This document shows, piece after piece, positions 1-51,225 of a DNA stretch of 51,225 bases. The stretch spans positions 119,682-170,906 of the forward strand of contig NZ_ML974130.1 of assembly GCF_004143485.2 (NCBI RefSeq), given 5' to 3'. Position 1 is the stretch's first letter. Each line of letters begins with the position of its first letter. The position numbers and the translations under genes were made by a program. This stretch comes from Halorussus amylolyticus (GTDB taxonomy: Archaea > Halobacteriota > Halobacteria > Halobacteriales > Haladaptataceae). The notes under the pieces were generated by a model. The model was not told the origin of the DNA. It did not search any database and was given only the letters and a program-made list of their open reading frames with translations.

Positions 1-80
1 GCGGCCCCCCACAACCCGTCGCGGGGCTGGGCCGTCCCTGGCCCCCCCCGGGGGGGGGGGGGGGCCCCCGCCCCCCCCCC
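1..80. other. low-complexity contig-end sequence, probable assembly artefact
   Basis: Positions 41-80 are almost pure runs of C and G, with no codon structure. They interrupt the argE reading frame abruptly at base 81. A similar G/C run occurs at the other end of the window, so the natural reading is poor consensus at contig ends rather than biology. Confidence 0.75.
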
Positions 81-647
81 CGACTCCACCCGAGACCACC
101 ACGCCATCGCCTGCTGAATCGCGTTCGGGTCGGGCCGGGAGGTGTGGGCCGAATCGGTCGCGACCGAATACTCGCCGCCGAGGAAGCCCCGGTAGCCGAG
201 GGTCACACCGTCCCACCCGGAGGGTTCGCCGTTCACGACGGCGTCGGGTGCGTCCCGGTCCGAGACGAGAAAGCGGGCACCCCGAGAATCGGTCTCCTCG
301 CCGACGACGCCGACGAAACTCACGCCCGTCCGAACGGCAGCGACCGCCATCGCGGCGAGCGGTCCCGTGGCGTCCACGCTCCCGCGTCCCCAGAGTTCGC
401 CGTCTTTCACTTCGACCGGAATCTCACCCGGTACGGTGTCGATGTGCGAGGTCAGCAGGACCGAGTCGTCCGCGGGAGCGCGTACGTTGCCCGCCTCGTC
501 TATCCAAACTTCTCGACCCGCGTCCTCGAAGAACGCCGCGAGGCGCTCGGCGCACTCGCGCTCGTCGCCCGAGACCGAGGGAATCGAGACGAGGTCCACG
601 AGCAGGTCGCGGGCCGTCTCGTCGGTTTCGATTGCGCTGGCGCTCAC
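81..647 (-). CDS. argE: [LysW]-ornithine/lysine hydrolase (N-terminal part only)
   Basis: An M20-family zinc peptidase that releases ornithine (or lysine) from the LysW carrier protein, the last carrier-bound step of arginine synthesis. The visible 189 codons start with GTG at 647, whose first bases overlap the argD stop (GTGA). They read VSASAIETDETARDLL at the N terminus. The metal-site segment LLTSHIDTVPGE and the GEETDSRG segment of LysK/ArgE proteins are present. The frame runs cleanly to base 81 and then meets a homopolymer run, so roughly the C-terminal half is missing; the family is usually about 350 residues. It is the sixth gene of the lysW-argXCBDE operon. lysK is the equivalent name; arginine use is inferred because haloarchaea normally make lysine by the diaminopimelate route. 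Confidence 0.88.
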
Positions 648-1783
648 GCCGTCACCTCCGCGAGCGCGTCTTCGAGCGCCGCCGCCACCTCGTCGGCGTG
701 GCTCTCGTCCACGACCAGCGGGGGAAGCAGGCGTACCACAGTCCGGCCCGCGGGGAGCGCGAGCACGCCGTGATTCATCGCGAGTTCGCGCAGGACGCGG
801 TTCGCGCCCCGGCCGACTTCCACCCCGAGCATGAGACCCTCGCCCCGTACCGTGCGAATCGGTAACTCGGAACCCCTCAGTTTCGACTGGAGGTGAGCGC
901 CGACCGTCTCGGCGTTGCCGGGCAGGTCCTCCTCGACGATGGTCGAGAGGGTGGCTTCCGCCGCGGCGCTGACGACCGGGCCGCCCGAGAACGTCGAACC
1001 GTGCGGTCCCGAATTTTCGGCGACCCAGTCGGCACAAAGGGTCGCGCCGACCGGGAGGCCGCCGCCGAGTCCCTTCGCGGAGGTCAGCACGTCGGGCACG
1101 ACGCCGCGCTTCTCGCACGCCCAGAGCGCGCCCGTCCGGCCGAGTCCGGTCTGAATCTCGTCGAAAATCAGGGCCGCGCCAGCGTCCTCGGTCGCCTCAC
1201 GGGCCGCCGCGAGGTAGCCCTCGGGCGCGGGGTTCACGCCGCCCTCGCCCTGAATCGGTTCGAGCAGGACCGCCGCCGTTTCGTCGTCCACCGCGTCGGC
1301 GAGGGCCTCCTCGTCGCCGTAGGGGACGAACTCGAAATCGCCCGCGAGCGGTTCGAACGGCTTCTTGTACTTGGGTTTCCACGTCGCGGCGAGCGACCCC
1401 ATCGTCCGGCCGTGGAACCCTTTCATCGCCGCGATGACCTTCGAGTTCCCGGTCGCGCTCCGGGCGAACTTGATGGCGGCCTCGTTGGCCTCCGTCCCGG
1501 AGTTGCAGAGCCAGCCGTTTTCGAGGCCGTCGGGCGCGACTGCCGCGAGCTTCTCGTAGAGGCTGTCGCGGGCCGAATTCGGATAGCTCGCCTGCACGAA
1601 CGTCAGCTTCTCGACCTGCGACTGGACCGCCGAGACGACTTCGGGGTGGGAGTGGCCGACCGCCGCGACTCCGTAGCTCGCGCCGAAGTCGAGGTACTCG
1701 TTCCCAGCGTCGTCGTAGAGGTGCGGTCCCTCGCCGCGTTCGATTCGGATGGGCTTCTCGGAGTAGACGAAGCTCCCCGTCAT
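644..1783 (-). CDS. argD: [LysW]-ornithine/lysine aminotransferase
   Basis: A class III PLP aminotransferase of 379 residues that converts the LysW-bound glutamate semialdehyde to LysW-bound ornithine. Visible landmarks are NSGTEANEAAIKFAR (about 94-108), FHGRTMGS (123-130), the cofactor aspartate in IFDEIQTGLGRTG (D208) and the Schiff-base lysine in TSAKGLGGGLPVGA (K237). Its ATG overlaps the argB stop by 4 nt (ATGA) and its own stop overlaps the argE GTG, so translation is probably coupled throughout. It is shorter than acetylornithine transaminases of bacteria, as is usual for LysJ/ArgD of archaea. The alternative name is lysJ; the neighbours argG and argH favour arginine. Confidence 0.93.
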   Translation of the reverse strand: MTGSFVYSEKPIRIERGEGPHLYDDAGNEYLDFGASYGVAAVGHSHPEVVSAVQSQVEKLTFVQASYPNSARDSLYEKLAAVAPDGLENGWLCNSGTEANEAAIKFARSATGNSKVIAAMKGFHGRTMGSLAATWKPKYKKPFEPLAGDFEFVPYGDEEALADAVDDETAAVLLEPIQGEGGVNPAPEGYLAAAREATEDAGAALIFDEIQTGLGRTGALWACEKRGVVPDVLTSAKGLGGGLPVGATLCADWVAENSGPHGSTFSGGPVVSAAAEATLSTIVEEDLPGNAETVGAHLQSKLRGSELPIRTVRGEGLMLGVEVGRGANRVLRELAMNHGVLALPAGRTVVRLLPPLVVDESHADEVAAALEDALAEVTA

Positions 1784-2730
1784 CTGACCGCCTCCGGTTC
1801 GAAGGTCGTTCCGTGACCGTTGCGGGCCGCGGTGATTGGGTCGCGGTTGTTCGCGTCCGCGACCGTCACCGAGTTCGCGCCGCCCTCCAGCGCCTCCACG
1901 GCGGCCATGACCTTCTTCGTCATGAACCCCTCGGCGGCGCTCTCGGCGGCTTCCAGTTCGGCGGGCGACCCCACCGAGTCGATGAGCGTCGCCGAATCAT
2001 CGGGGTCCTCGTAGACGCCGGACACGTCAGTCAGCATGACCAACTCGGCTCCGAGCGCGCCCGCGACCGCGGCGGCCGCGCGGTCGGCGTCGGCGTTCAC
2101 GGGGGTAAAGCCGCCCTCTTTCTCCTCTGCGAGCGCGGGCACGGTCACGACCGGAACGTAGCTTCCCACGAGCAGGGTCTTCAGGAGGTCGGCGTTGACC
2201 GACTCGATTTTGCCCGAGTGGTCGCCGCGCTTGATTTTCTTCCGGCCGTCCTCGACGACCTTGACCGCCGACTTGCGCGGGCCGGTCAGGAGTTTGCCGT
2301 CTACGCCGGACAGTCCGACGGCGTTCACGCCCTCGTTCTGGAGTCCGGCCACGAGGTCGGTGTTGAGCTTTCCGGGCAGGACCATCTCGAACACCTCCAT
2401 CGTGGTCTCGTCGGTGAACCGTCCGACCACGCCGCCCGGCGTCTCGACGTATTCGGCTTGCTCGCCCATGCGCTCTAAGGCGTCGTCCACGGCGGTCGAA
2501 CCGCCGTGGACGACCACCACGTCCTCGCCGTTCGCGACGAGGTGGGCAACGTCCGCGAGCGCGCCCGCCGGGTCCACGGCGCGCGCGCCGCCTATTTTGA
2601 CGACGACCGGGGCGCTCTCGTCCTCGGTGACTCCGCCATCCGTTCGGAGTCCGTCGTCGCCGAGGTCGTTGTCGATTAACTGTGCGTGGGCCGCTTCGAG
2701 TTCGTCTTCGGTGTCGATGGTCTCCGTCAT
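1780..2730 (-). CDS. argB: [LysW]-glutamate/aminoadipate kinase
   Basis: An amino-acid kinase family enzyme that phosphorylates the side-chain carboxylate of LysW-bound glutamate. The core begins at VVVKIGGARAVDP (about residue 42), followed by the substrate loop VVVHGGSTAVDDAL and the nucleotide-site segment VMLTDVSGVYEDP. The protein is 316 residues because about 40 acidic residues precede the core. No ATG, GTG or TTG lies between that extension and the core, and the ATG overlaps the argC stop (ATGA), so I accept the long form. The extension is unusual for the family and may be haloarchaeal. It sits between argC and argD. The equivalent name is lysZ. Confidence 0.92.
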   Translation of the reverse strand: MTETIDTEDELEAAHAQLIDNDLGDDGLRTDGGVTEDESAPVVVKIGGARAVDPAGALADVAHLVANGEDVVVVHGGSTAVDDALERMGEQAEYVETPGGVVGRFTDETTMEVFEMVLPGKLNTDLVAGLQNEGVNAVGLSGVDGKLLTGPRKSAVKVVEDGRKKIKRGDHSGKIESVNADLLKTLLVGSYVPVVTVPALAEEKEGGFTPVNADADRAAAAVAGALGAELVMLTDVSGVYEDPDDSATLIDSVGSPAELEAAESAAEGFMTKKVMAAVEALEGGANSVTVADANNRDPITAARNGHGTTFEPEAVR

Positions 2731-3845
2731 GGGCTTCCCACCGGGTGGAGTCCCTGAAAGTCGAGTCCCGCAGTCTCCTCGAAGCCGAGCGCGATGTTGG
2801 CGGCGTGAACCGCCTGCCCGGCCGTACCTTTCACCAGATTGTCGATGGCGCTGAACACCACGATGCGCTTGTTCGTCGGGTCGAGTTCGAAGCCGACTTC
2901 GGCCATGTTCGTCCCCGCCACGGCCTTGGGTTCGGGGTAGCGGTAGACGCCGCTTCCGCCCGACTGAAGCCGGACGAAGGGTTCGTCTTCGTAGGCCCCG
3001 CGGAACGCCTTCCAGAGGTCGCCCTTCGAGACAGGGCTGTTCGGAAAGACATGGCAGGTCGCGGCCGCGCCGCGAACCATGTCCACGGCGTGGGCCGTGA
3101 AGGAGACGGAGGCTCCCAACTCCTGTTCGATTTCGGCTTCGTGGCGGTGGCCGGTCGGCGCGTAGGGCCGGACCACGCCCGAGCGCTCGGGGTGGCTTCC
3201 GGCCTTGCTCGCGCCCGCGCCGCCCTCCGAGGAGCCGACTTTCACGTCGGCGACGATTTGCTCGCTCCCGTCCAGAATCTCGCCGTCGAACAGGGGGTAG
3301 AGGCCGAGCATCGTCGCGGTGGCGTTACAGCCGCCTGCCGCGATGAGGTCCGCATCCGGCAGGTCCTCGCGGTGGAGTTCCGGCAGGGCGTAGACCGCGT
3401 TGTCGAGGAATTGGGGCGCGTCGTGGCCGTCGTACCACTCCTCGTACTGGGCTTCGGTGTTCAGCCGGAAGTCCGCGCTCAAATCGACCACGGTGTCGGC
3501 GACATCGTAGAACGACTCGATTTGGTTCATCGACACGCCGTGGGGAGTCGCCGCAAAGAGTACGTCTACCGAGTCGAGGTCGGCGGGGTCGGAGAACCGC
3601 AGGTCGGTCCCGCGCAGATTCGGGTGGACCGACCCGACCGATTTCCCGGCGTACTGCCTGCTGGTCGCGCCCGCGAGGTCGAAGTTCGGGTGACCCGCGA
3701 GCAGGCGCAGGAGTTCGCCGCCAGCGAACCCGGAACCGCCGATTACGGTGGCGGTCAGGGTTTCGCCGGACGCGGCCGACGCTTCGGCGTCGGCCGCGTC
3801 CGTCTTCGTCTCTGCTTCCGTCTCCGTCTCGCCTCCGACCGCCAT
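2727..3845 (-). CDS. argC: [LysW]-glutamyl-phosphate/aminoadipyl-phosphate reductase
   Basis: An NADPH-dependent reductase of the ArgC/LysY family that makes the LysW-bound semialdehyde. The Rossmann motif TATVIGGSGFAGGELLRLL starts near residue 30, and the catalytic cysteine lies in AAGGCNATATMLGLYPL. The chosen start is the ATG at 3845, which shares its A with the argX stop (TGATG). The frame stays open far upstream over argX, but that part is out of frame with a real gene and has no homology-like content. An acidic, Ala/Glu/Thr-rich leader of about 29 residues precedes the Rossmann fold. It is coupled to argB by ATGA. The product is 372 residues, a little long for the family because of the leader. 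Confidence 0.92.
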   Translation of the reverse strand: MAVGGETETEAETKTDAADAEASAASGETLTATVIGGSGFAGGELLRLLAGHPNFDLAGATSRQYAGKSVGSVHPNLRGTDLRFSDPADLDSVDVLFAATPHGVSMNQIESFYDVADTVVDLSADFRLNTEAQYEEWYDGHDAPQFLDNAVYALPELHREDLPDADLIAAGGCNATATMLGLYPLFDGEILDGSEQIVADVKVGSSEGGAGASKAGSHPERSGVVRPYAPTGHRHEAEIEQELGASVSFTAHAVDMVRGAAATCHVFPNSPVSKGDLWKAFRGAYEDEPFVRLQSGGSGVYRYPEPKAVAGTNMAEVGFELDPTNKRIVVFSAIDNLVKGTAGQAVHAANIALGFEETAGLDFQGLHPVGSP

Positions 3846-4711
3846 CAGGCGACCACCTCCTGTTTCGCGCCAGCCTTCGTTTCGAGCCAATCGACCACCT
3901 TCGCGGGCACGTCGGTCTCGACGGCGTCGTTCAGCGCCTTGAACTCGACCGTGTGGTTGACCTCGTGGACGGTGTACGAATCGCCTGTTTCCATCAGGTC
4001 GATTCCGAGCAGGCCGCCGCCGACCGCGTCGCTGGCGTCCTTCACCAACTGCTCGGCCTCGGCGTCGAGTTCGAACTCGGCGGTCTCCGCGCCCTTCGCG
4101 GCGTTCGTGAGCCAGTGGTCCGACGACCGGACCATCGCCGCGATGGGTTCGCCGTCGGTGGCGACCACGCGGATGTCCCGGCCGGGTTTGTCCACGAACT
4201 CCTGGACGTAGAACACCTTGTGCTCGTAGTGGCCGAGCGTGGCCTTGTGTTCGAGAATCGCTTCCGCGGCGCTCCGCGAGTCGATTTTCGCCATCAGGCG
4301 GCCCCACGAGCCGACGACGGGCTTGAGGACGCACGGGTAGCCGAACGCCTCGATGCTCTCCATCGCCGACTCCTTGGTGAACGCCACGTCGGTCGCGGGC
4401 GTGGGGACGCCTGCTCCCGCGAGCGCGAGGCTGTTTTGGACCTTGTCGGCGCACGTCTCGGCGGTGTCCGCGGAGTTGACGACGGGGATGCCGTACGCCT
4501 CGCAGAACTTCGTGGCGTAGAGGCTCCGACTCGTGGCGAGACACCGGTCCACGACCACGTCGCAGTCCGCGAGGTCGTCGGGCGCGTCGGTCAGCCCGAA
4601 CCGCTGTTTGCGTACGTCTATCTTGGCGACCTCGTGGCCGCGGTCGCGTAGCTCTTGGAGGAGCAGTTTCTCGTCTCTCCGAATCCGGGAGTAGAGTAAT
4701 CCAATCAGCAA
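3845..4711 (-). CDS. argX: glutamate-[LysW] ligase (ATP-grasp)
   Basis: An ATP-grasp ligase of the LysX/ArgX family that joins glutamate to the C-terminal glutamate of LysW, which commits the substrate to the carrier pathway. It has 288 residues and starts MLIGLLYSRIRRDEKLL. The ATP-grasp segments CVLKPVVGSWGRLMAKI, YVQEFVDKPGRDIRVVA and GIDLMETGDSYTVHEVNHTVEFK are visible; the last carries the metal-binding E and N residues. The start codon is TTG, one base after the lysW TAA. This rare start directly behind lysW suggests coupled translation that keeps enzyme and carrier in proportion. Whether it accepts aminoadipate as well as glutamate cannot be decided here. Confidence 0.92.
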   Translation of the reverse strand: MLIGLLYSRIRRDEKLLLQELRDRGHEVAKIDVRKQRFGLTDAPDDLADCDVVVDRCLATSRSLYATKFCEAYGIPVVNSADTAETCADKVQNSLALAGAGVPTPATDVAFTKESAMESIEAFGYPCVLKPVVGSWGRLMAKIDSRSAAEAILEHKATLGHYEHKVFYVQEFVDKPGRDIRVVATDGEPIAAMVRSSDHWLTNAAKGAETAEFELDAEAEQLVKDASDAVGGGLLGIDLMETGDSYTVHEVNHTVEFKALNDAVETDVPAKVVDWLETKAGAKQEVVA

Positions 4712-4712
4712 T

Positions 4713-4877
4713 TTACTCCCCCCAGTCCTCTTCGAGCTCCGGGGCTCGGTCGAGGACTGGCGGGTTTCGCTCGACGACTTCCAGTTCCGCGCCGCAGGTC
4801 GTGCAGTCTACTATCTCTCCAGCTTCTGCCGTATCGTGGAGGGCCACGTCGGCCCCGCACTCGACGCATTCTACCAT
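4713..4877 (-). CDS. lysW: LysW/ArgW amino-group carrier protein
   Basis: A 54-residue acidic carrier protein whose C-terminal glutamate is conjugated by ArgX and carries the intermediates of arginine synthesis. It has two CxxC pairs (C4/C7 and C25/C28) that form a zinc ribbon, and it ends in the diagnostic EDWGE (residues 50-54). It is the first gene of the operon; a single base separates its TAA from the argX TTG. A TATA-like element 29 nt upstream predicts an almost leaderless transcript starting at this ATG. The gene is short and easily missed, but motif and context make the assignment firm. argW is an equivalent name. Confidence 0.95.
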   Translation of the reverse strand: MVECVECGADVALHDTAEAGEIVDCTTCGAELEVVERNPPVLDRAPELEEDWGE

Positions 4878-4902
4878 CGTACTTCCCCGTACCGCTCGGA
4901 AG

Positions 4903-4910
4903 TACTTAAA
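4903..4910 (-). promoter_or_regulatory. TATA-like element of the lysW-argXCBDE operon
   Basis: On the minus strand this reads TTTAAGTA, centred about 29 nt before the lysW ATG, the usual distance for a haloarchaeal leaderless transcript. A second AT-rich stretch (ATTTATATAT on the minus strand, 5013-5022) lies just downstream of argH and could be an alternative, longer-leader promoter. The 187-nt gap between argH and lysW holds no gene. Confidence 0.6.
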
Positions 4911-5064
4911 GCCGTCGAACTTGTCAGAATATTTCCATAGTGAAAAGACGCGTCTAAAGGCGTTAAACTGGCAAATACTGCGTCAGGCGAAGTCCGTTCG
5001 CGGACTTCGAGGATATATAAATTCGGTCCCGAGGGGGACCGGCTGTGGTGGAATCGGTCGCGGC

Positions 5065-6522
5065 TCAGGCAAACCGACTCACCTCCGTCTGGAGTTGCTC
5101 GGCGGCCGAATCGAGCGCCGCGCGCTCGTCTCCGAGCGCGTCGGCGTCGGCGGCAATCGCGGCCTCCGCGACCGAGAGCGTCTCCGAGACGCTCTCGGGC
5201 GCGGGTCCGCCGACCGAATCGCGCGAGGCCGCGCTCTTCTCGGGGTCGAGCGCGGCCTCGACCGCCGCGCGCTCGACGTACGCGTCGAGCGAGTCACCGA
5301 GAACCGATTCGGCGGCCGAATCGAGCGCCGAGTAATCGGCACCCTCCTCTGCGGCCTCCGCAACCATTTCGTGGGCCTTCCGGAAGGGAACGCCCTGCAT
5401 CGCGAGCAGGTCGGCGACCCCGGTCGCGGTCGAGAAGCCCTCGCCAGCCGCGTCGGCGAGCGCCGCCTCGTCCCACGTCGCGGTCGCCGCCGCACCGGCG
5501 GCGACCGCGACCGCCTCGGTCACTTCGTCCACGGTGTCCCACGCGTGGGGTGTGGCCTTCTGCAAATCGCGGTTGTACGCGCGAGGCAGGCCTTTCAGCG
5601 TCGTGAGCAGGCCGTTCAGTCCCGCCGAAGCGTCCCCGGCGGTCGCCCGAACGAGTTCGAGCGTGTCGGGGTTCTTCTTCTGGGGCATGATGGACGACGT
5701 GGACGCGTAGTCGTCCGAAAGCTCGACCAGCCCCTTGTTCGAGAAGATGATGAGGTCCTCTGCGAGTCCCGAGACCGTGGTGGCGAGATTCGAGAGCGCG
5801 GCCACGACCTCCACGAGGAAGTCGCGTGTCGAAACCGCGTCCATCGAGTTGTCGAGGACCGACTCGAATCCCAACAGTTCGGCGGTGCGCTCGCGGTCCA
5901 CGTCGAAGGGCGTGCCCGCGAACGCGGCCGACCCGAGGGGCGACCGATTCACGCGCTCGTAGGCGTCGAACAGTCGCTCGGTGTCGCGCGCCACCGCCTG
6001 CTCGTAGGAGAGCAGGTAGTGACCCACGGTCGTCGGCTGTGCGGGCTGGAGGTGGGTGTAGCCGGGCATCACGGTCTCTGTGTGGTCGCTCGCGGTCTCG
6101 GCGAGCGCCTCCCGAAGCCCCAGCGTGGTCTCGACTGCGTCCAGCACGTCCTCGCGCAGGCGGTAGCGAATGCAGGTCGCCACTTCGTCGTTGCGCGAGC
6201 GCGCGGTGTGCATCTTCCCGCCTACGTCGCCCACGCGCTCGATGACCGCGGTTTCGATTGCGGCGTGAACGTCCTCGCCGTCGGGGAGCGCGTCGAATCC
6301 CGCGTCCTCGACGCTTTCGAGCGCCGCGAGGATGGTCGCGGCTTCGTCGTCGGTCACGATTCCCTGCTCGGCGAGCATCACGACGTGCGCGCGGTCCACC
6401 GCGAGGTCGGCGGCGAAGATGCGCGCGTCGGCGTCCATCGAGGAGAGGAACCCGCGGGCGGGGCCGCCGCTGAAGCGTTCGCGGCGAACCACGTCGGACG
6501 CGGACTCGCTCTCCTCCGTCAT
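5065..6522 (-). CDS. argH: argininosuccinate lyase
   Basis: Cleaves argininosuccinate to arginine and fumarate, the final step of the pathway. At 485 residues it has the fumarase/aspartase superfamily signature as TSSIMPQKKNPDTLELVR, the substrate segment KMHTARSRNDEVATC and the GYTHLQPAQPTTVGHYL segment with its catalytic-site histidine. It starts one base after the argG stop, so the two form a pair. The C terminus is rich in Ala, Asp and Glu, typical of halophilic proteins. Gene order argG-argH-lysW-argXCBDE on one strand puts every visible arginine gene from glutamate activation to arginine in 7.7 kb. Confidence 0.96.
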   Translation of the reverse strand: MTEESESASDVVRRERFSGGPARGFLSSMDADARIFAADLAVDRAHVVMLAEQGIVTDDEAATILAALESVEDAGFDALPDGEDVHAAIETAVIERVGDVGGKMHTARSRNDEVATCIRYRLREDVLDAVETTLGLREALAETASDHTETVMPGYTHLQPAQPTTVGHYLLSYEQAVARDTERLFDAYERVNRSPLGSAAFAGTPFDVDRERTAELLGFESVLDNSMDAVSTRDFLVEVVAALSNLATTVSGLAEDLIIFSNKGLVELSDDYASTSSIMPQKKNPDTLELVRATAGDASAGLNGLLTTLKGLPRAYNRDLQKATPHAWDTVDEVTEAVAVAAGAAATATWDEAALADAAGEGFSTATGVADLLAMQGVPFRKAHEMVAEAAEEGADYSALDSAAESVLGDSLDAYVERAAVEAALDPEKSAASRDSVGGPAPESVSETLSVAEAAIAADADALGDERAALDSAAEQLQTEVSRFA

Positions 6523-6523
6523 G

Positions 6524-7777
6524 TTACTGTTCCTCCGCGCTCTCGTCGTCGCCGCTTCCGTCGGTGAGGAGTTCGGCCTTCTTCGCCTCGGCCTCGGCGG
6601 TCACTTTGTTCGCGAGACGCGACTGGAAGCCGTGGTACTTCGCCACGCCGGTCGCGTCCTCTTGGGCGATGCCGTCCACCGATTCGGTGTTGAACGAGGC
6701 GGCCGACTCGGAGTACACCGCGTACTCGCTCTCGCGGCCGACCGCGCGGGCCTGTCCGCCCTCGAACTTGACGGTGACGGTGCCCGTGACCTTCTCTTGG
6801 GTCGTGTCAACGAAGCCGTCGAGCGCGTCCACGAGCGGGGCCGAGAGCAGACCTTCGTAGGCCTTCTGCGCCCACTGGTCGTCCACCTGCGTCTTGAAGT
6901 CGCGTTCCTCTTTCGTGAGGACCAGTTCTTCGAGCGCGGCGTGGGCGTTGAGAAGCGTGGTCGCGGCGGGGTGCTCGTAGTTCTCGCGCACCTTCAGGCC
7001 GAGCATGCGGTCTTCCATCAGGTCGGAGCGACCGACGCCGTGGCCGCCCGCGAGGTCGTTGAGGTATTCGATGAGTTGGACGGCGGGCATCTCCTCGCCG
7101 TCGATGGCGACGGGCGTGCCTTCCTCGAACGTGATTTCGATTGTCTCGATGTCGCCCGAGGGCGTCTCGGTCCACTCGTAGATGTCCTCCGGCGGGACGT
7201 AGCCGGGGTCTTCGAGGTCCGCGCCCTCGACGGAGCGACTCCAGAGGTTGGTGTCGATACTCCAGTCGCCCTCGTTGCCGCCCTCGACGGGGAGGTCCTT
7301 CTCGGCGGCGTACTCCATCTCCCACTCGCGGGTCAGGCCGAGTTCGCGGACGGGCGCGATGACTTCGAGGTCCGAGTCGCGCCAGACGGCTTCGAACCGG
7401 AGCTGGTCGTTTCCTTTGCCGGTACAGCCGTGCGCGATGCCCTCACAGCCCTCCTCTTCGGCGACTTCGAGAATCGCTTCGGCGATGACCGGGCGGGCGA
7501 GCGCGGTGCCGAGCGGGTAGCCCTGATACGTCGCGTTGGCTTTGACCGCGTCGAGACACTGCTGGGCGAACTCGTCCTTGGCGTCTACGACGTAGTGGTC
7601 GAGGTCGAGTGCCTCGGCGGTTTCCTCGGCTTCGTCGAACTCCTCGGCCGGTTGGCCGACATCGACGGTGACGCCGATAACTTCGTCGTAGTCGTATTCT
7701 TCTTCGAGTAGCGGGACGCAAACGGTGGTGTCGAGACCGCCCGAGAAGGCGAGCGCGACTTTGGATGTTCCTGTCAT
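6524..7777 (-). CDS. argG: argininosuccinate synthase
   Basis: Joins citrulline and aspartate with ATP. The 417-residue protein has the PP-loop ATP site ALAFSGGLDTTVCVPLLEE (residues 9-27), the HGCTGKGNDQLRFE segment and the citrulline/aspartate segment GGNEGDWSIDTNLWSRS. The C-terminal 20 residues are an acidic tail. It is followed after one base by argH. Its own promoter is not obvious: the 450-nt upstream gap contains three AT-rich candidates on the minus strand (near 7818, 7886 and 8009) and two perfect inverted repeats, described separately. Confidence 0.96.
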   Translation of the reverse strand: MTGTSKVALAFSGGLDTTVCVPLLEEEYDYDEVIGVTVDVGQPAEEFDEAEETAEALDLDHYVVDAKDEFAQQCLDAVKANATYQGYPLGTALARPVIAEAILEVAEEEGCEGIAHGCTGKGNDQLRFEAVWRDSDLEVIAPVRELGLTREWEMEYAAEKDLPVEGGNEGDWSIDTNLWSRSVEGADLEDPGYVPPEDIYEWTETPSGDIETIEITFEEGTPVAIDGEEMPAVQLIEYLNDLAGGHGVGRSDLMEDRMLGLKVRENYEHPAATTLLNAHAALEELVLTKEERDFKTQVDDQWAQKAYEGLLSAPLVDALDGFVDTTQEKVTGTVTVKFEGGQARAVGRESEYAVYSESAASFNTESVDGIAQEDATGVAKYHGFQSRLANKVTAEAEAKKAELLTDGSGDDESAEEQ

Positions 7778-7928
7778 GGTTGGTGGGTGTGTTGTCGTGT
7801 CTGGTGGTCGGAATGTAATTCGCGGACGATACCCGTGGCGTCGTCAGCGGAAAGTGCGTCGGAATCGGTGGAGTAGGTAATAGTGGGGCTAGAGACGCCC
7901 CGGTCGTCGTCGCGGCGAGAAGGAGCCG

Positions 7929-7973
7929 GACTCGCGGCTCTCGATGGGGGCGAACGCGCCCGAGCCGCGAGTC
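7929..7973. other. inverted repeat in the argG upstream region
   Basis: GACTCGCGGCTC at 7929-7940 is matched by its exact reverse complement at 7962-7973, with a 21-nt spacer that itself can pair weakly. It lies between two divergent genes (argG and the 2H-phosphoesterase), where a terminator is not expected. It could be a leader hairpin if argG transcription starts near 7983. The gap 7778-8231 contains no gene that I can support. Confidence 0.5.
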
Positions 7974-8076
7974 TGCGTCATTGAATACTCATTCGTCAGC
8001 GAGGGTTTTAAACCCTTTCGGAATGCCAGTCGGCGAACCCGAACCGGATACGGTCGTTCGCCGAACACGTTTCAGA

Positions 8077-8120
8077 ATCTCGCCCGGCGTCGGCGCGAGC
8101 GCGCCGACGCCGGGCGAGAT
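8077..8120. other. perfect 21-bp inverted repeat with 2-nt spacer
   Basis: The arms at 8077-8097 and 8100-8120 are exact reverse complements and are separated by AG, so the DNA is a near-continuous 44-bp palindrome able to form a very stable hairpin. It lies 111 nt before the 2H-phosphoesterase GTG and opposite the argG leader. A short T run follows on the plus strand. Role unknown: operator, leader structure or terminator of an upstream transcript. Confidence 0.7.
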
Positions 8121-8231
8121 TTTCCGTCTCCCGAACGCGGTCGGCACCCTCCGTGCCACCGCATCGGTCGCACGTCTGTCGCCCTCGCCGAATCGCTACG
8201 CTCTTGTGTCGCACTCACCGACGTTCTGGCA

Positions 8232-8738
8232 GTGTACAGTCTCAGCGTCCCGGTTCCGGGTTCGGTCGAGCGCCTCGCCGAGGACCTTCGACCCGCCCTG
8301 TTCGGATTCGACGCGGTTCGAGACCGCCACTCGCTCGTCTGCAAGCGCCTCGGCGAAGCGCCCGAGGGCGGAACCGCTCGCCTCCGTAAGCAGGTCCGAA
8401 CTGCGCTCGCCGGCGCGCCAGCGTTCGAAATCCGCATCTCCGGCATCGACTACTTCGCACACCCCACCAAGGGGACTGGGCCGGTGGTGTACCTCACGGT
8501 CGAGAGTCCGGGACTGTGGCGAGTCCACAGGCAACTCGTCGACGCGTTCTCCGCCATCGAGGGCCTGGAAGGCGACGATTACACGCCTCACGTCACGCTC
8601 GCCCGCGACGGGAGCATCGAAGCCGCCGAGCGACTGGCCGAACGCGAGGTCGAACCGGTGACGTGGACCGTCTCGCACCTGATTCTCTGGGACGCGACCT
8701 ACGAGGAGACGGTCGCGGAGTTCCCGCTTCCGGCGTGA
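8232..8738 (+). CDS. 2'-5' RNA ligase-like protein (2H phosphoesterase family)
   Basis: A 168-residue member of the haloarchaeal LigT/2H-phosphoesterase group. The chosen GTG gives MYSLSVPVPGSVERLAEDL, which matches the usual N terminus of this group; the longer open frame upstream is Arg-rich and unlike protein. The second catalytic motif is clear (HVTLARDG, about residues 126-133). The first is RHSLVCKRLG near residue 31, which is not a strict HxT and may be a family variant or a weakened site. The family acts on 2',5' or cyclic phosphate ends of RNA, but no substrate can be assigned. A strong terminator hairpin follows immediately. Confidence 0.8.
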   Translation: MYSLSVPVPGSVERLAEDLRPALFGFDAVRDRHSLVCKRLGEAPEGGTARLRKQVRTALAGAPAFEIRISGIDYFAHPTKGTGPVVYLTVESPGLWRVHRQLVDAFSAIEGLEGDDYTPHVTLARDGSIEAAERLAEREVEPVTWTVSHLILWDATYEETVAEFPLPA

Positions 8739-8769
8739 GGCGACTCCGAATCTGCGATTCGGAGTCGCC
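8739..8769 (+). terminator. terminator hairpin after the 2H-phosphoesterase gene
   Basis: Perfect 14-bp arms (8739-8752 and 8756-8769) around the loop TGC begin at the base after the stop codon. There is no strong T run afterwards. Position and stability fit a 3'-end structure between this gene and the convergent aldo/keto reductase. Confidence 0.6.
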
Positions 8770-8836
8770 GACAAGGCAGGGCCGGACTGCTCCGAAGCCG
8801 TCGCGACCGAAGTGCGGTGCGGTTCTCACAGGTGAC

Positions 8837-8912
8837 GTGCGAGCAGGACGATTCAGTTGTTGATTTTGACGCTTCGCCATATTCGCCGTCCTCCGAAGCG
8901 TCCTGCTCGCAC
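8837..8912. other. nested, mutually exclusive inverted repeats in a convergent gap
   Basis: A 14-nt arm at 8837-8850 pairs exactly with 8899-8912. A 9-nt arm at 8868-8876 (GACGCTTCG) pairs with 8894-8902. The two right arms share CGTC, so both stems cannot form fully at once. The element lies between convergent genes and may act as a bidirectional transcript end. Nothing else is visible in 8770-8965. Confidence 0.45.
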
Positions 8913-8965
8913 TCTCCAAACGAGAAACCGCAGGCCACGGCCCCCCAACTGACCCCGTACTGGAG

Positions 8966-9757
8966 TCAGTTCCACGCCGCGTCGTCGGGGTCGATAAGTC
9001 GCTCTCGGCGGCCGATGGCGTCGATGCGTGCGACTTCCTCGGCCGAGAGTTCGAGCGGGTCGAAGTTCGCTCGGAGGTGGGCTTCGCCCGTCGCTTTCGG
9101 GATGGGGACCACGCCCTCGCGCTGGCACAGCCACGCGAGACTGACGGCTTCCGGGGTGGTGTCGCGGTCCTCGGCGATATCGACGAGTTCGGGCACGTCG
9201 CCCGCGTCGCCCCGGAGGAGGGGCGCGTAGGCGACCACTGTGATGTCGCGCTCGCGGCAGTACTCCAGCAGGTCGTTCTGGGGGAGCAGGGGGTGCATCT
9301 CGACCTGATTCGCGACGATTGGCGCGTCGAGAATTTCGCTCGCCTCGTCGAGGAGTTCCGGGGTGAAGTTGCTCACCCCGACGTGTTCGGTCACGCCCTC
9401 CTCGTACAGGCGGTCGAACGCCGGGAGCGTCGTCTCGGCGTCGTAGGCCTCGGTCGGCCAGTGGACGTAGAACAAATCGACCGACTCGACGCCGAGTCGG
9501 CCGAGGCTCTCGGCGGCGGTTTCGGCCACGTCGTCGGGCGCGAGGTTGCTCGGATGGACCTTCGTGGCGAGGAACACGTCGTCGCGGTCCACCGCAGACA
9601 CCGCGATGCCGTCGCCGACGGCGGCCTCGTTGTCGTACATCTGGGCGGTGTCGAGGTGTCTGTAGCCGATTTCGAGCGCGGTCCGGACGGTCTCGGCGCA
9701 CTGCTCGGGGTCGTCGTTGCCGGAGGTGCCGAGGCCCGGACTCGGAACGGTCGTCAT
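8966..9757 (-). CDS. aldo/keto reductase
   Basis: An NADPH-dependent carbonyl reductase of 263 residues. All four catalytic positions of the family are present: D36 and Y41 in GYRHLDTAQMYDNE, K66 in VFLATKVHPS and H99 in DLFYVHWPTE. The NADPH-site segment VVPIPKATGEAHLRAN lies near the C terminus. It follows the MFS transporter gene by 31 nt on the same strand and may share its transcript, but the substrate is unknown. Length and motif spacing match the 2,5-diketo-gluconate-reductase-like subgroup. A cytoplasmic role is expected. Confidence 0.92.
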   Translation of the reverse strand: MTTVPSPGLGTSGNDDPEQCAETVRTALEIGYRHLDTAQMYDNEAAVGDGIAVSAVDRDDVFLATKVHPSNLAPDDVAETAAESLGRLGVESVDLFYVHWPTEAYDAETTLPAFDRLYEEGVTEHVGVSNFTPELLDEASEILDAPIVANQVEMHPLLPQNDLLEYCRERDITVVAYAPLLRGDAGDVPELVDIAEDRDTTPEAVSLAWLCQREGVVPIPKATGEAHLRANFDPLELSAEEVARIDAIGRRERLIDPDDAAWN

Positions 9758-9788
9758 GTGCGTGAACTGTCGGTCGAAGGGGAAAAAG

Positions 9789-11084
9789 CTACGCGCGTCG
9801 GCAACGGTCGTGCGTGTCCGACCCGCGTGTCGCCCCGCGACCGACCGGCGAGCCGAACGCCCGAACCGCGCCGATTCCCGCGAGGAACACCGCGCCGAGG
9901 ACGCCGACCGCGACCAGCGGCGCGGTCGCGTCGGCGACCGCGCCGCCGAGCAGATAGAGCGGCACCCGGACGAGCGCGTACGCCATCGACACCGCGCTCA
10001 GCACCGTCGCGCGCCCGACCGACTCGACGTGGTCGTTGACGTGCTGAGTCACGATGGGGTGGAGCAGCGACTTCGAACCGCGGAGGACGAAGAAGGCCGG
10101 AAGCGCCAGCGGGGACCACACCACAGGCGCGAGCAGAGATACGCCGAGGACGACCGGAACTACCGACACCGCGCCGCGAACGCCGAACCGGCCCCGAACC
10201 GCTCCGGCGTAGTAGCTCGCGACCGCGGAGACCCCGGTGAACGCGGCGTACAGCAGTCCCATCGAGGCGACCGGGACGCCGAGCGTCTCGGTGCTAATCG
10301 GCTGGACGTAGGTGTTGACCGCCTCCACGACGCCGAAGAAGAGCGCGGCGTACACCACGAACCACCGGAGCGGCGGGCGAGTCAACTGCTCGCGCAGGAC
10401 CGGGAGGGCTTCGAGGACGGTGAAGGTCTCGGCGTCTGCGTTCTCTGCACCGTCGCCCACTTCACCGTTGTCGCCGCCTTCGACGTACTGGCGATTCTTC
10501 GGGAGCGTGAGCAGGACGACGACTCCCGCGCCGTTCAGCACGCCCGAGGCGAGGAAGGGGTACCTCGGGTCGATGCTGAACAGGACTCCGCCCGCGAGCA
10601 TGGCGACCACGGTCACCGCCTGCCTGACCGACTCGCCGCGCCCGCGGACGTGCGCGAATCGGTTCTCGTTCAGTTCGGCTTCGAGCGTGTCGTAGAGCCA
10701 CGCGTCTCCCGACCCCGACCGAAAGACGAGCGAGAGGGTCCAGAGAACGTACAGCACTGTCAGACCCGCGTACGACTCGACGACCGCGAACCCCAGAATC
10801 GAGACCGTCATGAACCCCGACCCGAGGAGGAGGCTGTTTCGCCGACCGATTCGGTCGGCGACGTAGCCCGACGGAATCTCGCCGACGACGGTCAGCACGG
10901 CGTACACCACGCTCAGCGTCGAGATGGCGGTGTAATCGAGACCGCGGTCGAGCAGAAAGAGGGTGAAGACGGGCGAAAAGAACCCGAACGACACGGTCGC
11001 CTGATAGACGTAGTATTTGGACACGGGCGACGGCGGTCGGTGGTCGAACACGGGAACGAATCGAGATTGTCGGCCGCCCGTCAA
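9789..11084 (-). CDS. MFS transporter
   Basis: A 12-helix-type major facilitator of up to 431 residues. Motif A is clear in GYVADRIGRRNSLLLG between helices 2 and 3, and hydrophobic helices alternate with short loops throughout. An acidic loop (about residues 205-225) separates the two halves. The start is uncertain: the ATG at 11084 adds about 20 residues before the first helix, while a GTG at 11024 would begin MSKYYVYQATVSFGF and looks more natural for the family. The C terminus is Arg-rich and cytoplasmic. The substrate is not predictable; a drug or small-molecule exporter is a common annotation for relatives. Confidence 0.85.
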   Translation of the reverse strand: MTGGRQSRFVPVFDHRPPSPVSKYYVYQATVSFGFFSPVFTLFLLDRGLDYTAISTLSVVYAVLTVVGEIPSGYVADRIGRRNSLLLGSGFMTVSILGFAVVESYAGLTVLYVLWTLSLVFRSGSGDAWLYDTLEAELNENRFAHVRGRGESVRQAVTVVAMLAGGVLFSIDPRYPFLASGVLNGAGVVVLLTLPKNRQYVEGGDNGEVGDGAENADAETFTVLEALPVLREQLTRPPLRWFVVYAALFFGVVEAVNTYVQPISTETLGVPVASMGLLYAAFTGVSAVASYYAGAVRGRFGVRGAVSVVPVVLGVSLLAPVVWSPLALPAFFVLRGSKSLLHPIVTQHVNDHVESVGRATVLSAVSMAYALVRVPLYLLGGAVADATAPLVAVGVLGAVFLAGIGAVRAFGSPVGRGATRGSDTHDRCRRA

Positions 11085-11157
11085 AAGCGCTCGCTGAAGC
11101 CAATTTGTGTAGACTCGGAAACAAAAGGTCGAAGGTCACGCGCGAGAATCGTCGTCC

Positions 11158-11397
11158 ATGACTGAACGCGATTCTTCGTGGACGCTCCTCGGACTCGGCG
11201 GCGTGGCGAGTCTCTGCTGTCTCGGAAGCGCGGCGGTCGGCGGAGCGGCAATTGGGGGCGCGGCAGTTACTGGCGGTGCGGTCGCGGGGGGTCTCGGCGC
11301 GGGTCTCGTCCAAGTACTCGTGACGGTGCTGACGGTGGCCCTCCTCGGACTCGGATGGAAGGCGTTCGGCCCCGACCCGAAGTGCGAGCGAAATTAG
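11158..11397 (+). CDS. small glycine-rich membrane protein
   Basis: A 79-residue protein with two hydrophobic stretches, LLGLGGVASLCCLGSAAVGGAA (about 10-31) and a second from about 36 to 67. A Gly/Ala/Val-rich hinge joins them, and the tail FGPDPKCERN is charged. A CC pair (residues 20-21) lies in the first helix. It is the only gene on its strand here; its stop overlaps the convergent cupin gene by 4 nt. I do not recognise a function. It resembles the short two-helix proteins that accompany thiol or metal handling, but that is only an impression. Confidence 0.65.
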   Translation: MTERDSSWTLLGLGGVASLCCLGSAAVGGAAIGGAAVTGGAVAGGLGAGLVQVLVTVLTVALLGLGWKAFGPDPKCERN

Positions 11398-11861
11398 TCG
11401 AACCGTCCGGTCTCGGCTCCGCACTCGACGCAAATCGTCACCAGCGCGTCGGCGTCGGGCGCGCGCTCGATGGCGTTCTCGGTTCGGTCGTCGCACTCCG
11501 GACAGTCCCGGCGCATCTCCAGTTCGCCGCCGTCCTTGGGTGCGCCGAGCGCGAGCGAGACCACGCGCTCGTCGCCCCGGTTCACGCCGCGCTGGAACTC
11601 GCCCGGTCCGAACCGGACGACTTCGCCCGAACTCACCTCGACGGGTCCGCCCTCAGTTTCGAACGTGACCGTGCCCGACTCGACGTAGAACACCTCTTCT
11701 TGGTCCGAATGGGCGTGGTAGCCGAACCCGAAGCTGTCGCCGGGTGCGAGTTCGTAGTAGTTCACCGCCACGTCCGTCGTTCCGAGTTGCTTCGTCAGCG
11801 GGCGCTTCACGTCGGCCGGTCCCATCCACGATTCCACGTCCTCGATTCGAATCTTCTTCAT
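11394..11861 (-). CDS. cupin-domain protein with C-terminal zinc ribbon
   Basis: A 155-residue protein. The N-terminal 105 residues are a single-domain cupin with the metal motif GYHAHSDQEEVFYVESG and the second motif GPGEFQRGVNRG. The C-terminal part has two CxxC knuckles (CPEC and CVEC), a zinc ribbon fused to the cupin. I chose the ATG at 11861, giving MKKIRIEDVESWMG. A TATA-like TTAAAC at 11914-11919 predicts transcription starting near 11889, which leaves the upstream TTG without a leader and favours the ATG. Cupins of this size bind a metal and a small ligand; no reaction can be named. Confidence 0.82.
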   Translation of the reverse strand: MKKIRIEDVESWMGPADVKRPLTKQLGTTDVAVNYYELAPGDSFGFGYHAHSDQEEVFYVESGTVTFETEGGPVEVSSGEVVRFGPGEFQRGVNRGDERVVSLALGAPKDGGELEMRRDCPECDDRTENAIERAPDADALVTICVECGAETGRFD

Positions 11862-11972
11862 GGCGGCGGCATGGTCGCCGGGCGACAAAGCCCCACCGAA
11901 CCTTCGACCCGACTTAAACCGTTACGCCGTGATACGGGGACGAAAGCTGGACCCCCGCCCACGTCACGCGGT

Positions 11973-11988
11973 TTTAGCCTCACCTAAA
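11973..11988. promoter_or_regulatory. iron-box-like palindrome before the ferredoxin gene
   Basis: TTTAGCCTCACCTAAA has TTTAG/CTAAA half sites and differs by one base per half from the perfect palindrome at 28106-28123. It lies 20 nt upstream of the first ferredoxin TATA-like element. It resembles operators of DtxR-family iron regulators (SirR/Idr in haloarchaea). Assignment is by resemblance only. Confidence 0.5.
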
Positions 11989-12007
11989 CTTGTTCTCTCG
12001 CCGATAC

Positions 12008-12035
12008 TTTTAAGTAGGGAACTTCGTTTTAAGTA
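12008..12035 (+). promoter_or_regulatory. two tandem TATA-like elements of the ferredoxin gene
   Basis: The 9-mer TTTTAAGTA occurs at 12008-12016 and again at 12027-12035, 19 nt apart. The second is about 27 nt before base 12058 and fits a short leader to the ATG at 12069. The first would start about 19 nt earlier. Two stacked promoters could give two levels of expression. Confidence 0.55.
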
Positions 12036-12059
12036 TCTGCTCGCCGTGGACGGGAGTAG

Positions 12060-12389
<330 letters not shown>

Positions 12390-12452
12390 ATCCGTCTTTC
12401 TCTTCGACGCCGCAGATTCGACAGCAGTGGCGACGCCGACCGCTCGCGAGCG

Positions 12453-12617
12453 CTACTCTGGTCGGTCCATGTCGAGTTCCTGCCGGAGGGACGCCAGCGC
12501 GTCGGCGTCTGCGAGGTACTCGAACTGCTCGCGGAAGTGCACGTCGCAGAGACCCACCCGGACGCCGCCCTTCTCGGGGACGAACGACGCTTCCCGGTCG
12601 CAGTAGTGACACCGCAT
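12453..12617 (-). CDS. small CxxC zinc-finger protein (DUF6757-like)
   Basis: A 54-residue protein beginning MRCHYCDREASFVPEKGG. It has a CxxC pair at residues 3 and 6 and a CDVHF segment that could complete a zinc site, then an acidic helix rich in Leu, Asp and Glu. A TATA-like CATTTAAGG (12641-12649) lies 27-28 nt before this ATG, so the ATG at 12617 is preferred to the upstream one at 12638. It resembles a short, widely conserved haloarchaeal family of unknown function. Small zinc proteins of this kind are common in haloarchaea, and some affect growth or biofilm, but nothing specific can be said. Confidence 0.75.
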   Translation of the reverse strand: MRCHYCDREASFVPEKGGVRVGLCDVHFREQFEYLADADALASLRQELDMDRPE

Positions 12618-12696
12618 ACTCCCGAGTAGGTTCCCCATCGCATTTAAGGCTACGCCTCGGTCGGTTTCGAGCGATTACCTCGAAACCGACCGACAC

Positions 12697-13485
12697 CTAC
12701 AACGAAACGGCCGACCGGAAGTGGCGATACTCCGGCTTCGAGAGACCTGCGCGCCCGAGCGTGTGGTCGTGGGCGTCGCTCCCGCCCGTGGGCACGAGGT
12801 CGTGGTCCGCGATGGCGCGCTCGACCGGACGGGTGTCCACCTCACGGTCGTAGGGATAGTATCGCTCGACGGCGTCGAGATGCTCGGTCAGTTCGAGCGC
12901 GGCCTCGGGGTCGTCGTACCGGAAGGGGTGGGCGAGTCCGACCAGTCCGCACGCGTCGGTCAGGAGTTCGACGCCGCGCTCGAACTCGGTCACGTCGCGA
13001 GCGACGAAGCACGGGCCGCCGTTGCCGATGAGTTCGTCGAACGCTCCCTTGAAGTCGAGGTCGGTGTCCGGGTGGTCCGCGATGGCGCGAGCGACGTGCG
13101 GGCGGCCGATTCCCGCCCGCGCTTCGACGCCGAGGTCCACGCCGAGGTGGTCCTCGACGTTCTCGATGATTCGCTGCCCGCGCTCCTCGCGGTCGGTCTG
13201 GAGTCGGTCCAACTCCGCAGTGAGTTCGGGCGTCGGGGTGACGCCGTAGCCGAGCAGGTCCACCCGCTCGCCGTGGGGGGCCTCGACCCGGAACTCGACG
13301 CCGTGGACGACCGTCACGCCGTCGAGGACGCCGACGGGCGTCGGGAGTTCGGGGTGTAGTCGGTCGTGGTCGGTGACGGCCACGATGGAGACGCCCGCGT
13401 CGCGGGCGGCTTCCGGCAGTTCCGACAGCTCCATCTCGCCGTCGGAGTTGGTCGTGTGGACGTGGAGGTCCGCGAAGACGCTCAT
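12697..13485 (-). CDS. PHP-domain metal-dependent phosphoesterase
   Basis: A 262-residue protein with the polymerase-and-histidinol-phosphatase fold. The metal motifs are FADLHVHTTNSDGEMEL at the N terminus, AVTDHD near residue 38, GLVGLAHPFRYD in the second half and TGGSDAHDHTLGRAG near the end. Length and motif spacing match the TrpH/YciV group, whose characterised members are 5'-3' exonucleases or 3',5'-nucleotide phosphatases. The archaeal substrate is not established. It is a monocistronic gene by spacing; the neighbours on the same strand are 79 nt downstream (the small zinc finger) and far upstream. Confidence 0.88.
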   Translation of the reverse strand: MSVFADLHVHTTNSDGEMELSELPEAARDAGVSIVAVTDHDRLHPELPTPVGVLDGVTVVHGVEFRVEAPHGERVDLLGYGVTPTPELTAELDRLQTDREERGQRIIENVEDHLGVDLGVEARAGIGRPHVARAIADHPDTDLDFKGAFDELIGNGGPCFVARDVTEFERGVELLTDACGLVGLAHPFRYDDPEAALELTEHLDAVERYYPYDREVDTRPVERAIADHDLVPTGGSDAHDHTLGRAGLSKPEYRHFRSAVSL

Positions 13486-13633
13486 ACTCGCTACTCGGCG
13501 CGTCGGGTTCGAAAGCGCTTCGCAACGCTCGTCGGGCGACGTTTCGCGACCGAAACGCCTCCTTTAAGACCTTAAGGCCGACCAAACTCCTCGACGACAA
13601 GCTTTATCATTAACTTTGATTTAGAATCTGGTG

Positions 13634-13918
13634 ATGTCACTGAAACGCGCGACCAAACTGCTCCGCCAACACGACTACCCCGCGACGACCGACCAGCTCG
13701 CCGACTCCTACGGCGAGTACGAACTCGACCTGCCGAACGGAACCGAGACGCTCGGCGACGTGTTCGCACGCGTGGGCGGCGAGACGTTCGACGCGCCCGG
13801 CGAGGCCGAAGCGACCCTCTACTCGGCGGTGAGCAGCAAGGCAATCGGCCGCGAGGGGTACAGCGACCGCGACCCGACCGTGTTGGGAACGACCGGCCCC
13901 GAGCAGGTCAGCTTCTGA
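13634..13918 (+). CDS. conserved haloarchaeal protein (DUF5789-like)
   Basis: A 94-residue acidic protein beginning MSLKRATKLLRQHDYPATTDQ. It ends with the conserved segment SAVSSKAIGREGYSDRDPTVLG. The central LPNGTETLGDVFARVG segment is also typical of the family I know as DUF5789/DUF2795-like. No catalytic motif is visible; helices and a small beta element are likely. I use the ATG at 13634 and not the adjoining GTG: a TATA-like CTTTATC near 13603 places the transcript start at the ATG. A clear hairpin terminator follows at 13946. Function unknown. Confidence 0.78.
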   Translation: MSLKRATKLLRQHDYPATTDQLADSYGEYELDLPNGTETLGDVFARVGGETFDAPGEAEATLYSAVSSKAIGREGYSDRDPTVLGTTGPEQVSF

Positions 13919-13945
13919 CCGACGGCCGCTTTTTCCCGTTTGGCC

Positions 13946-13970
13946 GGACCCGAGCCATCGGCTCGGGTCC
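13946..13970. terminator. bidirectional terminator-type hairpin between convergent genes
   Basis: GGACCCGAGCC and GGCTCGGGTCC form perfect 11-bp arms around the loop ATC. The hairpin lies midway between the DUF5789-like gene and the convergent DUF5784-like gene. On the plus strand a TTTTT run precedes it (13930-13934) rather than follows it. Confidence 0.6.
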
Positions 13971-14014
13971 GACCAACACTATCCGACCAATACTCTCTGA
14001 CCGGCACTACCGTC

Positions 14015-15028
14015 CTACACCCACTCGACGGCTCCGCCGAGGTCTAGCGGCACCGACCCCTTGCTGTAGGCTTCGACGTTGCCGGACGGCCGAGTTCGAA
14101 GCACCACCGCGGGCCGGTGTCGCACGCCCGGCTGTTCGCCCCTGACCGCGTCCCACTCGTCGTCCCGAAAGCTCGAACAGTCCACGAACAGCACTGCGCC
14201 GCCGCCGTGTTTCTTGAGTTGGCCCGTAGTCTTGGTCTCGGCCGTCTCGCGCACCGCCGCGACCGGCGTGGAGGCGCGTCGGCGCGTGGGCGGGCGCGGG
14301 CGGGTGACCTCGACCAGCGGCGATTCGCCGTTTCCGTTCGGCGGGTCGGCCCTGAAGTCGAGCGAGTGGCCCGTCGTGACCTCGATTTCGGGCGTGACCT
14401 CGTAGCCCGCGTCGGTCAGCACCTTCGCGGCGGTGAACTCGCTCATCGCCGACGCCATCCGGACGGGGTCCACCTGCGGACTGGTGCCGAGTTTCGACGC
14501 CATCGTGTATCGATACTCGTCGAGAACGCCGGTTCCGAGGAACTCCTCGTAGAATGAGAGCGCGTCGTCGCGAGTCGCGTCCGGAAATCCGGCGGCGTGT
14601 TCGCGGAAGAACTCCCGGGTGGACTCGCGGCCGTCCTTCGAGAACAGCACCGGGAGGAAGAACCACGCGAGGTGGTCGTGGTCGGCCAGCCACGGCGCTT
14701 CGACTTGCAGGTCAGCGAGGAGTTCTCGCTGCGCCCACCGGGCGATGGGATAGGGAACTTGGTCGAAAGTGTACTTCTCGGTGCGCCAAAGCGTCGAAGG
14801 CGTCTCGGTGTTGCCGAGCCAGAATGCGTCGTCGTCGCTCCAGAGAAAGAGCGCGAGGTCGCCGTTCTCCATCTCGATGCGTCGCGTCTCGTACCCGTTT
14901 GGTCCGGCGTAGTGGGGCGTGAGTATCGTCGCACCGAACTTCCCGTTCAGCGGTTCGTAGAGGTCGCGTTCGACCCTGTTGTCAGTCCACCGCTCCGTAG
15001 AGCGGCGAAAGCGGAGCGGACTTGCCAC
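14015..15028 (-). CDS. conserved haloarchaeal protein (DUF5784-like)
   Basis: A 337-residue protein that I recognise as a haloarchaeal family of unknown function (MASPLRFRRSTERWTDNR at the start, WRTEKYTFDQVPYPIARW in the middle). The C-terminal third contains TPEIEVTTGHSLDFRA followed by a Glu-Val-Thr segment (LVEVTRPRPP) and then KTTGQLKKHGGGAVLFVDCSSFRDDEW. The order E...H-S-L-D-F...E-V-T followed by a hydrophobic strand recalls the core of PD-(D/E)XK nuclease-like folds, but this is only a visual resemblance. It is divergent from the DUF5786-like gene, and the 217-nt gap between them has no other gene. Confidence 0.78.
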   Translation of the reverse strand: MASPLRFRRSTERWTDNRVERDLYEPLNGKFGATILTPHYAGPNGYETRRIEMENGDLALFLWSDDDAFWLGNTETPSTLWRTEKYTFDQVPYPIARWAQRELLADLQVEAPWLADHDHLAWFFLPVLFSKDGRESTREFFREHAAGFPDATRDDALSFYEEFLGTGVLDEYRYTMASKLGTSPQVDPVRMASAMSEFTAAKVLTDAGYEVTPEIEVTTGHSLDFRADPPNGNGESPLVEVTRPRPPTRRRASTPVAAVRETAETKTTGQLKKHGGGAVLFVDCSSFRDDEWDAVRGEQPGVRHRPAVVLRTRPSGNVEAYSKGSVPLDLGGAVEWV

Positions 15029-15245
15029 GGTGGTTTCTTGTCACGCGAGCAATTTACGTGTTTTGTCGCGTCAGACGCGGGCGCGCCGAGGCCGAGACTG
15101 AGTGGTCGGAAACCAACTTTTCCCCGCCGATTCATCCCGAATTTTACCAGAGTCGGGTAATTTGACCTCCTTTCACGGGACGCAAAGAATGTGATTATCC
15201 GTTACATTCATTAGCTCTTGCTCCCTACCCATGAGTGTGGTTGTC

Positions 15246-15422
15246 ATGTCAATGGGTGCCTATGACGAAGCCGAACACGAACGCCGGGAACGTAAGAACA
15301 ACACGGTCGACGTCAGCGACGACGACGACCGGACGACCTACCACGGCACGGTGGAATACGACTCCGGCGATTCGGCGGAGGCCCTCCTCGACCAGTTCGA
15401 AGAAATCAAGGCCGGAAAGTAA
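15246..15422 (+). CDS. small conserved haloarchaeal protein (DUF5786-like)
   Basis: A 58-residue acidic protein, MSMGAYDEAEHERRERKNN at the start and EYDSGDSAEALLDQFEEIKAG at the end. This matches a very conserved haloarchaeal family that I know as DUF5786. The ATG at 15246 is preferred over the one at 15231 because family members begin M(SM)GAYDE. It contains a highly acidic run (DVSDDDD) and a predicted C-terminal helix. No function is known to me. It is followed after 23 nt by the convergent YkgJ-type gene. Confidence 0.82.
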   Translation: MSMGAYDEAEHERRERKNNTVDVSDDDDRTTYHGTVEYDSGDSAEALLDQFEEIKAGK

Positions 15423-15445
15423 GACCGATTTCCAGTTCTGTTATC

Positions 15446-16309
15446 TCACGCTCCCCAGCCGCGGGTCTCGGGAGCGCCGCGTGCGTCCTCGACGCGCTCG
15501 GCGACCTCCGGGTCGGGAGCGTCCGCGCCGAGTTCGCCTGCACGCGACTCCCACTCGTCGATGGCGCGGCCGACCCACGAGTCGGCCGCGCGGGCCTCGG
15601 CGAGCGCGGCCTCGAATCTCTCGTCGTCGGTGGTCGTCGTGCCGGGCGCGGCCGCGACTGCGGCCGCGGCGAACAGCGCGCGGTCGTCGTCGGTCAAGTC
15701 TTCGGACTCGGCGCGTGCGACGACGCCCGCCAGCCGGTCGGGGTCGGGAAAGACGAACACCTTCTGGCCGATGGCTTGCGGTCCGAGCAGGAGCGCCGAC
15801 AGGCCGTCGGGCGGCTCCGAGTCGAGTAGTCGGTCACCGCCGAACGCCGCCTCGACGCGCTCGCACTCGGTCTCGCTCCCGAGTTCGAGGTTGTGACCGG
15901 GGTACTCGGCGCACTCGGTCGGGTAGGTCTCGTCGCCGTGAATCCGACACCGGAGCGTGGTCGGGTCGAGGAACGCGCAGGTCGGAAGCCACGTCGAATC
16001 GGTGTCGAACGGGCCGACGGGCTTGGGAGCCTTCCGGAGTCCGAGGAAGAAGACCGGCCTGCCGTCGATGGCCGCGACCGAGACGCCGTCGATTTCGACG
16101 CCGTCGTCGTCGCGCCAGAGTCGCGGCGTCAGCGCGTCCGCCAGTCCCGCGTCGAGAAACGCCCTCGCGTCGTCGCGGGTCAGCGGAACGAGGTTGTAGG
16201 TGTCGTCGAGCGGGGTTCGGGGGCCTCTGCGTTCGTGGTCGCTCGGGTCGGGCGCGATGGCTCGCCAGTCGAGACAGCAGCCAGCGCACCCCTCGCAGTT
16301 CACCTCCAT
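15446..16309 (-). CDS. YkgJ-family cysteine cluster protein
   Basis: A 287-residue protein with the N-terminal cysteine pattern CEGCAGCC (from residue 5) and the later cysteines in PTCAFLDPTTLRC and TECAEYPGH, as in the YkgJ/zinc- or iron-chelating family. The C-terminal half is Ala/Asp/Glu-rich and probably helical. It has a TATA-like TTTATTTCG about 33 nt before the ATG, predicting a very short leader. Family members are thought to bind Zn or Fe-S, but the role is unknown. The stop is close to the convergent DUF5786-like gene. Confidence 0.85.
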   Translation of the reverse strand: MEVNCEGCAGCCLDWRAIAPDPSDHERRGPRTPLDDTYNLVPLTRDDARAFLDAGLADALTPRLWRDDDGVEIDGVSVAAIDGRPVFFLGLRKAPKPVGPFDTDSTWLPTCAFLDPTTLRCRIHGDETYPTECAEYPGHNLELGSETECERVEAAFGGDRLLDSEPPDGLSALLLGPQAIGQKVFVFPDPDRLAGVVARAESEDLTDDDRALFAAAAVAAAPGTTTTDDERFEAALAEARAADSWVGRAIDEWESRAGELGADAPDPEVAERVEDARGAPETRGWGA

Positions 16310-16391
16310 CGGTATCCCGCGAAGATACGCGGCCGAACGAAATAAACTGTCGGGCGTACGAACACTCGGTGCTTCGGCCGGAGACCGACAC

Positions 16392-16718
16392 TCAGCCCAG
16401 TTGCCGGACGAACACGCGACCGTCGGCGTGGACCGTAACCGCGAACTCGCCGACCGCGAACGAGACGTGCCCTCGGTCGCGCCCGCGACCGTTCCGAGTC
16501 GGTGCGAAGATGGCGTCGAGCGCGTCGGGGTCGATGCTGTCGTACAGGCGGACGCTCATCTCGTCAATCGGAAGCCCGGACGCGTCCTCCAACGCTTCGA
16601 GTACCGTTTTAACGAGCGTGCCGTCGCCCTCCGAGTCGTGAACAGTCTGGTGGACGTTCGACGAGTCCTCGCCGGGCGCGCTCGCGACATCGACGGGAGA
16701 ATTTGGTTCGTGGCTCAT
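16392..16718 (-). CDS. HalOD1 output-domain protein
   Basis: A 108-residue protein with the haloarchaeal output domain 1 pattern: a helical TLVKTVLEALEDASGLPID segment, then MSVRLYDSIDPDALDAIF and a beta part GHVSFAVGEFAVTVHADGRVFV. Stand-alone HalOD1 proteins of this size are common in haloarchaea and are thought to be signalling or regulatory modules. No receiver or kinase gene lies nearby. The divergent gap to the next gene holds a TATATA stretch (near 16773) that could serve both directions. Confidence 0.82.
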   Translation of the reverse strand: MSHEPNSPVDVASAPGEDSSNVHQTVHDSEGDGTLVKTVLEALEDASGLPIDEMSVRLYDSIDPDALDAIFAPTRNGRGRDRGHVSFAVGEFAVTVHADGRVFVRQLG

Positions 16719-16831
16719 TGTGTCTCAGTCGGGCCGAACCGACTGTGATACCCTGTCTCACAACGAACTCGTATATATGCGGTTCGGAATCCGTCGGCAG
16801 GGCTTTGGCTCTCCGCCCGCTTTGGCGACAC

Positions 16832-17041
16832 ATGGGCAAACAGACCTGCGACGGGTGTGGCGACCGGGTCACTATCGCGGGCGGCATCGCCAACATCTGG
16901 ACGCTCGAAACCCAGTCCACCGGCGGGATGACGCTGGAGTTCGACTCCGACGGGACCGAACACTTCCTCTGTTTCGACTGCATGGACCGCCTCCCGGACG
17001 ACCCGACCGGCGAGGACGTGTCCGCGCTCGGTGAGGCGTGA
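16832..17041 (+). CDS. small zinc-ribbon protein (DUF7561-like)
   Basis: A 69-residue protein, MGKQTCDGCGDRVTIAGGIA, with CDGC and CFDC pairs that form a zinc ribbon (CxxC...CxxC). The acidic tail LPDDPTGEDVSALGEA is typical. I take the ATG at 16832; an open frame continues upstream but reads unlike a protein and overlaps the HalOD1 promoter. It resembles a conserved haloarchaeal family of unknown function. The vapBC operon starts 73 nt downstream. Confidence 0.8.
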   Translation: MGKQTCDGCGDRVTIAGGIANIWTLETQSTGGMTLEFDSDGTEHFLCFDCMDRLPDDPTGEDVSALGEA

Positions 17042-17084
17042 GTCGAGAATCGTCGGAAATCGTCGGCCCCACATCGCCCACAGC

Positions 17085-17110
17085 TTTAATGCATACGCAT
17101 ACGTATGCAT
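17085..17110 (+). promoter_or_regulatory. vapBC promoter with overlapping palindromes
   Basis: TTTAAT at 17085-17090 is a TATA-like element 27-30 nt before the inferred antitoxin start. It is followed by ATGCATACG (17089-17097) and its reverse complement CGTATGCAT (17102-17110). A second perfect 12-bp palindrome, GCATACGTATGC, lies at 17097-17108. Palindromes at this place are what an autoregulating VapB-VapC complex would bind. Confidence 0.6.
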
Positions 17111-17114
17111 ATTC

Positions 17115-17348
17115 CTGTCCGACACGTCGATTCGCGTTTCGAACGAGACGAAGCGACGGCTGGAGTTGGAAAAACGCGAAGGAGAGAGCTTCGAGGACGT
17201 AATCAATCGACTCACGAGTGCGAACAAATGGAGCGGATTCGGCGTCCTCGCCGACGAGACCGAAGACACCCGCGAGGGCATGAAACGGATGCGTGGAGAA
17301 CTCCGAAGCGGATTCGAACGCGGCCTCGACGACGAGGAGTGTTCGTGA
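17115..17348 (+). CDS. vapB: VapB-type antitoxin, probable CTG start
   Basis: A 77-residue antitoxin with an N-terminal ribbon-helix-helix-like segment (SDTSIRVSNETKRRLELEKR) followed by GESFEDVINRLTSANKW and an acidic-basic tail that would wrap the toxin. In this frame no ATG, GTG or TTG lies at the expected N terminus. Residue 1 aligns with a CTG at 17115, exactly where the TATA spacing predicts the mRNA 5' end. The only upstream alternative is a GTG at 17031, which would add 28 residues across the promoter. I prefer a rare CTG start or a mutated ATG. The stop overlaps the toxin start (TGATG). Confidence 0.75.
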   Translation: MSDTSIRVSNETKRRLELEKREGESFEDVINRLTSANKWSGFGVLADETEDTREGMKRMRGELRSGFERGLDDEECS

Positions 17349-17752
17349 TGCTCTGTCTCGACAACAACCTTCTCGGCGACTATCTCGACGGCAGTTCCGA
17401 CGCGAGACGGTTTTTGCAGGACCACGAAACCGAGCCGTGGGCCGTCTCGAACATCGTGCTGTACGAGGCGTTGATGGGGTCGATACACGGCTACATCGGC
17501 GGTGACGTAGCAACGATTCGGCAGGCGATTACGTCTTCGATGGACGTGCTGGACGTGACCGAACGGACGACGGTCGCGGCCGCCGAACTTCAGGAGGAAC
17601 TGCTCGCACGTGGCGTCCCCGCGGGCCACCCGGACGCGCTCATCGCCGCGAGCGCCAAGGAGCACGGCGCGACGTTCGCGACCGCCGAGAAGCACTTCTG
17701 GAACCCCGAGGTGCGGGAGGTCCTCGACGTGGCCGAATACGACCCGTACTGA
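17348..17752 (+). CDS. vapC: VapC-type PIN-domain toxin
   Basis: A 134-residue PIN-domain ribonuclease. The metal-binding acids expected of the family are visible at D5 (MLCLDNNLL), E40 (IVLYEALMG) and D96 (AGHPDALIAASA). The last motif is FATAEKHF, with Glu at the position usually held by Asp or Asn. The ATG shares its A with the vapB stop, so translation is coupled, as in most vapBC pairs. Its RNA target cannot be predicted. The stop is followed by a 267-nt gap that holds only a short direct repeat. Confidence 0.88.
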   Translation: MLCLDNNLLGDYLDGSSDARRFLQDHETEPWAVSNIVLYEALMGSIHGYIGGDVATIRQAITSSMDVLDVTERTTVAAAELQEELLARGVPAGHPDALIAASAKEHGATFATAEKHFWNPEVREVLDVAEYDPY

Positions 17753-17813
17753 GAGATTGACGGACTCTATTTTTCTCTGTCGGCTTCAGTGACCTCGCGC
17801 TCGGTGAGCTATC

Positions 17814-17859
17814 CATCGGAGACAGCTAGCGAACCGGGCATCGAAGACAGCCAGCGAAC
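17814..17859. repeat. imperfect 21-nt direct repeat
   Basis: CATCGGAGACAGCTAGCGAAC at 17814-17834 is repeated with two mismatches at 17839-17859, a period of 25 nt. It lies in the 267-nt gap between vapC and the helicase gene. The short period suggests local duplication; no gene or clear promoter is visible apart from the helicase TATA-like element near 17990. Confidence 0.55.
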
Positions 17860-18019
17860 TAACTGCCACGGGTGGGACTTTCGAGGTCTGCTCCGTCGTA
17901 GTTCACACGGCGATTTGGAGCGACCAAGCAGTAGGTTCTGCTCGCACACAGAACATCTCTACAACTGAACCCGCCCGAACCAACAGCCTTTATCCGCCCG
18001 ACCGCCGTCACTCGGAGTA

Positions 18020-19828
18020 GTGAACCCCGAGCGGATTCTGGACGAATTTCCCGCGCCCTCCTTTCGCGGGACCCAGCGCGAGGCGCTCGCCGATATCCGC
18101 GCGGCCTTCGCCGAGGGCAACGACGTGGTGTTGGTCCGCGCGCCGACCGGAAGCGGCAAGTCCCTCCTCGCGCGGTCCATCGCGGGGTGCGCCCGCCGGG
18201 CCGACGACGCCGCGCCGAGCGACGCCACCGGGGCGTACTACACCACGCCGCAGGTCTCCCAACTGGACGACGTGGCCGAGGACGATTTGCTCACGGACCT
18301 CAAAATCATCCGGGGAAAGCGAAACTACTCGTGCATCCTGCCGGGCGAGACTGACACTCCGGTCAATCGCGCTCCCTGCGCCCGCGAGAAGGGCTACGAC
18401 TGTTCGGTCAAACATCGGTGTCCCTATTTCTCGGACAGGGCCATCGCGAGCAACCGCGAAATCGCGGCGATGACGCTGGCGTACTTCATGCGAACCGCGG
18501 GGTCGGAGGTGTTTCGCAAGCGCGACGTGGTGGTCATCGACGAGGCCCACGGTCTCGCCGAATGGGCCGAGATGTACGCGACCATCGACCTGAATCCCCG
18601 GACGGTCCCCATCTGGGACGACCTGAAGGTGCCCGAAATCACGGGTCTCGACAGGGCGGTCGAGTACGCCGACCGACTCGTGAACGTCTGTCGCAGGAAG
18701 AAAGACGACCTCGTCGCCCAGCAGGAACTCAGTCCGCCGGAGGCCGCGAAACGCGACCGTCTGCAGGAACTCATCGGCGAACTCGATTGGTTCGTGGAGG
18801 ACTACCGCGACTCCCGGAGCGCGACGACGTGGGTCGTGGACCAACCGGACGGCGAGGGCGGAGCCATCACCATCAAGCCGATGAATCCCGAGCGGTATCT
18901 CAGTCACACCGTCTGGGAGCGGGGCAACAAATTCGCGCTCCTCTCGGCCACGATTCTGAACAAGCAAGCCTTCTGTCGGCAGGTCGGTCTCGACCCCGAG
19001 AACGTCGCGCTCGTGGACGTGGACCACACCTTCCCGGTCGAGAACCGGCCGCTCTACGACGTGACCCAGGGGAAGATGACCTACGAGAATCGCGACGAGA
19101 CGCTTCCGCAAATCGCGCGCGTCCTCGTCCGAATCATGCAGGCCCACCGGGGCGAGAAGGGCATCGTCCACGCCCACTCCTACGCGATTCAGGACCGGCT
19201 CGCCGAGACCCTCGACCAGTTCGGCGTCGGCGACCGCGTTAGAATCCACGACAAGGACGACCGCGACGCCGAACTCGAATCGTGGAAGGCGACCGACGGC
19301 GAGGAGGTGTTCCTCTCGGTGAAGATGGAAGAAGCGCTCGACTTGAAAGGCGACCTCGCGCGCTGGCAGGTCATCTGCAAGGCCCCGTTTCTCAACACCC
19401 GCGATTCGAGGGTCGCCCACCGCCTCGAAGACGGCCAGTGGGCGTGGTACTACCGGGCCGCGCTCCGGACCGTGATTCAGGCGTGCGGCCGGGTCGTCCG
19501 GTCGCCCGACGACCACGGCGCGACCTACCTCGCGGATTCGAGCCTCCTCCAAGTCTTCGACCGCGCGGAGACCGACACCCCGCCGTGGTTCGCCGAGCAG
19601 GTCGAGCGCATGAGTCGGCCGGACCTCCCCGAGTTCGACCCCGCGAGCGCGAGTGAGTCGGGTGCGGGTGGGCGTTCTGGCGGGGGTGGACGTTCGAGGC
19701 CGAATCGGCGTCGGAACTCGGCCACCGGGTCCACGTCGTCGGGGTCTCGTTCGCAAGCCCGGTCGAAATCTTCGGGCGGACGCGACCGAAAGAGTCCGAT
19801 GGCGGACGTGTGGGACGACAGCGTGTGA
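18020..19828 (+). CDS. XPD/DinG-type Fe-S superfamily 2 helicase
   Basis: A 602-residue helicase. Walker A is APTGSGKS (residues 41-48). Four cysteines at 105, 120, 128 and 134 have the spacing of the XPD/DinG 4Fe-4S domain. The Walker B box is VVIDEAHGLAEW (about 171-182), motif III is FALLSATIL, and motif VI is QACGRVVRSPDDHG. The last 80 residues are a low-complexity Ser/Gly/Arg tail, unusual in its positive charge and perhaps nucleic-acid binding. The GTG start is supported by a TATA-like CTTTATC about 29 nt upstream. Such helicases unwind DNA 5' to 3' and act in repair. Haloarchaea carry several paralogues, so a specific name is not given. Confidence 0.9.
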   Translation: MNPERILDEFPAPSFRGTQREALADIRAAFAEGNDVVLVRAPTGSGKSLLARSIAGCARRADDAAPSDATGAYYTTPQVSQLDDVAEDDLLTDLKIIRGKRNYSCILPGETDTPVNRAPCAREKGYDCSVKHRCPYFSDRAIASNREIAAMTLAYFMRTAGSEVFRKRDVVVIDEAHGLAEWAEMYATIDLNPRTVPIWDDLKVPEITGLDRAVEYADRLVNVCRRKKDDLVAQQELSPPEAAKRDRLQELIGELDWFVEDYRDSRSATTWVVDQPDGEGGAITIKPMNPERYLSHTVWERGNKFALLSATILNKQAFCRQVGLDPENVALVDVDHTFPVENRPLYDVTQGKMTYENRDETLPQIARVLVRIMQAHRGEKGIVHAHSYAIQDRLAETLDQFGVGDRVRIHDKDDRDAELESWKATDGEEVFLSVKMEEALDLKGDLARWQVICKAPFLNTRDSRVAHRLEDGQWAWYYRAALRTVIQACGRVVRSPDDHGATYLADSSLLQVFDRAETDTPPWFAEQVERMSRPDLPEFDPASASESGAGGRSGGGGRSRPNRRRNSATGSTSSGSRSQARSKSSGGRDRKSPMADVWDDSV

Positions 19829-19930
19829 TTGCGCTCGGTGACATAACCGCCGGAAAACGGCCGAAGGACACGAACGACGGGGTGGGAATTCCGAAAGACG
19901 CGTCTTTCGACGTCCCGTTCGTTCCTCACG

Positions 19931-20056
19931 GGACTGAAAGGGGCCGCCCGGTCGCGCTCGTCTTGGTCGTCTGACCGGCCCCTATCCGCCTCGGGCGGTG
20001 CGGAGAGAGGCGGATATGTCGGTCAGCGACCGCGACCGGGCGGGGGCTTTCGAAGA
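19931..20056. ncRNA. structured intergenic element A (putative RNA or regulatory element)
   Basis: A nested inverted repeat. The outer stem pairs GAAAG (19936-19940) with CTTTC (20047-20051), then an internal loop of GGGCC against GGGGG, then an 11-bp stem GCCCGGTCGCG (19946-19956) with 20031-20041. The inner stem pairs CTGACCG (19971-19977) with 20020-20026 and TATCCGCCTC (19983-19992) with 20007-20016. The ends GACTGAAAGGGG and GGGGGCTTTCGAAGA recur in element B. It lies between the helicase and the cupredoxin, in a gap of about 500 nt without genes. No known RNA family is assigned; strand is undecided. Confidence 0.55.
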
Positions 20057-20069
20057 ACAAAACGCTGTT

Positions 20070-20119
20070 GACGGTCTCGAAGCGAGACGCGAGCTATCGA
20101 CGGTCTCGAAGCGAGACGC
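20070..20119. repeat. tandem hairpin repeat next to element A
   Basis: A unit containing GGTCTCGAAGCGAGACGC appears at 20070-20090 and again at 20099-20119, 29 nt apart. Each copy contains the hairpin GTCTCG-AAG-CGAGAC. The pair directly follows element A. The rest of the gap to the cupredoxin start (20120-20355) has only its TATA-like CTTTATC near 20321. Confidence 0.6.
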
Positions 20120-20355
20120 TACCTACTCCCGGTACCTATGAAGACCGCACCGCACAGCACCGCGCCCCGTGCCTCCCCGCCTGCACGCTCGGCCGCGACC
20201 GCACCGCAGACGCGGCCGAGCGCGCGGCGCATCCACTGGTGGAAGGGCGGTCGGCACGAATCCCCCGTCGTTCCGTCGCATCTCGCGATGTAGCCGAACA
20301 CCGCCCGAGACCACGAATAGCTTTATCGGAAATGACGGTGAACCACGCTCGGACC

Positions 20356-21297
20356 ATGGGGGGTTTCCAAACCGACGCGGAGCGCGGAGAATCGACCACG
20401 AAACGCCGAACCGTCCTGCGCGCGCTCGGCGGCGCGGGTGCGCTCGCGGCGCTCGGGAGCGCGAGTGCGAGCGCCGCCGACACGCCCGCGGAGGCCCGCG
20501 AACTGGCGAGACAGGACGGCGAAATCGACCCGGTGTACGGCTATCCGGCCCAGACGGACGACGAGGACCCGCCGGTCAGCCCGCAACACGAAGTCGCGCT
20601 CGAAATCCGGCCGCGGGACGCTCCGATTCCGGAGTTCGTCTTCGAACCGACCGGTCTCTACATCGAATCGGGCGAAACGGTGCGGTTCAACTACGAGTCG
20701 CCCCACCATACGGTGACGGCCTACCATCCCGAGTTCGGTTACGTTCCGCGGGTGCCAGACGGCGTGCCGCCGTTCTCGGCCCCGGCGCTCCCGGAGGGCG
20801 GCTACTGGCTCTACACCTTCGACCAGGAGGGCGTATACGAACTCCACTGCGCGCCCCACGAGATATTCGGTCACGCGATGCGAATCGTGGTCGGGTCGCC
20901 GAGCGGTCCGGCCGCCGACCCGCTCCCGGACCTGTGTGCGGGCGAGGGAACCACGACCGCGGAAGAGATGACGACCACCGAAGAAGCGGACGGTGAGACG
21001 ACTGCGGAGGGCGGCGAGGAGGAACCCGCGCTCCCGAGATTCGGGGCCTACGCGGTTCTCACCGACCCGGCGCTCGCTCCCGACGCAATCGTGGACGAAC
21101 GCCGGGTCAGTTGGGACGACCTCGACCCGGCGAGCAAGCAGTTGTTCCTCCGCGTCGAGGGGTTCCCGCCGTGTCCGGGCCAGGCGACCGGGACCGCGAC
21201 GACCGAGACCGGAAGCGATGGCGAGACGACTGACGAGACGGAAGCGACGACCGATGGCGAAACAGAAGCGACGACCACCGACGACGAAAGCGCGTAG
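20356..21297 (+). CDS. Tat-exported cupredoxin (halocyanin/plastocyanin-like)
   Basis: A 313-residue exported copper-protein candidate. The Tat signal has the twin arginine in STTKRRTVLRALGG (R17, R18), then a hydrophobic Ala/Gly/Leu segment and a probable cleavage site after ASASA (about residue 40). The cupredoxin region runs from about 78 to 180, with candidate type 1 copper ligands H118 (SPHHTVTAY), C165 and H168 (ELHCAPHEIF) and M175. The C-terminal part is Thr/Glu/Asp-rich, with a second domain-like stretch between two acidic linkers. The start is the ATG at 20356: the TATA element predicts a transcript beginning near 20350, after the upstream ATG at 20332. It probably serves as an extracytoplasmic electron carrier. 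Confidence 0.85.
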   Translation: MGGFQTDAERGESTTKRRTVLRALGGAGALAALGSASASAADTPAEARELARQDGEIDPVYGYPAQTDDEDPPVSPQHEVALEIRPRDAPIPEFVFEPTGLYIESGETVRFNYESPHHTVTAYHPEFGYVPRVPDGVPPFSAPALPEGGYWLYTFDQEGVYELHCAPHEIFGHAMRIVVGSPSGPAADPLPDLCAGEGTTTAEEMTTTEEADGETTAEGGEEEPALPRFGAYAVLTDPALAPDAIVDERRVSWDDLDPASKQLFLRVEGFPPCPGQATGTATTETGSDGETTDETEATTDGETEATTTDDESA

Positions 21298-21337
21298 CGA
21301 CCGCTATCGAGGAGTCACCTACCGCTCGCGGCGTCGT

Positions 21338-21430
21338 TCAGAAGAACGACGCCGCGTAGGCGACGCCCGAGGTTATCATCAGCAACACCAGAAATATCGA
21401 GATGAGCTTCTGTCGCGTGTCGTCGTCCAT
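21338..21430 (-). CDS. 30-residue single-span membrane microprotein
   Basis: The sequence starts MDDDTRQKLISIFLVLLM and ends with a small-residue stretch and SFF; residues 9-29 form one transmembrane segment preceded by a short acidic-basic head. An AT-rich TATA-like element (AAAATATTATTT on the minus strand, about 21453-21464) lies 27-28 nt before the ATG, giving a leaderless mRNA, which is strong support for such a short frame. It resembles short membrane proteins found in other haloarchaea. The function is unknown; the convergent cupredoxin stop is 40 nt away. Confidence 0.65.
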   Translation of the reverse strand: MDDDTRQKLISIFLVLLMITSGVAYAASFF

Positions 21431-21641
21431 ATTCGACGGAAACGGACCGAGAGAAATAATATTTTGGGTCGGCCTCGACTCTCGATGGTCGTCCGGTCGT
21501 CTGCGGAACTCCACCGTCTACCGGACTCCACCCTCTGCGAAACTCCACCGTCTAGGACTCCGTCGCCTGCCGGGGTAGTGTTCAGATAAGCGCGGTCAAC
21601 GACCGTTGCGCTCGGTGAATCAATCCCTTGGCCGGCCTGGT

Positions 21642-21866
21642 GGACTGGAAGGGCGAGGTCGGTCACGCTCGCGGTGCTCGCGTGACCTCGGGAGAGCTTC
21701 GCTCTCCCGGCGCTCGACGAACCCCGGCGACGTCTTCGGGAACGAAGTGACCGAAGGCTCGGAAGACGAGCGAAGCGACGTCTTCCGGTGCAAGCACGAC
21801 AGCGACTGAACGGAGCGACGCGCGCAGCGAGCCGCGGGAGTCGAGCGACCGAGGGCTTTCGAGGAC
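21642..21866. ncRNA. structured intergenic element B, related at its ends to element A
   Basis: It begins GGACTGGAAGGGCGAGGTCG and ends GCGACCGAGGGCTTTCGAGGA, the same order of end motifs as element A 1.7 kb away. Between them are several perfect hairpins: GGTCACGC...GCGTGACC (about 21661-21685), GGGAGAGC-TTC-GCTCTCCC (about 21690-21708) and repeated GACGTCTTC words. The gap from 21431 to 21963 has no gene that I can support. It is probably a structured RNA or DNA element, of unknown role and strand. Confidence 0.5.
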
Positions 21867-21963
21867 GTGGTCTCAGTTCCAACTCGCCATTCGAACAGTA
21901 CCGCCTGCCGGACCCCATAACGCCAAGGCCGTCGAGTCCGTCGCTGGCGAGCAAGAAACCCCG

Positions 21964-23283
21964 ATGACAGACGACTCCACATCCGACGCGACCTCGCGAA
22001 GCGAAGCCGTCTTCGAACGCGCGCGAGCGGTCGTTCCCGGCGGCGCACAGACCGGCCTGCGCGCGCAGGCCCACGACCCGTACCCCGCCGCGTTCGAGCG
22101 CGCGAGCGGCGCGACCCTCACGACCGTCGACGGCGAGACGCTGACCGACTACCACCTCGCGTTCGGTCCCATCGTCCTCGGTCACGGTCACGACGAGGTG
22201 GACGCCGCGGTCAAAGCCACAATCGACGAGGGCGTGCTGTTCGGGGCCGGAACGACCGAACTCGAAGCCGAAGTCGCAGAGCGACTCGCCAACCTCCTGC
22301 CGAGCGTCGAGATGGTGAACTTCTGCAACAGCGGGAGCGAAGCGACCTACCACGCGATTCGACTCGCTCGCGCGCACACGGGCAACGACAAAATTCTCAA
22401 ATTCGAGGGGTGTTACCACGGCTGGCACGACTACGTGGACGTGAGCGTCTACCCGCCCGCCGACGAACTCGGCGCGCGCCACCCCGAATCCGAGGGGATG
22501 CTTCCCGCCGCGGTCGAGAACACCGTGGTCGTGCCGTTCAACGACCCCGAGGCGTTCCGCGCGGCGATGGCCGAACACGGAGACGACCTCGCGGGCGTCA
22601 TCCTCGAACCGATTCCCCACTCGGTCGGGTGTCTCCACCCGACCGGCGACTTCCTCGACGCGCTCGAATCCGAGACCGACGCCCGCGACGTTCCCCTCAT
22701 CTTCGACGAGGTCATCACGGCGTTCCGTCACTCGCCCCGGGGCGCGCAGGCCGGACTCGGTGTCACCCCGGACCTGACCTGCGTGGCGAAGGCGATGGGC
22801 AACGGCTACCCGGTCGCGGCGGTCGGCGGCCGACGCGACCTACTGGAACAGGCGGGCGGCAACAACACCTCGGGCGTCGTCATCAGCGGGACGTACTCAG
22901 GCCACCCGACGGGATTGGCCGCGACCCGCGAGACGCTTCGGCTACTCGAGGAGGAGGACGTGCAGGCCCACCTGACCCGACTCGGGAGAGCGTATCGAGA
23001 GGGTCTCGCCGACCTGCTCGAAGACCGCGGAATCGAGGGCCGGGTCGTCGGCCATCGGAGCATCTTCAGCGTCCAGTTCGGCGCGACCGACGAACCCCGG
23101 ACGTACGCCGACGTGGTGGGTATCGACGAGGAGCGATTCCGCGAGTTCGCGGTCGGGATGCGCGAGCGCGGCCACTTCTTCACGCCGAACCCCTACAAGC
23201 GTCACCACCTCTCGCTCGCGCACACCGACGACCACCTCCGGGAATATCTGGAGGATGCAGACGAAGTGCTGGCGGAACTCTGA
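21964..23283 (+). CDS. class III PLP aminotransferase (GSA aminomutase-like)
   Basis: A 439-residue PLP enzyme. Visible landmarks are the cofactor phosphate site NFCNSGSEATYHAIRLAR, the YHGWHD segment, the cofactor aspartate in PLIFDEVITAFRHS and the Schiff-base lysine in TCVAKAMGNGYPVAAVGG. The general pattern is that of glutamate-1-semialdehyde aminomutases, but the lysine motif differs from HemL (usually GKIIGGG). I therefore call it a paralogue of unknown substrate. It is a single gene, convergent with ribB (22 nt between stops). The 530-nt upstream gap holds element B and no clear TATA box. Confidence 0.85.
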   Translation: MTDDSTSDATSRSEAVFERARAVVPGGAQTGLRAQAHDPYPAAFERASGATLTTVDGETLTDYHLAFGPIVLGHGHDEVDAAVKATIDEGVLFGAGTTELEAEVAERLANLLPSVEMVNFCNSGSEATYHAIRLARAHTGNDKILKFEGCYHGWHDYVDVSVYPPADELGARHPESEGMLPAAVENTVVVPFNDPEAFRAAMAEHGDDLAGVILEPIPHSVGCLHPTGDFLDALESETDARDVPLIFDEVITAFRHSPRGAQAGLGVTPDLTCVAKAMGNGYPVAAVGGRRDLLEQAGGNNTSGVVISGTYSGHPTGLAATRETLRLLEEEDVQAHLTRLGRAYREGLADLLEDRGIEGRVVGHRSIFSVQFGATDEPRTYADVVGIDEERFREFAVGMRERGHFFTPNPYKRHHLSLAHTDDHLREYLEDADEVLAEL

Positions 23284-23305
23284 ATCAGAACGAAACTGCG
23301 AGCGA

Positions 23306-23962
23306 CTACCCCAACTGCTCGACGATTTCCGAGCCTTCCAGATACGTGAAGCCGTACCGGTCGGCGTATGCTCTGGCGTCCTCGGGAGCCAGAGCCTCGT
23401 TCGTCTCGTCGTCCAGCATCTCGCAGACGACGACCGCGGGCGCGAGTCCGGCGGCCTCGGCCAGCGCGATGCCGAGTTCGGTGTGGCCCTCACGGTCGGC
23501 CAGCAGGTCCGGGGCCGCCCGGAGGAGGTGGACGTGGCCGGGCGCGCGGAACTCCGCGGCGAAGTCGGTGGCGTCAGGGTCGTTCGCGGCGTCGGCCAAC
23601 TCCGTAATCGTCAGCGCGCGGTCCTCGTCGGTGATTCCGGTGTAGGTGTCGCGGTGGTTCACCGGGAGCGAGAACGACGAGCGCTCGTCGTAGCCGAGGT
23701 CGTGGGCCGCGCTCGCGTCGTGGTCGAGCGCGTCTTCGAGGAAGGGGAGGCCGAACGCGTCGGCGACTGCGTCCGAGAAGGCCACGCAGATGAGGCCTCC
23801 CGCGTCGTTTCGCATCCGGGACACGTCGGCGGGCGCGACTGCGCCCGCCGGGTAGACGAGGTCGGTCTCTCCCTCGCGGTCGGCGGCGTCGTGGATGAGG
23901 ACGGGCGACCCCTCTCGGAACGCCGAGAGCGCGGCTTCGACGCCCGAAGCGGCCTGACTCAT
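23306..23962 (-). CDS. ribB: 3,4-dihydroxy-2-butanone 4-phosphate synthase
   Basis: Makes the four-carbon unit of riboflavin from ribulose 5-phosphate. The 218-residue protein has the active-site segment [17 protein letters not shown] (about 24-40), the [21 protein letters not shown] substrate segment in two parts and the HVHLLRA...[12 protein letters not shown] region with catalytic His and Glu. The ATG at 23962 overlaps the stop of the upstream rbkR gene (ATGA), so the two are one operon. A longer open frame upstream overlaps rbkR and is not real. Confidence 0.95.
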
Positions 23963-24666
23963 GGTTCCTCCTCGACGTGGACGGTCACGTGGTCGCCGTC
24001 CGCCAGACCGAGTTCCTCGCGGAGTTTGTCGGCCGCGATGACCTCCAGTTGGTCCTCGTCGTGGTGGGTTCGCTCGGGCGCGATGACGTGGGCCTCCTCG
24101 TATATTTCGCCGTCCTGAGTCTCCACGACTGCGGGGTAGCAAACCGCGGGACCGTAGGTCCGGTCGTCGTCCTCCCAGCCGTCTATCGGCACCGGGTCGA
24201 GCGCCTCCATCGCCGACCGGGCGCGGACGCTCTCGGCGGTGAGTTCGACGTTGAGCGTGCCGAGGAACGGCTCGTAGCCGAGTCGGTCCTCGAACTGCGC
24301 CATGTAGCCCGGCAGCGAGATGTAGTGGCGCCCCTCGCCCATCCCGCTGGTGACGGTGCCGGTCAAATCGACGCCCGCGGGCGTCTCGAAGATGCGACGG
24401 TAGTCCTCGTACTCGCGCTTGAGCGACCACTCGCCGTCCTCGGTAATCGAGACCCACTGGCCGTCGCTGACCATCTCGCGCTCCACGAGTCCCGCGTCGT
24501 CGAGTCCCTGGAGTCGGCGCGAGGCGGTCTGATTCGAGGCGTCGAGGCGCTCGGCGAGCGCCGAGCACGAGACCTTAACCTCGCCCTGTAGCCCGCCGTC
24601 GAGCGCGAGAAGCTTCAGCGCCGCGAGTTCGTCGTAGCCGACCGCGCGCGGCCGTGTCGCTGACAT
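23959..24666 (-). CDS. rbkR: CTP-dependent riboflavin kinase with N-terminal HTH domain (RbkR)
   Basis: A 235-residue two-domain protein. The N-terminal winged helix (about 10-90; [20 protein letters not shown] is the recognition region) is fused to an archaeal CTP-dependent riboflavin kinase (about 100-235), seen from [17 protein letters not shown] and [14 protein letters not shown]. This architecture is RbkR, described in archaea as both FMN-forming enzyme and regulator of riboflavin genes. The ATG at 24666 is chosen because a TATA-like TTAAAC near 24692 predicts a leaderless mRNA. It is coupled to ribB. A binding site for its own HTH is likely in the 24667-24790 gap but was not identified. 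Confidence 0.92.
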
Positions 24667-24791
24667 AGTTGGCACTCCGTTCGCGTGCGGTTTAAGGATA
24701 ACGGAACTGGGGTGGTTCTCACAATTGGAACGATAAGCCCCGGTATCGACGATTCGTCGCCCCGAGCCCTCATCGTGGTACGGAGGCGACA

Positions 24792-24807
24792 TTTAGGCCT
24801 ACCTAAA
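24792..24807. promoter_or_regulatory. iron-box-like palindrome before the iron-uptake operon
   Basis: TTTAGGCCTACCTAAA has perfect TTTAGG/CCTAAA half sites. A further half site, TTTAGG, lies at 24828-24833 between a TATA-like TATTAC (near 24821) and the first start codon. Resemblance to DtxR-family (SirR/Idr) operators and its place before iron-uptake genes support iron-dependent control. Confidence 0.62.
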
Positions 24808-24847
24808 GTTCGAAACCACTATTACGGTTTAGGTGGGCCAAAAAGAT

Positions 24848-24964
24848 ATGATTCGCACTTCACAGTTCGGCTCCTCGAAATCCGCCCCGAGACGACGGCG
24901 TTTTCTCGCTACTGGAACCCTCGTCGCGGTCGCGGATAACACCGACGGAGACCGCCACTCATGA
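24848..24964 (+). CDS. short basic ORF with Tat-signal-like segment, coupled to the oxidoreductase gene
   Basis: A 38-residue frame containing SAPRRRRFLATGTLVAVAD, which looks like the n-region and first half of a Tat signal with no mature protein behind it. Its TGA overlaps the next ATG (ATGA). A TATA-like TATTAC near 24821 places the mRNA start at this ATG, so it would be translated from a leaderless message. It may be a leader peptide that couples translation, the remnant of a secreted protein, or a chance frame. Confidence 0.4.
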   Translation: MIRTSQFGSSKSAPRRRRFLATGTLVAVADNTDGDRHS

Positions 24965-25899
24965 CCGCCACTGATTCGCGGAACTCGACCGAGTTCGACC
25001 GCGACGTGGTCGTGGTCGGCGGCGGTCCCGCTGGCTGTTCCGCGGGAATCTTCACCGCGCGGTACGGACTCGACACCGTCATCTTCGACCGCGGGAACTC
25101 CTCGCTCCGCCGGTGTGCGTATCTGGAGAACTACCTCGGCTTCCCGGCGGGTATCGACATCGACACGCTCTACGACCTGATGGGTGTCCACGCCGAGGAG
25201 ATGGGCTGTGACCTCGTTTCGGACATGGTCGAGTCGGTGACTCGCACCGACGACGAGTCGGGCTTCGTGGTCGAGACCCAAGACGGTCGGGCCGTCACCG
25301 CCCGGCGAGTCGTCGCGGCCTCGCGCTACGACGGCGAGTACATGCGCCCGCTCGGGGGCGACGAGATGTTCGAGACCCACTCGCACGGCGGCGAGGAACA
25401 CGAACACTTCGACCCGGAGTACGCCGATTCGGACAGTCGGACTCCAATCGAGGGGCTGTACGTCGCCGCGCCTGCGGGCGAGATGAATGCCCAAGCAATC
25501 ATCTCCGCGGGATACGGCGCGCAAGTCGGCCGGAATCTCCTCGCGGATTACCGGTGCGAGCAGGGATACCCCGAGGAGGTCGCCGACCACTGGGACTGGC
25601 TCCGACGCGACGCCGAACTCGACGACGAGTGGAGCGACCGCGACCGGTGGCGCGAGTGGTTCGAGGGGCGGATTCCCGACGACCACGGACTCGGCGACGA
25701 CCGACTCGCGGAGCTTCGGGAGGCCGACATCGACCGGTCGTTCGAGACGTATCTCGCGCCCGACGAAATCGAGGACCGAGAACGCCGCGGACTCGCCCGA
25801 CTCGTCGAAACTGTCGGCCCGGACCGCGTGCTGGACGCGCTCGACGACGAGCGCATTCGCGAATATCTCGATAGCGAGGAGGCCAGCGCCGAATCATGA
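24961..25899 (+). CDS. FAD-dependent oxidoreductase linked to iron uptake
   Basis: A 312-residue flavoprotein of the thioredoxin-reductase-like fold. The Rossmann motif is VVVVGGGPAGCSAGIFTARYG (about 16-36), read here in two parts, and the second FAD segment is IEGLYVAAPAGEMNAQAII. The redox CxxC of true thioredoxin reductases is absent, so it is not one of those. A His-rich loop (THSHGGEEHEHF) lies mid-protein, and the C-terminal 100 residues are acidic helices. It is the first long gene of an operon with permease and ATPase, coupled by ATGA, so ferric-siderophore reduction is a reasonable inference but is unproven. Confidence 0.78.
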   Translation: MTATDSRNSTEFDRDVVVVGGGPAGCSAGIFTARYGLDTVIFDRGNSSLRRCAYLENYLGFPAGIDIDTLYDLMGVHAEEMGCDLVSDMVESVTRTDDESGFVVETQDGRAVTARRVVAASRYDGEYMRPLGGDEMFETHSHGGEEHEHFDPEYADSDSRTPIEGLYVAAPAGEMNAQAIISAGYGAQVGRNLLADYRCEQGYPEEVADHWDWLRRDAELDDEWSDRDRWREWFEGRIPDDHGLGDDRLAELREADIDRSFETYLAPDEIEDRERRGLARLVETVGPDRVLDALDDERIREYLDSEEASAES

Positions 25900-27041
25900 C
25901 CGAGCGACCGACCGCGGAACGCGGCCGCAAAACGTCGTCAGGATGGTTCGGCTGGCTCGACGCGTCGATGCTCACGCTGTGTCTCGGGAGCACCGCCATC
26001 GTCGTCGCCGCCGGACTCGTGCAGGTCAGCTTCGGGACGTACTCGCTGTCGATTCTCGAAGCGTGGCAGGCGGTCGTGGACCCCGCGGTCCTGCTCGACC
26101 CGCGGTGGCTGTTGAACTTCTTCGTCGGCGAGGAACTGATGCGAGCGATTACCGGCTTTCAGGGTGAACTCCCCGAACTCCCGACCGGAACGCTCGTGGT
26201 CTGGAACATCCGGCTTCCGCGCGTGCTGGTGGCGATTCTGGTCGGCATGAACCTCGCCGTCTCGGGGGCAATCTTTCAGGCCGTCACCCGAAACGAACTC
26301 GCGAGTCCGTTCATCCTCGGCGTCTCGTCGGGGGCCGGACTCGCAATTTTGCTCACGCTCGTCGTGTTCTCGGGGCTGTCGGCGTTCCTCCCGATTATCG
26401 CGTCGGTCGGCGGGGCGGTGGCGTTCCTCGTCGTCTACGCCATCGCGTGGAAGAACGGCACCTCGCCGGTTCGACTCGTCCTCGCGGGCGTCATCGTCGG
26501 CACCGTGTTCGGGTCGCTCCAGACCGCGATGTTCTTCTTTGCCGATGACCTCGGCGTGGTCCAGTCCGCCATCGCGTGGACCACCGGGTCGCTCACGGGC
26601 GTCGGGTGGGAGCAGGTCCGGATGGCGCTGCCGTGGTCCGTGGTCGCGATGCTGTTGGCGCTCCTCAGTTCTCGCCAGCTAAACGTCCTCCTCCTCGGCG
26701 AGCAGACCGCGAAGTCGCTCGGGATGTCGGTCGAGAAGGTCCGATTCGCGCTCTCAGGTGTCGCAGTCCTCGCCGCCTCGGCGAGCATCGCGGTCGCGGG
26801 CATCGTCGGCTTCGTCGGTCTCATCGTCCCGCACATGGTCCGAACCACGGTCGGAAGCGACTACAAGAAGCTAGTCATCGGGTGCGTCTTCGCCGGACCC
26901 GCGCTGATGGTGGCCGCCGACGTGGGCGCGCGCCTCGCGCTCGACCCGGTCCAGATTCCGGTCGGCATCGTCACCGGGTTGGTCGGCGGGCCGTACTTCC
27001 TCTACCTGATGCGCAAACAGGAGCAACTGGGTGAAATCTGA
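25896..27041 (+). CDS. FecCD-type iron/siderophore ABC permease
   Basis: A 381-residue polytopic permease of the BtuC/FecCD family. Typical segments include WNIRLPRVLVAILVGMNLAV, GAIFQAVTRNELASPFILGV, the coupling-loop region GEQTAKSLGMSVEKVRFAL and GFVGLIVPHMVRTTVGSDYK. About ten transmembrane helices are visible. The ATG overlaps the oxidoreductase stop by 4 nt, and its own stop shares a base with the ATPase ATG. It would form the membrane channel for ferric siderophore, haem or cobalamin; iron is favoured by the nearby iron-box-like palindromes. Confidence 0.92.
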   Translation: MTERPTAERGRKTSSGWFGWLDASMLTLCLGSTAIVVAAGLVQVSFGTYSLSILEAWQAVVDPAVLLDPRWLLNFFVGEELMRAITGFQGELPELPTGTLVVWNIRLPRVLVAILVGMNLAVSGAIFQAVTRNELASPFILGVSSGAGLAILLTLVVFSGLSAFLPIIASVGGAVAFLVVYAIAWKNGTSPVRLVLAGVIVGTVFGSLQTAMFFFADDLGVVQSAIAWTTGSLTGVGWEQVRMALPWSVVAMLLALLSSRQLNVLLLGEQTAKSLGMSVEKVRFALSGVAVLAASASIAVAGIVGFVGLIVPHMVRTTVGSDYKKLVIGCVFAGPALMVAADVGARLALDPVQIPVGIVTGLVGGPYFLYLMRKQEQLGEI

Positions 27042-28036
27042 TGACGGACGACCGAACCTCTTCGACCGACGAATCGGGTCCTTCTACAGACGAACCACGG
27101 GGGACGCCACAGTCGGACGGCGGCGTCCCGGCGTCGAACGACATCCGCGATTCGGCGGGCGGCGACGAGTCGCCGCCCGCCGAATCGCGACTCGACGAGG
27201 AACCCCGGACCGACGCGAAATCGCGAGCGGCCGACTCGGACGCCGCGAGCGAACTGTTCGGCGAGGACCTCGCAATCGGCTACCCCTCGACCGACGAACC
27301 CATCGTGGAGTGCGAGAAGGTCGTGATTCCGGCGGGCGAGGTCACCGCGCTCGTCGGGCCGAACGGGAGCGGCAAGAGCACCCTGCTGAAGGCGATGGCG
27401 AAACAGCTCTCGCCCGAGCGCGGCACCGTCGTCGTGGACGGCGAGGACGTTCACTCGCTCGAATCGAAGCGACTGGCCCGAAAGCTCGGCCTGCTCTCTC
27501 AGGAGAACGAGTCGCCGGGGAGTCTCACGGTCGAGGACCTCGTCTACCACGGCCGGTACCCTTACCGCGGATTCTTCGAGTCGGTCGGCGATGACGACCA
27601 CGTCGCGGTCGAGCGCGCAATCGAGATGGCTGGCGTCGGCCACATCCGCGACGAGGAGATGTCGAGTCTGAGCGGCGGTCAGAAACAGTTGGCGTGGATT
27701 GCGATGGTGCTCGCTCAAGACACCGACCTGCTGTTGCTCGACGAACCGACGACGTTCCTCGACCTCCACCACCAACTCCGGGTCATGGAGGTCGTCCGGA
27801 CGCTCAACCGCGAGCAGGACATCACCATCGCGGTCGTCCTCCACGACCTCGGGCAGGCCGCCCGGTTCGCCGACAACCTCATCGCGATGAAGGATGGCTC
27901 GCTGTACGACTGGGGGCCGCCCCGCGAGGTCGTGACCGAGAAACTGCTGGCCGACGTGTTTCGGGTCGATGCGAGCGTCGATGCGGAGAGTCCGACCGGA
28001 CCGCACATCTCTCCGCATCGCGCGCTCGACGAATAG
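27041..28036 (+). CDS. iron/siderophore ABC transporter ATPase
   Basis: A 331-residue ATPase of the FepC/BtuD group. Walker A is GPNGSGKST, the signature is SSLSGGQKQLAWIAMVLAQ and Walker B is LLLLDEPTTFLDLHH, with VVLHDLGQ as the H-loop. About 70 residues of low-complexity Ser/Asp/Glu/Thr sequence precede the ATPase fold. This is unusual for the family and may be disordered. The ATG shares its A with the permease stop. The binding protein gene follows after 89 nt and has its own iron-box-like palindrome, so it may be transcribed separately. Confidence 0.92.
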   Translation: MTDDRTSSTDESGPSTDEPRGTPQSDGGVPASNDIRDSAGGDESPPAESRLDEEPRTDAKSRAADSDAASELFGEDLAIGYPSTDEPIVECEKVVIPAGEVTALVGPNGSGKSTLLKAMAKQLSPERGTVVVDGEDVHSLESKRLARKLGLLSQENESPGSLTVEDLVYHGRYPYRGFFESVGDDDHVAVERAIEMAGVGHIRDEEMSSLSGGQKQLAWIAMVLAQDTDLLLLDEPTTFLDLHHQLRVMEVVRTLNREQDITIAVVLHDLGQAARFADNLIAMKDGSLYDWGPPREVVTEKLLADVFRVDASVDAESPTGPHISPHRALDE

Positions 28037-28105
28037 TTGGTTCTTCGCCTGATTCGTCGGACAATTTTGCCCGCTATCCCCCGAGAAGAAGAAAGAACTA
28101 AGTCG

Positions 28106-28123
28106 TTTTAGGCAAGCCTAAAA
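28106..28123. promoter_or_regulatory. perfect 18-nt iron-box-like palindrome at the binding-protein start
   Basis: TTTTAGGCAAGCCTAAAA is a perfect palindrome around AA and ends 2 nt before the ATG at 28126. It would cover the expected transcription start of a near-leaderless mRNA, an ideal place for a repressor. It closely matches the TTAGGC..GCCTAA type of DtxR-family operator. Confidence 0.7.
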
Positions 28124-28125
28124 AC

Positions 28126-29394
28126 ATGGCCGGAACGAACGACGACTTCGAAGCACCGACGCGGCGGGCGTATCTGAAGTACGGTTCCGCGCTCGCGACC
28201 GGCGGACTGCTCGCTGGCTGTACCGGCGAGAGTTCAGACTCGACGACGACCGACGCGACGACCGAGGGCGGGGTGGGAACAGGGACGGAAACGGCCGACG
28301 AGTCAGAGACGACCACCGACTCGGAATCCTCCGACGCCGACGGGCCGCACTCGGTCGCGATGTCGCCGATGGGCGAGGTCGAGTTCGACGCGGTCCCAGA
28401 GCGCGTGTTCACGGTGTTCTCCCAGTACGCCGACATGGCGGTCGCGCTCGGCCACGGCGACGCGGTGAACGCGGTGTACGTCCCGGAGATGTCCGGGACG
28501 ACGATGAACCACTACTATCACCACCTCGACGGCGTCTCGTTCGATTGGGAGGACCTCCACGACCCCCTGAGCGACGGTCTCTCGAAGGAGATGCTGTTCG
28601 AACTCGACAGCGACGTTCATCTCGCCGACCCCGCGTGGGCCTCGACGCAGGACAACTGGAGTCGCACGGATGTCGAGGAAATCGACTCCCAAGTCGCGCC
28701 GTGGTTCGGGAACTTCTACAGCGGCACGCAGGACGCCCCGCCCGAGGAGTACGACGACTACGAGTACTACGACCTCTGGGAACTGTTCGGGAAGGTGGCC
28801 GAAGTTTTCCAAGAGCAAGCCCGCTACGAGGCGCTCGCGGAGGTCCACGCCGACCTCGTCTCCGAGATACAGGCCGACCTCCCGCCGGAGGACGACCGCC
28901 CGACCGTCGTGCGCGTCACGCTCGCGGCCGACGGCGAATCGTTCTACACCTACCACCTCAACAAGCCGGGCTACTGGCTGGCCGACACCCGACCGCTCGG
29001 CGCGAACGACGCCTTCGCCGACGAGGACTGGGGCAATCTCTGGGGCACCGTTGATTACGAGGCGATGCTCGAAGCGGACCCCGACGTTATTCTCCACCTC
29101 TGGGGTATCACGCCCAACTACAGCATGGCCGACACGCGCGCGTCGCTCAAAGACCACTCGCTCGGAAGCCAACTCACCGCAGTCGAAGACGACCGCGTCC
29201 ACGCCGCCGGAATGCGGTATCAGGGTCCCATCATGAATCTGTTCCAAATCGAGATGGGCGCGAAACAGCTCTACCCCGACGTGTTCGGCGAGTGGCCCCG
29301 ATACGAGGACGGCGACCCCTATCCCGATATTCCCGAGGACGCGCAGTTGTTCGACCGCGAGAAGGTCGCGGCTATCGTGAACGGGGAGTTGTAA
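28126..29394 (+). CDS. iron/siderophore ABC transporter substrate-binding lipoprotein
   Basis: A 422-residue Tat-exported lipoprotein. The twin arginine is R13-R14 (TRRAYLKYGSAL), and the lipobox LLAGC places the lipidated cysteine at C32. A Thr/Ser/Asp/Glu-rich linker (33-73) precedes a TroA/FepB-like two-lobe domain, with PERVFTVFSQYADMAVALGH near its start and VHAAGMRYQGPIMNLFQIEMGAKQ read in parts near its end. It follows the matching permease and ATPase and carries its own iron-box-like palindrome directly before the ATG. It would deliver ferric siderophore or a related chelate to the permease at the cell surface. Confidence 0.9.
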   Translation: MAGTNDDFEAPTRRAYLKYGSALATGGLLAGCTGESSDSTTTDATTEGGVGTGTETADESETTTDSESSDADGPHSVAMSPMGEVEFDAVPERVFTVFSQYADMAVALGHGDAVNAVYVPEMSGTTMNHYYHHLDGVSFDWEDLHDPLSDGLSKEMLFELDSDVHLADPAWASTQDNWSRTDVEEIDSQVAPWFGNFYSGTQDAPPEEYDDYEYYDLWELFGKVAEVFQEQARYEALAEVHADLVSEIQADLPPEDDRPTVVRVTLAADGESFYTYHLNKPGYWLADTRPLGANDAFADEDWGNLWGTVDYEAMLEADPDVILHLWGITPNYSMADTRASLKDHSLGSQLTAVEDDRVHAAGMRYQGPIMNLFQIEMGAKQLYPDVFGEWPRYEDGDPYPDIPEDAQLFDREKVAAIVNGEL

Positions 29395-29481
29395 GCAGTC
29401 GTCCCACGGTTATTTACCCGCTTTCGCACTTTGATAGAGTTAGTCGAAATAGACTACTTCCTGTAGCTCAAAATAGGACGT

Positions 29482-29949
29482 ATGCAACACGATTGGTCGA
29501 CAGATCAATCTTCACTCTCCAAGGAACAACGACGAATCTTCGAACTTCTCTCTCAGGAGACGCACCACCTTATTATCCAGTCCGTGCTTGGTCATCCGGA
29601 GCATCTGATATCGCGGACCGAACTCGACCACGCGGTTCCAAAGCGTCGGGGGGCAGTTCGCGACCAACTCGACAATCTCATCGACGCCGGTATCCTCGAC
29701 CTGTACCGCCACGAACCGAGCGAGACGACGCGAGACTACCCCTCCAAATTCTACGGGCTGACCGAGCGCGGCGTGGAAATTCTCTACGAGTACAACTACC
29801 TTCGCGGCGTTCCCGTGGCGCGAGCGCTCTACGAGAACACCCGAAAGTCCGCGAAGGTTGAACGGCACGAGAACGCACCGCGGCCCGAACTCCCCGACGC
29901 GGTTCGAGAGGCGCTCTCGACTGCGGACGAGCGAGAACAGACCGCGTGA
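29482..29949 (+). CDS. winged-helix transcriptional regulator
   Basis: A 155-residue protein with a winged-helix core: QRRIFELLSQETHHLIIQSV, HPEHLISRTELDHAVPKRRGAVRD as helix-turn-helix (read in parts), LDNLIDAGILDLYRHEPS and a wing leading to FYGLTERGVEILYEYNYL. The C-terminal 50 residues are charged. The overall pattern recalls ArsR/PadR-like haloarchaeal regulators. It lies 87 nt after the binding-protein gene but has its own upstream AT-rich region; it may or may not act on the iron operon. It is convergent with twy1, with 12 nt between stops. Confidence 0.78.
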   Translation: MQHDWSTDQSSLSKEQRRIFELLSQETHHLIIQSVLGHPEHLISRTELDHAVPKRRGAVRDQLDNLIDAGILDLYRHEPSETTRDYPSKFYGLTERGVEILYEYNYLRGVPVARALYENTRKSAKVERHENAPRPELPDAVREALSTADEREQTA

Positions 29950-29961
29950 ATCGAAGTCCGG

Positions 29962-30939
29962 TCAGTCCCCGGTCACGGGGTCACGCTCCCAGAACTCACT
30001 ATCCTTCTTCAGTTTCGGCACCCACGTATCGTCGGTCTTCGACAGCAGCGCCACCCGCGAGGCCGGGACGCCCTTCAGGTACTCGTGGTCGGGCATATGC
30101 TCCTGGACGCGCTCTGCAAATTCCATCACGTCCTCGTGGTCGAGCATCGAGGAGCGCGCCACCCGGTCGCGCGACTCCCCGACGTGCATGTAGGATTTGA
30201 GTTCCACGAAGTCGGGGTCGGCGCGCTCGTAGAATCCGGCGTACCAGTCGGGGTTTGCGACGTTCTGGCCGCCGACCAGTGTCGTTCGGAGGACGGTCCG
30301 CGTCTCGTCTTTGTCCGCAAGGATGTCCATCGTCTCGACCAGTTTCTCCCACGCGTCGTCCTCCATCGCTTTGACGACCTTATCGAACGTCGCGCGCTCG
30401 GGGGCGTCCACGCTGACGTAGAGTTGGGTCGGGTCGCACTCGCGGATGATTTCGGGTCGAGTGCCGTTCGAGACGAGGAAGGTGGTGATGTCGCGGTCGT
30501 GGAACGCCTCGAGGAGTTCGGGCAGGTAGGGGTAGAGCGTGGGTTCACCGTCGAGGCTGATTGCGACGTGGCGGGGTTCCATCGACTCTTCGAACACCTC
30601 GCGCGGGACTTTGTCGTTGCCGCCGAATCCGGAGAGGAGCTTCTTCTGGAGGCGAATCGAGGCGTCTACGACCGCTTCGGGGTCGTCCCACTCCACGTCG
30701 CCGAGTTCGTAGGCGTGGCCCGCGTGGTCGCGCCAGCAGAAGACGCATCGCTCGTTGCACTTCACGACGGGCGTCATCTGGATACAGCGGTGTGATTCGA
30801 TTCCGTACCAGATATTTTTATAACACTTTCCTTCACCTCGAAGCGCGTTCGCCGTCCAGCCGCACGTCTGCGCCGCCGTGTGGTTCTCGCTGTGGTAGTC
30901 CGGGCTGTCTACCTGTTTCGGGCCGTCCGATTCGCTCAT
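29962..30939 (-). CDS. twy1: tRNA 4-demethylwyosine synthase (radical SAM)
   Basis: A 325-residue radical SAM enzyme that converts N1-methylguanosine at position 37 of tRNA-Phe into 4-demethylwyosine using pyruvate. The cluster motif is CNERCVFCWRD (CxxxCxxC). The N-terminal additional Cys residues (TCGW, KCYKN, HRCIQ) that can bind a second cluster are present, as are SLDGEPTLYPYLPELL and YVSVDAPERATFDKV. A TATA-like TTTTAGCC 27 nt before the ATG fits a leaderless mRNA. It is isolated from other tRNA-modification genes. taw1 is an equivalent name. Confidence 0.94.
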   Translation of the reverse strand: MSESDGPKQVDSPDYHSENHTAAQTCGWTANALRGEGKCYKNIWYGIESHRCIQMTPVVKCNERCVFCWRDHAGHAYELGDVEWDDPEAVVDASIRLQKKLLSGFGGNDKVPREVFEESMEPRHVAISLDGEPTLYPYLPELLEAFHDRDITTFLVSNGTRPEIIRECDPTQLYVSVDAPERATFDKVVKAMEDDAWEKLVETMDILADKDETRTVLRTTLVGGQNVANPDWYAGFYERADPDFVELKSYMHVGESRDRVARSSMLDHEDVMEFAERVQEHMPDHEYLKGVPASRVALLSKTDDTWVPKLKKDSEFWERDPVTGD

Positions 30940-31077
30940 TGTCGGAGGGATGGACGGCGAGGCTAAAACGTCCTTTCCTCTCGAACCCGCTTTTCGTCGT
31001 CGGCCCGTCCCCCAAGCGCGCGCCTTCGGCGTCGATTGGCGGGCGCCGTCGAACGAGACCGTGGGTATCGTGACACG

Positions 31078-31116
31078 GTATAAATACGTTTCCCAGAGTT
31101 TCGGTCACTGTGACCG
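31078..31116 (+). promoter_or_regulatory. TATA-like element and operator-like palindrome of the ABC exporter genes
   Basis: GTATAAATA at 31078-31086 is a good TATA-like element. CGGTCA (31102-31107) and TGACCG (31111-31116) form a palindrome centred at 31109, exactly where transcription should begin. That placement suggests a repressor site. The ATG is 48 nt further on, so this mRNA should have a leader. Confidence 0.55.
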
Positions 31117-31156
31117 TCGAACCCGGTATACGTCCCCCACCGTCGTACGGTTCCGC

Positions 31157-32134
31157 ATGGACGACGCGATATCCATCCAGTCGCTGCGCAAAGAGTACGG
31201 CGACACCGTCGCCATCGACGGTCTGGACCTCTCCATCCCGTCGGGCGAGGTGTTCGGCTTCCTCGGTCCGAACGGTGCCGGGAAGTCCACCACTATCGAC
31301 GTGATGTTGAACTACGTGAGGCCCACCGCGGGCGCGGTAACCATTTTGGGGTACGACGCGGTCGATGAATCGAAGGCGATTCGCCGACGCGTCGGCGTGC
31401 TCTCGGACGGCTACGCGCTGTACGACCGGCTGACCGGTCGCGAACACGTCGAACTGGCTATCGAACTGAAGGGGGCCGACGACGACCCCGACCGACTCCT
31501 CCGCCGCGTCGGCATGGCCGACGCGGCGGACCGCCCCGCAGGCGGGTACTCGAAGGGTATGAGCCAACGCCTCGGATTGGGCGTGGCTCTCGTCGGCTCG
31601 CCGGACCTGCTCGTGTTCGACGAACCCGCGTCCGGTCTCGATCCGAACGGGGTTCGCACGCTCCGAGAAATCGTCCGCGAGGAGGCCGACAGCGGGACGA
31701 CGGTCTTCTTCTCCAGTCACGACCTCGACCAGGTCGAGGCGGTGTGCGACCGCGTGGGTATCTTGAACCGCGGCGAACTGCTCGCGGTCGATACCGTCGA
31801 TGGCCTGCGCGAGCGCCTCGGTGCGGCGACGAGGCTGTGTGTCGACGCCGTTCCGCTTCCGGACGCCGACCGACTCTCGAACGTCGAGGGGGTCGGCTCG
31901 GTCGCGGCCGAGGACGGACGACTCGTGGCCGACTGCACGGACGGCGAGACCAAGTTCCGACTGCTCTCCGCGGTTCGCGAATCGGGCGCGACGCTGGTCG
32001 ACTTCGAGACCGAGACGGCTTCGCTGGAGGACCTGTTCGCCGCGTCGGTCGGTGGCTCCGACATCGAGGATTCGGCCGCTCGTTCCGATGTGAACGCGCG
32101 GCCGGACGACGGGCCTGTGGAGGTGGACGCGTGA
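31157..32134 (+). CDS. ABC transporter ATPase
   Basis: A 325-residue ATPase with Walker A GPNGAGKST, signature GGYSKGMSQRLGLGVALVG and Walker B LLVFDEPASGLDPNG. The C-terminal 100 residues form the extra domain often seen in ATPases of two-gene exporters (drug, antibiotic or copper-type, CcmA/NatA-like). I chose the ATG at 31157 because the frame upstream reaches across the promoter. It overlaps the permease GTG by 4 nt (GTGA). The substrate is not predictable; self-protection or sodium or drug export are usual for relatives. Confidence 0.9.
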   Translation: MDDAISIQSLRKEYGDTVAIDGLDLSIPSGEVFGFLGPNGAGKSTTIDVMLNYVRPTAGAVTILGYDAVDESKAIRRRVGVLSDGYALYDRLTGREHVELAIELKGADDDPDRLLRRVGMADAADRPAGGYSKGMSQRLGLGVALVGSPDLLVFDEPASGLDPNGVRTLREIVREEADSGTTVFFSSHDLDQVEAVCDRVGILNRGELLAVDTVDGLRERLGAATRLCVDAVPLPDADRLSNVEGVGSVAAEDGRLVADCTDGETKFRLLSAVRESGATLVDFETETASLEDLFAASVGGSDIEDSAARSDVNARPDDGPVEVDA

Positions 32135-33000
32135 GCGTCATCGGTCTCGCGCGGAAGGACGTCCTCGACATCAGTCGCTCTCGGATGGTCTGGGGACTGA
32201 CCGGCGTGTTCACGCTCTTTTCCGTTCTGGGAGTCTCGCTGTTCGCTCTTTTGGGCGTCGAGGAGGCGTCCGCGATACGGGCGGCGGAGGCAATCGCCTT
32301 CCCCTCGATTTTGCTCGTCCCGCTCGCGGCCATCGTCGTCGGCTACATGGCCGTCGTCGGCGAGCGACGGTCCGGCAATCTGCGGCTCCTGCTCGGCTTT
32401 CCGGTTTCGAGGGGTGCGGTGGTCGCGGGTAAGGTCGTCGCCCGAACCGTCGTCGTCGCGGGGTCGATAGCCGTCGCTTTCGCGGTCGCTGGCGGCGTCG
32501 GCTTCGCGCTGTACGGCGGGTTCTCGGTCCTCCGGTACGCGGGGTTCGCATTAGCGACGGTCGGCTTGGGCGTCGCCTTCGTCGGTCTCGCGGTCGGAAT
32601 CTCGGCGTCGGTTCGCTCGCGCGGGAAGGCGCTCGCGCTCGCGGTCGGTGCGTATTTCCTGCTCGTCCTGTTCTGGCAACTGATCGCTGGCGGAGCGTAC
32701 TACGCCGTCACTGGAACCGTTCCCGGTGTCGAGGTTCCCGCGTGGTACCTGGTCCTCGAACGACTCTCGCCCTCGATGGCGTATCAGGTGCTCGTCGAGT
32801 CGGCGCTGGGCGCGCCCGTGCAGGCGTCCATTTTCTCGATTCGCCCCCCGGACGCGATGACCGCGACCGCGGCCGAACAGTTGGGTGGCGGACCGGTCCC
32901 GGTGTCTCTCTCGACTTCGGCTTCGGCCCTCGTGCTCGCGCTCTGGTCGGTGGTTCCCGCGGCGGTCGGGTACTGGCGATTCCGTGCCAGCGACCTGTGA
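32131..33000 (+). CDS. ABC-2 type permease
   Basis: A 289-residue membrane protein with about six hydrophobic helices, starting MSVIGLARKDVLDISRSRMVWG and containing the VGERRSGNLRLLLGFPVSRGAVVAGKV segment (read in parts) typical of NosY/ABC-2 permeases. The GTG at 32131 overlaps the ATPase stop. A periplasmic-type loop (about residues 190-250) precedes the last helix. It forms the exporter with the ATPase. The next gene, a winged-helix regulator, begins 82 nt later with its own TATA-like element. Confidence 0.88.
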   Translation: MSVIGLARKDVLDISRSRMVWGLTGVFTLFSVLGVSLFALLGVEEASAIRAAEAIAFPSILLVPLAAIVVGYMAVVGERRSGNLRLLLGFPVSRGAVVAGKVVARTVVVAGSIAVAFAVAGGVGFALYGGFSVLRYAGFALATVGLGVAFVGLAVGISASVRSRGKALALAVGAYFLLVLFWQLIAGGAYYAVTGTVPGVEVPAWYLVLERLSPSMAYQVLVESALGAPVQASIFSIRPPDAMTATAAEQLGGGPVPVSLSTSASALVLALWSVVPAAVGYWRFRASDL

Positions 33001-33081
33001 CCTGCACGGGCGGTACGGCGGAGCACCTGGCCTGCGAAACTTCCCGTGAACTGAAATATCCGGAGTTCGAACCGTCCACAG

Positions 33082-33453
33082 ATGGGTGACGGCGACGAGA
33101 CCAAAGGCGACGACGTTGCGACCGTCGTCTCCGTCCTCGACGACTCCTTGGCGCGGTCCATCCTCGTGCGAACCGCGAATCGAGCGCTGTCGGCCGACGA
33201 GCTAGTCGAGGGGTCGGAGTCTTCCCGGACGACGGTCTACCGCCGTATCCGCCGCCTGGTCGAGTTAGACCTGCTGACCGAGAGCCAGGAACTCGACCCG
33301 GACGGTCACCACTTCAACACCTATCGCGCCCGCCTCGACCGGGTCACGATAGACCTCGGAACGAACGGATTCGATATCGACGTCGACCGCCAGGTCGTCG
33401 AGGACGACGCCGTTGACCGACTCAACCGACTGTACGAGCGACTTCAGCAATGA
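33082..33453 (+). CDS. winged-helix regulator (ArsR-like)
   Basis: A 123-residue protein with a clear winged helix: VVSVLDDSLARSILVRTANR, ALSADELVEGSESSRTTVYR as the recognition region and RIRRLVELDLLTESQEL, then a wing with the HHFNTYRARLDRVTIDL strand. It is typical of small haloarchaeal regulators encoded just before a membrane protein. A TATA-like AAATATCC about 27 nt before the ATG predicts a leaderless mRNA. The next gene overlaps by 4 nt. It is a candidate regulator of the exporter pair and of its own operon. Confidence 0.82.
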   Translation: MGDGDETKGDDVATVVSVLDDSLARSILVRTANRALSADELVEGSESSRTTVYRRIRRLVELDLLTESQELDPDGHHFNTYRARLDRVTIDLGTNGFDIDVDRQVVEDDAVDRLNRLYERLQQ

Positions 33454-34190
33454 CAGATGTTCCCACTGCAACACGGACGCTCGCTATCCTCGCGGTAGAA
33501 GCCTCGCGGGTCGCCCAGCGCGAACCGCGGATGACGGTCGATGAACCGCTCGGATTGGCCTTCATCGTGACCGTCGTACTCGCGGTTCTGTTGGGTGTAG
33601 CGACCGCCGGACTCGCCCTCTACCGATACCGCGCTCGCTCCGACCCCGGCCTCCGGTCGTTCGTCGTCGGTCTGGTGTTGATAGCCGTCGCTCCGCTCCC
33701 GCTTCGAATCTTCGTCGAGGGTACGGTTCCGCCCGTCCTCCGGGACGTGTTCCTCCCGATTTTCGAAACGCTGGGACTGCTCGCGATTCTTTGGGGGATG
33801 TACGGCGACCCGCGACCGACCGACGGGCGGCTGATTCACCGTCCGACGACGCGCGATTTGGCGGTCGTCGGACTGTCGCTCGCGTTCGCGACCGCGACGG
33901 TCGGCGTCGGCGTTCTCCTCGGCTCCGGGGCGGCCATTCTGGCCGCCGGAGCCGTCGTGGCGCTGGCGACGTTCGTCGCCGGACAGGCCGCCAGGGCCGC
34001 CTACCGATACCGCTCGCTTGCGATGGGGTCGCTCTCGCTCGGCGTCCTCTGTCTGGTGGCGTTCCCTACGCCAGTCAGCGTACTCCTCCGTGCTGCTGGC
34101 CCTGTGCCCGACGTACTGGTGGTCGGTCTGATTAGCGGGGCGGTCCTCGTCGGCGAAGCCGCGATGTTCGTTACGCTCGTCTATCGCTGA
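33450..34190 (+). CDS. polytopic membrane protein (DUF7521-like)
   Basis: A 246-residue protein with about seven transmembrane helices after a short head. Its ATG overlaps the regulator stop (ATGA). In haloarchaea such proteins are frequently paired with a small winged-helix gene, which is the arrangement seen here; the pair may sense and signal a membrane state. A charged loop (GDPRPTDGRLIHRPTTRD) separates two helix groups. No enzyme motif is visible. The 157 nt after it hold no gene. Confidence 0.72.
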   Translation: MTDVPTATRTLAILAVEASRVAQREPRMTVDEPLGLAFIVTVVLAVLLGVATAGLALYRYRARSDPGLRSFVVGLVLIAVAPLPLRIFVEGTVPPVLRDVFLPIFETLGLLAILWGMYGDPRPTDGRLIHRPTTRDLAVVGLSLAFATATVGVGVLLGSGAAILAAGAVVALATFVAGQAARAAYRYRSLAMGSLSLGVLCLVAFPTPVSVLLRAAGPVPDVLVVGLISGAVLVGEAAMFVTLVYR

Positions 34191-34347
34191 CTTCTCCCGA
34201 CCTCAGCGCGGGGTTCGTCTTCTCGACGTTCACGCCGTAGCCGTCCGACGACGCAGGTGTACTCGTTCGGGCCAGTGGCCAAGCGAAGCGAGCGCGCGGT
34301 GCTCGACCGGTCGATGTCTCACTACGGCCTGTGCGGTCGCAGCGAGT

Positions 34348-34806
34348 TTACGAGCGAACGACGGTGGTCCCGCCAAATCGGTCGCCCAACCGCGCTTGCC
34401 GTTTCGATATGGCGATGGCCACGATGCCGACGACGTAAAACATCGGGAGCCAGTCGACGAGTCGGAGGACGTTCCGGACTACCGACGACCCGAGCGACAC
34501 CCGCGAGCCATCGGCGTTGGTCACTCGAATCCCGACGAGTCGCTTCCCGATAGTCTTCCCGTACTTCCATTCCAGAACCGTGTGGTAGCCAATCGCGAGT
34601 CCGAACCAGAGCGCGAACGAGAGCAGTGCGGGAGTGCCCTCCAAGTTGGCTTGGGCCCCGTCAGTGCCGGACTGGATGTCTCCGGTGACTGCGGCCACGA
34701 CGTAGACTGCGACGAACAGGAATACGAGCCAGACGACCGTATCGATGGCCATCGCCACGCCCCGGATGCCGATTCCACAGTTCTTCGGGTCGCTATCGCC
34801 AGACAT
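34348..34806 (-). CDS. RDD family membrane protein
   Basis: A 152-residue protein with three hydrophobic helices (about 18-40, 60-80 and 113-136) and the RDD-family loop HTVLEWKYGKTIGKRLVGIR. The usual first RDD motif is degenerate (CGIGIRGVAMAIDTVVW). The ATG at 34806 lies right behind a very AT-rich promoter in which ATACTATAGTAT (34821-34832) is a 12-bp palindrome overlapping the TATA box. Some RDD proteins are Na+/H+ or solute transporters, but function here is unknown. Confidence 0.8.
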   Translation of the reverse strand: MSGDSDPKNCGIGIRGVAMAIDTVVWLVFLFVAVYVVAAVTGDIQSGTDGAQANLEGTPALLSFALWFGLAIGYHTVLEWKYGKTIGKRLVGIRVTNADGSRVSLGSSVVRNVLRLVDWLPMFYVVGIVAIAISKRQARLGDRFGGTTVVRS

Positions 34807-34919
34807 TATATAGGTAAAAAATACTATAGTATAAAAACATGTTGCCTCGGTTTCTCCACGCAGTCGCGCTCGGCAGTCCCTAGTCGCCTCCGAAAAACGT
34901 ACACAGTTTATGGATTCAT

Positions 34920-34939
34920 CGTACACAAAAAGCTTATAC
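34920..34939 (+). promoter_or_regulatory. promoter of the ectoine hydrolase gene with GTACACAAA motif
   Basis: GTACACAAAA at 34921-34930 directly precedes the TATA-like CTTATAC (34933-34939), and a second GTACACA lies at 34899-34905. The TATA centre is 26-27 nt before the GTG at 34961. The same GTACACAAA-TATA arrangement with the same spacing occurs before the hydroxyacid dehydrogenase gene (40349-40333, minus strand). Confidence 0.55.
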
Positions 34940-34960
34940 AACGTCTCGGTGAACGAGTAC

Positions 34961-36154
34961 GTGGGTGACGTTGCCATTCCGCAAGCAGTCTTCGACGAGA
35001 CCGAGTACGAACGCCGAATAGAGCGAACCAAACAGCGAATGCGCGATGCGGACCTCGACGCGCTCGTGGTCTCGGACCCGGCCAACATGAACTACCTCAC
35101 CGGGTACGACGGGTGGTCGTTCTACGTCCACCAGGCCGTCCTCGTGACCCTCGACCGCGACGAACCGGTGTGGGTCGGCCGCGAGATGGACGCGAACGGC
35201 GCTCGCGCGACCACGAAACTCGGCGAGGAGAGCATCCGAGCGTACAGCGACGACCACGTCCACTCGCCGTACGACCTCCACCCGATGGACTTCTTCGCCG
35301 ACGAACTGGAGTCCCTTGGCGTCTCGGACGCGAAAATCGGCCTGGAGATGGACGCCTACTACTTCACCGCGAAGTCGTACACGCGCCTCCAGCAGAACCT
35401 CCCCGAAGCCACCTTCGAGGACCACACCCTGCTCGTCAACTGGGTCCGGGTGAAGAAGTCCGAACAGGAGTTGGAGTACATGCGCCAAGCCGCCCGCATC
35501 TCCGAGAACGCGATGCAGGCCGGACTCGACGCCATCGGCGAGGGCGTCCCCGAGTACGAGGCCGCCGAGGCCATCTACTCCGCGCTCATCGACGGCACCG
35601 ACGAGTACGGCGGCGACTACCCCTCCATCGTGCCGCTGATGCCGTCGGGCGACCACACCGGGACGCCCCACCTGACGTGGACCGACCGGCCCTTCGAGGA
35701 CGGCGACCCGGTCATCATCGAACTCTCGGGGTGTCGCCACCGGTACCACTCGCCGCTGGCCCGGACGACGTTCGTCGGCGACCCGCCCGCCGAGGTCCAA
35801 GAGACCGCCGACATCGTCATCGAGGGCATCGACGCCGCGCTTGACGCGGTCGAACCCGGCGTAACCGCCGAATCGGTCGAGAAGGCGTGGCGCGAGACCA
35901 TCGCGAAGTACGACGTGGAGAAGGAGGACCGAATCGGCTACTCGATGGGACTCGGCTACCCGCCGGACTGGGGCGAACACACCGCGAGTCTCCGACCCGG
36001 CGACGAGACGATTCTTGAGGAGAACATGACGTTCCACATGATTCCGGGCCTGTGGTTCGACGACTTCGGCGTCGAACTCAGCGAGACCTTCCGGGTCACC
36101 TCGACCGGCGTCGAAGTGCTGGCCGAGTTCCCGCGCGAACTGTTCACGGCGTAA
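34961..36154 (+). CDS. doeA: ectoine hydrolase-like M24 protein (DoeA/EutD)
   Basis: A 397-residue M24-family (creatinase/prolidase fold) enzyme. Segments that I associate with ectoine hydrolases, which open the ectoine ring to N-acetyl-diaminobutyrate, are present in order: SDPANMNYLTGYDGWSFYVH, SPYDLHPMDFFAD, GLEMDAYYFTAKSY, GGDYPSIVPLMPSGDHTGTP, PHLTWTDRPFEDGD, GYSMGLGYPPDWGEHTASLR and MTFHMIPGLWFDDFGVE. As in DoeA, the usual M24 metal ligands are mostly replaced. The GTG at 34961 fits the TATA spacing and gives a length close to the roughly 400 residues of bacterial DoeA; an ATG at 34910 lies upstream of the predicted mRNA end. Other M24 hydrolases (creatinase, aminopeptidase P) fit less well. 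Confidence 0.82.
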   Translation: MGDVAIPQAVFDETEYERRIERTKQRMRDADLDALVVSDPANMNYLTGYDGWSFYVHQAVLVTLDRDEPVWVGREMDANGARATTKLGEESIRAYSDDHVHSPYDLHPMDFFADELESLGVSDAKIGLEMDAYYFTAKSYTRLQQNLPEATFEDHTLLVNWVRVKKSEQELEYMRQAARISENAMQAGLDAIGEGVPEYEAAEAIYSALIDGTDEYGGDYPSIVPLMPSGDHTGTPHLTWTDRPFEDGDPVIIELSGCRHRYHSPLARTTFVGDPPAEVQETADIVIEGIDAALDAVEPGVTAESVEKAWRETIAKYDVEKEDRIGYSMGLGYPPDWGEHTASLRPGDETILEENMTFHMIPGLWFDDFGVELSETFRVTSTGVEVLAEFPRELFTA

Positions 36155-36188
36155 GAGCGTCCGGAACCACCGTCTGCCGGCCCCAAAA

Positions 36189-39100
36189 TTACCGACCCAC
36201 GGCCTCTGCGACCTTCTCGATGGGATGGGGTGGTTCTTCTCGCGTGCCTTCCCAATCGCCAAGTTGGGTGCGGCAGGACGCGCCGGGCGCGACCACGGTG
36301 TCGCCGTCGCTGTCCTCGACCTGCTCGAACAGAATCTCGCCGATGGCTCGGCTCATCGAGTAGTGTTCGGCCTCGTAGCCGAAACTTCCGGCCATGCCAC
36401 AGCACCCCGAGTCGAGGGCATCGACTTCGTAGCCCGCCGCGTCGAGGACGGCGGCGGCGTGGTGGTCCTTCTTGGTCGCCTTCTGGTGGCAGTGGCCGTG
36501 GTAGGTCAGCGTTTCCTCGGGCGCGGCCAAATCGAGCGACTCGGTCAGGTCGAACGCGTCGAGATATTCCATGATTCCGTACGTACTGGCCGCGACCCGG
36601 TTTGCGTCGGGCGTCTCGCCGAGCAGGTCGAGGTAGTCCGACTGGAACATGACCGCGTCGGAGGGTTCGACCAGCACCACGTCCCACCCGTCCTCGACTT
36701 TCGGCGCGAGCGCCGAGACGTTCGTCTCGGCGCGCTCACGCGACTTGTCGAGGAAGCCCTTCGAGTGGGCGGGGCGGCCGGTCGAGGTCACGCCCTCGGG
36801 GATGCGGACCCGGACGCCCGCGGCTTCGAGGACCCGGACCGCGGCTTTTCCGGCCTCGGGGTGGTTGTAGTTGGTGTACGCGTCCGGAAACAGCGCGACC
36901 GTTCGGGTCGCCTCGGACTCGGAGACGCGGGGGCCGCCCCGCTTCTCGAACCACTCGGTCAGACTCTCGCGGTGGAACGTCGGGAGGCTTCGCTCGCTGG
37001 CGATGCCGACCGTCTTTTCCATCACGAATCGCGCGCCCGGAAGCTTGCTCGCCCAGTTCGAGACGGGTGCGAGCGCCGACCCGATTGCGTTGAGACGGCC
37101 GACCTCGGCGAACAGGCGCTCCCGGACGCTCGCGCCGTTCTTCTCGTGGTTCGCGTGCTCGACCTCGGCCTTGAGCTTAGCCATATCGACCTCCGAGGGG
37201 CAGTCGCGGGCACAGCCCTTACAGCCGATGCAGAGGTCCATCACCTCGGCCATGAACTCGGTGTCGAACTGCTCGCCCGTCTCCGCGGGCTTCGCCCGCT
37301 CCGAGGAGGCGGCGTGCGCCGCCTCCCACTCCCCCGACATGGCCTGCCGGAGCAGATTCGCCCGGCCTCGCGTGGCGGTGCTCTCCTCGCCCGCCGCCCG
37401 GTAGGTCGGGCACATCACGCCACCGGTCGTTTCCTGCTCGCCGCGACAGCCGCCACAGCCGTGACAGAGTTCGACCATCCCCTGAAAGCCGTTCTCGTTG
37501 TCCCAGTCGAGCGCCGGGTCGAACCCCGCGTCGTGGGCGTACGAGTCGTCGTACCGGAGGTGTTCGGTCATGTCGTGGTCGCCACAGACGTTGCCGGGGT
37601 TGAGGAGCCAGTCGGGGTCGAACGCGGTCTTGAGGTCGCGGAACGCCTCCCAGAGGTCGTCGCCGTAGAGCTTGCGGTTCCACTGGGTTCGGGCGCGGCC
37701 GTCGCCGTGTTCGCCCGAGACGCTCCCGCCGAACTCGACCACCATGTCGGTCACCTCGTCGGCGATGGCGACCATGTCCTCGCGGTCGGCCGCGGTCTTC
37801 GTGTCCACGAGCGGCCTGACGTGGAGGACGCCCGGCCCGGCGTGGGCGTAGAACGCCGCGTCGAGGTCCCGGTCCTTCTCGGCGAGGAGCGACTGGAATC
37901 GCTCGACGAACTCCGGGAGGTGTTCGGGCGGCACCGCACAGTCCTCGATGAAACTGATGTGCTTCTCGTCGGAGGTCCGCGAGAGCAGGATGGGAAGCCC
38001 GGCCTTCCGGAGCTTCCAGAATTTGTCGCGCTCGCCCTCGTCGTGGGCCTCCAGCCCCGCGAACGCGAGCGTCTCGTCGGTGTCCGCGCGGTCGGCGGGC
38101 GGGGCGATTTCGGTGTCGGTCCCCGGAACCCTGTCGGCGAGGAGTCCGGCGGTCCGCTCTCGACCCTCGGCGTCGTCGTCGGCGTAGAACTCCACGAGGA
38201 GCGCCGCCTGCGCGCGCTCGGGGACGAGCGACGAGACTTCCTCGAAGTCGGCGGTGTCGCGCGCGAGTCCGAGCAGCACGTCGTCTATCAGTTCGACCGC
38301 CGCGGGGCCGTGTTCGAGGATGTGCTGAACGTCGGTCACCGCGTCGAGGACGCTCCCGTAGAACAACAGCGACACCGCCTTCGTCTCGGGGACGGGTTCG
38401 AGCGACAGTTCGGCCTCCGTGACGATTGCGAGGGTTCCTTCGCTCCCCGCGAGCAGGCGCGCCAGATTCACGGTACCCAACTCTGCCTCCTCCACGAGAA
38501 CGTCGAAGTTGTACCCCGAGACATTCCGCTTGAGGTCGGGGAATCGCTTCCGAACTTCGTCGGTCTCCTCGTCGAGAATCCGGACGACTTCGGCGTAGAT
38601 TCGGGCTTCGAGACCACCCTCGGGGTCGGCGCGCTCGCGGAGTTCTTCGACTTCCATCTCGCCGAAGGTGGTCACGGTGCCGTCTGCGAGGACGACCTCG
38701 CACTCCTCGACATAGGCGTCGGTCTTGCCGTACTTCAGGGAGTGCGCACCGGTCGAATTGTTCCCGATTGCACCGCCGACCGCGCTCCGATTTCCGGCGG
38801 CCGGGTCGGGTGCGAATTTGAGTCCGTGGGGTTCGAGTTCCGCGTTGAGTTCCGCGAGGACCGCCCCGGACTGCGCTCGCGCGCGAGCGCAGTCCGGGTC
38901 GATGCTCACCACGTCGTCCATGTGAGCCGTGAAATCGAGGACGACCGCTTCGTTGACGGCTTGGCCTGCGAGACTCGTGCCGCCGCCCCGGGGAAGCACC
39001 GGAATCTCACGCTCGGCGCAGTACGCCACGACCGCCGACACGTCGGCGGTCGTGGCCGGAAGCACGACCCCGATGGGCGTCATCTCGTAGGCGCTGGCGT

Positions 39101-39293
39101 CGGTCGCGTAGAGCTGTCGGGAGTAGCTGTCGAACCGGACTTCGCCGTCGATTCGCGCGCTGAGGTCGGCGACGAGGCCCGACCGGGCCTCGTCGCCGCC
39201 GACGTAGTCGTAGTCGGCTCTCGGGTCGCTCGCGGGGTCGCCCACGGAGCGACCATCCGGGCCGTCGTCCGTCGGCGTGTCCTGTGTCGCCAT
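36189..39293 (-). CDS. FAD-binding and Fe-S D-2-hydroxyacid/D-lactate dehydrogenase-type oxidoreductase
   Basis: A 1034-residue fusion. An N-terminal FAD-linked oxidase (about 60-570) has the FAD loop PRGGGTSLAGQAV (101-113) and GGSVSGEHGDGRART. Two cluster motifs follow: C610/C613/C616/C628 and C688/C691/C694/C698 (CIGCKGCARDCP). A C-terminal cysteine-rich CCG domain (about 750-1020) has GHCHQKA and DSGCCGMAGSFGYE. This domain order matches the YdiJ/GlcD-GlcF type of D-lactate or D-2-hydroxyglutarate dehydrogenases that pass electrons to the quinone pool. It starts 9 nt after the D-2-hydroxyacid dehydrogenase gene, so both may act on the same 2-hydroxyacid. The substrate is unproven. Confidence 0.88.
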   Translation of the reverse strand: MATQDTPTDDGPDGRSVGDPASDPRADYDYVGGDEARSGLVADLSARIDGEVRFDSYSRQLYATDASAYEMTPIGVVLPATTADVSAVVAYCAEREIPVLPRGGGTSLAGQAVNEAVVLDFTAHMDDVVSIDPDCARARAQSGAVLAELNAELEPHGLKFAPDPAAGNRSAVGGAIGNNSTGAHSLKYGKTDAYVEECEVVLADGTVTTFGEMEVEELRERADPEGGLEARIYAEVVRILDEETDEVRKRFPDLKRNVSGYNFDVLVEEAELGTVNLARLLAGSEGTLAIVTEAELSLEPVPETKAVSLLFYGSVLDAVTDVQHILEHGPAAVELIDDVLLGLARDTADFEEVSSLVPERAQAALLVEFYADDDAEGRERTAGLLADRVPGTDTEIAPPADRADTDETLAFAGLEAHDEGERDKFWKLRKAGLPILLSRTSDEKHISFIEDCAVPPEHLPEFVERFQSLLAEKDRDLDAAFYAHAGPGVLHVRPLVDTKTAADREDMVAIADEVTDMVVEFGGSVSGEHGDGRARTQWNRKLYGDDLWEAFRDLKTAFDPDWLLNPGNVCGDHDMTEHLRYDDSYAHDAGFDPALDWDNENGFQGMVELCHGCGGCRGEQETTGGVMCPTYRAAGEESTATRGRANLLRQAMSGEWEAAHAASSERAKPAETGEQFDTEFMAEVMDLCIGCKGCARDCPSEVDMAKLKAEVEHANHEKNGASVRERLFAEVGRLNAIGSALAPVSNWASKLPGARFVMEKTVGIASERSLPTFHRESLTEWFEKRGGPRVSESEATRTVALFPDAYTNYNHPEAGKAAVRVLEAAGVRVRIPEGVTSTGRPAHSKGFLDKSRERAETNVSALAPKVEDGWDVVLVEPSDAVMFQSDYLDLLGETPDANRVAASTYGIMEYLDAFDLTESLDLAAPEETLTYHGHCHQKATKKDHHAAAVLDAAGYEVDALDSGCCGMAGSFGYEAEHYSMSRAIGEILFEQVEDSDGDTVVAPGASCRTQLGDWEGTREEPPHPIEKVAEAVGR

Positions 39294-39302
39294 CGTCCCG
39301 AA

Positions 39303-40274
39303 TCAGTCCGTCCCCGGTGCGAGGATTTGATTCTCCAGTTCCTCGCCCGCGTCGAGGCGCGCGACGTTCTCGGCCACGATGTCGGCGAGTCGCTCCCAGT
39401 GGCGCGGGGTGTGGCCGCCGGTGTGAGGCGTGATGAGGCAGTTTTCGAGGTTCCAGAGCGGGTGGTCCTCGGGCAGGGGTTCGGGGTCGGTCACGTCGAG
39501 CGCCGCGCCCCGAATCTTGTTCGACCGGAGCGCCGACACCAGCGCGTCGGTGTCCACGATGGGACCGCGCGCGGTGTTGACGAGGACGGCGTCGGTCGGC
39601 AGGGTCGCCAGTTCCGCCTCGCCGACGAGACCGCGAGTCATGTCGTTGAGCGGGCACGCGACGACGACGTACTCGCTCCGGGCGAACGCGTCGTGGATGG
39701 CGTCCCCGTCGAATCCCACTACCTCGTCGGTCGGGCCGCCCTTCTCGGGGGTGTAGCGCACGCCGATAGTCTCTACTTCGAACCCCTGCAGGCGTTTTAC
39801 GACTTCCTGCCCGATGGAGCCGAGACCGACGACCGTCACCGTGCTGTCGGTGAGTTCGCCCGACTGGAAGTGCCGCCACTCACGGTTCTGCTTACGTCGC
39901 CACCCCTCGTGGAGTCGCCGGGCGAACGTGAGCATGTTGCCGATGGCCTGCTCGGCGATGCCGGGCGCGTGGATACCTCCGGCGTTCGTGACGCCGATTC
40001 CGCGCTCGGCGAAGGCGTCCATCGGAACGTGGTCGGTCCCGGCGAACGTGCAGGCGAACAGTTCGAGGCGCTCGGCCGCGGCGAGCGCCTCCTCCTCGAC
40101 GGTGATGCCGGTGACGACTCGCGCGGTTTCGAGGAGTTCGCGCTCCTGCTTCGGCGTGCGGGCCAGTTCGACGGTTCGGCCCGGAAGCCGGTCGCGCAGT
40201 TCGTCGGCGTACGATTCCATCGACAGGCCTTCCGTCCCCTCGCGGAGGACGACGACATCCGGATTCTCGGTCAT
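39303..40274 (-). CDS. D-2-hydroxyacid dehydrogenase (NAD-dependent)
   Basis: A 323-residue member of the D-isomer-specific 2-hydroxyacid dehydrogenase family. It has the NAD motif VTVVGLGSIGQEVVKRLQG, the catalytic Arg in VNTARGPIVDTDALVSAL, the Glu in LDVTDPEPLPEDHPL and the His in LITPHTGGHTPRHWE. I chose the ATG at 40274: the TATA-like element at 40333-40337 puts transcription start near 40311, downstream of the alternative ATG at 40319. It heads a two-gene unit with the FAD/Fe-S oxidoreductase. Relatives reduce hydroxypyruvate, glyoxylate or phosphoglycerate; substrate unknown. Confidence 0.88.
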   Translation of the reverse strand: MTENPDVVVLREGTEGLSMESYADELRDRLPGRTVELARTPKQERELLETARVVTGITVEEEALAAAERLELFACTFAGTDHVPMDAFAERGIGVTNAGGIHAPGIAEQAIGNMLTFARRLHEGWRRKQNREWRHFQSGELTDSTVTVVGLGSIGQEVVKRLQGFEVETIGVRYTPEKGGPTDEVVGFDGDAIHDAFARSEYVVVACPLNDMTRGLVGEAELATLPTDAVLVNTARGPIVDTDALVSALRSNKIRGAALDVTDPEPLPEDHPLWNLENCLITPHTGGHTPRHWERLADIVAENVARLDAGEELENQILAPGTD

Positions 40275-40332
40275 GCTTGTGAGTTCGCGTCTCGCGGACG
40301 CTGTGAATGTTCGACTCATGGCGAGTGGTGGA

Positions 40333-40349
40333 CTTAATCCTTTGTGTAC
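40333..40349 (-). promoter_or_regulatory. promoter of the hydroxyacid dehydrogenase gene with GTACACAAA motif
   Basis: On the minus strand this reads GTACACAAAGGATTAAG: the 9-mer GTACACAAA immediately before a TATA-like TTAAG. The distance between motif and TATA centre (about 14 nt) is the same as at the ectoine hydrolase promoter. The divergent M20 gene has its own TATA-like region near 40374. Confidence 0.5.
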
Positions 40350-40405
40350 CCGCTATCAACGGAAACCGTTTACAAATAAGTGGTTGGAGCGTGTCAGGCT
40401 CACCC

Positions 40406-41686
40406 ATGACGCCCACGATACGAGGCCGACTCACCGAGGTACGGCGCGACTTTCACCGGTATCCCGAACCCGCGTGGCGCGAGTTCTACACGACTCACGC
40501 GCTGGTCGAGCGACTCCGCGAAATCGGCGTGGACGAACTCGCCGTCGGAGCCGACGCCTACGACCCCGACGACCGGATGGCTGTCCCCGAAAACGACGAC
40601 ATCGAGGAATGGTTCGAGCGCGCACGCGAGCGCGGCGCGGACCCCGACCTCCTCGAAACGATGGCGGGCGGGAACACCGGGGCAATCGCGGTCCTCGACC
40701 GGGGCGAGGGTCCCGCGGTCGGTCTCCGGGTGGACATCGACGGCCTGTTCATCGAGGAGTCGGCCGACGACGACCACGTTCCCGCGGTCGAGGGCTTCCG
40801 GTCGGAAACCGACGGCACGATGCACGCCTGCGGCCACGACGCCCACATGACGTGGGGATTGGCGACCCTCGAAGCCATCAAAGACAGCGACTTCGAGGGG
40901 CGGCTGGTCGTCTTCTTCCAGCCAGCAGAGGAGGCCTCGGGCGGCGGTCATCCGATGGCAGAGAGCCGATTCGCCGAGGGGTTGGACTACTTCTTCGCGG
41001 TCCACGTCGGTCTCGACCACCCGACGGGCGAGGTGGTCGCTGGCATCGAGCGCCCGCTCGCGATGTGCCACGTGGACGCGACGATTCGGGGGACCTCCGC
41101 CCACGCCGGAAAAGCCCCGCAGGACGGCGACAACGCGATGCAGGCGCTCGGCACCGCCATCCAGAACGCCTACGGAATCCCGCGCCACGAGGACGGGATG
41201 ACCCGAGTCAACGTCGGCCGGGCGGAGTCGGGGACTTCGAGCAACGTCATCGCCGAGCGCGCCGACGTGGTCGCCGAGGCCCGGGGCGAGACCACCGAAC
41301 TCATGGAGTACGTGAAATCGCGGCTGACCAGAACGTTCGAGACCGCCGCCGAGATGCACGGCTGTGACGCCGAGGTCGAAATCGTGAGCGAGTCGCCCCG
41401 GGCCGACAGCGACCCCGAACTCGTGGACGTGATTGCGGGCGTGGCCGAGGGAGCGGCGGGCGTCGATTCGGTCGTCCCGACCGCCGACTTCGGCGCGAGC
41501 GAGGACGCTACCTTCCTGATGGAGCGCGTGCAGGACGAGGACGGTCTCGCGTCGTACCTCATCGTCGGTACCGACCACCCGACGAGCCACCACACTTCGA
41601 CCTTCGACGTGGACGAGCGGAGCCTCGAAACCGGTGTCACGGTGCTGACCGACTCGATACTCGCGGTCGCGGAGGACGGGCCGTGA
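40406..41686 (+). CDS. M20-family amidohydrolase
   Basis: A 426-residue zinc amidohydrolase of the IAA-amino-acid hydrolase/AbgB-like group. It has the metal residues in VGLRVDIDGLFIEES and MHACGHDAHMTWGLATLE, the catalytic Glu in FFQPAEEASGGGHPMAE, and the dimerisation-domain segment GTSAHAGKAPQDGDNAMQA. The ATG at 40406 follows a TATA-like TTACAAATAAG by about 30 nt. It overlaps the threonine ammonia-lyase start by 4 nt (GTGA). In the ectoine setting it is one of two candidates for N-acetyl-diaminobutyrate deacetylase; p-aminobenzoyl-glutamate or N-acyl amino acids are alternatives. Confidence 0.87.
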   Translation: MTPTIRGRLTEVRRDFHRYPEPAWREFYTTHALVERLREIGVDELAVGADAYDPDDRMAVPENDDIEEWFERARERGADPDLLETMAGGNTGAIAVLDRGEGPAVGLRVDIDGLFIEESADDDHVPAVEGFRSETDGTMHACGHDAHMTWGLATLEAIKDSDFEGRLVVFFQPAEEASGGGHPMAESRFAEGLDYFFAVHVGLDHPTGEVVAGIERPLAMCHVDATIRGTSAHAGKAPQDGDNAMQALGTAIQNAYGIPRHEDGMTRVNVGRAESGTSSNVIAERADVVAEARGETTELMEYVKSRLTRTFETAAEMHGCDAEVEIVSESPRADSDPELVDVIAGVAEGAAGVDSVVPTADFGASEDATFLMERVQDEDGLASYLIVGTDHPTSHHTSTFDVDERSLETGVTVLTDSILAVAEDGP

Positions 41687-42939
41687 CTACCGAGGAACTC
41701 CCGAGCGCGGAGTCGGTCGTCGCGCTCGCCGACATCGAGGACGCGCGCGACCGACTCGAAGGCGTGGCTCACCGCACGCCGCTCGACCGCTCGACCACGT
41801 TCGCGGAGATGAGCGGCGCGGCGTCGGTGGGTCTCAAACTGGAGAACGTCCAGCGCACCGGGTCGTTCAAGATTCGGGGCGCGTACAACAAGATGTCTCA
41901 GCTCTCGGCCGACGAGCGCGAGGCGGGCGTGGTCGCGTCGAGCGCGGGCAACCACGCCCAGGGGGTTGCGCTCGCGGGCGACCTGCTCGATATCGACACG
42001 ACAATCGTAGTTCCGGAGGTGACGCCCGCGGCGAAAATCGAGGCGACACGGGGCTACGGCGCGGAAGTCCTCGTCGAGGGCGACATCTACGAGGAATCGT
42101 ATCAGCGCGCGCTCGACCTCGCCGACGGCGAGGGGCTGACGTTCGTCCACCCGTTCGACGACGAGGCGATAATCGCTGGACAGGGGACCGTGGGGCTGGA
42201 ACTCACAGAGCAGTACCCCGAACTCGATACGGTTCTAGTCGCCATCGGCGGCGGCGGCCTGATTTCGGGCATCGCGACTGCGTTGACGGCCCGCGACTCG
42301 GACGTTCGCGTCGTCGGCGTCCAACCCGAGGGCGCGTATCACGCCAAGCCGTCGCTCGAAGCCGACGAGATACGCGAACTGCCGGGCGTCGATACGGTCG
42401 CCGAGGGCATCGCCGACACCCGACTGCTGGAGAAGACGTTCGCGGTCGCCCGCGAGCGCGTGGACGAAGTGGTCTCGGTGAGCGACCGCGAGATTGCGGC
42501 GGGGGTCGCGCTCCTCGCCGAGCGCGCCAAGACTGTCGCCGAGAGCGCGGGCGCGGCCCCCCTCGCTGCGCTCCTCTCGGGCGCGGTCGATGTCGAAGGC
42601 GAACACGTCGCGGTCGTCGTCTCGGGCGGGAATGTGGACCTCACCGAACACGCCGACCTCGCGCGGACCGGCCTCGCGGAACTCGGCCGGTACGCGACGG
42701 TCCGGCTGGCGGTCGCCGACTGGCCGACCAACCTCGGCGAAATCGCCGACACCGTCGAGGAGCGAGGCGCGGGGCTGGACGCGGTTCGGCGCGCGCGCCG
42801 AACCGCGGACGACGACCCAAACCGTGTTCCCGTAACCGCGAGCGTGACCGCGAGCGGGCCGGACCACCTCGAAGGGACGCTAGCCGCGCTCGATTCGCTC
42901 GACGGCGTGTCGGTTATCGACGCGGATTTCGAGGCGTAA
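41683..42939 (+). CDS. threonine ammonia-lyase
   Basis: A 418-residue PLP enzyme of the threonine/serine dehydratase family. The PLP lysine is in LENVQRTGSFKIRGAYNKM, the substrate loop is ASSAGNHAQGVALAG, and the PLP phosphate site is VLVAIGGGGLISGIATAL. The C-terminal 90 residues (from YATVRLAVADWPTNLGEIAD) form an ACT-like domain as in catabolic TdcB/IlvA-type archaeal enzymes. The start is a GTG overlapping the M20 stop. It is of interest that a threonine-dehydratase-like gene, EutB, accompanies hydroxyectoine use in bacteria, but EutB lacks this ACT tail, so ordinary threonine deamination to 2-oxobutyrate is the better call. Confidence 0.88.
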   Translation: MTTEELPSAESVVALADIEDARDRLEGVAHRTPLDRSTTFAEMSGAASVGLKLENVQRTGSFKIRGAYNKMSQLSADEREAGVVASSAGNHAQGVALAGDLLDIDTTIVVPEVTPAAKIEATRGYGAEVLVEGDIYEESYQRALDLADGEGLTFVHPFDDEAIIAGQGTVGLELTEQYPELDTVLVAIGGGGLISGIATALTARDSDVRVVGVQPEGAYHAKPSLEADEIRELPGVDTVAEGIADTRLLEKTFAVARERVDEVVSVSDREIAAGVALLAERAKTVAESAGAAPLAALLSGAVDVEGEHVAVVVSGGNVDLTEHADLARTGLAELGRYATVRLAVADWPTNLGEIADTVEERGAGLDAVRRARRTADDDPNRVPVTASVTASGPDHLEGTLAALDSLDGVSVIDADFEA

Positions 42940-42994
42940 ACGCGCTCGACCGAGGCGATAGCTACATCTATATCGGTGTTCGTTATCAATTCGC

Positions 42995-43390
42995 ATGGAT
43001 GTTACACGACTCGACGAGACCGACGCCGAGCGACTCACCGGCCCGATTTTCGAGACGCAGGTCCACCGGAAGGCGGGGCCGTCCGAGGAATTCGGCGACC
43101 ACGGCGTCTCGATGAGCGAGATTTTCTTCGCGCCGGGCGAGCGAACCGCGATGCACGAACACACCGTCCGCCAGATACTCTACGTGACCGAGGGTGAGGG
43201 AATCCTCGCGAGCGAAGACGAGAAGAACCCCGTCTCGGAGGGCGACATCATCTCGATTCCGCCCGACGAACCTCACTGGCACGGCGCGAAGCCGAACGCG
43301 ACGTTCGCACACCTCTCGTTCGTGATTCTCGATGAGAACGGCGAGGGGTCGTTCGCGGTCGAGGAACCCGAAGGTCGTCGGTCGGAGTAA
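42995..43390 (+). CDS. single-domain cupin
   Basis: A 131-residue cupin with the metal motif GERTAMHEHTVRQILYVTEG and second motif ISIPPDEPHWHGAKPN. It begins MDVTRLDETDAERLTGPIF. A TATA-like CTATATC near 42968 lies 27 nt before the ATG. It belongs to the large (R)-mandelonitrile-lyase-like/DUF-type cupins whose members bind manganese or iron; no substrate can be stated. It is convergent with the next aminotransferase and lies 55 nt after the threonine ammonia-lyase. Confidence 0.82.
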   Translation: MDVTRLDETDAERLTGPIFETQVHRKAGPSEEFGDHGVSMSEIFFAPGERTAMHEHTVRQILYVTEGEGILASEDEKNPVSEGDIISIPPDEPHWHGAKPNATFAHLSFVILDENGEGSFAVEEPEGRRSE

Positions 43391-43418
43391 GCAAGCGGAG
43401 AAAGTAGCGAGGGTCCGA

Positions 43419-44783
43419 CTACGCGACGGACGTTCGCCCGGCCGCCTCGACCGCGTCGTTGAAGATGCCGACGCCGAGTTCGATTTCGCGCTCGGTCGAG
43501 TCGAGCGGCGGGAGGAGTCGGATGGTCTTGGTGCCACACCCGAGGGTGAGCAGGCCGCGCTTGAGCGACTCCTCGACCACGGCGTCCCGACGGTCTTTGG
43601 TGTCGAACTCCGCGGCGAGCATCAGGCCCTTCCCGCGCACGTCCACGAGGTGGTCGGGCGCGGCGTCCCGGAGCAGCTCCTTGGCCTGCCGACCCCGTTC
43701 GGTCGCGTTGTCGAGCAGGTCGTACTCCTCGATGGCTTCGAGGGTGAACGCGCCCTGCATCGACGCGAGCACGTCGCCGCCGCCGAACGTCGAACCCAGG
43801 CGGTTGGCCTCCGAGGGGAACACGTCCGAGCGCGAAATCGTGGCCCCGACCCGGAGCGCCTTCGCGCTGGCGATGACGTCGGGTTCGATGGGGTAGTGGT
43901 CCGACGCCCACATCTTCCCGGTCCGGCCCACGCCCGACTGAATCTCGTCCACGACGAGCGGGATGTCGTACTCCGAGGAGACGTCGCCGATTTCCTTCAT
44001 GAACTCCTCGTTCGGGAATCGGTAGCCGCCGACGCCTTGGACCGGCTCCACGACCAGGAAGCCGACCTCCTCGGGGTTGAGATGGCCGCCCTCGGGGGCG
44101 AGCGCGTTCCGGAGTTGGGAGCCGTTCGCGGTGAAAAAGCCACAATCACACGAGCCGTCGGCGGGGTCGTGGTCGCGGTCGTTGCAGAACGGCACCGTCC
44201 GAATGCCCGCGATTTCGGGGTAGTGGCGGGTGTACACCTCGTTCGACCGGGTGAGCGAGAGGGTTCCGAGCGTCCGGCCGTGGAAGCTGTCGTCGAACGT
44301 GAAGCCGTACTTCGCGGTCGGGTTTCGGTCGTACGCGATTTTCATCGAGTTCTCGACCGCCTCCGCGCCCGAGTTCGAGAGGAAGACGGTGTCCATCCCG
44401 TAGTGGCTCGACACGTCGGTCAGCTTGTCCATCAGGTGGCTCGACCCCGGGAACTCCGCGGTCTCCGGGTCGGGTCCCGCCCCGAAGTACATGTCTTGGC
44501 CCGCGATTTTCATGGGTTCGAGCAGGTCGAACTCCCGGAGCTTTCCGAGGACCTTCTCGTTCTGGTAGCCGAGCGGGGCGGCCCCGATGTGACACGTGAA
44601 ATCGAGGAGCACGTTCCCGTCCACGTCGGTCACGAACGGGCCGTCGGCGTCGGCGGTGACGTCCCAGACGAACTCGTGGGAGTACTCGCTCGGCGCGGCG
44701 TGTTCGCCGTGAAACGCCATCCACTTTTCGGCGTTCGGGCCGGGAAGTCCACCCGCGTCGGGTTCCGCGGTGTCCCTATCCAT
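43419..44783 (-). CDS. class III PLP aminotransferase (diaminobutyrate/GABA/lysine type)
   Basis: A 454-residue aminotransferase. Visible are FLSNSGAEAVENSMKIAYDR, DDSFHGRTLGTLSLTRSNEV, the cofactor aspartate in PLVVDEIQSGVGRTGKMW and the Schiff-base lysine in VIASAKALRVGATISR. A Cys-containing loop (DGSCDCGFF) is characteristic of one archaeal subgroup with lysine 6- or 4-aminobutyrate specificity. A TATA-like TTTTAATT lies about 30 nt before the ATG. It stands 54 nt downstream of the BCCT transporter gene. In ectoine breakdown an enzyme of this class would take diaminobutyrate to aspartate semialdehyde. Confidence 0.85.
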   Translation of the reverse strand: MDRDTAEPDAGGLPGPNAEKWMAFHGEHAAPSEYSHEFVWDVTADADGPFVTDVDGNVLLDFTCHIGAAPLGYQNEKVLGKLREFDLLEPMKIAGQDMYFGAGPDPETAEFPGSSHLMDKLTDVSSHYGMDTVFLSNSGAEAVENSMKIAYDRNPTAKYGFTFDDSFHGRTLGTLSLTRSNEVYTRHYPEIAGIRTVPFCNDRDHDPADGSCDCGFFTANGSQLRNALAPEGGHLNPEEVGFLVVEPVQGVGGYRFPNEEFMKEIGDVSSEYDIPLVVDEIQSGVGRTGKMWASDHYPIEPDVIASAKALRVGATISRSDVFPSEANRLGSTFGGGDVLASMQGAFTLEAIEEYDLLDNATERGRQAKELLRDAAPDHLVDVRGKGLMLAAEFDTKDRRDAVVEESLKRGLLTLGCGTKTIRLLPPLDSTEREIELGVGIFNDAVEAAGRTSVA

Positions 44784-44837
44784 ACACAGAAAACGTATGC
44801 ACCGTCAATTAAAAGTTATTATTAGTCAGGGACCGAC

Positions 44838-46478
44838 TTAGTCGTCGTCGGCCGCCGGGCGATTGGACGCGCCCGACTGGCCGGTCTCGTCGGGCGACCC
44901 GATGAGCGTCGTCTGCTCCTGTAACAGGACCTGCCCGTAGTTCGCGCCGAACTCCCGAATGAGTCCGAGCGTCGCGAGCAAGCAGATGAACGCGAACGGC
45001 GCACCCGTGATGATGACGGCGTCTTGGAGCGTGCTCGCACCGCCGAGCGTCATCAGAATCGCGGCGAACATCCCGAGGACGACTCCCCAGAACACGCGGT
45101 TGATGCTCGACGGTCGGGCCTTCCCGCCGGTCGTCATCATCGACACAGCGAGCGTCGAGGAGTCCGCCGACGTGATGAAGAACGTCGTCACGAGCACCAT
45201 GAACGCCACCATGAAGACCGACCCGAACGGGAACGCTTCGAACAGCGCGAACCCGGCGACGGCCTCGCCGTGGGTCCCGATTGGACCGAGCAGGTCCGTG
45301 CCGTTGTGCTGTGACCACACCGCGGTCCCGCCGACGATGGTGAACCACGGAATCGTGGCGGCCGAGGTCGCACCGATACCGGTGAACGCGACCTCGCGGA
45401 CGGTCCGGCCCTTCGAGATGCGGGCGATGAACAGCCCCGCGAACGGCGACCACGAGAGCGCCCACGCCCAGTAGAAGACGGTCCAGGAGTTCATCCACTC
45501 CGTGGCGTCCGGGTTGCCCGCGCCCATCGGGCCAGCACCGGTAAAGAGGCTCATCGAGACGAAGTCGGTTATCATGCCGCCGAACGCCTGGGTTCCGAGC
45601 AGCACGAGGAATATCGACGGGCCGATGATGAACGTCGCAATCATGAGCGCGACGAACAGAATCATGTTGAAGTTCGAGAGCCGACGGATGCCCCTATCGA
45701 CTCCGAGGACCATCGAAATCGTGAACAGGAGGGTCATCCCGGTCACGACGAGGATGACACCGGTGTTGCCGAGGTCGATACCCCACTGGTAGTCGAGGCC
45801 CGTGATGAACTGGCTTCCGATGAAGCCGAGCGAGGTCGCCACGCCGCCGATGGTCGCGAACACCGCGATGATGTCCACGATTTTCGCGGCGACCCCGTCG
45901 AGGTTGTCCTTGCCGAGAATCGGCGTGAGCGCCGAGGAGACTCGGAGCGGGACGCTCTCGTAGTTGTACGCGAAGTAGCCGATTGCGATTCCGATGATGG
46001 TGAACACCGCGAGCTGGGGGAGCGCCCAGTGGAACAGCGTCTGCTGAACCGCGACGACCATCGCTTCGGGCGACCCGCTCGACACGTCGAACAGCGGCGA
46101 CGGGGAGTCGTAGTAGAATAGCGCCTCGGTCGGTCCCCAGAACACGACGCCCGCCGCGAACCCGGCGGAGTACAGCATCGCGAAGAACGACAGGAAGCTG
46201 TACTCGGGCGGTTCGTCGCCGAATTTGATGTTGCCCCACGGGCCGACGATGAGGAACAGCAAGAACAGGACGATGAGGAAGACGATGACCAACAGCGCCC
46301 AGTTGAGGTACTGATTCATCAGCGTGTTCCCGGCGTCGATACCGAACTGGACGAGACCGGGACTGATAAAGTAGGTCGCGATGAGACCGACCGTCAGGCC
46401 CGCCCCGAACAGGAACACGATTGGGTCGATTTCCTCGCGGAAACGGTCCACGGCACCCGAACCGCTCGCGTCGCTCAC
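44838..46478 (-). CDS. BCCT-family osmolyte transporter
   Basis: A 546-residue secondary transporter with 12 helices of the betaine/carnitine/choline family. The diagnostic segment is WTVFYWAWALSWSPFAGLF followed by ISKGRTVREV; BetP-type carriers usually have WAWWISW here, so one aromatic residue is replaced by Ala. Helix 3 reads SAGFAAGVVFWGPTEALFYY. The GTG at 46478 is chosen because the upstream open frame (to a GTG at 46640) is Arg-rich and unlike the acidic proteins around it; the longer 600-residue form cannot be excluded. It would import glycine betaine, ectoine or similar solutes and is the natural uptake system for this cluster. Confidence 0.9.
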   Translation of the reverse strand: MSDASGSGAVDRFREEIDPIVFLFGAGLTVGLIATYFISPGLVQFGIDAGNTLMNQYLNWALLVIVFLIVLFLLFLIVGPWGNIKFGDEPPEYSFLSFFAMLYSAGFAAGVVFWGPTEALFYYDSPSPLFDVSSGSPEAMVVAVQQTLFHWALPQLAVFTIIGIAIGYFAYNYESVPLRVSSALTPILGKDNLDGVAAKIVDIIAVFATIGGVATSLGFIGSQFITGLDYQWGIDLGNTGVILVVTGMTLLFTISMVLGVDRGIRRLSNFNMILFVALMIATFIIGPSIFLVLLGTQAFGGMITDFVSMSLFTGAGPMGAGNPDATEWMNSWTVFYWAWALSWSPFAGLFIARISKGRTVREVAFTGIGATSAATIPWFTIVGGTAVWSQHNGTDLLGPIGTHGEAVAGFALFEAFPFGSVFMVAFMVLVTTFFITSADSSTLAVSMMTTGGKARPSSINRVFWGVVLGMFAAILMTLGGASTLQDAVIITGAPFAFICLLATLGLIREFGANYGQVLLQEQTTLIGSPDETGQSGASNRPAADDD

Positions 46479-46621
46479 GTCCGAACACCCCGTTTGCGTC
46501 CCCCGTTCGGCTCTCGGGGCGACCCGGAACGCGACTGCGAACCGAGCCGATAGCCGATGCGTTTGCTCGTACTGTTCACCGCCCGACGCCGCCTTTCGCC
46601 GCCGTGAATCTCGGATTTCAT
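46475..46621 (-). CDS. possible short upstream ORF coupled to the BCCT gene
   Basis: A 48-codon frame (MKSEIHGGERRRRAVNSTSK at the start) whose TGA overlaps the BCCT GTG. It lies within the transcript predicted from TATA-like sequences near 46678-46691. Its third codon positions are mostly G or C, but the product is strongly basic, unlike haloarchaeal proteins. It may be a leader peptide or chance; the gap 46479-47019 holds no other gene. Confidence 0.25.
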   Translation of the reverse strand: MKSEIHGGERRRRAVNSTSKRIGYRLGSQSRSGSPREPNGGRKRGVRT

Positions 46622-46714
46622 GAGGTATCCTCTCACGCACCGTGTCGCACGGTGACGCACATCAGCCACTGTCGTGAAATATCGTGATAAATATTACGAT
46701 TATTGAGGCCGGCA

Positions 46715-46762
46715 GATACGGAATGTGTTTACTTATGGCGTTGCGATACGCTATGTGTTTAC
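46715..46762. promoter_or_regulatory. 18-nt direct repeats upstream of the BCCT promoter
   Basis: GATACGGAATGTGTTTAC (46715-46732) and GATACGCTATGTGTTTAC (46745-46762) are direct repeats with two mismatches and a period of 30 nt, about three DNA turns. They lie 25-70 nt upstream of the BCCT TATA-like region, on one face of the DNA, as expected for a pair of activator or repressor sites. Confidence 0.5.
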
Positions 46763-47019
46763 ACTCGAAACGGTAATTCGTGAGACGGAAGCGAGAAACT
46801 GACAATCTGTTTGTGGTTCTACTCGGCTCGACGCTTGGCGTTGTGCGCCGTCAGGAGTGCTGATTGGGGTACACACTAATTGTAGACTGGTCGCTCGTCT
46901 TATCGGACGGCGCTCGTGTCGTGGGAGCTACGCCCCTTCCGCGGCGTCCGTTGTCGGCGTCTCGCCGAATTTACGTGAGTATCGTAACTATTAATCCCGT
47001 CTGTATACAAATTCTGTGT

Positions 47020-47673
47020 ATGGTAGACGGCCCTGACGAGCGCGACTCCGAGCGCAGTCTCACCTACTCGGCCGACCGGCCCAGAGGAATCCTTACGCCG
47101 AGCGACCGGGAGTTTCTGCTCGGGCGCAAGACTGACTACACGGAACACTCGAAAAAGCAGAAGCGCAACCGAATCCGACACCGCATCCGGAACGCCATCC
47201 TCGATTTCACGATTCTGTTCGAACACCTCGAAGACCGCGACCGCGAGACCGTCTTCAACCCCGACGACGACGCGCGAGACGCGTACACGCAAGGCATCAT
47301 CGACCTGCTCGCGTTCCTCCATCTCGGCACGATGGGGTACTACACCCCGTTCAAGGACATGCTCTCGCAGGGGGTCAACAAGGCCGAACAGGAACTCGCG
47401 GGGTCAGACTACCGGATGGTGACCGTCGATTTCAACGTCGACCCGGTCGGCCAGATAGACGTAGACGAGGTCATCGACAAACTCGAATTCGGCGACTTCG
47501 GCGAGATTACTGACGAGGAGCTCTGGGCGTTCGTCAGACTGCTCTCCGAGTCCGACGAGTTCTCCGCGACCTCGATTCGCTCGGAGATGAAAGAGCAGAT
47601 GAGCGAGTTCATCGCGCAGGTCGACGCCGCGGCCGAACAGCGCGACGCGCGCGTCGAGGAGCTCAACGACTGA
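47020..47673 (+). CDS. conserved haloarchaeal protein of unknown function
   Basis: A 217-residue protein that begins MVDGPDERDSERSLTYSADR and has the striking segment RGILTPSDREFLLGRKTDYT followed by a basic stretch (KKQKRNRIRHRIRNAI) and an acidic, helical second half. I recognise the RGILTPSDREFLLG pattern as a widespread haloarchaeal family without an assigned function. The basic N-terminal region may bind nucleic acid. A TATA-like CTATTAATC near 46993 gives a leaderless mRNA at this ATG, so the longer upstream frame is rejected. It separates the BCCT and AstE-like genes and may not belong to the catabolic pathway. Confidence 0.75.
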   Translation: MVDGPDERDSERSLTYSADRPRGILTPSDREFLLGRKTDYTEHSKKQKRNRIRHRIRNAILDFTILFEHLEDRDRETVFNPDDDARDAYTQGIIDLLAFLHLGTMGYYTPFKDMLSQGVNKAEQELAGSDYRMVTVDFNVDPVGQIDVDEVIDKLEFGDFGEITDEELWAFVRLLSESDEFSATSIRSEMKEQMSEFIAQVDAAAEQRDARVEELND

Positions 47674-47727
47674 GCGCCGACCGGCCAGCGACTGAACGCT
47701 GACTGACCAACGACTGAGCGCCGACCG
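47664..47727. repeat. 20-nt direct repeat spanning a stop codon
   Basis: CAACGACTGAGCGCCGACCG occurs at 47664-47683, where it contains the stop codon of the preceding gene, and again at 47708-47727. CGACTGA words lie between the copies. It looks like a local tail duplication. Confidence 0.7.
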
Positions 47728-47812
47728 ACGCGATTCGCACCGTTCGCGCGCCGGAAATCGTCGCGTTGCCGGGACGGAATACACTTTGTCGCCCGCCGAG
47801 AGACGGACGTGT

Positions 47813-48877
47813 ATGAAAATCGGAACTGCCGAGTCACGAGCGGGCGAACTGTCCACCGGGTACGTCGAAGCGACCCAACTGCCGACCGGCGGTGCGGAGA
47901 AAATCCCTGTCGTCGTGGCCGAGGGCGTCGAGACCGGCCCGACGCTCTGGGTCGTCGGCGCGATTCACGCCGACGAGACGACGAGTCTGGCGGTCGCCCA
48001 CGACTTCGTGGACTGGCTAAACCCCGACGAACTCGCGGGCCGCGTGGTCTGCGTCCCGAACGCGAACCCGGCGGGCTTTCGGGTGAACGGTCGGGAGTCG
48101 TACTACCACGGCGACGACCCGAATCGCTATTTCCCGGCAGAAGACGCCGGCGGCGCGCGTCCTCGCAAGGTCCAGGAACTCATCAATCGGCGGCTGTTCG
48201 ACCGTATCACCGACTCCGCCGACGCCGTCGTCGCGCTCCACACGTCGTGGGTCGGGTCGGCGTCGTACGTCATCCAGCCCCGCGTCACCCACGGCGACGA
48301 CAGAACCGAGGACGAGGCCCGCGCGCTCGCCGACGAACTCACCGACCTGACCGAGGCGTTCGGCCTGCCGGTGGTGAATCAGTACAGCCAATCGCGCGAG
48401 ATTTCGGAGGGTCTCCACCGGTCGCTCTCGGGTGCCGCGGTGCGAGAGGCCGGAATCCCCGCCTTCACGCCGGAACTCGGCGGGCGGTACATCGTGGAGG
48501 ACGACGCCAGAGCGTACGGCGTCGAGGGCCTGAAGAACGTGGCTCGGACGCTCGAAATGGTCGCCGAATCGCCCCGGACCGACCCCCAACTCGAACCGCC
48601 GATACCCCACCCTCTGAAGCGGTCGGTCCACCCCCACACCGACACCGCGGGGGTCGTCCAGTATCGCGTCCGCGAAGGCGACGCCGTCGAAAAAGGGGAT
48701 GCAGTCGCCGACATCCTCACGCCCCACGGCGAGCGAAAGACGACCGTGCGAACCGAGGAGGACGGCTACGTCCTGAGTCGCCACGAGGGCGCGACCGCCT
48801 ACGAGAACGACCCGCTCCTCGACCTCGCGGTCCCCGACGACGACCCCCTCGTGGTTCCCCACGAGTCGGCGGAGTAG
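47813..48877 (+). CDS. AstE/AspA-family zinc deacylase (candidate N-acetyl-diaminobutyrate deacetylase)
   Basis: A 354-residue protein of the succinylglutamate desuccinylase/aspartoacylase family (M14-like). Zinc ligands H52 and E55 lie in GAIHADETTSLAVAHDFVDW, and H143 lies in VVALHTSWVGSA. NPAGFRVNGRESYYHGDDPN is the substrate-arginine region, and TPELGGRYIVED carries the likely catalytic Glu. The C-terminal 90 residues form a lipoyl-like beta domain (VREGDAVEKGDAVADI). DoeB/EutE, which deacetylates the ectoine hydrolase product, belongs to this family, but many haloarchaeal paralogues are of unknown substrate. The ATG at 47813 is preferred by TATA spacing (near 47783). Confidence 0.82.
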   Translation: MKIGTAESRAGELSTGYVEATQLPTGGAEKIPVVVAEGVETGPTLWVVGAIHADETTSLAVAHDFVDWLNPDELAGRVVCVPNANPAGFRVNGRESYYHGDDPNRYFPAEDAGGARPRKVQELINRRLFDRITDSADAVVALHTSWVGSASYVIQPRVTHGDDRTEDEARALADELTDLTEAFGLPVVNQYSQSREISEGLHRSLSGAAVREAGIPAFTPELGGRYIVEDDARAYGVEGLKNVARTLEMVAESPRTDPQLEPPIPHPLKRSVHPHTDTAGVVQYRVREGDAVEKGDAVADILTPHGERKTTVRTEEDGYVLSRHEGATAYENDPLLDLAVPDDDPLVVPHESAE

Positions 48878-48972
48878 AGAAGCGGCCAGTCGTCACTCCC
48901 TTCGAGCATGCTCTGTGAGCCGTTCGGCACGTCCGGGACAACGGTTTACTGTGCCACGACCCAAATGAGACC

Positions 48973-49152
48973 ATGACCGACGGCTGTACGTACTGCGGAA
49001 GTGACATCGAGCGCCACGACCCCGTGTTCGTGAACGAAGGCGCGAATGCACCCGGAAATCAGGCGGGTCGGTTCTGCAACTACGCGTGTCTCGCGGCGTA
49101 CATCGAGAGCGAGGAACTGACGTACGGCACCGCCTGTGAATGGGAGCCGTGA
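48973..49152 (+). CDS. small zinc-finger protein (DUF7576-like)
   Basis: A 59-residue protein, MTDGCTYCGSDIERHDPVFV, with CTYC and CNYAC knuckles (RFCNYACLAAYIESEEL) that form a treble-clef or zinc-ribbon fold; a further Cys lies near the end (TACEWEP). It matches a widespread haloarchaeal family of unknown function. A TATA-like TTTACTG 27-30 nt before the ATG supports leaderless expression. It lies between the AstE-like gene and the convergent ridA. Confidence 0.78.
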   Translation: MTDGCTYCGSDIERHDPVFVNEGANAPGNQAGRFCNYACLAAYIESEELTYGTACEWEP

Positions 49153-49243
49153 ACTCGCACCCCTTCGAAGCGCGACCGGAGCGTCTCGAAGGAGGGTCGT
49201 CACGAGGTAACGGGTGCGGACGGACGCCGAGGCGCGTCGAATC

Positions 49244-49633
49244 TCAGCCGAGATACGCCACGGCGTCCATCTCGACCCGAACGTCGCCCGGAAGCCGCGA
49301 CACCTCGACGCAGACCCGCGCCGGCGGGTCGCCGGGGAACTTCGCGCCGTAGGCCTCGTTCACCCGGTCGTAGTCGTCGAGGTCGGTCAGGTAGACCGTG
49401 ACTTTCACCACGTCGTCGAGGCCGTCGCCACCGGCCTCCGAGACCACCGCGGCGATGTTGTCGAGGACCTGCTCGGTCTGTGCTTCGATGTCCCCTTCGA
49501 CATCTTCGCCGGTCTCGGGGTCCACTGGTCCGTAGCCCGAGACGTGGAGCGTGTCGCCAGCCAAGACCCCCTGCGAGTAGGGGTTGTCGTTGCGCGGTGC
49601 GTCGTCCGTCACGATTCTGTCGGTGTTGCTCAT
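49244..49633 (-). CDS. ridA: RidA family enamine/imine deaminase
   Basis: A 129-residue member of the RidA/YjgF/UK114 family that hydrolyses reactive enamines and imines. The family pattern is visible in NPYSQGVLAGDTLHVSGYGP, VVKVTVYLTDLDDYDRVNEAYGAKFPG (read in parts) and ARVCVEVSRLPGDVRVEMDAVAYLG, which contains the substrate-binding Arg before a Val-Cys-Val-Glu-Val strand. It follows the aminotransferase by 33 nt on the same strand and has no promoter of its own that I can see. In this context it may clear 2-aminoacrylate-type products of PLP enzymes such as the threonine ammonia-lyase nearby. Confidence 0.9.
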   Translation of the reverse strand: MSNTDRIVTDDAPRNDNPYSQGVLAGDTLHVSGYGPVDPETGEDVEGDIEAQTEQVLDNIAAVVSEAGGDGLDDVVKVTVYLTDLDDYDRVNEAYGAKFPGDPPARVCVEVSRLPGDVRVEMDAVAYLG

Positions 49634-49666
49634 ACTGGAGTGTCTGGGAGTCGTTCGACGGTCGGT

Positions 49667-51046
49667 TCAGGCCGTCTGCTGTTCGGCCGCGACGTCCCGG
49701 ACCGCGTCGACGATAACGTCCATCGCGGTCTCGGCGAGGTCGTCGGTGATGACCAGCGGCGGGAGGAGTCGCAGGACGTTGCCGTGGCGGCCCGCCTTCC
49801 AGACGAGGACGCCGCGCTCGTAGCACAGGTCCTGAATCGCGGCGACGGTGTCGCTGTCCGGGTCGCCGTTCTCGTCCACGAACTCCGCGCCGACGAACAG
49901 TCCCTTTCCGCGAACCTCGCCGATGCTGCCGGTCTCGTCGCCGACGGTGCGGAGTCGGTCGCGGATGTACTCGCCGACCGCCCGGCCGTGAGCCAGCAGG
50001 TCGTGGTCCTGAATGTACTCGATGGCCCGCGTGCCCGCGCGCATTGCGACGACGTGCCCGCGGTAGGTGCCCGCGTGGTCGCCCGACCCCCACGTGTCGA
50101 GGTCGTCGTGGTACATCATCGCCGACAGCGGGAAGCCGACGCCGCCGAGCGCCTTCGCGGTCGTCATCGCGTCGGGGGTCACGTCGTACCACTCGCTCGC
50201 CCACCACTGGCCGGACCGGCCGAGTCCGCTCTGAATCTCGTCGAACACGAGGAGTACGTCGTTGTCGTCGGCGATGTCGCGGAGTCCCTGTAAGAATCCC
50301 TCCGGGGGCGTGATGATGCCGCCCTCGCCCTGAATCGGCTCGACGAAGATTCCGGCCGGGTTGGCGAGTCCGCCGTAGGGGTCTTCGAGAATCGCCCGGA
50401 CCTCTTCGAGCGCGTGGTCGACCGCTTCCTGAGGCGCTTTGTCCTGGCCGAACGGGTGGGGGTACGGCGCGTGGACAACGTCCGAGAGCAGGGGGGTGTA
50501 GCTGTCCTTGAACCCCTTGTTGCCGGTGAGGCTCATCGCGCCGCTGGTCGCGCCGTGGTACGCGCCGCGGAACGCGATGAGTCCGTCGCCGCCGGTGTTG
50601 TACTTTGCGAGCTTGATGGCGGCCTCGATGGCGTCGCTTCCGGTCGGGCCGCCGAAGACGACCTTGTTGTTGCCCCGGAGCCCGCCGGGCGCGATTTCGT
50701 CGAGCTTCTCGATGAGCTCGAGTCGCGCCTCGGTCGGGAAGTCCACGGTGTGAACGAGCTTGTCGGCCTGCTCGTGGACCGCGTCCATCACGTAGGGGTT
50801 CGCGTGGCCGACGTTCAGCACGCCGATGCCCGCGAACATGTCGATGAAGGTGTTGCCGTCGGCGTCGCGGACGGTCGCGCCCTTCCCGGATTCGAACGCG
50901 ACCGGGATGTCCTCGGGGTACGCGACCGCGCTGCTGTCGATTTCGCGCTGTTTTTCGAGTAGCTTCTGCGATTCGGGTCCGGGAACCGCCCCGACGTCGG
51001 GTGCGTCGTCGTAGTGCAGTTCGTCTATCGGTGGTCCAGCCGTCAT
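49667..51046 (-). CDS. class III PLP aminotransferase (candidate diaminobutyrate transaminase)
   Basis: A 459-residue aminotransferase. Visible are [55 protein letters not shown], the cofactor aspartate in [18 protein letters not shown] and the PLP lysine in [17 protein letters not shown]. The GxxxxNVGHA N-terminal pattern is shared with 4-aminobutyrate and 2,4-diaminobutyrate transaminases (EctB/DoeD-like). The ATG at 51046 lies 27-28 nt after a TATA-like ATATTTAAG (51071-51079), so longer versions to 51136 are rejected. It leads ridA. With the ectoine hydrolase homologue it would convert diaminobutyrate to aspartate semialdehyde, by inference. Confidence 0.88.
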
Positions 51047-51158
51047 ACGAGAGTCCATGCGAATGACTCTTAAATATCTTGTCCACGGATTCCATAGATG
51101 CTGTACACAAAAACTGGTAGCAAAAACCGGCAGCAAAAATCGGTCGGACCACGGTCGC

Positions 51159-51197
51159 GGGGGGGGGGGGGGGGCGGGGGGGGGGCCCCCCCCCCCC
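51159..51197. other. low-complexity contig-end sequence, probable assembly artefact
   Basis: Long runs of G followed by runs of C without codon structure, as at the other end of the window. The short rest, 51198-51225, is also GC-rich and carries no feature. Confidence 0.75.
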
Positions 51198-51225
51198 GCG
51201 GCCGCGGGGCGGCCGACCCGGGACC

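Follow-up and report, generated by a model that had tools for sequence, protein, structure and literature searches.

A gene island of the haloarchaeon Halorussus amylolyticus probably allows an ectoine-type osmolyte (ectoine, 5-hydroxyectoine or both) to be taken up and broken down by a non-canonical enzyme set, a reading to which we assign a probability of roughly 0.6. The island encodes an M24-family protein whose nearest characterised relative, by HMM, PDB sequence and fold, is the ectoine hydrolase DoeA, and it is a conserved, patchily distributed predicted catabolic unit with a BCCT transporter. We computed the DoeA-like fold and catalytic core of the M24 protein, its linkage to an M20 amidohydrolase and a D-2-hydroxyacid dehydrogenase (D2HDH), and the absence of the deacetylase DoeB. 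Of the ectoine island proposed in an earlier note on this DNA, the DoeA-like M24 protein and the conserved unit with a BCCT transporter stand and the casting of an AstE/AspA-family protein as DoeB does not; DoeA-like M24 proteins are also found near other predicted chemistry.

Haloarchaea mostly make no ectoine and live among ectoine-making bacteria. In 2018 ectoine consumers were stated to be restricted to Proteobacteria (PMC5924519), and in 2023 the Halobacteria of a metagenome were reported with all ectoine degradation genes (PMC10434110). The available text of an AEM report of 2026 (PMC13188858) describes a Bacillus EutD query that gave more than 100 archaeal matches at over 55% identity, lying in conserved clusters alongside an aminopeptidase, an aminotransferase and a BCCT transporter; according to the same text the assignment came from BLAST and gene neighbourhood, and experimental confirmation was called necessary. 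The earlier note, aware of no characterised archaeal pathway, missed these putative clusters in Halobacteria, already in print (PMC13188858; PMC10434110). The general claim is therefore published as putative, and what is added here is the replacement of the deacetylase, the invariant D2HDH and measured linkage. Ectoine traces have also been found in two haloarchaeal isolates without the biosynthesis genes (PMC12650772), an observation compatible with uptake.

The locus in Halorussus amylolyticus

The window, the whole stretch of 51,225 nucleotides that was analysed, is part of a 785 kb contig in a 3.8 Mb haloarchaeal genome whose nearest relatives are Halorussus species. The genes picked out by the earlier note, encoding M24, BCCT, AstE/AspA and M20 proteins, two class III aminotransferases (AT3a and AT3b) and RidA, are all intact. 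Pfam and NCBIfam profiles bring to the same stretch several genes that it had not listed: an FAD/Fe-S protein, D2HDH, a threonine ammonia-lyase family enzyme, a small cupin (42995-43390, plus strand; PF07883, with the mandelonitrile lyase model below its cut-off) and orf269 (46864-47673, plus strand), a conserved gene that adjoins the BCCT gene and is without a Pfam or NCBIfam match. Copies of orf269 with 52-88% identity occupy the same place beside BCCT in several loci. The end of the island lies close to the edge of the window, because an FAD-dependent oxidoreductase, a PQQ-repeat protein and then arginyl-tRNA synthetase and eRF1 come beyond AT3b.

The M24 protein resembles ectoine hydrolase

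The M24 protein (34961-36154, plus strand; GTG start, 397 residues), the proposed opener of the ectoine/hydroxyectoine ring, scores 469 bits (E 1e-140) on TIGR02993, the NCBIfam model for DoeA, and 99 bits on the archaeal PepQ model; the likeness to DoeA/EutD that had first drawn attention to the locus is far beyond chance. The score is short of the TIGR02993 equivalog cut-off of 613 bits, and two further haloarchaeal copies score ~458. The best PDB sequence match is Halomonas elongata DoeA (6twk, 384 bits), followed by prolidases at 102 bits. A predicted model built from an alignment (pLDDT 90.6), used in place of a discarded single-sequence model (pLDDT 44), matches the DoeA structures 6yo9/6twk over its full length with Z 53, 45-46% identity and an rmsd of 1.5-1.7 Å, and the next fold match is creatinase.

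Haloarchaeal and bacterial DoeA-type proteins are invariant at more than 50 alignment positions. Among these are H237, E254, R261, R324, Y327, H359 and E375 of the M24 protein, which correspond to H238, E255, R262, R326, Y329, H361 and E377 of DoeA, and the N-domain motif GYDGWSFYVHQ is identical in the H. elongata enzyme. The five metal ligands of prolidase and aminopeptidase P (D, D, H, E, E) are not kept in the M24 protein: as in DoeA, the positions of D, H and E are changed, here to E254, Y327 and H359. From its fold and catalytic core the protein is predicted to be a metal-independent hydrolase of the DoeA/EutD type. Other M24 paralogues in the same genome stand closer to prolidase.

Two trees place the haloarchaeal M24 clade beside, not within, the proteobacterial EutD clade (EutD clade support 100/100). 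A wider, fully supported clade comprises the haloarchaeal M24 proteins, EutD, the Priestia M24 protein, the M24 proteins of M24-M20 pairs and a Shinella M24 protein from a locus with EhuABCD and sarcosine oxidase; branching order within it has weak support, and in an AU test a clade uniting EutD with the Priestia and haloarchaeal proteins was not rejected (p 0.075). The kinship with DoeA/EutD for which the earlier note had looked to a tree is seen in the wider clade and not in the proteobacterial one. Because the trees set it outside the latter and its profile score lies below the cut-off, membership of the M24 protein in DoeA/EutD is not established.

Among 34 EutD-diagnostic positions, the window M24 protein shares 20, the Priestia protein 23 and Shinella SOX1 20, with Tsukamurella DoeA2 and prolidases at 0, zeros that follow from how the positions were picked. 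At position 340, directly following E339, EutD, SOX1 and XP1 have R, whereas the proteins of haloarchaea, Priestia and ShinellaH4/L061a have H, and the groups with H have M20, not AstE, as partner hydrolase. Despite the DoeA-like fold and catalytic core, sequence alone leaves the M24 substrate unfixed: the core is common to the whole DoeA-like family and therefore does not fix it, and a similar Shinella M24 protein sits with sarcosine oxidase.

Several bacterial and haloarchaeal loci place DoeA-like M24 genes in other surroundings. The nearest bacterial M24 protein, at 56-57% identity, is that of Priestia, in a cluster ordered PucR-EutB-M24-EutC-M20-homoserine dehydrogenase-aldehyde dehydrogenase. 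On a Shinella plasmid (L090:7992-14816), a DoeA-like M24 gene (48.6% identity to the window M24) is followed by a second M24 gene and sarcosine oxidase subunits and adjoins annotated EhuABCD genes, perhaps a pathway for creatine-like compounds or methylated amines that has been annotated as ectoine. M24-M20 pairs without DoeB are seen in bacteria (L092:7995-10356; L061:3952-6250 and 11492-13859; L062:8933-11158), sometimes twice per locus, as a recurring two-gene hydrolase module. In Halomarina, a further DoeA-like M24 protein (L085:28890-30071; 55-58% identity to haloarchaeal M24) at the base of the haloarchaeal clade is encoded beside IclR and aldehyde ferredoxin oxidoreductase genes. A Haladaptatus plasmid (L082:10774-19083; also L030 and L038) carries a second M24 gene with an IclR regulator, a membrane protein, an O-acetylhomoserine sulfhydrylase family enzyme and a remote EutA relative (111 bits against a cut-off of 318), a separate arrangement that may be hydroxyectoine-related.

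Conservation and linkage among haloarchaea

We surveyed 155 haloarchaeal genomes and found M24 in 53, representing 22 of 59 genera. M20 of the cluster type, defined by at least 61% identity with a threshold set after the list was seen, is present in exactly these 53 genomes and absent from the remaining 102 (Fisher P 9e-43, with related genomes being non-independent draws), and the two genes lie no more than 20 kb apart in 48 of the 53; clustering of the island as first perceived is far beyond chance. D2HDH is found beside M20 in every M24-positive genome at a median distance of 1.1 kb, and only nine other genomes have it. AT3a is likewise present in all 53, in 51 of them within 20 kb of M20.

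A second set comprised 55 related haloarchaeal loci, some of them incomplete at contig or retrieved-region ends. D2HDH and M20 were each present in 48 of these, the ammonia-lyase in 37, AT3a in 33, BCCT in 25 and the FAD/Fe-S protein in 22. Gene order is usually the same, the adjacency of BCCT and AT3a is conserved, and RidA is paired with AT3b in relatives.

The proposed deacetylase step

Two candidate deacetylases had been named in the earlier note, and only one is retained. The M20 amidohydrolase (40406-41686, plus strand, ATG at 40406) scores 251 bits on TIGR01891 (cut-off 154) and accompanies M24 in 53 of 53 genomes; on the DoeB2 model NF038260 it reaches 103 bits against a cut-off of 550. 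The AstE/AspA family protein (47813-48877, plus strand) was rejected as DoeB/EutE and is probably a bystander or accessory: it scores 60 bits on TIGR02994 (cut-off 403), lies within 20 kb of M24 in 6 of the 53 genomes and occurs in 13 genomes without M24. True DoeB, sought with TIGR02994, is absent from all 155 haloarchaeal genomes, and the same search recovered it in three of three bacterial control records. Since AstE/AspA is not core, DoeB is absent and M20 is invariably found with M24, M20 and not AstE/AspA is the likely N-acetyl-diaminobutyrate deacetylase. The weak match to the DoeB model, 43 bits against DoeB structures and a position within 13 kb of M24 favour a canonical hydrolase-deacetylase pair with AstE/AspA as DoeB, as first proposed, but its scattered occurrence and the constancy of M20 make that pairing very unlikely.

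An M20-family deacetylase of the DoeB2 type has a precedent in Tsukamurella, where it is annotated beside DoeA, an aminotransferase and SSADH (doeB2-AT-doeA-SSADH). In a methanotroph the doeA-doeB pathway has been shown in vivo with a DoeB that shares only 22% identity with the H. elongata protein (PMC7192451).

Transport, amino nitrogen and carbon

The BCCT transporter (44838-46640, minus strand), proposed to take up the osmolyte, has a full-length domain: the TIGR00842 profile is covered from 2 to 450 of 452 positions at 393 bits, slightly under the subfamily cut-off of 408, and the glycine-betaine BCCT model gives 392 bits (cut-off 650). Adjoining it is AT3a (43419-44783, minus strand; NCBIfam profile), a proposed (diamino)butyrate transaminase. 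AT3b (49667-51136, minus strand; the true start may be downstream, near 51046) is closer to diaminobutyrate transaminases than AT3a, with 343 bits on the dat model TIGR00709 (cut-off 402), and shares 35% identity with the aminotransferase encoded in the Tsukamurella doeA/doeB2 cluster. The RidA imine deaminase (PF01042) lies at 49244-49633 on the minus strand. In 23 of the 55 loci the glutamate dehydrogenase gene gdhB directly follows M24.

An aspartate-semialdehyde dehydrogenase was said in the earlier note to be missing, and indeed neither an aldehyde dehydrogenase nor an aspartate-semialdehyde dehydrogenase (DoeC) was found in the window; the island lacks canonical DoeB, DoeC and EutC. Four aldehyde dehydrogenases are encoded elsewhere in the genome, on other contigs or at a distance, the best sharing 49% identity with the SSADH encoded in the Tsukamurella doeA cluster. 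A possible substitute for the absent aspartate-semialdehyde dehydrogenase is aldehyde ferredoxin oxidoreductase (AOR), which lies beside the second aminotransferase in 9 of the 10 loci that have it (examples are L085:26299-27960, L083:31812-33185, where the gene is incomplete, L012 and L016, among others). It was rejected as a member of the H. amylolyticus island itself, where the orthologue (75%) is on another contig.

The threonine ammonia-lyase family PLP enzyme (41683-42939, plus strand; TIGR01127 405 bits, cut-off 379) overlaps M20 by 4 bp. Its identity as the hydroxyectoine dehydratase EutB is not supported, with 249 bits against the TIGR02991 cut-off of 413 and paralogues in its own genome equally close to EutB; it could act on a 3-hydroxylated intermediate. 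Elsewhere in the genome (G000:C7:175023-177238), a second M20 gene (63%) has a threonine ammonia-lyase-like neighbour (37%), an echo of the pair in the island.

D2HDH (39303-40319, minus strand; PF02826/PF00389), of the NAD(P)-dependent family, has no place in the canonical route from ectoine to aspartate, and its invariance suggests a non-canonical diaminobutyrate route. Next to it is the FAD/Fe-S protein (36189-39293, minus strand), a predicted D-2-hydroxyglutarate dehydrogenase of YdiJ-like type (GlcD and GlpC fusion, with FAD oxidase and Fe-S domains) that scores 550 bits on NF049975 (cut-off 1350). Bacterial ectoine clusters reportedly include hydroxyacid dehydrogenase and haloacid dehalogenase genes whose role is undefined (PMC5924519), and the same accessory types are found in haloarchaeal loci as D2HDH and, in Halopiger, a haloacid dehalogenase.

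Proposed pathway and alternative readings

In the scheme that we propose, of which we infer the substrate and every reaction, the osmolyte would come from bacteria in the same brine and be imported by BCCT. The M24 protein would open the ring in a metal-independent reaction to give an N-acetyl-diaminobutyrate, which M20, and not AstE/AspA, would deacetylate. Amino nitrogen would pass to 2-oxoglutarate through a class III aminotransferase (AT3b, AT3a or both), with GdhB recycling the glutamate in many relatives, and carbon would reach central metabolism via aldehyde oxidation by an enzyme encoded outside the window, an aldehyde dehydrogenase or AOR.

This scheme is supported by DoeA as the closest characterised protein, by the more than 50 invariant positions, by the failure to find DoeB in 155 genomes, by the Priestia relatives with EutB, EutC, M20 and aldehyde dehydrogenase, by the joint presence of M24, M20, D2HDH and AT3a in 53 of 53 genomes and by GdhB and AOR linkage, as well as by the Tsukamurella deacetylase, the accessory types recurring in bacterial ectoine clusters, the EutA relative beside the second Haladaptatus M24 and the same assignment in the available text of PMC13188858. 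Counting against it are the sub-cut-off M24 score, a tally of 20 of 34 positions equal to that of Shinella SOX1, exclusion from the EutD clade, the missing DoeB, DoeC and EutC, an ammonia-lyase no nearer to EutB than its paralogues and the unplaced D2HDH. The M24 protein might instead belong to a wider DoeA-like family and act on another amidine, N-acyl or creatine-like osmolyte that the island degrades, an alternative that we consider unlikely although it carries real weight: equally DoeA-like M24 proteins are encoded beside EhuABCD, a second M24 and sarcosine oxidase, beside M20 only or beside unrelated enzymes, the catalytic core is family-wide, and position 340 separates EutD from the M20-paired proteins. 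The nearest bacterial relatives by identity, however, are in eutB/eutC clusters, the GYDGWSFYVHQ motif is that of H. elongata DoeA, and a joint clade of EutD with the Priestia and haloarchaeal proteins is not rejected by the AU test. That M24 and M20 are ordinary peptidases in an island for peptide or amino-acid use is very unlikely, for although both come from peptidase superfamilies and are annotated by NCBI as metallopeptidase and amidohydrolase, the M24 metal-site residues depart from those of prolidases as DoeA's do, prolidase bit scores are ~4-fold lower and the paralogues nearer prolidase are located elsewhere in the genome.

Within the ectoine reading, a doubtful extension drawn by chemical reasoning from gene content only is that haloarchaeal breakdown follows a D-2-hydroxyacid route and not one via aspartate. 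Diaminobutyrate, or 3-hydroxydiaminobutyrate by way of the ammonia-lyase and RidA, would give 4-amino-2-oxobutanoate, which D2HDH would reduce to D-4-amino-2-hydroxybutanoate; D-malate would arise from this through the second aminotransferase together with an aldehyde oxidase, and be oxidised to oxaloacetate by the FAD/Fe-S dehydrogenase. The recurrence of two aminotransferases, D2HDH, GdhB, AOR, RidA and the FAD/Fe-S enzyme would then be explained.

If ectoine-type osmolytes are indeed the substrate, a third of the sampled haloarchaeal species would recycle bacterial osmolytes, with a deacetylase and downstream steps unlike those of Proteobacteria, and a testable link in brine carbon and nitrogen flow would be in hand. 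Experimentally shown ectoine use would extend past Bacteria, the confirmation named as needed in the available text of PMC13188858.

Comparison with known systems

H. elongata DoeA/EutD (6twk, TIGR02993) shares with the haloarchaeal M24 protein the full-length fold at 45-46% identity, the catalytic core and the altered metal-site residues; the haloarchaeal protein differs in its sub-cut-off score, its position outside the proteobacterial clade, 14 of the 34 diagnostic positions and H in place of R after E339. Creatinase (1chm) is also a metal-independent hydrolase of the M24 fold, but it is 23% identical to the window M24 and has a lower fold score (Z 41). The Tsukamurella plasmid doeA/doeB2 cluster (NF038260), taken as representative of such clusters, resembles the island in combining an M20-family deacetylase, a DoeA-type hydrolase and a class III aminotransferase, whereas its DoeA is 35% identical and far off in the tree, and the haloarchaeal M20 reaches only 103 bits on the DoeB2 model. 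The putative EutD clusters of Bacillota (Priestia) and Halobacteria in the available text of PMC13188858 concern the same protein group with BCCT, aminotransferase and peptidase-family genes nearby; that text names an aminopeptidase, an aminotransferase and BCCT, whereas here the linkage of M20, D2HDH, GdhB and AOR is measured and AstE/DoeB is excluded as core.
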